Part shown: positions 1-64,000 of the stretch, in pieces
Layout: each line of letters begins with the position of its first letter
Numbering within the stretch: the first letter of the stretch is position 1
Assembly: GCF_000003815.2 (NCBI RefSeq)
Contig: NC_049983.1
Coordinates: 5,701,042 to 5,765,041, forward strand
DNA from: Branchiostoma floridae
Taxonomy: Eukaryota; Chordata; Leptocardii; Amphioxiformes; Branchiostomatidae
Direction of reading: 5' to 3'
DNA: 64,000 bases
Notes under the pieces: generated by a model
Seen by the model: the letters and a program-made list of their open reading frames with translations, nothing else
Database searches by the model: none
Told to the model about the DNA's origin: nothing
Translations under genes and position numbers: made by a program

Positions 1-1
1 C

Positions 2-646
2 ACAGGCTCTTCTTCAGTTGGCAATATTACAAGCAATGCTGAAATAACAGCAAATCCCATAGGCTTTTCTTCATTTGGCAATATGACAAGCAATGCTGAG
101 TCACACCCTGTAGGCTCCACAGTAACAATGGCTCCGTTTACTCCACTGCTTGTAATCACAGACACAGGAGCTTCAGACAAACCAGGAGGTAACACTTATC
201 ATAAATCTGATACAAGTTTCTCTATGCCCATTTTCATAACCTGCCTTAGTAGTACAGCAGGCATTGCTCTGATTGTCAACATCATTCTCACCATCTGGTA
301 CAAGAGAAAAGCTAAGAATCCTCCTTCAGGCCCAAACCCCCCGGACACATTGAGCACCCCAAACACCACAGCTACTGTTACAGTTACAGATGGTTGCAAT
401 CTGACAGGGCAGGGACAATCTCAAGCTGTCTCTGAGTCCTCAACTGTCGGGAATCCCCATACACAACAACCTCCCCCACTTCCTCCTCCTCGTAAAGTTG
501 TCGCTGCAATACATGAGAATGAGAATTCAGGTTCATATGACAATGAATCCCCTCACCTCTGCCAACCTCTGAAAGAGACCAAAAATATAAATGGGCCTGT
601 TGATGCCAATGACTACTTAATATTGGTACCAAATGCCAACACCTAA
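2..646 (+). CDS. LRR-type transmembrane receptor, 3' end only (stalk, membrane helix, tail)
   Basis: The frame is open from the window edge to a TAA stop at 644-646, so this is the C-terminal ~214 residues of a longer protein. It is assigned to the LRR family because it is a close paralog of the LRR gene at 6802: the stalk, the membrane segment ending WYKR and the tail align at DNA level. The stalk is Ser/Thr-rich with N-glycosylation sequons (NIT, NMT). One hydrophobic helix (about TCLSSTAGIALIVNIILTIW) is followed by a basic stop-transfer sequence. The cytoplasmic tail has a class II SH3 ligand (PLPPPR), a Tyr-x-Asn motif (YDNE, Grb2-SH2 type) and a C-terminal YLIL. From this I infer a signalling tail, which the second paralog has lost. 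The ligand is unknown, and the LRR ectodomain lies outside the window. Confidence 0.75.
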   Translation, partial: TGSSSVGNITSNAEITANPIGFSSFGNMTSNAESHPVGSTVTMAPFTPLLVITDTGASDKPGGNTYHKSDTSFSMPIFITCLSSTAGIALIVNIILTIWYKRKAKNPPSGPNPPDTLSTPNTTATVTVTDGCNLTGQGQSQAVSESSTVGNPHTQQPPPLPPPRKVVAAIHENENSGSYDNESPHLCQPLKETKNINGPVDANDYLILVPNANT

Positions 647-1104
647 AAAGTCAGTCAGAATTAAGGTGGAACAATCCCACCAATTAACAGCATGCTAACT
701 ATGATTTACATCACTCATTTCCTTGGTATTTCCATATTCCAGCTCTTTGGACCAAAATGCACAGTCACAAAATTGCAACTTATTCGAAGCCAGACAGTGA
801 TTTATTGTCTTCTACAAGATTGTACATCAACATGATTTCAAACCTTTTACATCACAAGTATCTGATTGTAACTGTTCTGCCATGGACTCTTGAAAAAGTT
901 AACAAAGCCACAAATGATTCTTTTATTCATCTATCTAGTAGCTGTAAGCATTTAAGAAAAATCACATTGTCAAGTAAGTTGTAAAATGTAATTGTAAAAA
1001 GGTTTGCAGGACAGTCTAAGATAATTGTGAAAGCTTAACATTCAAGTAAATGCACTTTCATTAAAGCTTAGACTTGATGCTGCTGTCAGAAGTGTACTTC
1101 AGTA
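647..1104 (+). other. 3' flank/UTR of the first LRR gene
   Basis: No coding signal. The text around 700-760 (tttccatattccagctc) recurs at about 9150-9170 behind the second LRR gene, so the tandem duplication includes 3' sequence. An ATTAAA-type polyadenylation hexamer is present near 1060. Confidence 0.4.
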
Positions 1105-1345
1105 CAGGGTTGTAGCCAGCCCGAAATCATTTTCCATCCGCTTGATTTTGAATGGCTTTGGCACAGTGTTCCTAGGGGGGTCCGGGGGCATGGTCCTAGG
1201 GACAATTTTGAAATCTAGACCCTCTAAAACATTATTTCCTACATTTTGAGGGTTAAATTTTGCTCACAGAGGAACGGAATGGGCAAAAAAAATTTCCGCC
1301 CCCAGCTGCAAAATTCCGGAAGGACGGGTGCTGGCTACAACCCTG
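1105..1345. mobile_element. hAT-like MITE, 241 bp
   Basis: The terminal inverted repeats read CAGGGTTGTAGCCAGC inward from both ends. The flanking 8-mers are CTTCAGTA (1097-1104) and CTTCAATA (1346-1353), an 8-bp target duplication with one mismatch, as expected for hAT transposons. It encodes no transposase. A relative with similar GCTGGCTA ends lies at 12305-12646. Confidence 0.8.
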
Positions 1346-2569
1346 CTTCAATATCCTAAACTGGTCAGTTATACATTGTGATGGATATGTCAATAATGTT
1401 TGTTTGGTTTACATGTGTATTCAGTTCATGTTACATGATGTTGTATTACGATAGACACATTCCATCTATAGCAAAGACATGAGAAACAGAGTTGTGAATT
1501 TAGCCTTAGTTTTGATCTGCTGTAACAGTTGAAAGTTTTGATTGTTGAGCAGCATTTCTTGCCATATCTAACATTGAGGCATTGTGCAAAGAGTGTTTAA
1601 CTTAGTAGTTTCGGATCACTTTAATTTTTTTTAGAAAATGTAATTCTGGCGTGTTATAATCATTATCAATAGTCTCTTTAAAGTTTAATATACTTTTCAG
1701 CTTATCCACTGTACTAAATAATCATATAGAGAACTTTATTGCACAACGACCGTACATGGTACAATGTATGGCAAAAAAAAAGAAGAAACAAACTTATCAT
1801 CCTAATTACTACAACAAGTACTAAACATAGTACATATGCAGATTATGAATTATTATAGAATGAAATTTGACATCCTAATTTCTAGAACAATAAGAGCTAG
1901 CCTAAATCATTGATATTGTACTACAATCGAGTGGGGCTAACTATGAGTTTCGGCATTTTTTCTTATGACAAAGTTATCTTTTATATATTTACCTAATAGT
2001 ATTTTTAACATTGTGGGAGTTGTTACATCTGAATATATAATCAAATCTGTCTGTATCATTGAGTCTCTTAAAATCTGTTGTACTTGATTCGAGGAATGTG
2101 AATTATATATGTCATGATACCACAAGAGAAAAAAAGTAATTTCTGGTATATAGAATGTAGAACAAACTGCCAGAAGCAATTATTATAACGATTATAACCT
2201 AATTTTTGCACCTTAGTGTAATTGTATATGCCAAAATACCACAACAGACAAAAGTAATTTCTGATATATAACAAACTGTCCAAAGCATTATCATTATTAT
2301 TCAACACTACAGCTTTGAAATTGTTTTGAATTTTGGTAGACTTATGTGTAGATCTGGCTGATGCCAACTTGAAGATGAAAGATATTGATACACATGATTA
2401 TCACAATAGTTGATCTATACTGAGATGCAAATTTTGACAGAATCTTCTTTTTATAAATCATAATAAACTTGAATACTGTTTCCAATAATGTGATGCACAA
2501 GCTTTTATATATTAGAGAATAAAAATGATTTATCATTACATCATCACAGACACCTGTTTCATCATTGGA
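1346..2569. other. AT-rich intergenic sequence with a ~120-bp direct repeat
   Basis: No gene seen. A diverged tandem pair is visible at about 2105-2185 and 2225-2300 (both contain ATACCACAA and AAAGTAATTTCTG). Text near 1576-1680 resembles 10474-10620, again marking duplicated 3' flanks of the LRR genes. Confidence 0.4.
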
Positions 2570-3435
2570 ACCTGCTTTTTAATCAAATAGCTGCAGTTGA
2601 GCAATAAAAAACAGTATCAACTTTGAATCTATTCAGATATTACACATTTTTCTGATAACTTTCACACTTTCCCCGATCAGCAGAAAAATTATGTTTACTT
2701 AGTGAGTGTTAATGCACACTGGTCAAACCTTACGTTGCTAAAACAGCATTTATAATAAGTTAGATTTAAGGGTTGCTGCCCTTTACAAAAAAGAATGGTA
2801 GAAAAGCGAAGGCAAAAGGAGTAAACAACCTATTAAATCTTAATATTCATAAAGCTAATCTCAGACAATCTATCCAAAAAGGCTTACATTGTGCGCAAAA
2901 GAGAGTAAACAAGATACTTAATGTAAATATTCATAAAGCTCCATTCAGACAATCCACTCAGCCACATGCCATCACAGAACAGATATCCAGATGGAGTATT
3001 TATTCAGCAATTGTAAGCACAACGTCAACAAAGATTGTACATTTGCTGTTGTTGGCGTGTTTTAGTATTTGCCATTTATCGTATGGCCTTGCTGTATCAT
3101 TATAATGATCTTTGTAGGGCACTGCTGTCAAGGAAAAAAATGGTCTCCTGTGTGTGGCAAGTGTCCTTAATATCACATTCAACAACAAACACAACTTGAG
3201 TTTTCATCATACAATGTAAAAGTGACTGTGCCACCGCCAGTGGTACAAACTGCCAAGGGTTCATGGATTACTCTGTCACCTCTAACCTCTGGTTGCTAAC
3301 AAGCTGACAAATCCAGATGTTCTCTACTAATCTTTAGACTAAGTCTGGTATAATGATGTAATTAAACCCGCTTTTTAATCATTGACAAATAGCTGCAGTT
3401 GAGCAATCAAAAACTGAGAGAGAGAGAGAGAGTGT

Positions 3436-3487
<52 letters not shown>

Positions 3488-4230
3488 TACAGTGACTTTC
3501 CTGATACATATGCACCTATCGCACTTTTCCCCATCAGAAGAAAAATAATGTGCTGATGTACTCTGTTCAAACCTTGTTAACTTTGCATTTGCTAAAACTG
3601 CATTTTAGAAAAGTCACATTTTTAAGTTTCTGCCTTTAAAAAAAGCAATCACGGTAGAAAGGTGAAGGCAGAAGGAGTAAACAACCTGTTTTAACAGGTT
3701 GTTTAAAAGATATAAAAAATAAATATTAAATATTAAGATTTAAAAATCTTAATACTCATAAAGCTAATCCCAGACAATCAACCAAAAATGCTCAGTTTAA
3801 TGCTTTGCGCATGCGCCTACTTTTTGGATATTCAACAAAAGAGAGTAAACAACATACTAAATGTTAATATTCATAAAGTTCCATTCAGACAATCCAATCA
3901 GCCATATACGTAAGAATAATTTAGAGTTGTTTGTTGCATCACAGAACAGCTATTCAGATCAAGTGTTTATCCAGCAATTGTAAGGTAAACATCAACAAAA
4001 ATTCCCAAACAATCCACCAAAACAGGATTATATATTAGATTTATGTTTTTTTTTTGGTACCAATAATGGTAAAACGGCAATGGGTAAACAACCTGCTATA
4101 ATCTTAATGAATCATTAATATCTATGAATATCAATATTCATACGCCTACAGACAATCCACTCACAGCCATATAAGTAAGAATAATTCAGAGCTGTTGTCA
4201 CATGCCATCAGGACGACTATCCAGAGCACC
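2570..4230. repeat. Tandem segmental duplication of ~0.65-0.8 kb upstream of the second LRR gene
   Basis: Blocks 2575-3030 and 3370-4010 share a long series of landmarks in the same order: CTTTTTAATCA, AGCTGCAGTTGAGCAAT, GGAGTAAACAACCT, TTCATAAAGCTAATC, CCATTCAGACAATCCA and CAGCAATTGTAAG. A third, partial copy runs from about 4066 to 4230. The second block contains the GA microsatellite. I see no real coding sequence. Copy number may matter for regulation of the LRR gene, but that is inference. Confidence 0.7.
3415..3486. repeat. (GA)n microsatellite
   Basis: Almost pure GA dinucleotides with two interruptions. It sits inside one copy of the segmental duplication and is absent from the other. 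Confidence 0.95.
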
Positions 4231-5216
4231 TATCCAACAGGCACAAGAACAATCCCTACCAGAGATTGCAAACTGAAGACACCAGCTTCAAACTTCAAAA
4301 GTCAGTCTCTTCTGTTGACAGCAAAGGTATCATTTACCATGATGTCTAGGCTAGCAAAAGAAGTAGACTTTAATAATATTAGAGAAGAATCCTGTTTATT
4401 GAATGATTTATCATATTGTCAGATGATTTAATGCAGTTATTGCAGTCTTAGTCAATTAACCCTAGGAGGAAAAAATCTGAGAAAAAACAAATAAAATTGG
4501 TGTGGCCTAATTAATATATACACAACAACAAATTTTTGTTCATTGTTTCTAGACCCCGCAGCCTAGCCTAAACTGTACCAGCCCTCCCAGTCTAATTAGC
4601 TCTTTTAAGGACCTGCAGTATAAGTATGGATTGGAATATTTTGCTTTTCCTGATGTTTCTTCTTCTTCCTCAGACCTGTAAAATCTTCAAATCGATTCAT
4701 TTCTGTCATTTTTGGCCAAATAACCTGAAATTTGGCAAAAGAGTGGGCCAATACCCATCTGCCTTTTTTTCTGACTTCTTTTAAATGGTTTTATTGAGGT
4801 TTTTAGGCCATTTATAAACCAAAAAATCTTTCCCCTAGTACCCTGGCATTTCAATCAAATGACCTGATTTTTGGTACAGAGGTGCATTAGATATTTATTC
4901 ATAGGATCAATGTACAATGTTTGGTATGAGCCACTTCAAAATGTCTGTTTTGGGGGGTTGGGGGGATCTTGGGATTTGTGAGCTTCGAGTGCCGAGCTTC
5001 GAGTGCCGAGTCTAACAACCCTAGGTCATTTGCTATGGTGGCGTCTCACAGGTGTGCCTGGCTGATCCAATTAATGACTAGCCTGATAGCCAATGATCTC
5101 ACTCATTTTGCTGGAAGAGTCTATTGTTGCTCAGAGGGTGTATTTTAACTTTATACCAAATTAAAGGAATAACTTTTTGTAGGGGAAGTGTTTTGCACTG
5201 CTCCACTTATACATAT
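4231..5216. other. Intergenic; possible 5' non-coding exon of the second LRR gene
   Basis: A block at about 4195-4326 ends in AGCAAAG followed by GTATCA, a plausible splice donor. The second LRR gene has an upstream acceptor at 6788, so this could be its untranslated first exon, though that is weak. Short direct repeats GAGCTTCGAGTGCC lie at about 4980-5010. Nothing else was recognised. Confidence 0.25.
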
Positions 5217-5840
5217 CATCAAGAAAAACAAGAAACGTCTTTCTTAAACTTTATGGATAAAGATAACAAGAACATTTAAGAATTTCATGCTAGTTATATT
5301 AAGTTGTTTTGCAATTTCTTGATTTTCTTTTTTTACTTTTCTTTGTTGAACAGTATTTGGTCAAGAAAGTGATAAAAAACTATTGCATTTTCTTAAGTTG
5401 TAGCATGAAAACCAAGAATTTTTCGTTTCTCAGACTTTCTACATTGAGACAACAACAAAGTTCAAGAACGTTATTCTTGTAAAAACAAATCCTAAAGGAA
5501 AAACTGGCATATGGCAAGAATAATAATCTTCAGGATAGAATCTGCAATAGTTTCCAATTGAACAAACAAGAAGCAAATCTTGTGTAAAGACTGGAAAAGA
5601 AAGTTTTACTTTAATTTCTTGAACATTCTTGATCACTGATCATTTATATATTAGAAAATATAGAAATATTTTCTTCAGTTAAGAAAAACAAGAATAAAAA
5701 TCTTTGTGTAGGAATTAGCATACAAAGGCTTTATGGGAGGTTTCTTGACTTTTCTCAACCTTTCTTTATACAAGAAACTTTTTCTCTCCGTAAGAAAAAA
5801 CAAGAAAAATAAGAAAAAAGACTTTTTGTAGTGTTGACAT
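5217..5840 (-). mobile_element. Fragment of the CACTA-ended AAGAAA-rich element family
   Basis: The sequence matches, in inverted orientation, the 3.3-kb element at 43458-46750: the segments around TTTGGTCAAGAAAGTGA and CTTTCTTAAACTTT are shared. The right end (CTTTTTGTAGTG at about 5823-5834) resembles the CACTACC terminus of that element. No matching inverted left end was found, so it is truncated. Confidence 0.55.
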
Positions 5841-6700
5841 AAGGCTTTTCCTGGGACAGTCCATTCTTGCACTGGGACAGTCCATTCTTGGGACTGTATG
5901 GGGGTGGTTGGGTTTAACTTCAGTTTGGGACAGGGGTGATAATTCAAAATTCCATTTGTTGAATGAAAGTAAACTTGTTCTTTTTTACATGGTGTGTGCT
6001 GGAGCAGTCCATTCCTGCAGAGGGGGGCATGTTTCCTCATTCATTTGAACACTATGGTGTGATTAGCAACAGTCCTTTTGGGGTAGAAGTGCTTTTGGAC
6101 TGCTCCACTTTACATAGGGTTGTCACTGGAGTCCATGCATGCATGGAGGGAGATGCTTTAAAAAGTCAGTTTAGTGCTGGGTTGATTAGACAAAAGCCCA
6201 TGTTTTGAGTGGAACTGTTTTTGGTCTATCTTATTATTTTAGACAGGGTACACTGGAACAGTCCATTCTTGTAGGGGTATTTTTTTTAAATTCAGACTAA
6301 TCCTAGGGTGATTATGCAAATGCCTTTTTGAGCTAACATGTTTTTGGACTGCTCCACTTAACATAAGGGTGTTGTTGCTGGGAGACTCCATTCTTTCAAA
6401 AAGGGGGGGATCTTTTTAAGAAACAATTTTGGACTGGGGTTTCAAATTCATTTTTTTTAACATAAGTGTTTTTGGACTAAGTCTTATGGTCATTTTACAT
6501 GTGGGTATCACTGAAACAGTCAAGTCTCGAAGGGGTGATTATTCTAAAATTCAATCTTGGTGATTATATATTAAGTCCAACTTTTTAGTCGAAGTATTTT
6601 TTGAATTTTAAATTTAAGTGGAAGTGCCTCACGAATAGTTCATTCTCTTATGGGTGTGTTTATTATTCTCCTGAATGTGAAACATTCCATTTTTGCATGG
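5841..6700. repeat. Degenerate tandem repeats, unit roughly 110-150 bp
   Basis: The phrases ACAGTCCATTCTTG / AGTCCATTC and TTTTTGGACTGCTCCACTT recur about every 110-150 bp with heavy divergence. A stray unit at 5170-5215 lies on the other side of the CACTA-family fragment, so that fragment was inserted into the array. Confidence 0.6.
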
Positions 6701-6801
6701 GTTGGGAGATGGTTGAAATATGCTGTATTTGCTCGCAAATGTGCATGTAGCCTGTCTAGTTCATTTATGGGTTTCTCGCTATTTTCAGGTGACAAGACAA
6801 G

Positions 6802-7983
6802 ATGGCAAGAAAGTTACCAGTAACGTTGATTTTTTTCATCATCCTCCTGAACCTGCCCAACATACCAGAGGCTGGCTGCAACTGTGAAATATATTCACCC
6901 AAAAACCAGGGGCTTACCGTTGTTCCTCAGAACCGGCCAACATCCATCGCTATGTTGGATTTGCAAAGAAATCAGATCACAGCCTTACATAAGTCAGACT
7001 TCTTAAGGTATAATGGTATATCCCAGCTATATCTGCACTGCAATAACATGATCAGCATTGAGCCTGGCACATTTTCCAATCTGCTCATGCTCGAACTACT
7101 GTACCTGCAATGTAACAATATATCGAAGATTCATTCTGAGACATTCTCAAATCTTCCCAAGCTTGATAGTCTTTTTTTGCAATACAACCAAATAACAAAA
7201 ATTGAGCCTGGCACATTCTCAAAGCTACTCAAGCTCCGTTGGCTGAGCTTGGACGGTAACAAGATAGCCAAGATTGATTCTGATACATTCTCAAATGTTC
7301 CTAAGCTCAGACATTTAGGCTTAAGCAAAAACCAGATATCTGTCCTTTCCCCATCTGCTTATGACATGTTGTCATCTATTTCTAACGTTGAAATTGACAG
7401 CAACCCCTGGCAGTGTGACTGTAGGATGCTTCCTTTCAGAAAAAAAATGACTGGGTCCCGTCCATTTGAAAACAAGATAACATGTGTCTATCCTGACAAA
7501 TTCTCAGGACAAAAGCTTAAAGATATCAATCCTGACGATCTGACCTGTTTAGAGTCAAGCACTTCAACCCCTCCCAATACCCAAGCATTATTCACATCAT
7601 CTGACGTATCAGCATCTTCTTCATTTGGCAATGCTGAAACAACAGCAAATCCCATAAGCTCCACATCTGCCATGCTGCCTATTGATAACTGTGCTCGATC
7701 AAGTGTCCATTTTTTCTTCACTAAGACCAAAAGAAGTGCTAGCAAAACAGGCTACAAGTTGACTATTGACACACAATGGAAAAAGAAAATGACAGTTACA
7801 AGGGCACCATCAGCCCCATTGCTAACTATCACAGGAAGTAATGTTAACAGTTATTGGAATTCTGAGACCAAACCACCTCTGTCCACCACAATTTTATATG
7901 GCTCTCTTGGCGGCACTGTAGCTGGCACTGTCCTCACTGTCACCATCATTCTCACAACCTGGTACAAGAGGCGACCTAAGTAA
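6802..7983 (+). CDS. LRR transmembrane receptor with truncated tail, 393 aa
   Basis: The start follows a splice-acceptor-like TTTTCAG at 6783-6789, so a 5' UTR exon probably lies upstream. A signal peptide covers about residues 1-24, followed by a short Cys-containing LRR N-cap (Cys26, Cys28). There are six typical LRRs of 24 residues (LxxLxLxxNxI) at about 48-195. An LRR C-cap (NPWQCDC... with a final Cys before LESST) is followed by a Ser/Thr-rich stalk with a basic patch, then one membrane helix at about 362-386 and WYKRRPK-stop. This domain order fits LRR cell-surface receptors of the variable-lymphocyte-receptor-like / LRIG-like type, which are abundant in amphioxus. Compared with the paralog at 2-646, it stops just after the membrane because of an extra TAAG. 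It is likely a surface protein without signalling motifs, or a pseudogene. Confidence 0.8.
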   Translation: MARKLPVTLIFFIILLNLPNIPEAGCNCEIYSPKNQGLTVVPQNRPTSIAMLDLQRNQITALHKSDFLRYNGISQLYLHCNNMISIEPGTFSNLLMLELLYLQCNNISKIHSETFSNLPKLDSLFLQYNQITKIEPGTFSKLLKLRWLSLDGNKIAKIDSDTFSNVPKLRHLGLSKNQISVLSPSAYDMLSSISNVEIDSNPWQCDCRMLPFRKKMTGSRPFENKITCVYPDKFSGQKLKDINPDDLTCLESSTSTPPNTQALFTSSDVSASSSFGNAETTANPISSTSAMLPIDNCARSSVHFFFTKTKRSASKTGYKLTIDTQWKKKMTVTRAPSAPLLTITGSNVNSYWNSETKPPLSTTILYGSLGGTVAGTVLTVTIILTTWYKRRPK

Positions 7984-8517
7984 GAATCTTCCTTCAGGCC
8001 CAAATCACACAAATGTTTTGAACACTGTAGTGACCAGTGGTCCCAATCTGACAGGGCAGGGACAGGGTTGGACAAGTTTTCTAAAATTCACATGTCCCAT
8101 CGGGCAAGTGCATAAAAAATGTACTTGCCCGAACCAATTTTACACTTGCCCAAAATTCAAATGGCACTGTTACAAATTTATATGCACGTTCACTTCCAGC
8201 AATGGAATTCTCTGTTGACCATTGCTTGATGTCATGACTGTAAAAAGTAATCAAAATTGCACTAAATCAATGGAAAAATCCCACTTGACCGATCGGGCAA
8301 GTGGGGTAGGTCATGCACATTGCCCAAACAGCACTTTCACTTGCCCTGGACAATAGGGCTACTAGTAGTGGACTTGTCAAACCCTGAGGGACAATCCCAG
8401 GCTATCTCTGAGTCCTCAACTGTCAGGAATCCTTCATTGCCAAATGAACCTCCTGAAGATGTACCCCCCCCCCCCCCCCAATTCCTCCACATAAAAAACA
8501 GCAGTAACTCACTATGA
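7984..8517 (+). pseudogene. Disrupted cytoplasmic-tail remnant of the second LRR gene
   Basis: After the early stop, the DNA still matches the tail of the first paralog: CCTTCAGGCCCAAA, then CTGACAGGGCAGGGA. It is interrupted by a MITE (8063-8386) and resumes with ACAATCCCAGGCTATCTCTG. The resumed frame reads GQSQAISESSTVRNPSLPN and ends in a polyproline run (poly-C at 8465-8479) and a stop at 8515-8517. The Tyr motifs of the paralog are missing. I read this as a decayed exon. Splicing from the newly created AA-GTAAGA site at 7978 could remove it. Confidence 0.7.
8063..8386. mobile_element. CAGGG-ended MITE with 5-bp duplication AGGGA, 324 bp
   Basis: The inverted termini are CAGGGTTGGACAAG and CTTGTCAAACCCTG. 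The target duplication AGGGA lies at 8058-8062 and 8387-8391. Removing the element and one AGGGA restores the uninterrupted reading of the paralogous site at about 402-415, which is an empty-site proof. The interior holds about six copies of GGGCAAGT/ACTTGCCC. It is non-coding and closely related to 39087-39499. Confidence 0.9.
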
Positions 8518-9745
8518 AGAATGATGGCCCCCTTTAGACTGACAATACCAATTTTTCTCGAATAAAGTATGCACCCAATCAAAATACGCACCCCTGATTT
8601 GGAGCAAGTCTTTGACAGATCTGTGGGACTGAAAGGCAAAATGGAAAAACTAAAAAAGAGTGCACCCCATCTCCACCAATTTTGAACAGACCTTGAACTG
8701 GATAAATTCAAATCCATTATGTTTACTCCAGGTTATTTTGCATAAAACACACACTGTCATTATCTCTACGAACTTGTGAATTGCCTACTGCAACTTATAA
8801 AAATCACTGAGAATGAACAGGTAGAAGCACCATCAACCACCAAGCTGATTGTGCAACACTGTGAACTATTAGCCTAGTGAGAAAAGCAAACAATCTCTCA
8901 CCAAAGAAGTGGGTCATACATGTTGATAAGCTTGCAGCATTTGCTAGAGAGGACAGCTTCTGCCCTTTTCTTTGTAAATACATTGTATGTACTATTAGAA
9001 CTAAAAATGCATCTCCTCTGATCCATAACTATAAAATAAATATTGAAGGGTGTTGAATGTAACCGGCACTTCTATCAGAAATTTGCCACCTTTCTGGTCA
9101 CGCCTAATCGCTATATGCCTGGCTTGAACTATATAGTCTTTGGTGCTTGGCATTTCCATATTCCAGCTCCTTGCAACTACAATATATAGGAGAGCACATC
9201 ATCATTAAGTGAGTAGAGTTCACAGGCCACATTTACATACCTAACAAAAAAAGCTCTTGCATGCTCAGTTTTCCAGTACCTCACAAACCAAAACTCATGA
9301 AAATTAATGTGTATGCTTTGACTCCTACATGCATTAAATGACATGTTGTGCCTATGTATCAAAATTGTGTTTGAATAAAATAGTACTAGTAAGACTACTG
9401 AGGTCAACTTCAGTGTTGGGAAGTGGATTCAGACATCTTGTGTGATGTGAGCAGTGACAATCTATTAGTAAGCCATGCAAAGCTGATTTATTGTTAATCT
9501 ACATGACTGTAGTATCTTTATTTCTTCTAGATGACAAAATTAAAAGTACATTGTATGTGTCTGATAATGGTTGTAACAATTTATTACCTAGGCCTGGGCC
9601 TTGGACATTTCATGTTAGAAAATATAATTTAGTAACTCTGTACTATAATAACTTCTAAGAAAATCACAAGTTGTTTCCAGTGAGGATTGACATGATAGCA
9701 ATTTCTTAAAAAATGATCAACTTTAAGACCTGTTATCTTATAGTT
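8518..9745. other. 3' flank of the second LRR gene, no gene seen
   Basis: It contains AATAAA hexamers near 9036 and a segment at about 9150 that matches the 3' flank of the first LRR gene. No coding signal was recognised. Confidence 0.4.
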
Positions 9746-10086
9746 CAGGGCTCGAAATACCACCTGCATATGCAGGTTAGTGCAGGTAAAACTGAAGCTG
9801 TGCAGGTATTTCTGGTGTCTACCTGCACCTAACCTGCACTGGTCCATGTACTGAGTTTTATACATAAATGTCCTATGACGTAGGGGTGTTGGAATATTTC
9901 TGTGCTGCATTGACTGTTACAACCTATAATAAGTATAAAAGAAAAATAGCAATGATCCCTGAACAAGTTTAGTATGATCCATACTTTCTAAATTCATAGT
10001 GGTGAAGGTAAAATTTGTCTGGTGCAGGCAATTTTCAATGTTACCTGCACCGGTGCAGGTATGCAGAAAAAGTATTTCGAGCCCTG
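9746..10086. mobile_element. CAGGGCTCGAAAT MITE, 5-bp duplication TAGTT, 341 bp
   Basis: It begins CAGGGCTCGAAAT, ends ATTTCGAGCCCTG, and is flanked by TAGTT on both sides. Both subterminal regions carry clusters of CTGCA/TGCAGGT motifs. There is no open frame of note. Confidence 0.9.
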
Positions 10087-10644
10087 TAGTTGGACAGATT
10101 CAGTTGAAGCTACAGGTGCATGTAACTACATTTGTATCACACATACTTAAGGCATATTCTTGTTGTTTTATTTGAAGTATACGAACCATTTGAGTTAATT
10201 ATGTGTATTCTATGAGAAGTATAAAATCTAATGTATGTATGTAATGGTACCCAATATCAGCTAAGCTGCCAGGGTTTGACATGTATTGCATTGTCATAAA
10301 TATGAATATACATAATATACATGTAGTACTCTCTAGTGGCTGTAGAGTGGAGGCATCTGAATCAGAATTATTAGCAAATTGTACTTTTCATTTACTCTGT
10401 AAGTTGAAGTTTTTCAATGATGGCAAAAAAGGTGACAGGATGTACTTGTCGATGAGTTATTCCGTGTGATATTGAGGCATGTGTGTAAAGAGAATGGAAC
10501 TGTTTTGGATAAGACATTTTGAAAGGTGTTTTTAAGAATGTATTCTGGCATTTGTTTTAGACAATGTAATTCTTGTGTGTATGACACACGCCATTATGAT
10601 AATCAATTCAATTTGTAGGCATTTAAGCTCTATCGTATGAGTTT
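10087..10644. other. Unassigned intergenic stretch
   Basis: Partly similar to 1576-1700 (a stretch around ATGTAATTCTGGCGTG). No gene was recognised. Confidence 0.3.
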
Positions 10645-10648
10645 TTAA

Positions 10649-10882
10649 CCCTTAAACTGCCAGAGTTTTAGCACTGTAAAATGCTATCGGTGCCAGGGTT
10701 GGCTGCTGACCTCCAAAAAGAACCCCCCGAACAAGGCCAAAGTCCCTAACTTCCGGGGTTCGTGCGCTATGCGCTCACAAAGTTGCTACTTTGGGGGAAT
10801 ACGCTATCCCGGATATATCCGGGTGCGGCACACAGGACATGTATATGTGTGCTGGATATATCCGGGTTTGGTAGTTTAAGGG
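10649..10882. mobile_element. piggyBac-like MITE, 234 bp, TTAA target
   Basis: TTAA lies on both sides (10645-10648 and 10883-10886). The termini CCCTTAAACTGCC and GGTAGTTTAAGGG are inverted. The CCC start and TTAA duplication are the piggyBac signature. An inner inverted repeat built on CCGGATATATCCGG lies at about 10808-10868. Confidence 0.8.
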
Positions 10883-10886
10883 TTAA

Positions 10887-11984
10887 AGTCTGTAACACTC
10901 ACTGTGTAGGACTACACCATAAGTGGAAAAAATGTGTAACAGAATTCTAATATACAGCATATACTCTTAAGTTAGACTTAGAGAAATACTGGCAGACAAG
11001 CATAGCTTTAAAATTTCTTCAATTTTTGTTTACAAACTATTCATCCAGAGTATTATGACCCTCAAATACCAATACCAATTATGAGAAGGCTGATTGTATT
11101 TGTAAACCCAATTGCCAGTTACAGATGTTACAAAATTTTAATGAGGTTTTAACTTAATTAATAACAATAATCAACAATCAACTTGAATACTGTAAATCAC
11201 ATAATGTTACACACTTGTCAATCTTCGCTTTTAGAAAATAAATATTTATCATATGACCACAGGTTATTGTTAAGTGCAATCATTGGAAACCACGTTTTAA
11301 TCATAAAGCTCAGGGCAAGGACAAAGAACATCAATCAAGTTTATGAAGATTTTTAATTTTGACCAATTTTCAATTTTTGCAGACTTGCCTTGTGTTCTTT
11401 GAGATGTTACCAACAGCAGGCCTTATTGGTGTGCTTATCGGCCTCATTCAAGCCGGAAATATCCCCACTAAAGTGTCTAGTATACAATAATGTAGTTTTA
11501 GTGAGTATATGGGCATAGTTTGCACAAGGTCAGTGAGAAAAATACTGTTTTGAAAACACACACTGTGTTAGGTTTATTATTTAGGTTTATTGTTTATTAA
11601 CTCAGAACATGCAGAATTTAAAAAAAATCAAAATTAATGATTAATAGACGTATTTAACTTACACACCCTTGTGGAGCTTAGAGCTCCTTTAAGATTCAAC
11701 TCAAGGGATGTTAGAGGTCTGACACTGACAGCATCATACAAACTCCTGGTTGACCTTATATATTTGTTTGTGGGACCAATATCATAATTAATTGACTACA
11801 TATGAAGATGTGGTGAGAGGATAGGTGTGTATCACCCTTACACGCTCTCACCAGCAATTAAAAGCAAGTTAAACAGAAACAATTGATCATTTAAAGTGAT
11901 ACCAAATAAACACGTCACACTGACAGCAAACGTACACATCCTTAAACAACTTGAATGTAAGTTCATCTGCGACGGTAATCAACA
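10887..11984. other. Unassigned stretch between the LRR cluster and PUS7
   Basis: AT-rich with no recognisable exon. A short open stretch after TTTTTGCAG (11374-11471) reads as a hydrophobic peptide but lacks a donor or a family match. The remaining PUS7 exons were expected here and were not found. Confidence 0.35.
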
Positions 11985-12258
11985 TTGTGTTGCAATTTTA
12001 AACTTTACATCAGTACAAAAAAATACAGAGCTTACCAACAAGCTTTCCATCAGTAGTTTTATCCTTATCAAGGTGCAATAACTTCAAAGCTGACTTCCAA
12101 GCACCTTTGACCCTTTGCTGACGTCACTCTTCCGGTCCGGATGTGTGACATAGGCTTTGGGTCATATCAACTTGATAAGGATCAAAGGTCTGATCGAAAG
12201 CTTGTTGGTAAGCGCTTTATTTTGTGTATGGATACAAAGTTTAAAATTGCAACATAAT
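11985..12258. mobile_element. Palindromic MITE/foldback, ~270 bp
   Basis: The left arm (GTTGCAATTTTAAACTTT ... GAGCTTACCAACAAGCTTTC) and right arm (GAAAGCTTGTTGGTAAGC ... GTTTAAAATTGCAAC) are imperfect inverted copies covering most of the element. The exact ends and target duplication are unclear. Confidence 0.6.
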
Positions 12259-12261
12259 CCT

Positions 12262-12806
12262 TAAAGGGATATAATGTAAAATTTTGGCGCCAAAGTGGTG
12301 GGAACGGGGCTCTAGCCAGCGTCCATTTTTCCGTCAATTGACGGAAATTTGCTGCATGTGACGGAAAAATTTTAAAACCAATCCATCAACCTTGACGGAC
12401 AAAAATCCTTGGTGGAAGCTACAGGCGGCTTGGGGACGCCATCCACGACCGTAAAAGCCACACACTGTTTGTTTTGCTATTGTTATTATTGTTGACGATG
12501 TGTGTCAGCGCCCTTTTGCATATGATAATCTCATTAAAAACCAGTTTTTCAAGGTCTCAGTTCAGTCTTTCTAACTCCTGGAATAGTGTTTTTGCGACAA
12601 TGGGAATTGGCTGACGGAAAAAAAATTCGAGCTGGCTAAAGCCCTGGGTGGGAAGTGCGCATACTTCAAGGCGTCCTCACGGCACAATACAGTCATATCA
12701 ATACGTTGTAAATATTGCTGTACAGTGTAATGAGGTAAACTCAATTCATAATGTAGAAAAATGACAGAGAACAGTGACTTTATTTTTTACATTATATCCC
12801 TTCAAA
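12262..12806. mobile_element. MITE with AAGGGATATAATGTAAA ends, carrying a nested hAT MITE
   Basis: The inverted ends are AAGGGATATAATGTAAA at the left and its complement TTTACATTATATCCCTT at about 12786-12803. The interior is interrupted by the 342-bp element at 12305-12646. Without that insertion the outer element is about 200 bp. Its right end stops about 45 bp from PUS7 exon 9. Confidence 0.65.
12305..12646. mobile_element. hAT-like MITE, 8-bp duplication GGTGGGAA
   Basis: A perfect 8-bp duplication GGTGGGAA lies at 12297-12304 and 12647-12654. The termini are CGGGGCTCTAGCCAGC and GCTGGCTAAAGCCCTG. The interior is rich in CGTCA/TGACGG motifs. Its ends are related to the element at 1105-1345. 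Being nested, it is younger than the element at 12262-12806. Confidence 0.88.
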
Positions 12807-12850
12807 CAACATCAATCACAATTCAACGCAATCGAATGTAAATGACATAC

Positions 12851-15800
12851 CTGCCCACATGGTGTGATGGCACAGACGTTGTCCCAAACCTCTGCATTCC
12901 AAAGTAATTGATGAAGCCGTTGTCCCGGAGTGACATCATCCCTGCTTCTATCTGTTCTGGACTTCCTGTGCAGTTTCTGAAAAGGGCAGGCGCTATACTT
13001 TAACAGGTGGTTACGACATCCTTAATGCAAATGCCTGTAGTCAAATACTGTAAATGCAGTGGGTTTTTTTGTGGTGGTTTAATGTTTGCGGTTTTCGCGG
13101 TGGCCGCTTCACTGCGTACTTAAAACCACCACAAACATTTTTCCAAGGCAGTAAGAGGCAATAAGTTCCTTTTCCTGCTACCACAAAATCAAATCTTCAC
13201 AAACTTAAATGCATTTAGAGTACACCAACTGTACAATGTACAAAATTTAGGGTAGGGTACTGGTACAGAAAATTCAGGTGCAGGTCCAGTGAATCAGGTC
13301 CAGGTCTGGACCTAAACCTGGACCAACAAGACAGGTGCCCCTGTCCTTGGTACTGAATGACACACCCGCAAGACTGGTGCCCATGACCCTGGTACTGAAT
13401 GACACACCAACCAGACCGGTGTCCCTATACCTGAATGACATACAAACAAGACTGGTGCCCCTGTCCCTGGTACCGAATGACACACCAACAAGACAGGTGC
13501 ACCTGTCCCTGGTGCTGAACGACACAAAAACAAGACTGGTGCCCCTGTCCCTGGTGCTGAACGACACAAAAACAAGACTGGTGCCCCTGTCCCTGGTGCT
13601 GAATGACACACCAACAAGACTGGTGCCCCTGTCCTTGGTGCTAAATGACACAAAAACAAGACTGGTGCTCCTGTCTCTGGTGCTGAATGACACAAAAACA
13701 AGACTGGTGCCCCTGTCCCTGGTGCTAAATGGCACACCAACAAGACTGGTGCCCCTGTCCCTGGTGCTGAATGACAAACCAACAAGACTGGTGCTCCTGT
13801 CCCTGGTGCTGAATGACACAAAAACAAGACTGGTGCCCCTGTCCCTGGTGCTGAATAACACACCAACAAGACTGGCGCCCCTATACCTGAATGACACACC
13901 AACAAGACCGGTGCCCCTGTCCTTGGTGCTGAATAACACACCAACAAGACTGGTGCCCATATGCCTAAATAACACACCAATAAGACTGGTGCTCCTATAC
14001 CTGACTGACACAACTACATGACTGGTGCCTTTTTTGACTGACACAAATACAAGACTGGTGCCCCTGTCCTTGGTGCTGAATAACACACCAACAAGACTGG
14101 TGCCCGTAAACTATAGTACCTGAATAACACACCAACAAGACTGGTGCCCCTGTCCTTGGTGCTGAATAACACACCAACAAGACTGGTGCCCGTAAACTAT
14201 AGTACCTGAATAACACACCAACAAGACTGGTGCCCCTGTCCTTGGTGCTGAATAACACACCAACAAGACTGGTGCCCGTAAACTATAGTACCTGAATAAC
14301 ACACCAACAAGACTGGTGCCCCTGTCCTTGGTGCTGAATAACACTCTAACAAGACATGGAAAACTTGTGAATGGGTGATACTTGAAACAATGGTACAAAG
14401 GATTCTGTTGTGTGGCGTATCCAAGGTCCACTTAGCCTCCATAGCAGGCTCTCTGGGTTTTTTTTGCTCATAATACACTTTTGCTGGCCATTTCTATTTG
14501 TACTGGTCGCTGATTGCTGGCCTTTTCTGACTGCCAACACCCATTAACCTTGGGGGTTGGCAGTCAGAAAATAGAAATGGCCAGCAAAAGTGTATTATGA
14601 GCAAAAAAAAACCAGAGAGCCTGCTATGGAGGCTAGGTCCACTGGCCTTTTAAAATCCTATTGTATTGTCATGTAAACAACACTAACTGCCTCTGTTTTA
14701 GACCAATAGTGACTGATCACTAATGACTATCAATTCCCCTCTACATCATTTTTGTTAATTTCTTGGATCTGCAGAAAAACGTGAATGCCTGTCCGTGCAT
14801 TCTGTTCATGTTCTCATCAGTCCAGAATCCAATCACCTGATATTTTGATGTCTGTTTTTTCTGGACTGGTCCAAGAAGAAAAAACCTTTTTTTTACCAAA
14901 CCCCTAAATATGGTAAAATTATGATTTCACTGATAAAAGACAACAAAACATATCTAAAACCAACAAATGTACAGTCTGGTTTAATTAACATTTGCTTGGA
15001 TCAGATTTTTAGGCACTCTATGATCTTCAATGTCTCAGTGGAAAAGGCCATAAGTTCAGTACATACTGTAACAGACTTACCTTAGCACAATGGTAAAGTG
15101 ATTGCCGCTGAGAAGCCCCAACTTTAGAGGCTGTTCTGTATATCTGAATGAAAACATCAAAGAACACCGCTATAAATATAGAATATACAACACGGGGTAT
15201 TCCGTATCACCCGAGGTATCAGCCCGACCCGTAGGGGGGCTGGGACCCAGGGTGATACGGAATACACCTTGCTCTCGAACAAAAATTGCAACGTTCCAAC
15301 ATCCGAATCAGGTATTCGAATTTTCGACCACGCTTCACTCAGCACGTTCAGAGTATGTTCAAATTATTCGGCGGAAGCCTGTGTGATACAACTTCAAAGC
15401 CTGTGTGAAACGGCTTTTTATCACAGGATCCGGAATACCTGTATTGAACGTTTTTGCGTCACAGGTATCATATAAAATAAGGTATACCTTAGTATAAATA
15501 ATGATATGACATGATATGTATATTAGAATAAAAAGATGTTTAAGACAATACAGTACATAAAGAACAGTCATACCTGAAGTTCCCAAGTACATATCTTGAT
15601 GTGTGCTTGTTGAGGTCACATAATCTTTCTGCTGCTATCCTAAAAGAAACATTAAATTTTGTGACAAAATGACAATAATTTCAAATAAAACTGCGACCAC
15701 TACAACTCTGAATGATAATAACGGAATTCAGCTTCAGTTATTCATCAGTGGATGATTGTACAGTAGATGTTTGACTAATGAATTGTGAAGCATAATGTTA

Positions 15801-18800
15801 TTATTAATGTAAGGAAAGTTTTGTCACCTTCTATTTCAATTGCTAAAATCATGACTGTCACATTATTCCAACAAGAAATTATAAATATGATTGCCAAAAG
15901 TATTTTAGCAAGGTTAAATGGCAACAAAAATGTTAGTAAAAGCTTTGAATTTTTTTGTCTGGGAGCATTTAACAAAGACCATAGACATTGCATACCTGTA
16001 TGCAGTCACCTCTTGTACAGTTATTGCCCTTTTGTCCTTTGTTCCTGCATATGCAAAGAAGCCAGGCCTCACCCTAAACATACAAAAGTACATGAACAAG
16101 TATCTTCTTCAAGACATACCCAAACCTTTTACTTTATTTCTATCAGCACACTTGAATAGTATATAATAGGGGTAAACATTGTCAAACAAATTACATTGGT
16201 GATCTGATTCCAGAATTTTTCAGACTTTCAAAATGTGTTAAATTTAAGCATATAACGTATTTGTTCATCGTACACATATTTTACAAGCAGCGCTGGTCCA
16301 TATATTACATTGTAAGTAATATGACTATGAATTATTTACCTTAGATTCATAGCCAGCATGTTAATAGCATCCATGGTGTCCAGGTTCTCTTTATACAGCA
16401 CAAAGTGACAGTAGTCTGGTCTGCCTTTGGGCCATTTGAACTTGTTCCGTTCTAAAATAAAAGACCAGATGTACATGTTATGATTGAGTATACATGGAAG
16501 AACTGTTGATACAAAAAGAAGTACTGTAAATGCAGAAATGTTCGCAGTGGATTAATGTTAGCGGTTTTTAACTTTAATAAAACCACCGCGAACATTTTTC
16601 TATTATGGTATTAGACTGCAGTCTATGGTGTTACGGCGAACTTAAATCCACCGTGAAAAGTCCTTTTTCCTGCTACCGCGAAATTAAATCCCCGCGAACT
16701 TAATTGCATTTACAGTATTTCCCAATGTCACACTTTTTTTTATTTTAATCGTAAAGCAAAAATGTTGAATGCCCCATTTTACTAATTGCTACTGAATGCT
16801 AGGGGCACCTTAGTACAGCAAAGCCAGGTGGTAAGTGACGCAGACCAGAGCATTGTAGGGGGTCTGGGGGAATCTTTTGTATGAAAATCTTTTAATCTTT
16901 AAATAAGATAAGTACTAGTAACAGTTGGAGACACTTTCTTCGGGGCAAACTTAGTGAAGTACAGGCCAACCTTTTTTTATAATTGCTACAAAACAACAAC
17001 AAAACTCTCTATGCTGATTGTAACACAGGAGCCCAAATTACAGTGTAGGGGATCCAAATCACAGCGCAGTGGCCCGGTATGCTGAGAAGTCCTGGTAAGA
17101 ACACTGGGCTTTGATTGACAACCCACCTCTAGCCTGATAACCTTTTCCATATTTGACCCTGATGACCTTTTTGCTGCCGACCTCCACGGTCTCACTCTGC
17201 AGTTCAGAGAAGAGTTCCTTGATGGCGTGGTGAACCTGGGTCCTCTGCTGCTTGTCTTCTCCTACCTGACAACACACAAAGTAGCCGGTTTGACATGATA
17301 GTGCCATTTTAAACCTTCTTCCAACACAAAGGTATTATAGTACATAGATCAAATTTTCAACAACCAGTCTTGCCGTCTTCAGGATCAATAATGATGACCA
17401 ATCACTGCAGAACATAAACTTGTGAGAGTTACAGACACATTATCTTGTGTTGATCTTCAATAAATGAAGAAAATTGTTGTAGCAGACAGATGGGTACTCA
17501 CAATCAAACCTGTACTACTAGTGACCACCTGTATATATATATATATTATATATAAGGAACACCTAGCTAATGTGACCACTTTTTGGTCATTGCTAAGATA
17601 AATACGCAAGAAGTAAATAATTTTTCCCATTGACACAAGCATTAGAAATCCTGTCAATAGCGACCACCTGTCCACATAGACCAGATTTCATCAATCCCTG
17701 AGTAACTGTAAAACTGTAAACAGGATTCTTAATGTTTAAATGTCATCCTGGAAAAATAATGTAAAGGCGCAAAAAGTCAAAGGCTAGTCAAAGGAGAGTC
17801 CTTCTATGTCTGTAACTGTACCTGTGCAGTGGGTATGACTATGAGCATTGACCATGACCATGACCATGACCATGAGCCTCTACCAGGCTCTGCAAATTGT
17901 TGGTCAAGGATGTTACAGTTAGTAGAAATTGGACAAATAGAGGGAATAGTGTGCCAGGGGAGTCAAATCACCAGAGTAGTCAGTATACGACCCACGTCCC
18001 ACGGTGTCTATTTCAGTATCTGTCCAATTTCTACTGTTTTACCAACAATCCGCTGAGCCTGTAGAGGCTGACCATTCAGTTATTCATGACTTTCTAACAT
18101 GTGGAAGTAGTTGTTAGACCATGACAATGGAAGACAACAATGATAACATTCTAGATGTTCTCACTTGTATATCAACAGTTGCTGATTTGTCCTTCGATTC
18201 CAGCAGATTTTCCAGCTTCTGCTTGTCTTCTTTTGAAAGCACATCATCAGCACTGGGAGCAGCCTGTGCACCACTATCTACTGGTGGGGATTTGTTGGTC
18301 AGCTGGACAATTTTCCCATGGACATCCACCTCTCTGACCAGGAAATCTGAGTACCTGTATGTGAGGCAGACAGCAGATACTGAAGCAAAAACACAATTGC
18401 AACCAAAACTGCAAAATGCACATGCAAAATTTTGCTCTATGTCAAAGTCTTGTTGAACCACTAAAGGTTTACAAAAAATGTAGGGCAAAGCAGCTGCACT
18501 GGATACCCTGTCAGGTCACCCTTTTTTGGGCCCCCAAGGGTAGGCACAAAGTTTGGCCTCTAAATAGTCTAATGTAGTTTTCTGAGAAAAACTTGGATCA
18601 AGGACAATCCTAGCTGCCCTTGACCCACTTTTTCCTTCAAAAAATTCCCATTACCTAATTCACTGCAAACATACCCTTGGTACTGGGTAACCTGTCAGGG
18701 TGGCCAGCCCAAACACTGGGCCCAGCCTTTTCTGCCAACCCAAACCAGCAACAGTCCACTGTAAATGCATTCAAGCAGCAGGACAAAAGACTGTTCGCTG

Positions 18801-19931
18801 TGATTTTAAGTTTGCAGTAGCACCATGCACTGTAGTCTCTTACTGCCATGGAAAAATGTTCTTGATGCTTTTAAGTTTGCGGTGAATTGGCAACACAAAA
18901 AAAAAACACGAACATAAAACCACAGTGAAAATGTCTGCATTTACAGTATCTCACCTTTGTTTGATGATACCGGAGAACCCCTCATGTTTGCTGATGTACT
19001 CTGTTATCCCAACATCTGTCTCCTTTGGTGCTAGACTGTTTACCCTGCTGGGAACCTTCTGAGCTGAGACACTGGTGCTGCCTCCGCTACGGTCCTCTGG
19101 GTCTGCTTCACCGCTATCCTCAGTGCCTTGTGAATCATCTTTTGTTTGCAGGAGAGAAAAATAAAATCATTGTTATAAGCTAATCATGTCCTTACAGTAT
19201 TTATGTATAGACTCGCTCCACCCATGCTTGAACTATTACTTCTTACTGTTTGAATGATAATCATCTACTAGTATTATAATACCCATTGGACAGTTTTAAA
19301 ATTACTCATCAACCCTATCAATATCAGTCTATTCAATGACTTAGAACAACTCTAATAGTCACACCATCATTTAGCTAGAGATAAGACTGTCACTTTACAA
19401 AATTGGTGTTTAAGGGGACCTGATCAAGAATGTCTCAAGAACACCAGGAGAACATACATGTGTGTAAGTATGCATGCCTCAGGCTAGGGATACCTAGCAA
19501 AATTATGAGAGTCAACGTTAAACTGAAGTTACACTGTACACAGAGTAGCACAGAAAAATGATTAGCTTATACTAAAAAAAAAGTCATCTCACTACAATAA
19601 AGCAGGGGTTTATGGCGACTGTTTTTGAAGTGTTTTTAAGCATTTTTGTCAGCCTTGCTATTTTGTCAGTTTTTTTCCTATATGTTGCTAAGTTGGCAGA
19701 CATGAATGCTATGGGACAAAATAAAAGAACACATCAAAAACAGTCTGAGGTGAACCTCTGCTGGAAGAGCACCATCTTACCTCCCAACAGGTCATCAGCT
19801 TCTTCAGACTTCTTGTGAGCTTCTCCTTTATCAGTTGTTACCTCAGACCCTTTTGAAATCTTGATCTTTTTTGCAGACTTCTCTGGTGGCTCTGGTTCAG
19901 CAGGTCTCTTCTCTTGTTCCATATCTGCCAT
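12851..19931 (-). CDS. PUS7: Pseudouridylate synthase 7 (TruD family), exons 1-9, 3' part not found
   Basis: The enzyme isomerises uridine to pseudouridine in tRNAs and mRNAs. Nine exons were joined by eye, all with AG acceptors and GT donors in matching phase: 19781-19931, 18955-19138, 18165-18354, 17127-17265, 16340-16451, 15996-16073, 15574-15639, 15081-15143 and 12851-12976. They give about 369 codons plus two bases. A charged N-terminus ([14 protein letters not shown], then a KKIKISK NLS-like patch) precedes the conserved [19 protein letters not shown] and RYSDFLVRE. The TruD catalytic motif GTKDKRA falls at about residues 269-275 (catalytic Asp ~272), and NYFGMQRFG at about 351-359. Human PUS7 is 661 aa, so the C-terminal ~290 residues are missing. 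No HSYQSYVWN-type exon was seen below 12851. Identity is very secure; completeness is not. Confidence 0.95.
13046..13222. mobile_element. TACTGTAAATGCA MITE (copy 1)
   Basis: Termini TACTGTAAATGCA and TGCATTTAGAGTA. The interior reads GGTGGTTTAATGTTTGCGG...ACCACCACAAAC and is itself partly palindromic. It sits in the PUS7 intron between exons 8 and 9. Related copies lie at 16522, 18757, 30947 and 55640, with fragments near 28770 and 47210. Confidence 0.7.
13300..14350. repeat. Minisatellite, 42-bp unit, with an 86-bp higher-order block
   Basis: The unit contains ACTGGTGCCCCTGTCC, then TTGGTGCTGAATGACACACC and AACAAG, and is 42 bp (14 codons). It repeats from about 13310 to 14350 with variants, some missing the GTCC-TTGGTGCTGAAT part. 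From about 14040 a 42-bp and a 44-bp unit alternate: GTAAACTATAGTACC begins at 14106, 14192 and 14278, giving exactly 86-bp spacing. Because 42 is divisible by 3, several frames on both strands stay open for over 200 codons. I do not consider them genes, since the array is inside a PUS7 intron. Confidence 0.93.
14433..14635. mobile_element. Long-armed hairpin MITE, hAT-like, 8-bp duplication GGTCCACT
   Basis: GGTCCACT flanks both ends (14425-14432 and 14636-14643). The inverted arms begin TAGCCTCCATAGCAGGCTCT and extend about 66 bp almost perfectly. A second, shorter palindrome (CTGACTGCCAACACCC / GGGGGTTGGCAGTCAG) forms the loop. It lies in a PUS7 intron. Confidence 0.92.
15185..15275. repeat. 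Inverted repeat in PUS7 intron 7
   Basis: GTATTCCGTATCACCC at about 15198 and its exact complement GGGTGATACGGAATAC at about 15253 form a 16-bp stem. The sequence to about 15480 is compositionally distinct (CpG-containing) and may be a transposon whose ends I could not define. Confidence 0.6.
16522..16717. mobile_element. TACTGTAAATGCA MITE (copy 2)
   Basis: Perfect inverted termini TACTGTAAATGCA and TGCATTTACAGTA. The interior contains the GCGGTTTTTAACTTTAAT and ACCACCGCGAAC motifs shared with the other copies. It lies in a PUS7 intron. Confidence 0.8.
17498..17690. mobile_element. Degenerate mariner-like MITE fragment
   Basis: It starts AATCAAACCTGT and carries repeated GACCACCTGT / GTGACCAC words, like the intact element at 62124-62951. 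The right terminus is eroded. A (TA)n run lies at 17532-17553. Confidence 0.4.
18757..18948. mobile_element. TACTGTAAATGCA MITE (copy 3), abutting PUS7 exon 2
   Basis: Left end CCACTGTAAATGCA, right end TGCATTTACAGTA at 18936-18948. On the - strand the element begins only four bases past the GT of the exon 2 donor (18953-18954), so it forms the intron's very first sequence. Confidence 0.75.
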
Positions 19932-20760
19932 AGTCCTGTTATCAATTATTACATAACATTAAACATCAGGCCATGGTGACTTGTTGATATGGATGACACC
20001 CGCCAACGTATCAATTTTCATCTGTTTCCCAATTTACAAAAAGTTTTTGACCATACTAGTAACGTTACTGTAAATCTTATAATATAAAGCAGAGAAGAAT
20101 AATATGAAAAGACGGATATTTGTGTTGTAAAATGCAAAAACTCAATTCCAAATGACTAGAAGAGAGAACAAAATGAAGAACATATTGTTTGGTACGACAT
20201 TATGTGTTGTGTCATTTGTTCAACCTTTCTGATCACATTGATTTCATAATCAAGTCTCAAGACAACTTTTTATTTTGGAAAAACTTTTTTATAATGTTTA
20301 TGTGCTCGCATCAGTTTTGGGGTTCCCAGATGTCATCCATATAATCAAAATCAACATGGCCTTATGTACATAGTAATCTCAACAAGGCAACGAGAGATAG
20401 CAAACTTCAACACCACTTGATGGTAAGCGCCCTCTGGCAGACCATATAGAAACTGCAGTATGGAAACACAAACAGATACACAAGACAAGACAGGCAGCAA
20501 ACACTATAATACCTACTCCCTGGGTGTGAAGTAACGAGTACAACAACACAAGCTCACATGCTAGTTTATATTAGTAATTAAAAATTTGTTACTTATCATA
20601 TTAATCGTAATTTGTGCACCAAAATTTTGCACATCTGCAGCATGTCATACCTTCGCGACTTGCCCTCTGGCGAAACTCCAAAACAAAGCTATGTCTCTCC
20701 GTCAGCTAACTCAGATCTTGCTTCCTACGTGCTGTAATTCAGTAGAAAATTCACAAAAGT
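19932..20760 (-). other. PUS7: PUS7 5' leader: non-coding first exon and intron
   Basis: On the - strand an acceptor (GATAACAG) precedes GACT-ATG at 19935, so the start codon lies four bases into exon 2 of the transcript. A matching donor, GCGAAG-GTATGA, occurs at 20651/20650. I therefore infer a non-coding first exon from 20651 to roughly 20720-20760. The ~715-bp intron between holds nothing recognisable. Confidence 0.6.
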
Positions 20761-20915
20761 TCACCAAAAACCCGAAATTTAGACGAAAACCCAGAAAATT
20801 TTTGATTTCCCTCTTTTCCACGTTTGACCCCGCGGCCATCCCACAATGCACCGTAATCGCCAACTGCGCAGGCGCCGTGACCCCAATTTCAAAATCGAGA
20901 AAAAAGTTTTTGAGA
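20761..20915. promoter_or_regulatory. Bidirectional PUS7/SRPK promoter
   Basis: PUS7 reads leftward from about 20.7 kb and SRPK coding starts at 20916, so both share one short CpG-containing interval. Visible candidate sites are an NRF1-like palindrome CTGCGCAGGCGCC at 20864-20876 and a ZNF143/THAP11-like TCCCACAATGCA at 20839-20850. Both are known from bidirectional housekeeping promoters. No TATA box is evident. The site calls are by eye. Confidence 0.65.
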
Positions 20916-21127
20916 ATGAGTTCCAGAAAAGGTGAGCGAAATTAGACCATTTTCTCGTCTTCTTACACCCGTGTCGTCTACAGTCTCGCTCAGGTTTGTT
21001 CTTATGTATCCTTCTGCTTCTCAGTGTTAGCGATCCAGGCCCGGAAAAAGCGGACAAAAGCGCCAAAGGGCCGACTGAAAAATGCGGCGTACCGGGACCG
21101 CAATCGTCAAGCTGGCAAGGGACAGGG
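20916..21127 (+). CDS. SRPK: SRPK-family SR-protein kinase, coding exons 1-2 (N-terminus only)
   Basis: Exon 1 is 20916-20931 (donor GTGAGC) and exon 2 is 21025-21127 (acceptor TTCTCAG, donor GTAAGT). Joined, they give 39 codons plus two bases, starting MSSRKVLAIQARKKRTK and continuing with a very basic stretch. Vertebrate SRPK2 has an isoform beginning MSSRKVLAIQARK, and SRPK1 begins with a similar MERKVLALQARKKRTK, so the match is specific. SRPKs are Ser/Thr kinases that phosphorylate RS domains of splicing factors. The kinase domain is not in the window, so the next exon must lie beyond 64,000 or was missed. It is head-to-head with PUS7. Confidence 0.85.
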
Positions 21128-21639
21128 GTAAGTGGAGATTTTGACATGTTGTGTTCGGTGGACGTTATACTTGTCAACATCACCGAATGATCGATTCTAC
21201 TAAATAAACACCACCCTGTTTGCTCTACTTATTGTTGTCATCTTGTCCTGAGCGTAAAAATCGCCAGCTCGTACGGTTTCTCGTTTCATCGTGAAAGACT
21301 TGCGCCCATGCTCACGCCCGCTATCCGATACATGTATTAGTACCACACGAATCCATCATGTTCTAAACTAGCCGGCCATTTCCTACAATATTTCCCCCCT
21401 CCCCCTTTTATATATTCGTGATGGCATCTAGACTACGTTCGTGTGCCATATATTGGCTGCTTGCTAGGAGTTAGTATAACCTTGCCAAACGACCCAAGTG
21501 TGTTGAAGATTATGTCATAGCTGAGAAAAGCGCAGTGGTGTTTTATTTGCGCGGGAGGGACAAGGTTGTGTGAGGTCAGGGCATCTGTCTGAGTCTCTGA
21601 CCCGCACATGGGGTGGGGAGGGATCTTCCTTGTCAGTCC

Positions 21640-23240
21640 TGAGTATCGTGTGCCTTAGCTGCATGCTTCCTCTTATTTGTTCTAAGTATGTAGTGGATCA
21701 GTGTCCCTTCTTCAAGTTCTTGAACTCAGTATATTTGACAGTGGTAGCCTTGAAGGGTGGGAGGGTGTGTTTTACTTTGCACAACGTCAGATAGATAGAG
21801 TATTGTGTACCTTAGCTGCATGCTTCCTCTTTTTTGTTCTAAGTATGTAGTGGATCAGTGTCCCTTCTTCAAGTTCATGAACACAGTATATTTGACAGTG
21901 TTAGCCTTGAAGGTGGGAGGGTGCGTTTTACTTTTGCACCAATGTCTCAGGTAGAATATTGTATCCTAACTGAATGCTTTCTTGTATTTGTTCCAAGTAG
22001 GTAGTGGATTTATGTCCCTTCTTGAACACATTTGACAGTGGTAGCCTTGAAGGATTGAGAGTGGGAGGGTGTGTTTTACTTTGCACAATGTCAGTCAGAG
22101 TATTGTGTATCCTAACTGAATGCTTCCTCTTATTTGTTCTGAGTGTGTAGTGGAGCTATGTCAATTCTTAAGGTCTCATTGATGCATTACTCCGCGAGTG
22201 GGTACCCTAAAAGAGATCTGAGCCAAAAATGAACGGCTGCACGGACGCATGTTTTTAGCAGTGAGAAATTCCCTTTTAGCCAGCGGAACTGATCTCAAAA
22301 GTTAGATTGGTGAAAGCTTATTTGTAACTGAAGAAATTAGCAGGTAAAGTTTTGCAGCCGCGCGCTAGGTCGGAGGTACACAGTCGTGGGTTCTGAGTGG
22401 TGCGGTTGTACACTAGCAGCGAAAAAGTGCCTTTTGTGGGGATTGACTAATCGTAGTTTGTAATTGCTATAAAAAAGTTCCTACGTATAGTTTACGTTGG
22501 CAATTTTTTCCCACGATATAGGGTAAATGTGCTCGACATAGAATGAAAAATCTGCTGAAATTTCACGTAGCTTCATTATAAACGCGCCCATTTAAACCAT
22601 GAATTATAACATAGAAGTCTATGGGAAGAAGAAACTCATCAATGAGACCTTAAACACAGTACAGTTGATAGTAGTAGCCTTGAAGGTAGCATTGATGGCT
22701 TGAGGATGGGAGTGTGTATTTAAGTTTTACTTTGCACAATGTCAGATATTGTGTATCCTAACTGAATGCTTCCTCATATTTGTTGTATGAAGCGGATTTA
22801 TGTTCCTTCTTAGACACAGCACATTGCATGTAGTAGTAGCCTTGAAGGCTTGAGGATGGGTGTGTGTGTTTTACTTTGCATAATGTCAGATAGAGTATTG
22901 TGTATCCTAACTGAATGCCTCCTCTTATTTGTGTGTAGTGAACCGATGTTCCTTCTGTTACTACTTAAAGGCCTGTTTGTATATTTTTGTCGGTACATTT
23001 GACAGTAGCCTTGAAGGACTTGTACAATGATAATGAGGGTGTGTTTTACCTTTACACCAATGTAAGTCATATACTTATAGTATTAGTATCCTTATTGAAT
23101 GTTTTCTCTAATATTAAGTGGATATATGTCCCCTCCTACAGCCTTTTTTATTGGTACTTTTGACAGTAGCCTTGAAGGCTCGACTTGAAGAGGGTCTTTA
23201 CCTTGCACCAATGTCAGAGTATTAGATACCCACAACTGAC
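21640..23240. repeat. Diverged satellite, ~150-160-bp unit, in the SRPK intron
   Basis: Recurring order: GTATCCTAACTGAATGCTTCC, TTATTTGTTCTAAGTATG, GACAGTGGTAGCCTTGAAG, GTGTGTTTTACTTTGCACAA. The first landmark recurs at about 21658, 21815, 21968, 22115, 22760 and 22909. The gap between 22115 and 22760 is explained by the inserted MITE. Confidence 0.85.
22172..22649. mobile_element. TTAA-flanked MITE, 478 bp (piggyBac-like target)
   Basis: Perfect inverted termini GGTCTCATTGATG / CATCAATGAGACC are flanked by TTAA at 22168-22171 and 22650-22653. It sits inside the ~155-bp satellite. The TTAA duplication fits piggyBac-type integration, but the terminus is not the usual CCC, so the family is uncertain. 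Confidence 0.85.
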
Positions 23241-25364
23241 TTAGTTAGAGACCCTGTTTCTATTTGATTAGTACCTTTTACAGCTGTAATCTTGAAGGCT
23301 GTGCTTTACCTTGTTCCAAAATACACACAATAACCCTCATAAACATTACAGCATGCTTAATATAATAGAAAAACATTGGTAGAGTGTGACATAAGGTAAT
23401 GCTGATTGGCATGTTGTTGTATGTTGATGCCTACAATTCCTTGGCACAGATGACTTTGCCTGAAAAAAAAAACTATAGTGATAGCCAGAATATGGGGTGC
23501 AGACTGTGTATATAAGTATCCTAGACTTGGTAGGGCAAGTACTAGTAATAGTAGTATGTAAACATTTAGTAAAGGATACCGTCCTCAAGGCGCCACGACC
23601 AACTTGATAGCGGTCTCAAAGTGTTTGCTCAACGGAACTGCCAAGAAAAAAAATCCCTGTTCTATGCGGCCATTGACAATGACATTGTGCAATTCTATCT
23701 TAAAATGCTTTACCTTTTTAAAAGGGTGTAGATGGAGAAAGCTGCCGTTGACTGTTAGAAAATACCCTTGTTGGCTGTTCTGTTTGCACATGTCTTTTGG
23801 AACAGACTTTATATGTCCATTTGAGACTCTTTACAAGTGAGTGTTGGTAGTGTGTACATTTAGTGTATAGACTTTCTGTGCATGGAAGCAGTTTTCAACA
23901 ATTTGTAGTTATTCTGCAGCTGGTATTTTAGATGTTCCGCTCGTATTTAATACCGGTGGTACTAGGTTGGATTTTCCTCCATCGATATGCTTACCTTAAA
24001 TCTTATGTCATCTCACAACTTTGTTGCATATGTCGACATGTTTTCCTCCATACATTCCATAGATTACAGTCTTTGCTTTAAATTTCCAGCATTTTGTAGT
24101 TAATTTGTAGTAGGTATTATTATATTATGCTTCCCTTATGTACATTTGTTATTATTAGTGTTATCCTACTTTACTTCATTACATACTACTAGCATTGATT
24201 TTAGATCTATTTCTGTTACAAGTATAGCAATTGCTTAAATCAGTTTAAGTCAAACATCATAACAGAGTACTGTACAGCAGAACCATAATATACAACACCA
24301 GTGCTAAGCTTAGTGTTGTATTTCTTCTTCTTAGCATGTCCACACTGCTTTACCCCAAGTCTGAGCAAACAAGACCCAACTTGTTTATAGAAATAAACAC
24401 TGATAAACTCCATGTGTGCATAGCCTACTATCTGTCCCCAATGGGGAAAAGACATGACATGCTATAGGTCAACCATGGGTCAGGGTATGACTATGACTAT
24501 GAGACTAACATTCCCATTACATTAGGTGTCCTTGATTGTATGTGTGCTGTAGTTTACTACATAGGGGGCACTAGCTAGGATTTTATCTTAGCGTAATGGT
24601 AATGCAAGGGTAGCAAAGCAACCAATCAGATGATGGGGAAGGGTGGGGGGGTGGCCCTTTCACAGTGACGGAGTGAGGGGACTTTGAAATTATAAAATAA
24701 AAAGTTGACAAATCTTAGGGCACCCATGTTGGGACTTTATCTTACCACAGTCACTTGTATTTAGATTAGAAGCCGATTTAAAAGGATTTTTTGGTCAGTT
24801 TGGAAGGTCATATCAACATTTTTCATATTTGATCAACAAGACATTGTTCCACAAGTAAATACTAGCAAGGTCCCATTATGCTAGTTGCGTAGAAAAGTAG
24901 TGTAATGGTACTCATTTAGCATGGTGGTCGCAAATTACAGCGTGGTTTCCCGTTATGCTCAAATGTACTAGCTACAACCAACCCCCATAGGGTCAAGGAT
25001 TTTTTTCTTATTTCTACATCGCATTTGTGGTAGAAATTGTCTGGGACATAACCTTTCACTTGCTGTTGTGACCTTTTTGCTAAGCTGTAGCACACAGTGG
25101 AGACCTGTGTAGTAGTAGGACTGTTTCAAGTGCTACAAAGGAAATGAGGCACCCACTTTGAAGACACATGATACCAGTACGTTTGATGTGGCAAGTAATG
25201 TAGAGTCTACGTCAGTCTATATGATACTGCCTGCTTTATCATAATAATACCAGTGTTTTGCCCAAGGCCAAACAATTTATTTCCTTGGATCTGTGAAGCA
25301 AGCAAGAGAGATATGACAAAATCAAAGCACAAGGCTCAGGGGAAACTTTACTATGTACGTAGGG
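23241..25364. other. Intronic sequence, no gene seen
   Basis: AT-rich with small open frames that have no splice or family support. Nothing recognised. Confidence 0.4.
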
Positions 25365-25660
25365 ATGTCCCTGTAGCTCAACTGGTAGCAGCCTCACAGT
25401 TGAGCTCCTGATTAGTAGTTGGTAACTGGGAGATAACGTTCAAAACTTGGGAAAGGACATCATTTGTCTTTTGGAAGGGATGTAAAATGGAGGTCCCGTG
25501 TTCAAGGAGGTGCCTCGACCATATTAAAGGGAATGACTAGCAACCCCTCCCTGAAAAAAAAGCGTACTCCGTTGCAAAAACGGCAAGGAAACCTGTTGGC
25601 CTATATGCCACTAAGATAAGAACTACAACAGTACAAGGCGAACAACAACAGTCATTTTTA
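25365..25660 (+). mobile_element. tRNA-derived SINE, degenerate
   Basis: The head GTCCCTGTAGCTCAACTGGT matches a Pol III A box (TAGCTCAACTGG). A poor B box (GTTCAAAACTTGG) follows at about 25439-25451. The body ends with GAACTACAACAGTACAAGG and AACAACAAC, a simple-repeat tail. It is not a functional tRNA, since the arms do not pair. Confidence 0.6.
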
Positions 25661-26239
25661 AAAGTCCATGAACCTACAAATAGAATTGGCATGGCCTAAC
25701 ACTTAACAGAGTGATTATTGTATGTGCAGCAAGAGAAACCAAACACCATAAAAGCGTATATGTACCTTCCCCACGTCTCATACTACTATGAAATGACCCA
25801 GAAAATGTGGCGGTCGGTGCAAGTTTTTTTTTTATCGCAGTTCCGACCAAATTTGATGAATCGTGCAGAATGATAGTCTCTGTCCTGTTGCTTGCGCTGC
25901 GTCAGATCATTGATTTTATGTGACATTGCACAGTCTGACCATTTTTCTAATAACGCGTCTCTCATATATATTGGCACAGTGACTTCCTAACATGTTTAAT
26001 TTATGGGCGTCACGAGTATTGCATTTAGCATAGGGCTTATACAAGGCCTTATATAATAATGCTGACCACCTGATCTTGTTGCCAGATATATATATCCTTT
26101 CTTGTTACGTAGCGATATTCGACAGTAAATTCAGTCATACTCTGAAATTTCTATGCTAGCTAGCATCTTGTTTACATTTTAGTGGTACAAAGTTCAAACT
26201 TCATTGTGTACAAGTATATACAGTATGCAGTGTTTACCC

Positions 26240-27777
26240 AGGGCTTTTTTTAAACCGGGGAACGGGGGCGCCGCGCCCCGATACTATCTACGTGCGCCCG
26301 CTTACTCAAATTACCGATTGTACTTCCTCTTTCAATGTAGCATTACTTTACCATATTCACAACATGCAGTCTGTTTCAAACTGATCCTTTTTCCTGTGAA
26401 CATGTAACAAAAACAACATACAATAATGTATCTTATTATTACAAGCTTCATTACTCTCAAAATATCCCAAAACATATTAATAAAACCACAAAAATAACAA
26501 TTTCTGGCTTTGAGTAAAGCACACAGCAGCATGCCCACGTTCTCATTGATAAGTTCATGGGAGGTTGGAAGAGTTCATTTTAAGTAGTAACAGGGAAAAC
26601 ATCTTTTTCATGGACTGTAAATTAAACACCCTTTCTTGGAAATATTTGAATCCATATTGCACATTAAATTCAGATGGGTAAATCACTACACAAAAGTAGT
26701 TAAAAACATAGTAATCTATACTAATTATCACATCAAAATGTTGTAAATAAAATCTTTCCCCCAATAGATTTCTAAGAACTGCAACATCCTTCTGTTGTTA
26801 GCTCCTCCCCTTTCTGTCTGGCCCCACCTACCTGACTCCACACACTGGCTACAAGTACAACTCTTTTGATGTGAAACATGATATCCCTGTGACACACTGA
26901 TACAGCAGAGATTGTAGCAAACTTGAAAAAGTGTGAATATAACAGATCAAGTCTGCAGTTTCTCACAACATTGTAACAAAACATTTGTTGACGATTTAGC
27001 TGTACAAAATGAATATTTTATCTGCATATAAAATATAAGGCTCAACATAGTGGTACAGAATGTAGTGTGACTGTTGCCTTGGGAGAAAAAGCAAATAGTA
27101 TGCAAAAATAAAATAAATGGTTGCTTATGATAGCCATGCATAAGAATGGTGTAAGCTTATTGTGGCTAGCTATATCACATTAACAAACCAAACTATTTCT
27201 TCTCATAACACAGGGTTTAGATTTATCATTAATTCTTAAAACATGTGCACATATAAAGGGTGATTTGTGGATAGTTTGCAAAGTTAAATTCAGTTTATAT
27301 AGATTATAAAGAAAAGTTGGTTTATATAAAAAACTTGACTTGACTTGTATATAAATCTTTTGACTATTTAAGTATTTTAAAATTTGTATACAAATGTTTA
27401 TATTGAGAAACATTCTTATTAAGTGCTAAATGTTGATATTGAGAAAGAAAAATAGCCTTTGAAGGTGTTGCACAATCCAAAAGAACTACAAAAATGTAAC
27501 AAGTTTAGCCAGTTTTTTTCATTGTGTTAATTGTATCTTACAGGCTACAAAATATGCCTTCTTGTAGTTTTACATGGTAAGGACAAACACACATTCAAGC
27601 TATGATTTTCCCCTTGAAGTAGCCTCAAAATGTCCCATTTTTACCTCATATTTTCAAAGGCTTCGCACAGAGGAAGGGGGGAAACCCCCCTTCCGCACCA
27701 ACCCCCCGCTTGGTCGCTCCGCTCCCTCGCCACACTGACCAAGCTCCCTCATACTAATTTTTTCTAGAAAAACCCCT
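26240..27777. mobile_element. hAT-like non-autonomous element, 1538 bp, 8-bp duplication GTTTACCC
   Basis: GTTTACCC flanks both sides (26232-26239 and 27778-27785). The termini AGGGCTTTTT and AAAAACCCCT are inverted with one mismatch. Both ends carry G/C-rich subterminal blocks (CGGGGGCGCCGCGCCCC; GGGGGGAAACCCCCC) unlike the AT-rich core. No transposase frame was found. Confidence 0.75.
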
Positions 27778-27785
27778 GTTTACCC

Positions 27786-29924
27786 ATATCATCTGAATGA
27801 AAAAGTAATTTGTGATATTTTCTTTGTTATTACAAATTTACTGCCCAATACATTTGTCATGAGTAGCTTTTTTTATGAAAAGCTATGTTGGAGGAAAATA
27901 GAAAAAAATGAGGTCACTTTGATTTACAAAAAATTATTTATTATCAAGGTTTAAAAAAACATGAGTTCAAACTACATATGTAAGTCTTTGAGAATCATAA
28001 GTGTATCATGATATGACTATTATAAGTATGAAAGTCTAAATCTATGATTATGAATATGAAAGTCTAACTCTTAGTGAAACAATGAACTGAATTCAGCATG
28101 CCCAGATATTTAATTATGGGGAATGGGGATTGAAGTTGGGCAGGTCAGAAAGGGCAAACAATTGACAGCAAATCTTTGCTATATCATAACTGGAATTCAA
28201 ATTTGGTAATAATGCCTTTTCTATATTAGGCAAGATATTCTACATTGTCCATGAATACATGATGTAGCTACTGGTCTGGGTACTGTTAATGCATCTACAT
28301 TTTTGTAAATTCAAAGGGATTTATTTTTGTGGTAAGAAGAAATTTAAGTATTTACGGTGGTTGAAGTTTGGGGTAGCACTATAGTATAGTCACAACCGAA
28401 AGTGCCTTTACTGACTGTCAGTTGTAACAACCACCTACTACTGATGACTTGGCAAGGGTGCTACAGACTAACAGAACAGTCGCTTTTGGTAGTGCTGACA
28501 TGATCAACTGGCACTGAATGATCCTAGCATACCAACCATCTGGATATTTGTAATCTGTACTTTTCTACCAGTGTTGGCAATCAAGTCGTTTCAATTCAAG
28601 CATTAATATGTTCTGTTATGCCTTGTTTGTATTCCTTCGTATTCACCTTAACTAAAATTGGTGCCGACGACTAATATCATTACACTGTACAATGTACAAC
28701 AGTACATACATGTAGAACTTGTGTGTAGGTAGACAGACAGAAGATTGCACAAAACATTGAAGATGTCACGGCAAAAATTGCATGAACATAAAACCACTGC
28801 AAACCTAAATGCATGTACACTATGATCTGGCAGCTTGGCATTAATCTAAAAGGTCATGTCATATTCTGCATGCATGAGTGCCTCTCTGCTGCCCAATAAA
28901 GTAGCAAAACTTGTACCAGAGTCCAGATCAATGGACAGAGATCAGCAAAAATGGCAAGGTCCAAGGCCATAGAGCTATATAGTGATATGAATTTTGTCAA
29001 ATTGTATAATTAGACTCAGTATGTATGATTGTGATGTGTTTGTTTGGCTTTAGATAGCAGTAAATGATTTTTAAGTTTTTTTTCATTAATATTTATTACC
29101 CGTATCATTTCACATTTTGCACATTTGTATCATAGTAAAAATACATAAATTACCATCGCCAAGAAGGTTAATATGTTTTTTGGAGTTTTTGTCAATTTGT
29201 GTGTACATGATAACTAAAACTGTAAAAGAAATGCCTGGATACAAAAATGTATGTTTTGGGTTGTCTCGATAATTATTATGCGGATAGGTCTTGGTGAGAC
29301 CTTGAAATGGTTAGTTTTGGGCCCCCAAGAAGCTGTCTATGGTACTGCAGTGGAAATTCTGGTTTGTCATCTTGCTGGGTTCTTGGTTCATATTCTGTAC
29401 CATTATGAATATTGAAATCAGAAATAATGATATTCCATTGCTTTTTCCTTCTCCTATATAGAAGATACTAGTAGGAGGGTGCATTCTCTCCTGTCAATTA
29501 GAGTATTCCCTGGACAGTGTACATGCAGTAATGTTAGATCAGTACCATATGTTATCTGTTTTGCTTGTCAATACCATGGAGTGCTTGTCTATCTGTTCCA
29601 GAAATGCACACCACAAGTGTCTTATGTCAACACCTTGTGAGTCCTGGACAGTCTTTAACCTGAAAATTCCAGTTTGACAAATTATTTACAGTTTGAGATA
29701 GTTCAGAACCTAGCCTGGGTACCATCTTGGTTTAAAAAAACAACATAGGGATTTCCTGTGAGTGTAATAGCAGTTGACAGGGAATGTACATGTTCTATGT
29801 AATGTAGTTGACAGTATCTAAATAAGATGGTTCACAGAGGGTATTCATGAACCAGTTCTTAGAAATAGATGGTCTTGTTTCAGGACACAAGTGCTGTCAA
29901 ATTATGTCAAGAATCTAGTTACCT
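27786..29924. other. Intronic sequence with small repeat fragments
   Basis: Fragments of the TACTGTAAATGCA MITE are visible near 28290-28365 and 28770-28825 (AACATAAAACCACTGCAAAC). No gene was recognised. Confidence 0.4.
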
Positions 29925-30130
29925 CCATAAAAAAAGGAGGTAAAACTTCAAGTGTCTGTCTGAGTGTGTGGGTCTGTGTGTGTGTGTCTTTGTTTTCGGA
30001 TATTTGCGGGCATAACTTAAGAACCTTTGAATGGATTGTGATGATGTTTATATTATAGGTATCAAAAGGTCAAGGTCAATTGTGTGCCCCCTGGTGTGTG
30101 ACCTTAATACTGAAGCAGAACATCTATATA
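29925..30130. repeat. Dispersed repeat R1, copy 1
   Basis: Landmarks: hairpin CCTCC...GGAGG, GTGATGATGTTTATAT, then AAGGTCAAGGTCAA, TGTGCCCCCTGGTGTGTGAC and GAAGCAGAAC. The same order occurs at 31390-31510 and 60420-60590. Confidence 0.65.
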
Positions 30131-30946
30131 TTTGTATCATTCATAAAGAAATGTAAACATGGTGTCCTGTCAAAGGAAAAGTCTTCCTTCCACACAAATT
30201 GGGACACATAAAAAAAGACACTCTAATAGTAATACATGTAATTTTGGTAGAGAATACCATAATTCAAAATAGATTATGGTAAGTACAGCCTTATTTGTAT
30301 CATCTATGATACAAGATTGAAGAATAAAAAGGCTGTATGAGGCATCTAAATTCTATCTGCTTGATGTGGTAAAAAGTCGTGTAAATTAATCTTGTTCTCA
30401 CTGTTGTTAATGTTATAGACAAGATTATCTGTATCCTAGCTATGTGCTTTATCAGTATAACTGGTTCCTATTATCAGTCCCGACATTTGGCTGATCTATT
30501 ATTTAGTGAACAAACTCCTTTGAGTTTGTTTAGGCAGCGCCGTAAGTGGTTGGATTGGTGCTGGCTTTTTGTCCACATACATGCCTAAAGAGCAAACTAT
30601 CAACACAGATTACTGGAAGGCTTTCATAATACTACATGTGTGTGAGTGAAACCAGAAATGCTTGGATGATGCATTTGTGTGCATTTATCATATAGTCAAA
30701 TTCATGTAGAATGTAGATCATACATTGTTAAGGTTTATTATTTCATAAAAAGATATATAAAGTGTATGTCAACTTTGGAGTACCTTTCAGTTTTCCTTAA
30801 TCTATAGTCTATTAAGTATTATTACAAGGATTATGTTCCTGGATTGTCATTATGATACAAAGAGAAAATTATGATAATCTTATTAATACTCAATAATATG
30901 CGTAATGGTACAATGTGCAGTTTTGGGGAGGAGGAATGCAGACCAA

Positions 30947-31145
30947 TACCGTAAATGCATTTAAGTTTGCAGGGATTTAATTTCTCGGTAGCGTTTAAAT
31001 TATCTGTTTGCAGTGGTATTGTCTTATACTGTAGTCACATACTGTAGATGAAAAGCGTTTCTGCAGCTGGTGGTTTTGAGCTCGTGATAAAGTTAACATG
31101 CAAACATAAATTTTAAAACCACTGCAAACATTTCAACATTTACCT
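30947..31145. mobile_element. TACTGTAAATGCA MITE (copy 4)
   Basis: Left end TACCGTAAATGCATTTAAG, right end AACATTTACCTTA. The interior contains GCAGTGGTATTG and AAACCACTGCAAAC. Confidence 0.6.
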
Positions 31146-31389
31146 TACCAACAAGGGTCATTGATTTGTCTGGCTGTTTTTATAAATATAAATCATAACT
31201 GATGACATATTTAGCTCAGTCTGGATCTTCAAGTTCAAGTGTTTGTTTTTTGACAGCCTTTGCATCTAGATTAAGATCAAAGTTTAAACATAGGCTGTAA
31301 CAAAATTTGCGTTTTTCATGTTACAAATGATAGTTGTAAAGCTATATTTATCTCTAAGTCTAAGTATAGCATTTTCCTTTTTGTTTGTC

Positions 31390-31510
31390 TGTTTCTGCAT
31401 TATAGATATAATGATCTTTGGTATGTGGGTGGGTGTTGTGAACTCAAAGGTCAAGGTTGATCATGTGCCATCTGGCAGCTAACATGGGTACTGCAGCAAA
31501 ACCTGCTTTG
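31390..31510. repeat. Dispersed repeat R1, copy 2
   Basis: Contains TTTGGTATGTGGGTGGGTGT, AAGGTCAAGGTTGATCATG and TACTGCAGCAAAAC in the same order as the other two copies. Confidence 0.55.
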
Positions 31511-31739
31511 GTATCATAATGATTCATATATTTCTACTGCCTGGCTAGACAAGTCAAGTCAAAGTTTATTGCATAATGCCAAAAAACAGTTGGAAATGGT
31601 CAGACGTTTCGGATAGTATCCACTATCTTTCATCAGTGACACTGAAGAGATCTTGCAGAAACTGTTTTTTTATACCCTACCTATGAATGCAAAAGAGTTG
31701 ATGCCAGATTATCATTGCATAACACCATACATTTTTACA

Positions 31740-32025
31740 GTTGTACTATATTTGAAATTCCATTTGAAGTATTTTTGAAGTACTGTACTGACATTTATGA
31801 TAAAACCATTGTCCTTGAAAGATAAGGAGAGTGGTTATTTTTGAAGTATGATGTAACCATCATATTTGAAGTACATGTTTGATATAACCATTGTTTTTGA
31901 AGTATGATTTAACCATTGCCCTTGAAAGATAAGAACAATGGTTATTTTGAAGTGTGATATATGCATTATTTTTTTATATAGCATTTAGGATATAACCATT
32001 GTCCTTGAAAGAGAAAGATAAGGGT
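31740..32025. repeat. Short degenerate tandem repeats
   Basis: AACCATTGTCCTTGAAAGA and TTTGAAGTATGATTTAACC alternate four to five times at irregular 50-70-bp spacing. Confidence 0.55.
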
Positions 32026-32181
32026 TAAAATAAACATCAATCATTATAACCTGATGCTTAGATCTAGAAATATTTCATTCCAATATTATTCAGTGATCTT
32101 TCTTTTACTGTTGTTGAATATTTCTCTTTATTTTTTTTCTATGTAGATTGTTTTCATCTATTTTTTTTTATCATCCCATAT

Positions 32182-32543
32182 CAGGGCTCAAAATACTGGG
32201 TGCATGTGCACCCAGGTGCACCCAAAATTGGAGCTGTGCACCCAATTATTTTCTGTGGGTACACAGGGTGCACCCAAATATTTTCTTGGGTTTATGTATG
32301 TAAAGATATCAAAGTATACTAGTATACATTTTATTCCTGACATCTAAGTATTAGAAAGATAATAAGAATGTCTGTCATGGTGCTTGTTTAAGAATTTGAT
32401 AGCTTGTAACTAAGTTTTGTTATTAGGTTTTTTTGACATTCTACTTAAATTTAAGTAGTGCACCCCAAAATTTTTTGGTGCACCCAATTTTTTAAGCTGG
32501 GTGCACCAGTGCACCTAATTCCAAAAATGAATTTCGAGCCCTG
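32182..32543. mobile_element. CAGGGCTCAAAAT MITE, 5-bp duplication CATAT, 362 bp
   Basis: Starts CAGGGCTCAAAAT, ends ATTTCGAGCCCTG, flanked by CATAT on both sides. Both ends contain clustered GGTGCACC palindromes. The core is AT-rich. Confidence 0.9.
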
Positions 32544-33220
32544 CATATAGAGACATGATACTTGATAGACCCATGTCAGTCATGATGTTACACATATATG
32601 TAGTCCTAATACTAGTCTATGTCTGAGAAATTTAGCCAGGATTATTCTGTCCTCCTTACATGACCTATACATCTGCTTTAGCTCAGTGGTGAATGGTACA
32701 CCATAATGACAGGCTCAGTCCAGATGTTTTCTGTAATCCCCTAGTGACTGTGATGCCCTCAATACCAAACATATCCCATCATGATGTTTCATTGTTAGCC
32801 TGGATGTTGGACAGTTGCCAGTCACAGAACACCCTTCTACCATTGCAATTTTGAAAATCTGGAATGATTGTATATTGGTCAACTCTTCCCATTTACGTAG
32901 ACCTGCTCTACGCTGTGGGCTACACAATAGCCTGTAGCTGGATTCTTGACTTCTAAGGATCTCAGTAAATATTTATCTAACTTGTAGAATTTCCCTGCAA
33001 TTGGGGGCATGATGGCCCTAGAACCTGTGAACAAGCTACTGCCTGCATAGGCCCTGGAAACAGTCTGGCATCCAGGCTACATAACACAAATTGCATTGCA
33101 CTGCAGTTTGGCTGCAAGGGAAAATTGGCACGAATTGGAAAGTTGGCACAATTTGGGGATACCCATATTAATAGTACCCCAAATCTCTAAACTGCAATTG
33201 CTTTTATAGATTAGAAAAGT
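32544..33220. other. Intronic sequence, nothing recognised
   Basis: No coding, RNA or repeat signal was identified. Confidence 0.35.
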
Positions 33221-33486
33221 CAGGGCTCAAAATTCATTTTCTTTATTAGGTGCACTGGTGCACCCAAGCTAAAAGATTGGTGCACCAAAATTTTTGGGGT
33301 GCACCACATAAAATAAAGTAGAATGTCAGCATGGCACGTATACAGTTTAGGAGCGTCAAAAATTCGATAAACCCAATTAATTATTATAAACCCAATTCGC
33401 ACTGGTGCACCCACGAAAAAAAAATTGGGTGCCCAGCTACTGTTTTGTGCACCAAGGTGCACATGCACCCAGTATTTCGAACCCTG
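33221..33486. mobile_element. CAGGGCTCAAAAT MITE, 5-bp duplication AAAGT, 266 bp
   Basis: Starts CAGGGCTCAAAAT, ends ATTTCGAACCCTG, flanked by AAAGT on both sides. It has the same GGTGCACC clusters as 32182-32543 but a shorter core. Confidence 0.88.
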
Positions 33487-34358
33487 AAAGTTCACATGCA
33501 ACAAAGCTGGAGTGTAAGGTCTTTTCAAACATTGATATTAAGCACCATTGCACACTGTTGTAAAATATCTTCTTACAGTCTTATGTTATTTTCCATGAGC
33601 CATGATTACCTTACCACTATGGATTGAGGCTGGGCGGACAGCAGAATTAAAATTGTCTGAGAAAGGAAAATGAAATTATTGGTACGCAAGGAATAATGAT
33701 TACTCTTATGGTACCCGTGCATTCAATTACTGCTTCTAGATAACTTGCTAGAGATGTGAACATTGCCAAAAATATTGAAGAGGTCTTATACATATTTGGA
33801 ACAATATGATCTCATCACCTTTGACCCAAGCTCTTAGTAATAATTGTGCAATCTAATCTCATAGCTTGATGTGAAATTCTAGGAATATTGATAACATGTA
33901 ATACAGTATATATTATAAAGAAATGGAAACCTTGCGCTAATTTCACATACATGTATGGAAGGAGGGAGGTTAAGTTTCAATTTATTTTCTTCCCTTTCTA
34001 AGAAATGTCTTGAGCTAGTTAAAAGACCAAATGTTTGGACTTCAATGAAATCAAAGCAACAGTAGTATTTGCCCTGCAGCTACCAGAGTCCCAGAACAAT
34101 ATTGATATCTACATAGAATATTGTATACTTTGACTGACAGTGTTTTCTGCATGTGACATCTTTACAACAGGTGTGGATATGATCAATAGTACTTAAAAAA
34201 CTGCCCTTTTCTTCTCTTGTGTTACATGTACTAGTATATAACTGCAGCGTTACATTCTTTTATGTACCTCTGGTCTCTTACACATGTTTGTGCATTTGGC
34301 ACTTGTCTGTACTTCACAGCATTTTCCTTGTATTTGACAGGGGAAAAAATTGCTGTGA
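33487..34358. other. Intronic sequence, nothing recognised
   Basis: No supported feature. Confidence 0.35.
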
Positions 34359-34747
34359 GGCCTAGGAAAAAAAATGTTGTGTTTCCTGTTTCAGCCCTGA
34401 AAAAATTAGGGTCGGTAGGTAGGGATTATCTTTTTTTTCTTGTATTCTTTTTTAGGCTGGCCAAAACTGTAGTGATACATATTTCGATATAGTTGAACAA
34501 AGTAAACTGAAATGCATGCGGACACTTGTCTTTTAATGTCAAACTTTAATTTTGTGCGTGATAGATACATTTATCTTTCATTACACAGGACAAGCAGTGT
34601 TTTACTTCAATAGGAAGCAGGCTGAATAAAAATTCTAAGTGGAAGCTATGTGACTCCACTGCCCACCCCCAAAAAAAGTCTAGGGTCGGCAGGTTTTTTT
34701 AGGGTAGGTAGGGAAACAGGAAACACAACATTTTTTTTTCCTAGGCC
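34359..34747. mobile_element. GGCCTAGG inverted-repeat element, copy 1, 389 bp
   Basis: The inverted ends begin GGCCTAGGAAAAAAAATGTT, continue with GTGTTTCCTGTTTC, and include the shared AGGGTCGG blocks. TGA flanks both ends, a possible 3-bp target duplication. The core includes CACATAGCTTCCACTTAG (complement strand), shared with copy 2 at 42767. Confidence 0.75.
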
Positions 34748-36041
34748 TGACAGAATCCTACGTACATGAGATTGACTATCTTGCATCTAGAAATTCATAG
34801 TCGTACATTTGTATTTGGCAACTAATAGATTCCAAGCAATATTACACATGTAAATATCATTATTTACAAACTGTAGCAGTACAAAAGACATATATGCTAA
34901 TTTGTACACTTTAGAACAATGCTCTGATGTGCCCCCATAAGATTGTTAGTCCATTTACTAGTGATCTCTCAAGTTATTAAAGTTGGACATTAGTTAGAGG
35001 ACCTCGCTTCTTGTGGGAAAATTACTTACATGTAGATACCCCAAGGCAGGTGATTCCTAACAAAGGACAAGTGTTGAAATGAGAAGAACTGCAGGGCAAA
35101 GGTTAGTGGGTGCAACAATTTTTGTGACAATGAGACCACAGGTGGAACATTTTGTGTGACAATGAGACCACAGATTGTCTCTTTGTGAACCTCCTTGACC
35201 TTTGACCCTATTGACACCTGGTCATATTGTGTATAACTTGATAAGAAAGAAAACCACTTTGTTTAGACCTTGAAGCTTGATCACTTTCACACAGGAAAAC
35301 TTCAGTTGTCCACGAAATTTGAAGAAAAAAAAGGCATGATGGCCCCTCCCCTTTGATTGGAAAGTACAGTAGTGGTAAGCCTAAGAGCTGCAGTACCAGT
35401 ACCACCTGCTATGTGGTGCTTTGTGTGATGCTTGTAGTGACAGAGATACTTGCAAATTCCAGCCAAATCTAATAAGGTTAATTGCAAACTCCCAGTAAAG
35501 GCAACTTTTAAACAGCGATATGATCAAGTTTGTATTGAATGGTTTGGCAAGTCCATTTATGTTTTCTTTATTAGAATTTTTAAAACTTCAATTCATTTTC
35601 TTTTGTCTATTTCTAAAATATTTCCAACATCCTTTTCTTGTCCATCTACCAGCTAGATACAACTAGATGTACTGTCCTGAGTTGTTTGTGTTGTTTCTGC
35701 ACATACAATTTGTCCTCATATAACATCAGTACATGAAAGATTCAAAAGTATATGATGAATAATATTTCAAATAGCTCTGGGGCCCTTTGTAATGGAGCTA
35801 TGTGGCCGATTGTCTGATCATCAAAGTGAGTTTTGAGATTTGCGACATTATCACCTATGGCAACCAGGAAACATAATTTACAATTACAAATTTCAAGGAA
35901 AATCGCTCATTGGTAGTCTAATTTACAAGACTTATTTGTATAAAAGACAGTTCTGTTATAGCATTCTCAATTTTTCTCAAACAATATAATAGGATTTTTT
36001 AGTCATCCCATGTTGCCTTTTGCAACCTTATTTTTGTTGGA
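34748..36041. other. Intronic sequence, nothing recognised
   Basis: A near-direct duplication TTGTGTGACAATGAGACCACAG occurs around 35120-35173 (about 50 bp apart). There is no gene. Confidence 0.35.
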
Positions 36042-36088
36042 TCACTCACTCACTCACTCACTCACTCACTCACTCACTCACTCACTCA
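36042..36088. repeat. (CACT)n microsatellite
   Basis: About eleven perfect copies of the tetranucleotide. Confidence 0.97.
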
Positions 36089-37580
36089 TGGCAAAAATAA
36101 TGCAAAGTAGTTTTAGAAAAGAAAACATGAATTTGCAAGCAAATATTTACCTTCACATGGGCTAGCCTAATAAGCTACATTGTACTGCTCAGTTTAATTT
36201 TACTCAAACACATTCATACAAACATGAATATATGGTGACCAGCACCTCCAGTTATGCCCTGCCACTTGCTACATTATGTAATCATACACCATGTGGTGCT
36301 TACTAATTCACCAGTAATTGTAGTGACAGTCATCTAGTACAGGTCATTGACCTTATTTGTTTGGCGAAGAAGAAGTAGAGGAAAAAAGGAGGAAAAAGAA
36401 TATGTTTCCTTTATGTGATGGTAAATATGAAAAATATAGTGAGGCTGGTGGTAAGTTCCCTTCGTTCATGGGATACATATACATTGTCTATCCTTTGTGG
36501 AGTAGGTACTTTGGATAATGATTTGATTATCGGATATTGGAAAATAAGTACTGCTCAAGGTATTGTGTATAATGATGCTCAGAAAATTGATAATGCTAGT
36601 AATATCTCTCAGTCACAATACAACAGGGTGCTAACATTGCAACATACGGGTTCTGTGACTTCTGTCAAAATAACCATTGTATTCTTTGTTTGCACCTCTT
36701 ATTTGAAGTATCACATTTCTAACGGACAAAAGCAGAGCACTAGACGCACACATGAAGAAGAATGCAGACGTTGAAAGGTGGCGGTTAGTATATAAACATA
36801 AAGATGTCAAACAGAGCTTACCCTCAACAAGACTACATGTTACGCTTCTCTCAACAAATGCTTGTTCTTTACACCTGCCTTTGCAAAATTCGTTCACACT
36901 GTCCTATTGTCACACCTGTTCTTGTAAAGCCGTTTATTTTCTTACAATACACAAGGGGCACGTTGTCTGAATGGCACCACTGCACATGAAAGATTTTCCG
37001 TTACACCAAAGGTAATAGCTGAGTGATTGTAAGAATGTGGCCGCTTGCTGCGAGGTGCCACATTCCCCACTTTAAGTTTGACCTTTGCTTGTCCCAGTTG
37101 TTTTTTTCAAAACAAGAAGTCTGTTAGTCATTAGGTTGGATCTCACAGACATCTAGGGTTGGGCTGTCAGCATTCTATATATGATGATTGCGCTCAGCTT
37201 ATCAAGGCAGGCGTGCGGTCATAAGCATTCTATTTATTGATCTAGAGACAAGCTACGCAGGGCAACAACTCCATACCGATGCAAGATTAAGGATTTGAAA
37301 GAAGAAATCCGTTGGGGAGGACTCTGGTGCTAACCCGTTGTGCAAGTAGGCTGTAAAACTACTGGGCGATCGTCAGGGTGGTTTATAATTATGTCGTAAA
37401 GTCGGTAGGAAAATCACCAAGAAGTAGTTAACGTGTCTTTGAAGAAGTCATTTCAACCAAGACGGTAGTGTCTGTGGGTCACCACCAAATAACTGTCCTA
37501 GTTAGCGAATTCCAATCCAGTATCAGGTCTTATCTTAGGGTGAATCGTTTGGTCTTGGCCGTGTCTGGGGCCCTCACAAT
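36089..37580. other. Intronic sequence leading to a candidate internal promoter
   Basis: No coding exon. The last ~400 bp are less AT-rich and could be the 5' UTR/promoter of the exon at 37581. Confidence 0.3.
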
Positions 37581-37777
37581 ATGAAGGAAAAGATGGAGAA
37601 AGGGGAGGTCGAAAACAACGCGCCTGTTATAGAGAATGGAGACAAGATCATACCGATGGATGATCCTCTACAGGAGATAAAGGATTTCCTTCGAAGGAAG
37701 GACCTGAGAGGCCGGGCAAAGGTGCGCAGACAATATGTGGAGAATATAATGGCAAAGGCCATGAAGAAGAAGAAGAG
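37581..37777 (+). CDS. Candidate alternative first exon (65 codons + 2), possibly SRPK
   Basis: The ATG opens a coding-like, charged peptide (MKEKMEKGEVENNAPVIENG ... LRRKDLRGRAKVRRQYVENI ... MKKKKR) that runs straight into a strong donor AGAG-GTATGT at 37777/37778. Composition is clearly coding: acidic then very basic, with no low-complexity DNA. It ends in phase 2, exactly like SRPK exon 2. I do not recognise the sequence. The basic C-terminal end echoes the basic SRPK N-terminus, and vertebrate SRPK2 is known to use alternative first exons. The alternative is the first exon of a separate gene beyond the window. Confidence 0.55.
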
Positions 37778-37835
37778 GTATGTACCTGTGTTAGAGCTTG
37801 TTGTGAATCAAGAGATCAAAAGTACAGTACTTTAA

Positions 37836-38480
37836 GTCTGACCTAGTATTCGAGTGTTGACAGTAGTTCTAATTATATGTTTAATGTTTGTTTTGGTGCG
37901 TTTTTAGTGTTGGTAGGCCCCAAACAACCTCTGTGCTAGTGCTGCTGTTTCTTTAAAAATTAAAGTCTGTCAAATATTCTGCAAAAGAGAATGATACAGT
38001 ACTTGACTCAGTATTTGAGTCAGTTGACAGTGGTTCTAATTATATGTTTAACGTTTGTTTTGGTGTCTGTTTAATTAGTGTTGGCAGGACTCAAACAACA
38101 GTCTCCATTTTCGCTGGTATTTCGTTGAAAAATTTCAGTCCGTCCAAAATTCTCCAAAAGAGAATGATACAGTACTTGAACCAGTATTCGAGTCCATTGA
38201 CAGTTCTAATTATATGTTTAACGTTTGTTTTGGTGCCTTTTTAAGTGTTGGCAGGACAGAAACAAACTCTATGTTAGTGCTTGTAATTCGTTAAAAAATT
38301 TAAGTCTGTCCAAATTTGTACAAAAGAGAAAGATACAGTACTTTGACCCAGTATTCGGTCAGTTTATTGTGGTTCTAATTATATGTTTAACGTTTGTTTT
38401 GGTGTCTTTAAGTGTTGGCAGGATGCAAACAACAATCTGCGCTCGTGCTGGTCTTTCGTTAAAAGATCATAAAGTCTGAC
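37836..38480. repeat. Tandem repeat, ~168-bp unit, four copies
   Basis: TCTAATTATATGTTTAACG recurs at about 37868, 38035, 38205 and 38374 (spacing 167-170). Each unit also has GTGTTGGCAGGA and CAAAAGAGAATGATACAGTA. It starts within 60 bp of the candidate exon donor. Confidence 0.9.
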
Positions 38481-39086
38481 CAAAATTCCTCAAAGCAAAT
38501 TGATATTGTATATGCTTGTATGAAAATTTCAAAGGCTGGCTTAACGTCTTCCATTCTGATTTTGAGTCCGTGACCCCATTCTTGCCCCCGAAGCAGTGCC
38601 CCATAAACATAAAGGTGCCGATGCCATAACCCTTGTTGGTAGAAGAGTAATGACTTGAAATAACTGCCGACCAAGTCAAGTGTTGGCTCGGGAATTTTAA
38701 TTCAGCTCACATACTAACTACAACCTCTAAGTATGGATGTGAATCTGCAGTTCAATATTGTTTAGTCAGTGAGAAACTGTTACAGATAGAATTCAATGTC
38801 TTGGTCATTTTTATTGCACAGGGATACCATTGGCTCAATTTTAATTGAACATGTCAATATTGAGTGTTGCTTGGGCCTTGGAAAAAATATTGTATTTCCA
38901 GTTATCCAATTGACCCTAGGAAAACCTGCCGACCTTAGCCATTTTCTTGTCAGTGGATGGCAAAGGGCATAAAGTTTTCAATTTGATATCTAAGGTGGCA
39001 AAATTCAAACCAGACTTCCTGATGCAAGAATATATAGTGAGCATTGTGCTTCTCTGCTCAGTTTATATGACTTACGCTTGTACAAT
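38481..39086. other. Intronic sequence, nothing recognised
   Basis: No supported feature. Confidence 0.35.
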
Positions 39087-39499
39087 CAGGGTTAGACAAG
39101 TTTTCAAAAATTCACTTGTCCTATCGGGCAAGTACATTAAAAATTTACTTGCCCAAACCAAAATTTCACTTGCCCAAAATTTAGATTACATTTTTCTATG
39201 TGTTTTCACTTTCATAAATTTTCATTTTTGTTAAGAGACCACGTCTAGCAAAATAATAGACCTTAAGTTAAACGAGGACAGCACCAACAACAAAATCAAT
39301 GTCTCTACTGGCTTAAAAATGACATGGTCAATATAGGCAGGCATTCAGCCCCATGTGCTGTCACACTCAGTGGTAATTTGAGCGGGTCACATCTGGAAAT
39401 TCTTACTTGCCTGTCGGGCAAGTGGGGAAGCACTTCTGCTTGCCCGAACAGCACTTTTACTTGCTGGGACAATCGGGCTAATGGACTTGTTTATCCCTG
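39087..39499. mobile_element. CAGGGTTAGACAAG MITE, 5-bp duplication ACAAT, 413 bp
   Basis: Starts CAGGGTTAGACAAG, ends CTTGTTTATCCCTG, flanked by ACAAT on both sides. It carries GGGCAAGT/ACTTGCCC clusters in both subterminal regions. Sister of 8063-8386. Confidence 0.9.
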
Positions 39500-42400
39500 A
39501 CAATGAATAAGAATGATATGTTACATTGCTATAATATAGGGTATTTCTTTGATCATATCCTGCGAGATCTAAATATAAGAGAAACCCTACCTAGCACCTT
39601 TTTCAGGACTGAAGTGTAGGAAAATGTAGCATGTTTTCGCTAGGCCTTGCTGTGACAAGTCAAATCATGTATTTTTGGTTGGGCCGTTGATAAATGTCTT
39701 CGTCCCAAGTGATATGTGTTGTGAAGATTACCTTCAGTGAGATGAGTTAGTGTGTTATGTCGAAGGGCGGTTATACCGGCTATATAGGTACAGATACGGA
39801 TAAAGATCAGATACCACAGTTAATAGTCAGGTCACATCTTTAAAACGTCCAGACGTTACGTCACTGGCAAACGTTTGACACTGTTGCAGATAGATATGCT
39901 CACTTAATCACACAGGGTTATGTGCAGGTGAAAATGATTATATTGTAATCAATATTTTTCTTGGTTATTGCATGGAAGTTCAATCTGTTTCCAGTTCATG
40001 CATGTCTAAGTATATCATGTACATTGTACCTTACATTAGACCTACATTGATTATTGTAGTACTTGTACTAGTTAACAATTTTTCAGCATTTGTGATTTAC
40101 ATGAATCACATTTTCAGATAGTTCACATTAATACATGTTAGACATTCAGGTGATACAATGTAGCAGTTTTATATTAGAAACAAGTTTTAGGGATTATAAG
40201 GCACACTATACCTACTCAATTGAAGCTTTATGATATATAATGCATTGAAACACTTTCCAAAGTAAGGCTGTTATTACATTGTATGGACTTGAAGTTGAAG
40301 TTGAATGGAGCTAGGACAAGATAGCTACTTTGGATAGTAGTGGACTTATAAGACTTTGGTCAAGTGCTTTGTCACCAATAAATTAAGATACAGTATGTAA
40401 GCTAAGCTGCTTGCATGCAGCATTTTTGCCCTAGTCAGTTTTGCAATTTGAATCAATGACTTACTTCTTAGACATGTATGAGAATATGTGTCTTGTTTAT
40501 ACTATAGAAGGGGGCACTGGTTAGGTACTCAGCAGTGGTTCTATGCATCAGTGCATGTTATATCACACTATGACTGTATGAGTCTACCTGGAAAACTTCC
40601 AAGTTTACATCCAGCTGTGCTTTAGCCAAGATCCATGCTGACTTACTGCAGCAATTACTTTGTTTGAATGATTTAGTGCCATAAATGTTGCAGTGGAAGT
40701 TTTCATTGTGAACTGCTCCCAAATGAATGGAGATTGTTTCCAAGGAGTGACTTCACACTGGAATGGAAAATAGAATGGGCGGGACCACAGCAGAGGTGCT
40801 AATTTTCACACTCCTCCCCTCTAATTAACTATATGGACTCTGAAACTACAGTATACATAAATGATAAACTTCACTACAACATTGGTAGATACTGATGTTC
40901 TAATGTGAAATAGCTAGATGATTTTGAAATGCAGAATGGCAAGAAGAATACAACTTTACAAGAAATGATGTTTATTCCTTCTTGTTCATTTGGATTTTTT
41001 TCCACAGAAATTTGTTGGGAGCTCTCCTTTTCATTCTCCAATTTGTAATTGTATCAAATTGTAAAGGAAGAAAAGCATTCTTGCAGTTGAAAGAACGAAC
41101 ATACTGATTTCAGTAATCCAAACTTTCATGCCAAAGCTGCTTGTGTTACAAAATTGTAACATTGTTGTCACACTTGCGGGAAAACGAGCAAAGCGAATTG
41201 CTCGCAAGTGTCTCAAACTAATGTACTTCACGAAGATGGATTGCAAATGAGACAGATCGAAGAAAATCCAAGCCAATCAAGAGAGTTCACAGTGCAAAAA
41301 TCGATCCTGATCATTTCATTTTGGTCGTCGGAGTCGATGTTTCATCTGCTTGTTTGTTTATGTTTTATTGTGAACGGGGTCTGAGTTTTGGTATTCCAAG
41401 TGGCTTTGACACCCTGGAACTGTATTATTGTTGTAACAGTCACTTCACTTTATCATGCCTAGTATATACAGTGGTAAGGGCTTGTTGTCATTACATGCTT
41501 GAGGGTGTGTGATGATAACTCTCAATTAGCTAATTGGGTTCCGAAACGACTCCATAAATAAACAGATTTGCATGTTTAAAGGGGCATTTTGTAATTCACA
41601 CAGTAGTAATTGGGCTATTCAAGACAATAGTACCAATCGTCTAGATATGAATATGAAAGGAGGCTTCCATTGAGCCAATCCTTTGATCTAGTTTATTTAT
41701 CTCAAGCTTTTGCTGCTGCAGTATTGCATTGAACCACAAGGGGGCATTGATCAGCTTGCAAACCTCCTGTTGCTCTGTGCTACATAATCTCCAAGCAGAT
41801 GTAAAAAGGCAAAATCATTATGTTTTTCCTTGTCATGCAGAGTAGTGGGCATTTCTACTTTCTGTAAAACTAAAAGGCCCACTGCTCTGCAGGACTGAGA
41901 ACTTTAGAAATGTTACAATTTTGCCTTTGCACATCTGCTTGGAGGTACATGTGTAATATACCCTAGACATTGGGAGATATATGTGGTATGATATTATGTG
42001 TATATTAAACCATGCACATTGGCCATCCTTCCTGTTGATAGACTTTGACATCCAGAATGTTCTTTCCATTAATGGAGACAGGTCTAGAAAATAGTTCTGT
42101 ATCCATTTCTAATGGGTTTTGACAATAGCAAGGATGTTATGTACAATACAGCGGCCTTGACTATATAGTGTGTCTAACCAACTGCTGCAGTCCTTGACTC
42201 CTATATGATATACATGTAGTCCATAACTCCTATATGATATAGTCCTTGACTCCTATATGAATCATATTATGATATAGAAGTTCAACCATTGCCAAGTAGA
42301 ATTGCCAGTTTCAACTTTGGAATATAATATTTTATTGCATAAACCTTTTGTCATGAGAATTAGTTATATATAAAAAAAAAATTATATTAGTATCATTTGC

Positions 42401-42766
42401 ATCACGGCATTTGGTAGAGTACAAGATACTACATCTAGTGAAAAAACTGCATGGCACTCAGAAATATTTCATTGCGGTCCAAATGAAATTGAAACTTTGT
42501 TCGAATTGCACCAAGACAATACTCGTGGTTTGGGATCGCTGTTCCAAATTAGTTTTCCTGGTAATTTGTGAATTTGCCCTGTTAGAGCTTGCGGCAAGCC
42601 CCATCAGTTGACCTCAAACACTGCCAGACGAGCCACATGTTCAAGCTGATACTTCAGGATTCATTTGAATTACCTGCACTTGATTAGATGCACCCTGCTC
42701 TCTCACAGATAAGAAACCACTGTAATATCACTTGATGTTTTCCTGGAGGCTCCTATGATGGCATAA
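39500..42766. other. Long intronic stretch without a recognised gene
   Basis: Small local repeats only: TCCTTGACTCCTATATGATA-type words repeat three times at about 42190-42260. The short open frames around 41031-41512 have no family match and no supported splice sites. Confidence 0.4.
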
Positions 42767-43337
42767 GGCCTAGGGAAAAAATTGTTGTGTTTCCTGTGAA
42801 AGAACAGAGTAGACACAGGAAGAAACAATATCATGACGCCTGGGATTTAATACCGGCCGATCACAAACCCAACACGCAACCGATTACGCTAAAAGGTTGA
42901 CAGCCATTTGGCAATGGTCCGTTGGCAGTGCTTGAACCCCACTGTTTCGGTACACTTGTTTCCCGACCTACCCTAGAAAAATTTGCCGACCCTAGACTTT
43001 TTTGGGATGGACAGTGGAGTCACATAGTTTCCAGTTAAAATTTTTATTCAGCCTGCTTGCTATTTAAGTAAAAAAAACTGCTTGTCCTATCTACTAGTAA
43101 TAAAAGATAAATGTATCCATAGATTTGTAACCATTATGCACAAAAGTTTGACATTGAAAAATGATAAGTGTTCTCCTGTATTTTCAGTTTCAATTTTTTA
43201 AACTATATTGCATCACTAGAGTTTGGGCCAATGTCTTGAAAAAAAAATGATTTTAAACAAAAAGAAGATAATCCCTACCTACCGACCCTAATTTTTTCAG
43301 GACTAAACAGGAAACACAACATTTTTTTTCCTAGGCC
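42767..43337. mobile_element. GGCCTAGG inverted-repeat element, copy 2, with an inserted SINE-like segment
   Basis: Ends GGCCTAGGGAAAAAATTGTT and TTTTTTTTCCTAGGCC are inverted. It matches copy 1 (34359) on the opposite strand. Copy 1 runs from TTTCCTGT directly into TTTCCC, whereas here about 160 bp intervene (about 42800-42960). Confidence 0.75.
42800..42960 (-). mobile_element. tRNA-like insertion inside the GGCCTAGG element
   Basis: On the - strand the segment reads TTAGCGTAATCGGTTGCGTG (A-box-like, about 42896-42877), then GGTATTAAATCCC (B-box-like). The spacing is roughly that of a tRNA-derived SINE head. The uninterrupted copy at 34359 shows it is an insertion. It is degenerate and has no intact cloverleaf. 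Confidence 0.5.
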
Positions 43338-43457
43338 TAGTAAGGCTATTTCTGGAGCCTCTTGAGTGACTGACAACAGGGTAATGAGATAGAGGCTCCG
43401 TGCCATGTCCCTGGCAAGGGCAGGAGGACGGAATCACGGCAAAAGGCTCAATAGGAA

Positions 43458-46400
43458 CACTACCAAAAATGGTTTTTCTTATTTTTCTTGTTTTCTTATG
43501 GAGAGAAAGATTTTCTTCGGTAAAGAAAATTCAAGGAAAGTAAGAAACTCTCTGCAAAATCTCTGTATGTTAGTTCTTGGAGAAAGAGTTTTTCTCTATT
43601 TTTTCTTAAGTGAAGAAAGTATTTCTATTAAGATACTTGCCAACAAGAATTTTCTAGAAATTTAAGAAAAACTTTATTTTTCAATCTTACCATAAGATTC
43701 ATTTTCTCTAAGATCAAACAGAGTATTCCATAGATTCTAACCGTAAGATCTTTAATCTTGTCATTTTTCAATTTCTACATAAAATCTTGGTTTGCTAGAA
43801 GAACATTCTTGACTTTTCTTGATTTTCTTATACAGGGAGTTTGAGAAAGATGATTCTTGTTTTTCTTTCTAACAATTAAGAAGATACAAGAACTTTTTTC
43901 TTCACTTTCTTGACCAAATAATGTTAAGAAAAAGAAGAAAAAAAGAAACTCTAAAACAAGATATGACAAGCATAAAATTCACAAATGTTTTTATTTTCCT
44001 TATCCAGAAAGTTTAAGAAAGATAATTCTTGATTTTCTTGGTTATGTTTAAGAAGATACAAGAATTCTTTTCTTCACTTACTTGATCAAATATAGGTTTG
44101 AAAAATTATAAAATCAAGAAATCAAAACAAAAAGTTACAACTAGCATAAAATTCTTTAATGTTATGTTTTCCTTATTCAAAAAGCTTAAGAAAGATGCTT
44201 CTTGTTTTTCTTGGTAATGTTTAAGATATACTAGAATATATTTCTTAACTTTCTTGATTGAGAAAAACAAGATATTTTTTGGGGTTCATGGCACCTAGAG
44301 ATAGTTGCAAGATATAACATTTATAATATAGTTGAATAGTATGGTAACCTTTCTTTTGAAATTTCTGTTGGTGACCAAGCTATGTTTATTTCAAAGTTAT
44401 GTTTTGCTTTCTTCAAATCAAAACCCATTTGGTGTCTTTGTTAAGAATTAGTCTTGGTAACAAGAAAACATTTCTTGATTTTCTAGCATATCTTGTCATG
44501 TGACTTTTTCTGAACTCCTGATTGGTTTATTTGTATCTCAGAGTACTGTTGGGCTACCCCAGGTGGTCCATCTCTATTTTGAACAGTTATAAGAAAATAT
44601 TTCTTAACATTTCTTGTTTTTCTAGCCTCTCTGGTCATGTGACTTTTTCTGAACCCCTGATTGGTTGATCTGTATCCCAGAGTACAGTTGGGCTACCCCA
44701 TCTCCATTTTGAACAGAGTGACAGTTGCAGCAGCTCAGTTCACTACTCTTTGTATCAGTTGATGACTCGTGCCAGTTTTACAGCCAAAAGTACGGTAAAA
44801 GGGACCATGATCATGTGAGGCACTGGTGACTGGGTTCAATTTGCTAAAAATCAACAACTATGCAGCGGAAACAGCTGGGAACAAGATATGAAGGATAAGG
44901 TAAGTGTGCCCCCCTCCCCCACCTTGAAATACTTCAAGATAAAAGAAGTCCATGCATAGACTTTAGAGTATATAGGATTCAAAAGCAACAAGGCACAGAA
45001 TCTTGACAAAGCAGTAGATATGGTGAGGCAAGGGTTGTTTCCATAGCTACATGTATATCCACCTTTTGGCTGCCAAATTCTATGTGCACATTGTATGTCT
45101 AATCAAAATAATCGTTGGGAGATTCCATTTCATATCACAGGGTTAGTCTGCTGTATTTCGGTTAAAAAACAAATTTCATTACGGTATCAAGTAAACATAT
45201 ATATCTATATGTGTCACCAGTGGGTTAAAGAATAGGTATATAGTACAATACATTACTGAAATTAATATATATTATTCAAAATTGTTTACTTGATACCTTT
45301 TTTGTTGTTTTGTGTAAGACTACGAAGTAACAAGGTCTTTCACTTTTTCTCTAGGTGTCTGGAGGTTTTGACCATACCAAATGTCAAGAATGAAAAGTTC
45401 ACTGCAAGGGTTTGCTCTATTTTGGAATGTGATACTCTGAAACCATATGGAATAGTTATATCTAAGTTTATAGATTATGGCCTTAGCATATTCCGCTACA
45501 AAACAGCTACACTGCCATTTAAGTAATGCAATAATATTGCTGTAAATGCTTCCTTGAGAAGGGTAATGAATTTGAGATTTTTCTTCTTGTACCTATATCA
45601 AGATAAATAATTGGCAATTTGAATGTAAAGGAATTAATATGCTCCTTGGGTATTGGTTATATATTATTATAATACTATAGGAAATTCTACCATAATTATT
45701 GATGTTTGTCTGGTACTGTCATCGTAAAAGTATTTCCATTCAAAGACTGTTACTTTTGTGATCATACTTCATAAGTCTTATGTAAGAATGTGGTAATAAA
45801 CATTCCTATACTATACACATAATTTGTTGAGATTTCTTCCTCTAACATTTTTGTAGTTGCTTAACTATTTAGTGATTTTCTGTTTTTAAGTATTTGACAG
45901 CAGGAATGATTGTTCAAGAAAGTGAATCTCAATGCAAGAGACAATTTCTTGGTGTGTCTTTAGGAAGGAAGAAATTCTTGAACCAGAAGCTGATTCTTGG
46001 TGCAAGTAAAATATTCCTGGTGCAAGATTTCCAGACTTGTACAGAGAATCACTGTCTAAGAGTAAGAGTATCAGTCTTAAGATTAGAAAGGAATTCTTGA
46101 GCAAGATCCTGAATCTTAGCACAAGACGCATATTCTGTTAACTGGTAACTTAGTTCTTTAGGACAGAAAGGTTTCCTTGCTTCCAAATAACTTTCAAGAA
46201 ACTGATTCTAGGTTTGACCTGCTACCAGAATCTTAATCTTTGTACAAGATAATATATATTTGGTTTAAGACATCTATTCTTCAGGACGGAAGGTTATTCT
46301 TGTTGAAAGAATCTAAATCTTCATACAAGATGCATAATATGGTTAGTGAAAGAAGCAACAAGAAATTTATTATTAAGGACAGAAAGATTTTCTTGCTACA

Positions 46401-46750
46401 AGAACCTTTCAAGAAACATAATCTAGGTTTTCCTGCTATAAGATATTTAATCTTTGTTCTAGAATAAGATGATTTTTCTTAGTTTAGAGAACATTTATAG
46501 GTTTAAAACTATGATTAGATATAAATTCTGTACCACAGAATCATTCTTGTCACAAGAAGATTTATCTTAAGTTTTTAGTCCCAAAACTTTAAGAAAGAAC
46601 AGCTTGGTCTGAGAAAAATATTCTAAGAAAACTTTCACCTTCTAACTGACATTTTCTTATTTTCTTATTTTCTCACACAGAGAATAATTTTCTTTGTGGA
46701 AGATAACTTTTCTTCCACAAAGATAAATAAGAATGGCATTTTTGGTAGTG
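43458..46750. mobile_element. CACTA-ended non-autonomous element, 3.3 kb, AAGAAA/TTTCTT-rich
   Basis: The ends CACTACCAAAAATGG and GGCATTTTTGGTAGTG are inverted repeats beginning CACTA, flanked by AA on both sides (a possible 2-bp duplication). The interior is saturated with TTCTTG, AAGAAA and CAAGAA words. It includes a ~185-bp tandem segment (about 43930-44270), a ~128-bp duplication (GTCATGTGACTTTTTCTGAA, about 44490-44710), and many TTCTTG...ACAAGA words at 45900-46500. No transposase frame. A truncated relative lies at 5217-5840. Confidence 0.7.
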
Positions 46751-46752
46751 AA

Positions 46753-47416
46753 TGAGGCGGAGCATTTCAAGTAGTTAGAGTAGGAGTGCGAAGAAAGAAA
46801 GCATTTCAAGTATTACCTTAACCGCATGCTACAATTTCTGGGGAGGAAAATCGTGTTCATGACTTTAATGTCTGTGTTATGTCGGAATTCATTGAAATTT
46901 GGTTAACCTTAAGTTAAGTTGTGACACTTAGATTTTGTGGCAACTTAAAGATGATTGTGGCATCTTGGAGTTGGTTATCATGACAATCGTAGTAACACAA
47001 TGCACAACAATTTGAAACAAAGCATATGTTTGCAGTAGAGCTGTGTGTATGTAACCTAGGTACAAAGTCATATACAAAAGGTGTACAGACCTGTACCTCA
47101 AAGATTTTGGTCTGTTAGTTATACTTGTATCCAACTGTCTTGTTTAGTGTTGAATTGTCATCTTTGTATGGTTATTTACATATTTGAGCATCAAATCAAG
47201 TCTATTTGTTTTGCAGTGTGAGAAGTTTGTGATAAAAACCATAAACATAAAAATAAAATCACTGCTAACATTTCATAGTTTACGGTATTCATGTCTAAAT
47301 CATTACTGACGTATTCAGGAAGAAAGGAGTGAATCACTGCGTGATTATGCAAATGATCGGCTGAAATCTACTTGTGATACAGGAAGAACATGTCTAGCCA
47401 GACTCTTTTAAGTCAT
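46753..47416. other. Intronic sequence with a MITE fragment
   Basis: A remnant of the TACTGTAAATGCA family lies at about 47205-47286 (ATAAAATCACTGCTAACATT). Nothing else was recognised. Confidence 0.4.
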
Positions 47417-47717
47417 ATCGTCTACGATCTCCATACAACTGGCTGTAGCTTTTTCAAGGGATATCAGGCAACCATTTGCATTATCCAAAGTGCAATATCT
47501 AACTAAGCAGTCTCGTACTAGTCTTAGCCATATTGTCTACCATCTCTATACAACTGTGGCTGTAGCTTTTCAAGGGATATCAGGCACTTGTCTCCAAAGT
47601 GTAAAACCTTGTCTGGGATTGAGAAGTTTTAAATTCTTTTAAGAAGTATGACCTCCAGAAATATCATATCGTCTATGATCTCAATACAACTGTGGCTGTA
47701 GCTTTTCAAAGGATACT
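47417..47717. repeat. ~110-140-bp tandem repeat, interrupted by the retroelement
   Basis: Three units begin at about 47417, 47528 and 47667 with CATATCGTCTAC/TATGATCTC and CAACTGTGGCTGTAGCTTTT. The third is broken at 47717. Its remainder (TGTAAAACTTCGTCTGAGA, GAAGTGTGGGAACACAAAGG, then ACCTCCAGAAATA) resumes at about 52520-52600. Confidence 0.75.
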
Positions 47718-48016
47718 GAAAGCTTAATATCTGATCCAGTTATTAAGCTGGGTTAATTATCCAAGACCAGCAAACAATAATGACCTGCTGTGAGGGAAAT
47801 GATGGCCCAGGATGGGACGGTCAGTTTAATTTAGATAAAGGGAGCTTCTGAGTAAGGAGAAGGAAGAATGACTCAGTGGTCATCTCAAGAGACAGGCCCC
47901 CCAGGAGGGGAAGAGTATTTAAAGAGGAAAGCAGGAGGAGTTGTCACCATTCCTGCCAGTACAACATGGTACATAGTTCAGAGAAAGTCTACCATGCTGC
48001 AGGGTTCAGAAAATTC
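47718..48016. repeat. Split direct repeat A1 (299 bp)
   Basis: Begins GAAAGCTTAATATCTGATCC, ends GGTTCAGAAAATTC. As far as I can compare by eye it is identical in length and sequence to A2. Confidence 0.9.
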
Positions 48017-48600
48017 AACTACCTTCAACTGGGCAGAACAAGGATGGACAGGCCAGCCACTAGAGCCATAGCCAACAGGACGGATGAGGATCAGAGAAAA
48101 GCACCACCAGCGGGAAAGACTAGGGGCAGCAGAGACATTTGATATTAGTTTGTTGCTTGTGGCACCAGAGGACCAAACACCACCAGTAGGATGGAGTAAC
48201 TGCAGCGGCAACAATAGTACCAGGCTTGGTAGTGCTAGTGGGCATTCATTGTCAGGGTGGAATAGGGCTGCTCCAAGGTATGTGTCAGTCATTTCAAGGC
48301 AGGATGGTGCTAAAGTTTGGTGGTTTAGCACATGGCAGCTCCCTTCATGGGTGCAGGTACGTACATTAGGGTAGTGAGAGGGCTTGTCCAAGGGGTATTG
48401 CTCATGGTGATCACACATGACAACCGATCCTACGGGGAGTACTGGTCTGTAAGTCAGTCAGAATGTAGGAATTGGTAATCGAGAAATGAAGTTTGGAAGG
48501 TTAGCTCTAGGATCCCGAAAGTGACACGGTTAATTTGCATGATCCAGACTGTAGTAGTGAACAGTCTCAACACAAGCAGATAAGATAAGGGTCCCCACAA

Positions 48601-48795
48601 AGACAGGTTGAATTATACATACTTAGATGGAACTGTAAGGGAATAGCAGATCTAGAGAGTAGGGTACTACTAGTAACCAGTAACTTGCAGGCCGGTTACC
48701 CTTGTAACCTGAAGTTTCAAGAAGTCACCCTATGTCTTCGCAAGCTTCTTAATATATAGCAGTTGAGGTATATCGATGACAGTAATTCACTATAA
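48601..48795 (+). pseudogene. Reverse-transcriptase remnant of the retroelement
   Basis: In frame 48601, FQEVTLCLRKLLNI-stop-QLRYIDDSNSL-stop resembles the DIRS/Ngaro RT segment just before and at the catalytic YIDD (YIDDS at 48769-48783). In that family a KPV...LR..G stretch precedes Y-I/L-D-D-S. In-frame stops show decay. The frame continues with further stops to about 49050. The match was recognised by eye and is not proven. Confidence 0.5.
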
Positions 48796-50866
48796 TAGGG
48801 TAGAGATTTGGTGCGGAGTTATAACAGAATCCTCCCATTGCATTAGATAACCAACCTCAGTATGTCCAGGAATGATCTTGCAGGGAAGGAAACAAGATCT
48901 ATGTTGTCAGAATTTGGTTAAGCAAGTACACAATAATACGGGAGAAGGTTAGTAGCATTGTTACGTAACCGGACGAATTGGCTGGGATGGTCAATCCCAA
49001 ACATACAAAACATAGCAGGACAGCATTATGCTACATGGGGACAACGTTTGTGACAACTACTTGTCAGATCAGTAAGGACAGCTTTTAGAAGGTTCAGAAG
49101 AAGTAATTCACATGTCGGCATGTTGGACCGAAGTAAGAACTTGGTAAGACAAGTGAACCCTGGCCTGAACTAGACCGAATTAGCAAGCAAACTACCGTAC
49201 GTAGGGAACGCAGGATACTGTAGTATGTGATTTTGAACAGGAAATTTGGAAATCCTGTTGTAGTTTGTTTGGCAGATTCGTGATGACGCGTTACAGGGGA
49301 TATGCTTGAGGATATACCTCTTAAATCGGTAAGGAGAAGCCAGAAAGGAGTAAGACGACACCTTAAATTTTTCAAGCATTCACACGTCGGTAACAGGACA
49401 ATAGACTTCAGAAGGAGCGTGTGTTTCTTGAGTACCAGACAGATAGACTTCTCTGATGATGGAACAAAAGTCAGAAGGTACAACATCAACATGCTGGAGA
49501 CGTAGGACTTCATTGTAGGCACAGTACAGTTGCCTAGCAAAAGATAATGAGGCATGTAGCAGCGATTCATTAAGGACAGGCCTTTCCTCAATTCAGGAAA
49601 CTTTGACATGTCTAGTGACAAACAACTAAGTAAGGCAGCAGGGTTAACTCGTTCTAAGTCTTATACCATAGCAGAAAGGGTCTTTGTCAAAGGATTATAC
49701 TTCTATGACCTGTACTATTTCAGCGCATTTATTTGGATAAAATACAGGCGAAGACAATGGACTGAAGAGCCCTGAGTGGATAGCCGGTATCTCCTCGGCA
49801 AATGACAATAACTTGGTCAACAGGTAGCAGTACATAAACTTCCATTACTCCACGGTAGCACTATGCAGGCAGGACCTCGTTTATTGAACAGGATCCATCT
49901 CTGAAACATGATGGTTTACTTTGACTGTTGTACCAAGAAGTAGAAGCTAGGTTCTTCAGGAGAAGTTGGCATCCAAATAGATAAACTGGGAAGGGAGACT
50001 ACGAATCTCCAGAGCTATCAGAGATTGTGTATACAAAGAAGTTTTTTTTTTTTTTTTTTAACCTCTCCAAAGGAACAGGGGCTATTCTGGACTTGTTAGG
50101 GGGTATTAAGCTCTGGGAAACAGTCCCAACAGAGTAAACAGGATGTTCTTGTGGTAGAGACATCACATGGTGCCTACAGGTACCTAGGATCCACCAAGAG
50201 GGTGGCCTGCTGAGTATGTTGGTGAGGAATGTGGGTATTATAACATCCAGTAGGGAGAGGAAGATGACAGTTAGATCTGGGTAGATTGGGGGAAGGTTGC
50301 TTTCATTTCCCCTTACAGGGGGCAAACTTTATGCCTAGATTGAGCACCAAGCCCTCTCTCTATATAAATCTTGAAATAGTCATCTCACACATCAGTCTGC
50401 AGTATTGTCAGCATGTATCACATCATAACAAGGTTAGTCAGTCACAGTCATATGGTGTACGACAGCAAGATACAAACTAATCATAAGGGCCAACTGTTTA
50501 TAATAAGAATATCAGTTTTAGTTACTAGTTGCACACAACTGTGAAGTAAGACAGATTGTGGTAAGTTGAACAGACCCCTATCACATTGGGGGTTATTTAA
50601 CAGCATTACTAGTAGAAAATGTTATTGGCCCATGACTTGTGTTGGAAAGAGGAAGATTGATGTAGAAACCACAATAGGGTACAATCGTGGATGAGTTAGG
50701 AATATATATTATGACAGTCTAATGTCTGAGGCTGAAGGGGTCAGTTTGACTTGGTCTCAAGAGGGGTAATATCTGGAATGGGACCGTGGTGGTTATGGTG
50801 GGCGAGAACAAGGAAAGTATGATCTTGTGTTTTGGGGGGAAGGTATCAAGTTCCTTGATACCTTGT

Positions 50867-51070
50867 GGCGAAATTTGTGCTAGGAGTGAGCACAAACCCC
50901 CCATCTCACAAGATGAGCAGGTCAAAGAGAGATGAAAATTGGTAGCATTGAAGACCTTGTACCTTGCCCCCATACTTCTGCCACAAAGGACAGTGTGTTG
51001 TGTGTCTTTCTTGTGTCTCAATGATACTTAATAATTAGGGGTAAGTGAAGCTGGACAAGCGATAATTAAT
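50867..51070. repeat. Split direct repeat B1 (204 bp)
   Basis: Begins GGCGAAATTTGTGCTAGGAG, ends GACAAGCGATAATTAAT. It is joined directly to A2 and matches B2 base for base as far as compared. Confidence 0.9.
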
Positions 51071-51369
51071 GAAAGCTTAATATCTGATCCAGTTATTAAG
51101 CTGGGTTAATTATCCAAGACCAGCAAACAATAATGACCTGCTGTGAGGGAAATGATGGCCCAGGATGGGACGGTCAGTTTAATTTAGATAAAGGGAGCTT
51201 CTGAGTAAGGAGAAGGAAGAATGACTCAGTGGTCATCTCAAGAGACAGGCCCCCCAGGAGGGGAAGAGTATTTAAAGAGGAAAGCAGGAGGAGTTGTCAC
51301 CATTCCTGCCAGTACAACATGGTACATAGTTCAGAGAAAGTCTACCATGCTGCAGGGTTCAGAAAATTC
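51071..51369. repeat. Split direct repeat A2 (299 bp)
   Basis: Second copy of A1, starting at the base after B1. The sequence diverges from the A1 context immediately after AGAAAATTC. Confidence 0.9.
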
Positions 51370-52312
51370 CCCCATCCCACCCACCCTTAAAATGAATGTT
51401 TGGATGAATATGTAATTAGGCATTAGTTGATATATATGTATATATTAAGATATGGATTTGGTGATATAGATTATCTAGATCAGTTACAAGTCAGGATGCG
51501 TTAAACATCCGCTGGACAGAGCATTGGTTTAACCGACCAGCCCGATCTTGGCTATAACAATTGGCAACCAGGGTAAAACGGTCGCCCGCTCGCAGCATGA
51601 CTTGTCTAGTAGAGAGGCGGGACCTTGTATTAGACTGATGTATAAGATTGTGTAAAGAAACCAAGATGAGAATGACATCGTGTACTTTGGTAACAGAGAT
51701 TTCGGCATGCTCTACCAACGTAAGTGAATTCGGCACATTTGGACAATCGTTTGTTACGTCGACCTACTGTATTGGATTTGTACTGTTATGGTCTGTTTTC
51801 TGAAGTAGAAGCAAGGTCCCCAAAGGAAGTGTCTGAAACTAATAAACTGGGAATGGGTACTTTGGTCATTCAGTGCTACCAGGTGTTGTGAAGAAACAAA
51901 CTTGAATTGAAAGTGGGAGACAGAGTGCTCCAGAGATGAGGGAGACAGAGTGCTCCATGAGGGAGACAGTACTCCAGAAAAGAAGTAGTTGTGGGAGACA
52001 GAGTGAAACTGTGCTCCAGTAAAAAAGATGAAGGAGACTGTGCTCCAGAAAAAAAGAACCTGTGAGAAAGCGAGAGTGCTACACAGATGAGTCCCAGGAT
52101 AGGGGCCGCATACCTAATATCGGGATGTTCTCTTGAATGAGAAGGGACTTCCCACGGTGCCATCTTAGCATGCTAAGAGGTTGCCCGCGGAGAGATTCTG
52201 GGACTGGGTTGAACCGTAGCCCTGTGTGATGGGAGGTTGACCCAAAAGCAGTGTGTAAGGACCTACGAGGAGGGTAGGTCAGAGAAGATTGGTTTGGAGT
52301 GTGATGAGGTGG

Positions 52313-52516
52313 GGCGAAATTTGTGCTAGGAGTGAGCACAAACCCCCCATCTCACAAGATGAGCAGGTCAAAGAGAGATGAAAATTGGTAGCATTGAAGA
52401 CCTTGTACCTTGCCCCCATACTTCTGCCACAAAGGACAGTGTGTTGTGTGTCTTTCTTGTGTCTCAATGATACTTAATAATTAGGGGTAAGTGAAGCTGG
52501 ACAAGCGATAATTAAT
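52313..52516. repeat. Split direct repeat B2 (204 bp)
   Basis: Second copy of B1 and the right end of the element. The host tandem repeat resumes right after it. Confidence 0.9.
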
Positions 52517-52884
52517 AACATGTAAAACTTCGTCTGAGACCAAGAAGTTTTTTAAGTTCTTAAGAAGTGTGGGAACACAAAGGACCTCCAGAAATAGCCA
52601 CTCGGCATGCGGAGTCCCATGTCTTGGCACCAAACAGTCAATCTTGCGTGATCCCAGCCCTGGCCGTCCTAATGACAGGTCCTGGGCCAGCCTTCCCTTC
52701 ATTTGTGTTTGATAAGGGGCAGTCTCGGGGCACTCTTCTTGTGGACGGAGCCATAAATTACGTGGAAATCACACCGCAGTTCAAAGGGAACCACCCAGGA
52801 TCAAATTCATGGTCTGAGATAAGGAAGCCCCTTGTTGGAATGTTGCTGCATCACGTGTAATGATACTCCTTACTTAGTGGTGGA

Positions 52885-53590
52885 CCTTCAAAGTCGTGGG
52901 AGTTATTGTAGGAGTGAAAAGGGGACCTGGAAGTTATTGCAGACATAAGAAAGAGGCCCTCAAGTCTGAAATTATTTCTGAGGCAAGGAGATAACCTTCA
53001 AGTCGCGAGATTTCTTGCAGTCGTAAGAAAGAGTTCCTACAGCTGATTCTGAAGTAATAAGAAAGGGATCTTCAAGTCGTGGGAGTTATTGCAGGAGTGA
53101 AAAAGGGACCTGGAAGTTATTGCAGACATAAGAAAGAGGCCCTCAAGTCAGGAATTATTTCTGGAGTAAGGAGGTAACCTTCAAGTTGCAAGATTTCTTG
53201 CAGTCGTAAGAATGAGTTCCTGCAGCTGATTCTGAAGTAATAAGAAAGGGATCTTCAAGTCGTGGGAGTTATTGCAGGAGTGAAAAAGGGACCTGGAAGT
53301 TATTGCAGACGTAAGAAAAGGGCCCTCAAGTCTGGAATTATTTCTGGAGTAAGGAGGTAACCTTCAAGTCGCGAGATTTCTTGCAGGCGTAAGAAAGAGA
53401 TTCATTGCTGATTCTGGGGTCTTCAAGTCTTGGGAGTTATTGCAAAAGTAAAAAAGGGATCTTCAAGTTGCGAGAGTTCTTGCAGACGTAAGAAAGAGAT
53501 CTTTAGGTCTGGAGAGTTATTGCTGATTCTGTTCAAGTACGAAAGAGATCTTCAAGTCGTGGGAGTTATTGCAGAAGGAAGAAAGATACC
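52885..53590. repeat. Satellite, ~183-bp unit with ~60-bp internal periodicity
   Basis: CGTGGGAGTTATTG recurs at 52895, 53079 and 53261 (184 and 182 bp). Inside each unit GTTATTGCAGACATAAGAAA and TTTCTTGCAGTCGTAAGAAA are sub-repeats. The last ~200 bp are more degenerate. Confidence 0.9.
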
Positions 53591-55183
53591 TCGGCTACAC
53601 CATGGACATTAGAATCCTGTGGCTTGCAGGCATCGAGCCGTCGTCTGCATACATCACAATGTAGGTACCAAATAACGACTAACATACAAGCATGCTTTCG
53701 TGCTAGGACTATAGACTAAATTGGTTGATATTGTTGTCACAGATGTTTATGTTCAAGCACAAACTTCTGAAACCAATGTCTTTACATGTAGATAAAGGGA
53801 CAAGTACATGTAGGTTATTTTACTACATATGTGTGTATGGTAATATTGATGTTAGTGTCAATGTACTGTACATACGTGTACATGTACAATCTACACTGCC
53901 TAAGAAGACACCTCAAGTGACCAATAACATTTGGTTTATGTGGATATGTGGTCACTTCAGACAGTGTCATAATGCTTGTGTCAATGGGGAAATTGTCTGA
54001 GGAGGTCACATTGGCCAGGTAGTCCCTGTTTAGAGTTGGTCATTTGTACTGCATTTGCCTTACACTACACAGTTCAGAATATATTTTCCCTAGGCTATAG
54101 CCTTACCCCAAGCATGTTAATGTATTGGTGAGTTGATTGATGTTGACATCAGATGATCCAGGTGGTGCCCTTAAGAAAAGAGCAGCCTTGTGGACAGCTA
54201 AGGTGTTGTAAATAATTCAAAGAAGAGCATGCATAAGACAAGTGTCTGTGCCACCAGTCCTTTTCAACATGTTGTTTTTATGTCTATGGCAACAGTATTA
54301 CCATCCAAAATGCTGTCCATTGGAGTATATCGTGATATAGTGCATATTCTCACATAAATATTACAACACACATGCGGGATTCAAAATGGTGGGTTTGTCT
54401 AGAGACTGCAGATAACAAAACCTTGCCCAGTGAAGTCTAGAATTGTTGCCATACTGCATGTACCTGACAAAGTGTTCTACATTTCTTGGATTGCTGGTTA
54501 GGGCTACAGAATGGATATATAATTTATGTAGCCCTGTCAGTGAACTGACCTCTGATGTACAAATGCTCCATGTGCAAATTTGCAAATGTGGTAATCGTGT
54601 TTAACTTGGGTCTATTCTGTAATGTTTGGTTATGATTGGTGATATGCTGCATTAAATTATACACTGTAGTACTAGTGGTAGCTGCCAACAAGTTTTTATG
54701 TAGACATTTCGTAAACAGAAGTAGATTTCACCAACTTCAAAACAAGAGGAAGCAACCTGAAGTTGTATCTATTTCTCCCTTCATCTCTCCCTCAAAGGAC
54801 TCGATAGCCAATCTTTCAGGTCATAAAGATTGTTTCTTATCTTTATTGACTGTCTTCCAACATGAGCAGACTACAAACTGGTAACTTCAAAGATATCCAG
54901 GTGGTTTGTGTCTTCCATAGGCAGGACCTGTCACTCATGTAGGTTTCACCCTGGGAAAGGTCAACTGAACATAATTGGATTTCCGCCTGTCAAAAAGAGA
55001 ATTTACTTTGTAGTTCAGCAAGTATTTTGGCAGATATGTCATACTGGGTAGAATGCGAAAGGTTGCATAGTTAGAATACATAGCTATTGCTCATTTTTCA
55101 CGTGAACTATGTACTTTCAAAGGAGCTTTAGTTTGGGTCATACAGACTTTTAGATATGCCACTGTTATTATAATAGCAATATA
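53591..55183. other. Intronic sequence, nothing recognised
   Basis: No supported exon, RNA gene or defined repeat. Confidence 0.35.
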
Positions 55184-55600
55184 CGTGGGACCGCGTAGCG
55201 CAGTGGGACCGTGTTCGCCCCGTGACCGAGAGGTTGCGGGTTCGAATCCGCCTGCCGTGTTACCGATCTTGTGCCCTTGGGAAAGGCACTTTACACGGCT
55301 TTCCTCACTATACTCAGGTGAAAATGAGCGGTACCTAGCTTCGGCTCACGGTGATTTACATCATTCACCCGGACGGGAGACCTGGTGCATATGAAAGGGT
55401 ATGTCACCCCGTAAGGGGCGGTATAACCCCGTCGTGTGTAAACATGTGCGAACATGTGCGATCACGTCGACCGATGATGTATGTTCGTCTGTATCTCTGT
55501 GGATCTGCCGCTACCAGCCCAAAGCTGCCTAGGCAGATCCGTGTAATGAGTTGTATCATTGGCAAATAAATAAAAAATAAATAAATGAAATAAAATCATG
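55184..55600 (+). mobile_element. tRNA-derived SINE with conserved central domain
   Basis: The head GGACCGCGTAGCGCAGTGGG carries an A box (TAGCGCAGTGG) and a perfect B box GGTTCGAATCC at about 55239-55249. It is followed by CTTGGGAAAGGCACTTTACA and TTTCCTCACTATACTCAGG, which resembles the conserved central domain described for Nin-DC-type metazoan SINEs (recalled, not checked). The tail is a run of AATAAAT-type repeats. It is better preserved than the SINE at 25365. Confidence 0.75.
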
Positions 55601-55639
55601 TCAACCAGGTTCAAATTCTAGTGTAAACAGACACAGTGA

Positions 55640-55830
55640 TTGTAAATGGATTTTAGTTTACTGGGTTTTAGTTTTGTGGCAAGAAAAGTGTTTGGGTGAT
55701 TTTAAGTTGGAAACTAGTGGTATAGTTTGGTAGAACAGGTATTTTCGCAGTGGTTTTAAGTCTGCATCGAAATGGTCTCAATAAAAACAATGAATATAAA
55801 ACCACTGCAAAAATTTCAAGAAGTACAGTA
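55640..55830. mobile_element. TACTGTAAATGCA MITE (copy 5), diverged
   Basis: Left ATTGTAAATGGATTTTAG, right AGAAGTACAGTA. The interior has GTGGTTTTAAGT and AAACCACTGCAAAA. Confidence 0.5.
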
Positions 55831-55994
55831 ACTTATCCTCAATATGCAATATCATCATTGTGCAACATACACTGCATAAATATACTTTACAAAGGTGGAT
55901 GAACTACGTAATCAATTTATGAAATAATCATTGTTGGTGTTAGTAAAGAAGTTTTGCGTTTTGTCTACATCAAAATTATCGTTTTACTGTAAAG

Positions 55995-56311
55995 CAGGGC
56001 TCGAAATTCATTTCTGGGATTAGGTGCACTGGTGCACCCAGGTTAAAAAATTGGGTGCACCAAAAAAATTTTGGGTGCACCACTTAAATTTAAGTTTTAA
56101 CCTAATAATAAAACTTAGTTACAAGCCATCAAAGTACCATAACTGACATTTTTATTATCTTTCTAACAGATGTCAAGAATATGATGTATACTAGTATACT
56201 TTGATACTTTTACATACATAAACATATGAAAATATTTGGGTGCACCCTGTGCACCCACAGAAAATAATTGGGTGCACCTGGGTGCACATGCACCCAGTAT
56301 TTCGAGCCCTG
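55995..56311. mobile_element. CAGGGCTCGAAAT MITE, target GTAAA(G), 317 bp
   Basis: Starts CAGGGCTCGAAAT, ends ATTTCGAGCCCTG. GTAAAG lies on both sides, so the duplication is 5 or 6 bp depending on where the end is set. It is the near-inverse of 32182-32543: the same GGTGCACC clusters and core words (AGTTACAAGC, ATACTAGTATACTTTGATA). Confidence 0.88.
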
Positions 56312-57779
56312 GTAAAGTGTACTACCAGTAAAGAAGTTTTGTGTTTAATGTTGCTAGATGCAACCTGACAGAAAATGTATGTAACTTATGTATGATTGCT
56401 GACTTCATCCAGTTATAACTGGTACCTGGCATGCCCACCGCATGGATCAAAAGTAATTTCCGTCAGGCAAAGCTTTTTTCATGCCCCATCCTTCATGCAT
56501 ACATGTAGTATATGGCCTGTATTTTTCATGGACCGAGCCGCATTACCGCAGAGCTTTTTGAGCCTACCGCACGTTGCCTATGTAGGGAGCATTTATCATC
56601 TCAATGTGGTACCAAAGACCCTTCAATCAAAGTGAACTCAAGTATCACATGCTGTCCTCCAAGCTTTGATGGATAGGACCTTGGCGCATGCATGAAAGAA
56701 AAAAGGCACCGTGACAAAATGAGAAGGAGACTTCTAAACTGCAGTCCAATATCAAGAAGGCCAAGAGGTCTTCCTTGAGCGTAGAAAGGTCATTTAAGTA
56801 TCTCCATGGAAAATGTTTTATCCAGGTGACTAGACTGTCAGTCTAGGATATGGTGTGATATGGGCCCTGTCGACAGATAATTCATCATTTGTAGAATTCA
56901 CCAAGCTGCCAGACTTTGGGGGATTTATTTCTTCATAGTTTGTCTATTAAATGCATAAAATACTTTTTTCAGCCAAGTTGCCCAGGCCGCAACAAATGAC
57001 TTAATACTCTGAGTATGATATATCAAACAATAGATTCTTCATTTTTGTCCTTTTACATCTTCTTCTTTGACTTTGGAATTGAATTTGGCTGTGGCCAGTA
57101 AGTACATGTAATTAAGCCAGCCAATGGGCTATGGAAAACAAAAATAAACAAAAAAAATTGCATTACAATGTCAACGTACTTCTGTGTTTCAAGTGATTTT
57201 TACCTTTTCATATGATGTATCATAAATAAATGTTTTTCATTGACAATGTGAATAATATGAAACTTGATCCTAATTTTCCCGTCTGCCAACCAAATAGCAC
57301 ATCGGATTAACGCACACTTCTGTTAATTGCACGGAATCCCAGAATCCCAAACTGGTGCGGTCCAGCTAGAAAACTTCGCATATTTGCACCAGCCGGATAA
57401 TTGCACCAAATTCACTGGCAAATAGGCCGTGCAATTAAGCGGCTTCTACTGTATCATATTCAGTCCACAGCTTCTCAAGTTACAAAATGTATGTTTTTGA
57501 CCAAAAGTATAACTTAAAACCTTTTAAGCAAAGGTTGTTAAAAATGTGTACTATGCCTAAAATGTCCCTCTCTTGTCAGATATGTAGAACTACTAGAAGA
57601 CTAATTGTACCACTGGGTCATTGAACTTGCAATTGGAAAAACACAGTGTATCATTGTACTTGCAATGAATTATACATCAGCTATCTTTCATCAAAAAATG
57701 GATCCAGCCAATTAAAGATTCATACATCTAGACAAACGTTCAACATGGTATTAATCAGGAAATCATAAATTCATATCTT
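56312..57779. other. Intronic sequence, nothing recognised
   Basis: 57300-57450 has GTGCAATTAAGCGG-type words (TTGCACCAGCCGGATAATTG) that look like a degenerate inverted-repeat transposon. The ends are not clear. Confidence 0.3.
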
Positions 57780-58118
57780 GTTCATCACAGCTTCACGGCG
57801 AACGTTATGATAATTTATCCCGCGCTCCCCGATTTGATAAGGACGATAATTGACTTAATCCTCCGTAGAATACTGTAGGGCGGAAGTAAGAGCCATTGAC
57901 ACTGCGTGGTACAGCTCCCCTGTGTGAGTGTGAGTGAGTTCGCTCGCACCACTCAGTCTAGCCCGGTCGTTAACCATGCTGGGTGAGTGGTGCCAGGAGA
58001 AGGCCGACGCGCGAGCGTATTGATCGGACGGAGGCTGGGACCGCTCGGTGCTGCTACCGTGCCATTGTGTATACGGACAATCATACGGTCGGCTTTCCAT
58101 GGCGCTAGTACGAGCGAC
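57780..58118 (+). promoter_or_regulatory. CpG-rich block, candidate internal promoter
   Basis: CpG-containing words (CCCGCGCTCCCCG, GACGCGCGAGCG, TAGCCCGGTCG) are dense here against an AT-rich background, directly before a candidate first exon. ATG-CTG-G/GTGAGT at 57976 is another possible mini-exon. Confidence 0.4.
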
Positions 58119-58168
58119 ATGTCACTGGCTCTACAGCTACAGCTACAACTCACCCAACTATCCCTCAG
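58119..58168 (+). CDS. Candidate short alternative first exon (16 codons + 2)
   Basis: The ATG opens MSLALQLQLQLTQLSL and reaches a donor CTCAG-GTATTA at 58168/58169, leaving phase 2. It is too short to recognise. Support comes from the CpG-rich setting and from phase agreement with SRPK exon 2 and the exons at 37581 and 61403. The ATG at 58099 in another frame would leave phase 1 and is less consistent. Confidence 0.35.
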
Positions 58169-60419
58169 GTATTATGTCTTAGACTCAACTTCTTGGCACC
58201 GATTTCTCCTTAGATTGGCTGTATCTTTACATGTTTCCCACTGCCATAACATTGAAGTATAGGTGTTTTCCTGATATGGCAACTTTCCAACTAATTTTTG
58301 TCAGGGTGTGGTATGCCCTGAAGTGTTTTTCACAAGTCGTATTTTACAATTCTGCGTCCGTTTTCAGTTATATTTCATTGCTGGTGTAAATAGAGGGAGT
58401 TTTGGGAGTCTGTTGTAGCTGACAAGCCCCCATGGGGCAATTTGGCCCCTGTTCAGAAAGCACGCTCCATTGGCAGCGTAATCAGGAGTTATTTCTATTA
58501 CAGATGAGATTTTATGATAAACAGATGGTGTGGAATATTAGTCTTTCCTGTCGCTACTGTGGCTTGATCTTTCACATGTGTCACAGTAATCTAATATACC
58601 TTCGACCTGTTCAATGTTGCTTAAGTAATCCAGGGGGACTAAAAATTGAATTCCTAGTTTCTGATGTCACCTTTTGTGTAATTGATAGAGAAGACAGTTT
58701 CATGGCTGATTTAGCTTTACGATTATGGCTGTTTTAAAGCTGTTTATGCTGTATTTTTAATTTATAATCTATCTTAGAGTCTATACATGAATTATATCCA
58801 TATACAAACAGATGCATCAATATATACAACGTCATGTACAAAACCTGTAACGTTAGTTCACCTTTAATTTCATCTGTGGGGTAACCTATGTCTGTAAGTT
58901 GTTTTCAGAGCTGTGGTTTCAAATTGCAATATATTAACAATTTATATACATTTTCAAAATAATTGTTTGAAACCACCGCCTGTCAAGTTGACATCTCTAA
59001 ATTAGTAAATACCGTGTTTTTAAAACAACAGATATAGGTATAGGTAAACTAATGATTCTACTTTAAACTTCACACCCTTGGCAAATACATTTACATTATT
59101 GTTTTGTAGAGAGTAGAGTTATATTTTGGTTCAATATACAAATTACACATGTACTCCATTTGTTTATAAAAGCTGTGTGGCATGCTTGTATTACCAGGTG
59201 AAAGTTTGTGACCTACATTTGCCTAAGTGTTCATTAGTTAATGGAGCTACCCATGATATATGTTGTACATGTACAGTGGGTACATGTACATGTATATATC
59301 ACACCATACCGTAAAATTTGTTTTCTTTTGCTAAGTTTTCAAACTTTTAAAACAACTTCAATGCTGCTGAAGTCTCGTGTCCAAGTATGATAAAGGATTC
59401 ACAATGTGCTAGTATTTATTCTCAAAAATGATCTTATAAAATGTCTACATCGTCACAATTTTCAGTATACAATATAGTCTTTCATTTTCATTTATATGTA
59501 GTACACTTGGTTCTAAGAGTCAAAGAAATACATGTATCTACTCTCCAATCTGAGAGGTTAGGCTCTGGCTGTTTTTTTTTTTACCTAAATTCTGGCAAAA
59601 CAGAAAGTCAAATAAAAACACCTGAAATAATGTAAAAGAAAAATAAGCCGGAAAGTCTTCTTGGAGAGTAACATGTATCAAGGTTATAATATTTTTGAAG
59701 AAAAAAAACAAAAAAACATTCACCATGTTGAAATGTTAGTCAATGCCCAAACCCTTGTGTAATGTTGCGTCACCTTTTTTTGTCAGGCCACAGTGAGGAC
59801 AGACTGATTAATGACATACAGGATACATGCTTACATGGATGATTTGTAGCCCTCTATTACTGTTGAGCCACCAGGACTCTAGTTGTTGTGTGATTTACGA
59901 GGAAATATTATTGTCTGGCTTTACCCAGGTTGATGAAATGCTGACAGACTTAGATAGAAAACATATTTATGTATTGATACAACTTATGAACGTAACTTAG
60001 TGTCTGCTGACAGACAAAATAGAGACCATATTTATTGATACAGTACTCCATAACTTATGGCGTCAATTAAGTACGAACAGTTGATCACTCCCAAGTTGCT
60101 TCATTATTTTGTAAGTTGGATTATAGGTGAGAAGATTTTGATAATTGTACTAGTAGTGATTTATTATAATGAACTTTTTGATTATGCCAGTCTGGTATAA
60201 GTCAGTGTAAATCATAAACACGTTGAAATAAATAGATATGGTTTCTTTGAACTTTAAGGTTCTAATTTCAACCTATTCCAGTGGGTTATACCATTCTTGT
60301 CCAGAGGGGAAAGTTTTGCATGTAATTTTAGCTGTACAGTATTATTACTCATTACTACACACATGTACAAATGTATATCACTATATGTCATGCATGTACA
60401 TTCATGTAATTGTTTAACT
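58169..60419. other. Intronic sequence, nothing recognised
   Basis: No supported exon or repeat. Confidence 0.35.
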
Positions 60420-60600
60420 GTCTGTGTGTCTTTCTGTGTTTCCAGATACTTATGATCGGTATAACTTTAAAGCCTCTGGAATGACTGTGATGATATTTGG
60501 TTTGTGGGTAGGTGTTGGGAAGACAAAGGTCAAGGCCAATTTTGGGCCCCTTGGTGTGTGACCTTGGTACTGCAGCAGAACGTTTTTTGTATCTTTCGTC
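60420..60600. repeat. Dispersed repeat R1, copy 3
   Basis: GTGATGATATTTGGTTTGTG, AAGGTCAAGGCCAATTTTG, CCCCTTGGTGTGTGACCTT and CTGCAGCAGAACG run in the same order as at 29925 and 31390. Confidence 0.65.
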
Positions 60601-61274
60601 TTGGACATGCTATGCCATTGATTTTTTGGTTACAGATAGCTTGTGATCTAAGGAAAAGGTAGTGTACGTTCGGGCCTTGCTCTATTTATAGCTGTATAAA
60701 ATATTTGATTTTGTCTTTTTAGATAAAAAGAATAATTATTCCACTACGATTTTACTGCCCAAAAGCTTAACCTCTGATGGTTTTTCAATTTTAGAATATT
60801 GACAAACCATTGTTACATATTGTGAGACGGATTATGCAAAGGCTTCCCCCTCTCGTAACTGGCTATTTCTGTCAGGTATTCTAAGTCTGACATTCCTCCC
60901 ACCAAAGTCAACTAATTCACAGCTAAGCCCCACATTACCCAACCTGTACGTGATACACATACAATAAGTGCAGCTAGCTTGACATGGCATACATTTTTTC
61001 AGTCCATATATGCTTTAAAACCTTGTAAGGCACCACGATCAATCATACCAAATATGTTAGAATAACGCAATTATGTACACACTAAAAAAAGTCGGGTGAA
61101 GAGATATGTAGCGGCTGGCTACTCGAAACTTGTCGCCAAATTTTTCATGTTGAGGTTAAGTGCCTCTGCAATGGAGTGTGCTCAGCTGAGTGGGTGCCTG
61201 GAAGCCATTGGCCGATAGGTGTAGGCAATTGTTTGCTAGGGTAAATATTGTTGTTTGCACTGGTCTCCGCCACC
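60601..61274. other. Sequence upstream of the 61.3-kb candidate promoter
   Basis: No gene seen. The last ~200 bp are G/C-richer and probably belong to the promoter/5' UTR of the next exon. Confidence 0.3.
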
Positions 61275-61340
61275 ATGCCACGTAAACTTGGGCCGTTACA
61301 GCGCCTCAGCGGAATGGAACGTGGCGGCGGTGGGAGTTAG
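61275..61340 (+). CDS. Upstream ORF, 21 codons, optimal Kozak
   Basis: GCCACCATG is a textbook start context. The frame reads MPRKLGPLQRLSGMERGGGG and ends in TAG at 61340, 62 bp before the ATG of the candidate exon at 61403. It is either a uORF that would damp translation of the main frame or a chance match. Confidence 0.35.
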   Translation: MPRKLGPLQRLSGMERGGGGS

Positions 61341-61402
61341 TTGACAGTGTCGGGTGGAGGTTTCCGCTACCCTCGTGCGTTTCTATCGCCCTCGTGCGTG
61401 AA

Positions 61403-61542
61403 ATGGTCGTGCAATGCGTCCCTTCGTCCTCGGGTAAAACAATGACCAACCCTACTACTGTAACAACAACAACAACAGGTACTTCAACGGAGCCCCCGAA
61501 CAACCTACTAGACAGCTGTACTCAAGAACTCTGCAATGTGTG
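61403..61542 (+). CDS. Candidate alternative first exon (46 codons + 2), possibly SRPK
   Basis: The frame reads MVVQCVPSSSGKTMTNPTTV, then a short Thr run, then EPPNNLLDSCTQELCNV, and enters a donor TGTG-GTACGT at 61542/61543 with phase 2, the same as SRPK exon 2. The setting is G/C-rich and promoter-like (61260-61440). The sequence is not recognised. It could be the most proximal alternative start of SRPK or the first exon of another gene. Confidence 0.45.
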
Positions 61543-62121
61543 GTACGTACTGTAACAAGGTGTAGTGTTTCCTATGCCACAGATTACCTCATGCTTTCTG
61601 GTCTTTGTTCACATGTAAGCGCCATAAACCAATTTTCCTACACCCATGTGCATGTGGAACTCCGTACCGGGAATATACAAGGAATTCGGATTGTCAATTT
61701 AGGAAATGAATTCAGCGGCTAACGGGGACTGTGGATTGACAGTTAAATCATTTATTTGCCGGGGGGCCAGTCCGCTATTTACTCAGTCTGGGTACAATTA
61801 GTGATTTGTTAGCGACCCCTTTTGTGGATGCCTTCGTTGGCTAGGTGCTTGGGTGCCTGGGTTCATGTCCGTTACGGCTTCTACAGACGCCAGCTGAATG
61901 GGGTTTGTTTTTCTCTTGTTCTCCGATATGTTGACAGTCGAGAATGGTTATCCAGGGCCTTTGTGTTGTGGGTTGTTGTATAGAAATAGGATGTATCGTT
62001 ATTGGTTTGAAATTGGATATGTTTGGGGCAGTGTTTTTTTCCTGATACTTGAGGTTTAGTGTTGAGCATTTGGTTTTGCCTCAAGCCTTGAGTTACAGTT
62101 TATATTTCAAAAAAATGTAGC
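61543..62121. other. Intronic sequence, nothing recognised
   Basis: No supported feature. Confidence 0.35.
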
Positions 62122-62123
62122 TA

Positions 62124-62951
62124 CAGTCAAACCTGCCCAAGACGACCACCCGGGGGACCGGACAAAAACGGTCGATTTGGACAGGTGGTCGCTGAGAAGA
62201 GTATCGACTTAAAACATGCCCTATGCAAAGTATAACGGTTTCCGTTGTGTTTAATGGCAAATAGCAAGCACACTTCACGCACGCAAAGAAGCGAGGTATT
62301 TAATGTCAAATACAACACGCACACTGTAAATTGTAAATTTAACCCCAGCTTTTATACGATACAGTATGATATTTGTACACTAACGTTTTAGACAGTGAGG
62401 GAACGTTGATGCTGTCAGTTACCATACAAGCCTTTATGCGTCGCTGTGTTCTTGATCGCCGTATCTGAAATAACTACGGTGCACCTTTCGAATTCTATGC
62501 CCGGTACGTCCCAATAGCCAAGGGTGAATGTACAGTTGGACAAAAGCACTCACACAGATCTTTCTTTAAAAGGTATGAGCTACACAGATCTTTCTTAGAA
62601 ATTTCCTCCCATATTACAGTAGACTGCCCCATTGACCCACCCATTGACCGCCGCAATCTTTATTCTAAACATAACATCGTAATGGCAGTCAAAATCCGAC
62701 GCAAACTGGTCGATTTCGGCACAAAATCGGGCTAGTTATCATCAAAAATCGATGAAAACCTCGATTTTGAAAATGATGCGGTCGTTAAGGGGCCCAATTT
62801 GGGCCGGTCGCGGTCGCGTTGGCCAGGTGGTCGTTGAGAAAAGGTCGCTTAATGCTTACGTCAATAGGAAAAAAAATCGGGACCGAGAAAAAGCGGTCGA
62901 AATGGCCAGGTGGTCGCTGAGAAGAGGTGGTCGCTCGGGCAGGTTTGACTG
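62124..62951. mobile_element. Tc1/mariner-like MITE, 828 bp, TA target
   Basis: TA lies on both sides (62122-62123, 62952-62953). The ends CAGTCAAACCTGCC and GGCAGGTTTGACTG are perfect inverted repeats, typical of Tc1/mariner. The subterminal zones hold repeated GGTGGTCGCTGAGAAGA words and their complements. No transposase frame. Confidence 0.85.
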
Positions 62952-62953
62952 TA

Positions 62954-64000
62954 TATCCTATTTGTAACACTTGATTAAAGCTTGACTGTTGTTACGCCTG
63001 TTAACTTTTTTCTCATGTTCAGAATTGAACATTATTCAGTAATACTAATACTATAGACAGTCTTTTATGATATGAAATATACTTTGATTTTGTACACCTC
63101 TAATTAACCCATTCTATAATTGCTTGGGGTTTATTTAAATTAAAAGTTAATGTTACCGTAATCCACTAACTGTTGAGGGTCTTGTGCTGCCCAATTATGT
63201 AAATGTTAGGTCAACAAATTTACATATGGCTCAAATTGCGGTTGTAAACATGTAATTCAAATTGGCTGAAGTAGTAACTTTTAGACTTATCATCTTGTGT
63301 ACAGTGTACGTCTTTTCACAAGCAAGTTTTCTTGTCCATGTTTACTACAATTTCATTGCAATGTGTATCGAAAATTGCTGTCGTAACTACGGAAACTTAA
63401 GTCGTCGACTGTCATTTTAAGTAGTGGATAAACCAAAGGACAAGCTACTGGGTGTTATACATGCATGTATGCATACTTTGGTTGTTTAGATCAGAAATGA
63501 GTGACCTCAAAGTCCATCCATACAGGCAATCAAGCATTGTTGTTTATACAACTGCTTTGCACCTGACCATGTTTTAAAAAGTGTCCGCCCTTCCTGAGCA
63601 AGTTTTATGGTTGCTCTTAGCATAATTGGTTGCTCCAATTATGGATGTGTATAAATCTTAAAATAATGTTTGTGTTCTATAACTTATAAGTATAAATGCT
63701 TAATGCCTCTCATTGAAACTTGCTACAAGCTTTCTAGGTCAACTGTACAATGTTTCTATTCTGCTAAGTTAACATAAAAGAAGTTGTAACTGCCAGTTCT
63801 TTGCTTGGATACATTTACATATATATATAGAGAGAGAGCATGTCAGCCCACTGATATCAGTACTTCTGACTGAGGGAATGGTAACCAATGATATCAGCTG
63901 GAAAAAGAGATCGCTCTGGTAAAGGTAGACACTACATGATGGAATTGGCACTGTCGTACCTGAAAGGATTCTGTAACTGGAGATGCACTCTATTGTCTAC
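62954..64000. other. Intronic sequence to the window end, nothing recognised
   Basis: AT-rich. A short GA run lies at 63829-63838. No SRPK kinase-domain exon was recognised before the window ends. Confidence 0.35.

What the first reader, a model, noticed from the sequence alone, without database searches (positions are those of the whole stretch)
20916..61542. Four candidate first exons with one common splice phase in front of an SRPK kinase
SRPK exon 2 (ending 21127) and three isolated start exons at 37581-37777, 58119-58168 and 61403-61542 all lie on the + strand, all end at a good GT donor, and all leave phase 2. The chance of three independent exons matching the phase of the first is about 1 in 27. 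Two sit in CpG-richer islands. Vertebrate SRPK2 uses alternative first exons spliced to a common kinase exon, so a 40-kb multi-promoter 5' region would be ancestral or parallel. The peptides themselves look new to me.
Basis: partly seen in the sequence, partly recalled or inferred. Interest (0 to 1): 0.75.

Follow-up and report, generated by a model that had tools for sequence, protein, structure and literature searches.

The report
Alternative start exons of lancelet SRPK
A splicing-factor kinase gene in a probable lancelet has a 44-kb intron that holds one coding-like extra start exon and two promoter-like islands, so it probably makes proteins with different front ends, as its fly relative does.

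Summary
The layout and splice phases are confirmed, but the three proposed start exons are unequal. I read 119 kb past the window. The shared SRPK exon lies at extended coordinate 65141-65271, 1.1 kb beyond the edge; it takes phase 2, and kinase exons follow on the same strand to 86510. All three candidates lie inside SRPK intron 2 and each reads in frame into the kinase.

37581-37777 has a strong frame-specific codon signal and one match in the genome. 61403-61542 is plausible: a CpG island with one match in the genome, a medium donor, doubtful codon signal. 58119-58168 also sits in a one-match CpG island, but its donor is weak and an earlier ATG gives the wrong phase; as a coding start it is no better than chance.

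The "1 in 27" figure fails, because many ATG-donor pairs in 44 kb are phase 2. CpG depletion and strand skew fit one + strand gene body, though the depletion runs past the gene's end. SRPK is single copy here. Drosophila Srpk79D has alternative SRPK starts, and vertebrate SRPK2 too (recalled), so this is a new member of a known kind. No transcript data were available.

The parts
12841..19931 (-). PUS7 (pseudouridine synthase 7), N-terminal half, head-to-head with SRPK
   Evidence: tblastn with recalled human PUS7: eight pieces between 12841 and 19022, E from 9e-14 to 0.11; one exon peptide hits PDB 5kkp Pseudouridylate synthase 7 at 1.2e-11. The first exon near 19740-19931 is inferred from an ORF only.
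20601..21500 (.). CpG-rich stretch shared by PUS7 and SRPK, presumed bidirectional promoter
   Evidence: CpG o/e 1.12 against 0.40 for the whole window
20916..20931 (+). SRPK coding exon 1 (MSSRK), leaves phase 1
   Evidence: sequence; donor score 6.62; matches by eye the recalled start of a human SRPK2 isoform
21025..21127 (+). SRPK exon 2 (VLAIQARKKRTKAPKGRLKNAAYRDRNRQAGKGQG), leaves phase 2
   Evidence: 11 of 15 residues identical to the recalled SRPK2 isoform, but E 1.3 by itself; reads in frame into exon 3 at 65141
21128..64000 (+). SRPK intron 2, which continues to 65140 (44 kb)
   Evidence: exon 3 at 65141-65271 = G000:C5:5766182-5766312; CpG o/e 0.33-0.43 in most of it and mostly + type strand skew
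37581..37777 (+). Candidate alternative start exon A, 65 codons plus 2 nt
   Evidence: codon log-odds +31.8 bits, 0 of 28 null stretches as high, signal only in this frame; donor 4.85; one match in the genome; strongest + strand peak of the intron in the 45-codon scan, third in the 28-codon scan
57701..58300 (.). CpG island, candidate internal promoter B
   Evidence: o/e 0.95-1.15 in 300-nt windows; one match in the genome; second peak of the intron by CpG count, the first being a high-copy element
58119..58168 (+).
   Evidence: donor 0.48; 96 of 579 null stretches have as high a codon score; earlier ATG 58099 in phase 1
61201..61600 (.). CpG island, candidate internal promoter C
   Evidence: o/e 0.88 overall, 0.94-1.02 in 300-nt windows; one match in the genome; fourth peak by CpG count, seventh by o/e
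61275..61337 (+). Short upstream ORF (21 codons) with GCCACCATG context in island C
61403..61542 (+). Candidate alternative start exon C, 46 codons plus 2 nt
   Evidence: donor 2.68; reads into SRPK in frame; codon score -4.1, 4 of 101 null stretches as high, but 36 of 127 under an earlier, poorer model

Best explanation
This is the 5' half of a single-copy SRPK gene (SR-protein kinase) of about 66 kb in what is most likely a lancelet. The main transcript starts in a promoter shared head-to-head with PUS7 and uses exons 1 and 2 (MSSRK-VLAIQARKKR...). Further transcripts start inside the 44-kb intron 2, at about 37.5 kb and at one or both CpG islands near 58.0 and 61.3 kb. Each uses its own start codon and then splices to the common phase-2 exon 3 at 65141. 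The kinase is unchanged and only the N-terminus is swapped, which would alter tissue expression or cell location. Shown: gene order, strand, the common exon, phase compatibility, the CpG islands, and a coding-like signal in the 37.5-kb exon. Inferred: transcription start at these places, splicing of these exons (exon 2 included) to exon 3, and any effect of the N-termini.
For: Shared exon 3 in phase 2 and kinase exons to 86510 on the same strand; the exon 3-6 peptide hits SRPK2 2x7g at 1.9e-62. All four N-termini read in frame. CpG o/e is 0.31 in the PUS7 body, 0.33-0.43 in most of intron 2 and 0.31-0.50 from 64 to 88 kb, against 0.65-0.87 in the nine 4-kb bins from 104 to 140 kb; skew changes sign between the 16-20 and 20-24 kb bins. 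Of the four CpG-rich islands of intron 2 by the 300-nt criterion (not counting the tail of the promoter island), one is a high-copy element and one lies between terminal inverted repeats; the other two have one match each and are the candidate promoters. The 37.5-kb exon has frame-specific coding signal and is the strongest + strand peak of the intron in the 45-codon scan. With donor 37777 it cannot be a cassette after exon 2 that includes its ATG region: the only 3 AGs that keep frame lie inside it, before 37697, 37709 and 37730. Exons 3 and 4 contain no in-frame ATG, so an internal promoter needs a start exon of its own. Precedent: Drosophila Srpk79D has two transcription and translation starts (PMC2759580, section 6 read).
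Against: No transcript data. Two short upstream ORFs (from 61171 and 61275) precede the 61403 start. 61403 has doubtful codon signal. 58119 fails as a coding exon. The 37.5-kb exon lies in only a mild CpG rise (o/e 0.75) and has no similarity to any Pfam family or PDB chain, so only position and phase tie it to SRPK. In the 28-codon scan, CpG-rich stretches at 55.2 and 58.0 kb score above it, and 53.6 kb (+) and 27.7 kb (-) score about the same. By CpG o/e alone, stretches at 22.2, 26.0 and 51.4 kb rank above island C. The CpG depletion continues past the last SRPK exon to about 104 kb and returns at 148-156 kb (0.43-0.48), so it does not delimit this gene. For islands B and C, 4 and 3 AGs would allow an in-frame cassette after exon 2, so frame does not make those exons starts.
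Confidence: 0.62

Rival explanations
1. Only the exon 1-2 start makes SRPK protein. The two CpG islands are intronic enhancers or promoters of non-coding RNA, and the start exons in them are chance ORFs.
For: 58119 is indistinguishable from chance; 61403 has doubtful codon signal and a medium donor; phase-2 start exons of about that size and donor strength arise about once per intron by chance. The paper on B. lanceolatum functional genomics (PMC6292497, passages seen) reports regulatory elements that lose methylation within hypermethylated gene bodies.
Against: Does not explain the coding signal at 37581-37777, nor why the first long ORF after the upstream ORFs in island C enters exon 3 in frame.
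Confidence: 0.2
2. The 37.5-kb exon belongs to a separate small gene nested in SRPK intron 2.
For: No similarity links its peptide to SRPK; a few other stretches of the intron score about as high in the 28-codon scan.
Against: Those other stretches are CpG-rich, lie in or beside a tandem repeat, or are on the minus strand; no Pfam domain at E <= 0.1 in six frames of 20-64 kb (18 chunks; the same method does show LRR and TruD matches elsewhere in the window). Short exons could have been missed.
Confidence: 0.12
3. The exons are SRPK exons but islands B and C act as one 5' unit, with island B giving only an untranslated exon spliced towards the 61403 start.
For: The better donor of island B (57982) gives no open SRPK frame from its own ATG.
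Against: Island C looks like a promoter by itself (CpG o/e 0.88).
Confidence: 0.06

Closest known systems
Drosophila Srpk79D (CG11489)
   Same: An SRPK gene with two transcription and translation starts giving different N-termini on one kinase; overexpressed tagged PC/PF isoforms co-localise with Bruchpilot at active zones and PB does not (PMC2759580, abstract passage, section 6 and other passages seen).
   Different: Two starts, not three or four; the paper reports no clear functional difference between the isoforms, and all three constructs tried rescued the Bruchpilot accumulation; no sequence relation between the N-termini was tested here.
Vertebrate SRPK2 alternative N-termini (recalled: MSSRKVLAIQARKRRPKREKHPKK- and MSVNSEKSSSSER- joined to PEPQQ...)
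   Same: Exons 1-2 here resemble the first form, and the common exon begins PE... right after the join; the K/R alternation at the human join suits a phase-2 split (inference from recall).
   Different: None of the three candidate peptides resembles MSVNSEKSSSSER by eye; the human gene structure was not available to test.
Head-to-head bidirectional gene pairs of amphioxus
   Same: PUS7 and SRPK are arranged 5' to 5' across one CpG-rich stretch; [quoted passage not shown] lanceolatum (PMC6292497, passage seen).
   Different: Whether this pair is in that paper's list was not checked.

Membership tests
SRPK kinase gene | SRPK-type split kinase encoded downstream on the same strand | tested here: met
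   kinase exons 65211-86510; exon 3-6 peptide best hits SRPK2 2x7g 1.9e-62 and SRPK1
SRPK kinase gene | Single locus in this genome | tested here: met
   of 20 matches, the 10 with 50-82% identity to the recalled SRPK2 query all lie here on C5, one of them the partial last-exon copy at 180 kb; the other 10 have 26-47%
Alternative first exons of one gene | Each start exon lies upstream of the common exon on the same strand | tested here: met
Alternative first exons of one gene | Start codon in frame with the common exon through a usable donor | tested here: inconclusive
   met for 37581 and 61403; for 58168 the donor is weak and an earlier ATG is out of frame
Alternative first exons of one gene | A promoter at each start | tested here: inconclusive
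   CpG islands at 58 and 61 kb only; 37.2-37.8 kb has o/e 0.75
Alternative first exons of one gene | Spliced transcripts joining each start exon to the common exon | not testable with these tools
   no RNA data held
Ancestral chordate SRPK multi-promoter region | Homologous start exons in other lancelets or vertebrates | not testable with these tools
   states that this genome has no relatives here; no other animal genome was reachable

The most novel reading that the evidence does not exclude
The single pre-duplication chordate SRPK gene already carried four N-terminal start exons driven by four promoters over 44 kb, and vertebrate SRPK1, SRPK2 and SRPK3 inherited different subsets of them after genome duplication.
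Probability: 0.08. Interest if true: 0.55.

Novelty: new member of a known kind. Interest (0 to 1): 0.36.

Why it matters
SRPKs phosphorylate SR splicing factors, and in flies overexpressed isoforms with different N-termini sit in different parts of the neuron. A single-copy lancelet gene with several N-termini would give a baseline for asking how the three vertebrate SRPK genes divided an ancestral set of forms. The exact splice positions given here make that testable with one set of RNA reads.

Tried and rejected
Codon model trained on the window's own PUS7, SRPK and LRR exons: set aside as insensitive, since the SRPK control scored -0.9 and the LRR control -38.1. Under it 37581 scored 20.9 (0 of 40 null stretches as high; synonymous part 1 of 40), 61403 -2.0 (36 of 127) and 58119 1.6 (75 of 697). 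It was replaced by a model from amphioxus kinase ORFs. In one search I took the longest closed ORF of 8 loci; 3 of those 8 picks were under 75 codons and may be wrong frames; one search used the other 5. The scans also ring at CpG-rich sequence on both strands, so they cannot judge islands B and C.

Pfam six-frame scan of 20-64 kb: 0 families at E <= 0.1 in 18 of 18 chunks; the positive control gave LRR and TruD matches. PDB searches with the open frame around the 37.5-kb exon (80 aa) and with exon 2 plus read-through: nothing; with the open frame around the 61.4-kb exon: two matches at E about 0.2, both outside the exon, taken as chance. Rfam at gathering scores and tRNA scan: nothing. Two kinase loci (C1, C2) fetched as possible SRPK retrocopies: the C1 one matches SRPK2 only at 22% (it looks like CDC7, recalled), the C2 one not at all. 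No SRPK retrocopy that might preserve a spliced 5' end was seen. Paper searches: the listings for amphioxus or Branchiostoma with SRPK (7 and 5 papers) and PUS7/SRPK2 synteny (1) showed no paper on this gene by title or start of abstract; a search for the letters MSSRKVLAIQ found none. No structure was predicted.

Against my reading: 48084-48277 and 23664-23836 are also phase-2 ATG-donor pairs, with better donors (5.73, 4.98). I set them aside for negative codon scores (-8.6 and -29.2; yet 0 of 31 null stretches reach the first) and because the first lies beside a duplicated stretch (47852 and 51205). 61403 itself falls just under the 2.68 cut and is not among the 7 pairs listed there.

Full report
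WHAT WAS CLAIMED. Four + strand start exons, ending at 21127, 37777, 58168 and 61542, all phase 2, in front of one SRPK kinase whose shared exon lies beyond the window.

WHAT IS THERE. SRPK exons 1 and 2 are at 20916-20931 and 21025-21127 and encode MSSRK-VLAIQARKKRTKAPKGRLKNAAYRDRNRQAGKGQG. The likeness to a human SRPK2 isoform rests on a sequence recalled from memory and on 15 residues with E 1.3; position and frame make the case. PUS7 lies head-to-head on the minus strand. The genome holding the window (513.4 Mb; the window is G000:C5:5701042-5765041) let me read on. Exon 3 is at extended coordinate 65141-65271 (G000:C5:5766182-5766312), after ...TTGTTGTTTCAG; its first base completes a codon begun by two bases upstream, so it takes phase 2. 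Exon 4 begins at 70898 and the kinase ends at 86510. The encoded peptide hits SRPK2 2x7g at 1.9e-62 and SRPK1. The gene is single copy: of 20 matches, the 10 at 50-82% identity all lie at this locus, one of them a partial last-exon copy at 180 kb, and the other 10 are at 26-47%.

PHASE. All four exons join exon 3 in frame. For 58168, the earlier ATG 58099 in TCCATGG context is in phase 1 and would stop after 51 aa; the better donor of that island (57982) also leaves phase 1 with ATG 57976. Between 21128 and 64000, 33 of 83 ATG-reachable donors scoring at least 0.48 can be called phase 2. In 60 dinucleotide resamples of the intron, phase-2 start exons of >=140 nt with donor >=2.68 averaged 1.13; those of >=190 nt with donor >=4.8 averaged 0.07, and 4 of 60 resamples had at least one. 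The real intron has two of the latter class, 37581-37777 and 48084-48277. The donor matrix is approximate and recalled.

CODING SIGNAL. With a codon model from amphioxus kinase ORFs, six SRPK control exons or pairs score 0.26-0.87 bits per codon and four PUS7 pieces -0.02 to 0.26. 37581-37777 scores 0.49 in its frame and about 0 in the other two; 0 of 28 ATG-initiated open background stretches of that length reach it, by full or by synonymous score. 61403-61542 scores -0.09 (4 of 101 as high) and 58119-58168 scores -0.18 (96 of 579). Under the earlier, poorer model 61403 was not distinguished (36 of 127). A 45-codon scan of the first 90 kb has peaks on 6 of the 13 SRPK exons I located (86349, 75946, 65136, 20967, 85010, 85700); within intron 2 the 37.5-kb exon is its strongest + strand peak (25.6), with minus-strand peaks over islands B (27.5) and C (25.4). 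In the 28-codon scan it comes third on the + strand of the intron, after CpG-rich stretches at 55.2 and 58.0 kb, and a stretch at 53.6 kb beside a tandem repeat and one at 27.7 kb on the minus strand score about the same. Its peptide has one match in the genome and matches no Pfam family or PDB chain.

PROMOTERS. CpG o/e is 0.40 over the window. It is 0.31 in the PUS7 body, 0.33-0.43 in intron 2 outside the islands (0.70 at 61.6-62.1 kb) and 0.31-0.50 from 64 to 88 kb, but 0.65-0.87 from 104 to 140 kb. Between 88 and 104 kb, past the last SRPK exon, it is 0.40-0.61, and at 148-156 kb again 0.43-0.48, so the profile fits but does not delimit one gene body. B. lanceolatum methylates almost only gene bodies (PMC6292497, passage seen). 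T-A and G-C skews are negative over PUS7 and mostly positive over intron 2 and the SRPK exons, changing sign between the 16-20 and 20-24 kb bins; exceptions are 47.7-55 kb (T-A), 63-65.1 kb (G-C), 71-86.5 kb (G-C -0.02) and some single bins such as 24-28 kb. Intron 2 holds four CpG-rich islands by the 300-nt criterion, apart from the tail of the promoter island. 55.0-55.6 kb is a high-copy element (42 matches listed, 3419 first-look candidates of which 40 were scored; 39 long matches at 94-98%). 62.6-63.0 kb overlaps a stretch bounded by 20-nt inverted repeats. 57.7-58.3 and 61.2-61.6 kb have one match each. These two are the likely internal promoters or regulatory elements. By o/e alone island C is only the seventh peak of the intron. 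The 37.5-kb exon sits in a mild rise (o/e 0.75; eighth peak by CpG count).

MECHANISM. Exons 3 and 4 have no in-frame start codon, so a transcript begun inside intron 2 needs a start exon of its own in phase 2 to make the kinase. The 37.5-kb exon, with donor 37777, cannot be a cassette after exon 2 that includes its ATG region: only three AGs keep frame, all inside the exon. It is therefore best read as a start exon of SRPK; a nested gene is possible. In island C the first long ORF after two short upstream ORFs (from 61171 and 61275) is 61403, and it enters exon 3 in frame; in islands B and C in-frame cassettes are not excluded (4 and 3 AGs).

WHAT IS KNOWN. Drosophila Srpk79D has two alternative transcription and translation starts (PMC2759580, section 6 read). 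Overexpressed PC/PF but not PB isoforms co-localise with Bruchpilot at active zones, yet the three constructs tried all rescue the Bruchpilot accumulation (passages seen). Vertebrate SRPK2 alternative N-termini are recalled, not looked up.

VERDICT. Ordinary in kind, well located, and now precisely testable. One candidate start exon is strong as coding sequence, one plausible, one poor.

Noticed in passing
L020 4606-6808 (extended coordinate 177606-179808, G000:C5:5878647-5880849) and the copy that follows: About 23 tandem copies of a 97-bp unit, each holding an intron end, an acceptor and the start of the SRPK last exon, followed by a copy of the last exon and 3' region (610 nt aligned, 97% identical to the gene). 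It lies 91 kb downstream of SRPK; one run of N falls inside. It may be a partial duplication whose exon start was amplified.
   Followed up: partly
window 1-12840 and 30 kb upstream (L021, L022, L026): The C-terminal half of PUS7 (beyond human residue about 395) was not found in the 42.8 kb that follow its last detected exon (210 N in the fetched part), so PUS7 here has a very long intron, is truncated, or is broken in the assembly.
   Followed up: partly
6793-7983 (+): Intronless leucine-rich-repeat protein ORF of 396 aa with a hydrophobic stretch near its C-terminus, on the strand opposite to PUS7 and beyond its last detected exon.
   Followed up: no
13322-14355: 42-bp minisatellite with an 86-bp higher-order unit, open in several frames.
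   Followed up: no
about 55180-55600: High-copy interspersed element of about 400 bp, CpG-rich, 39 long matches at 94-98% identity across the genome.
   Followed up: yes
62122-62953: 832-bp CpG-rich stretch with 20-nt terminal inverted repeats (95% complementary) and internal repeats, probably a DNA transposon remnant or MITE.
   Followed up: partly
47852 and 51205 (+); 50719 and 52279 (-): Duplicated open frames inside intron 2, probably transposon-derived.
   Followed up: no
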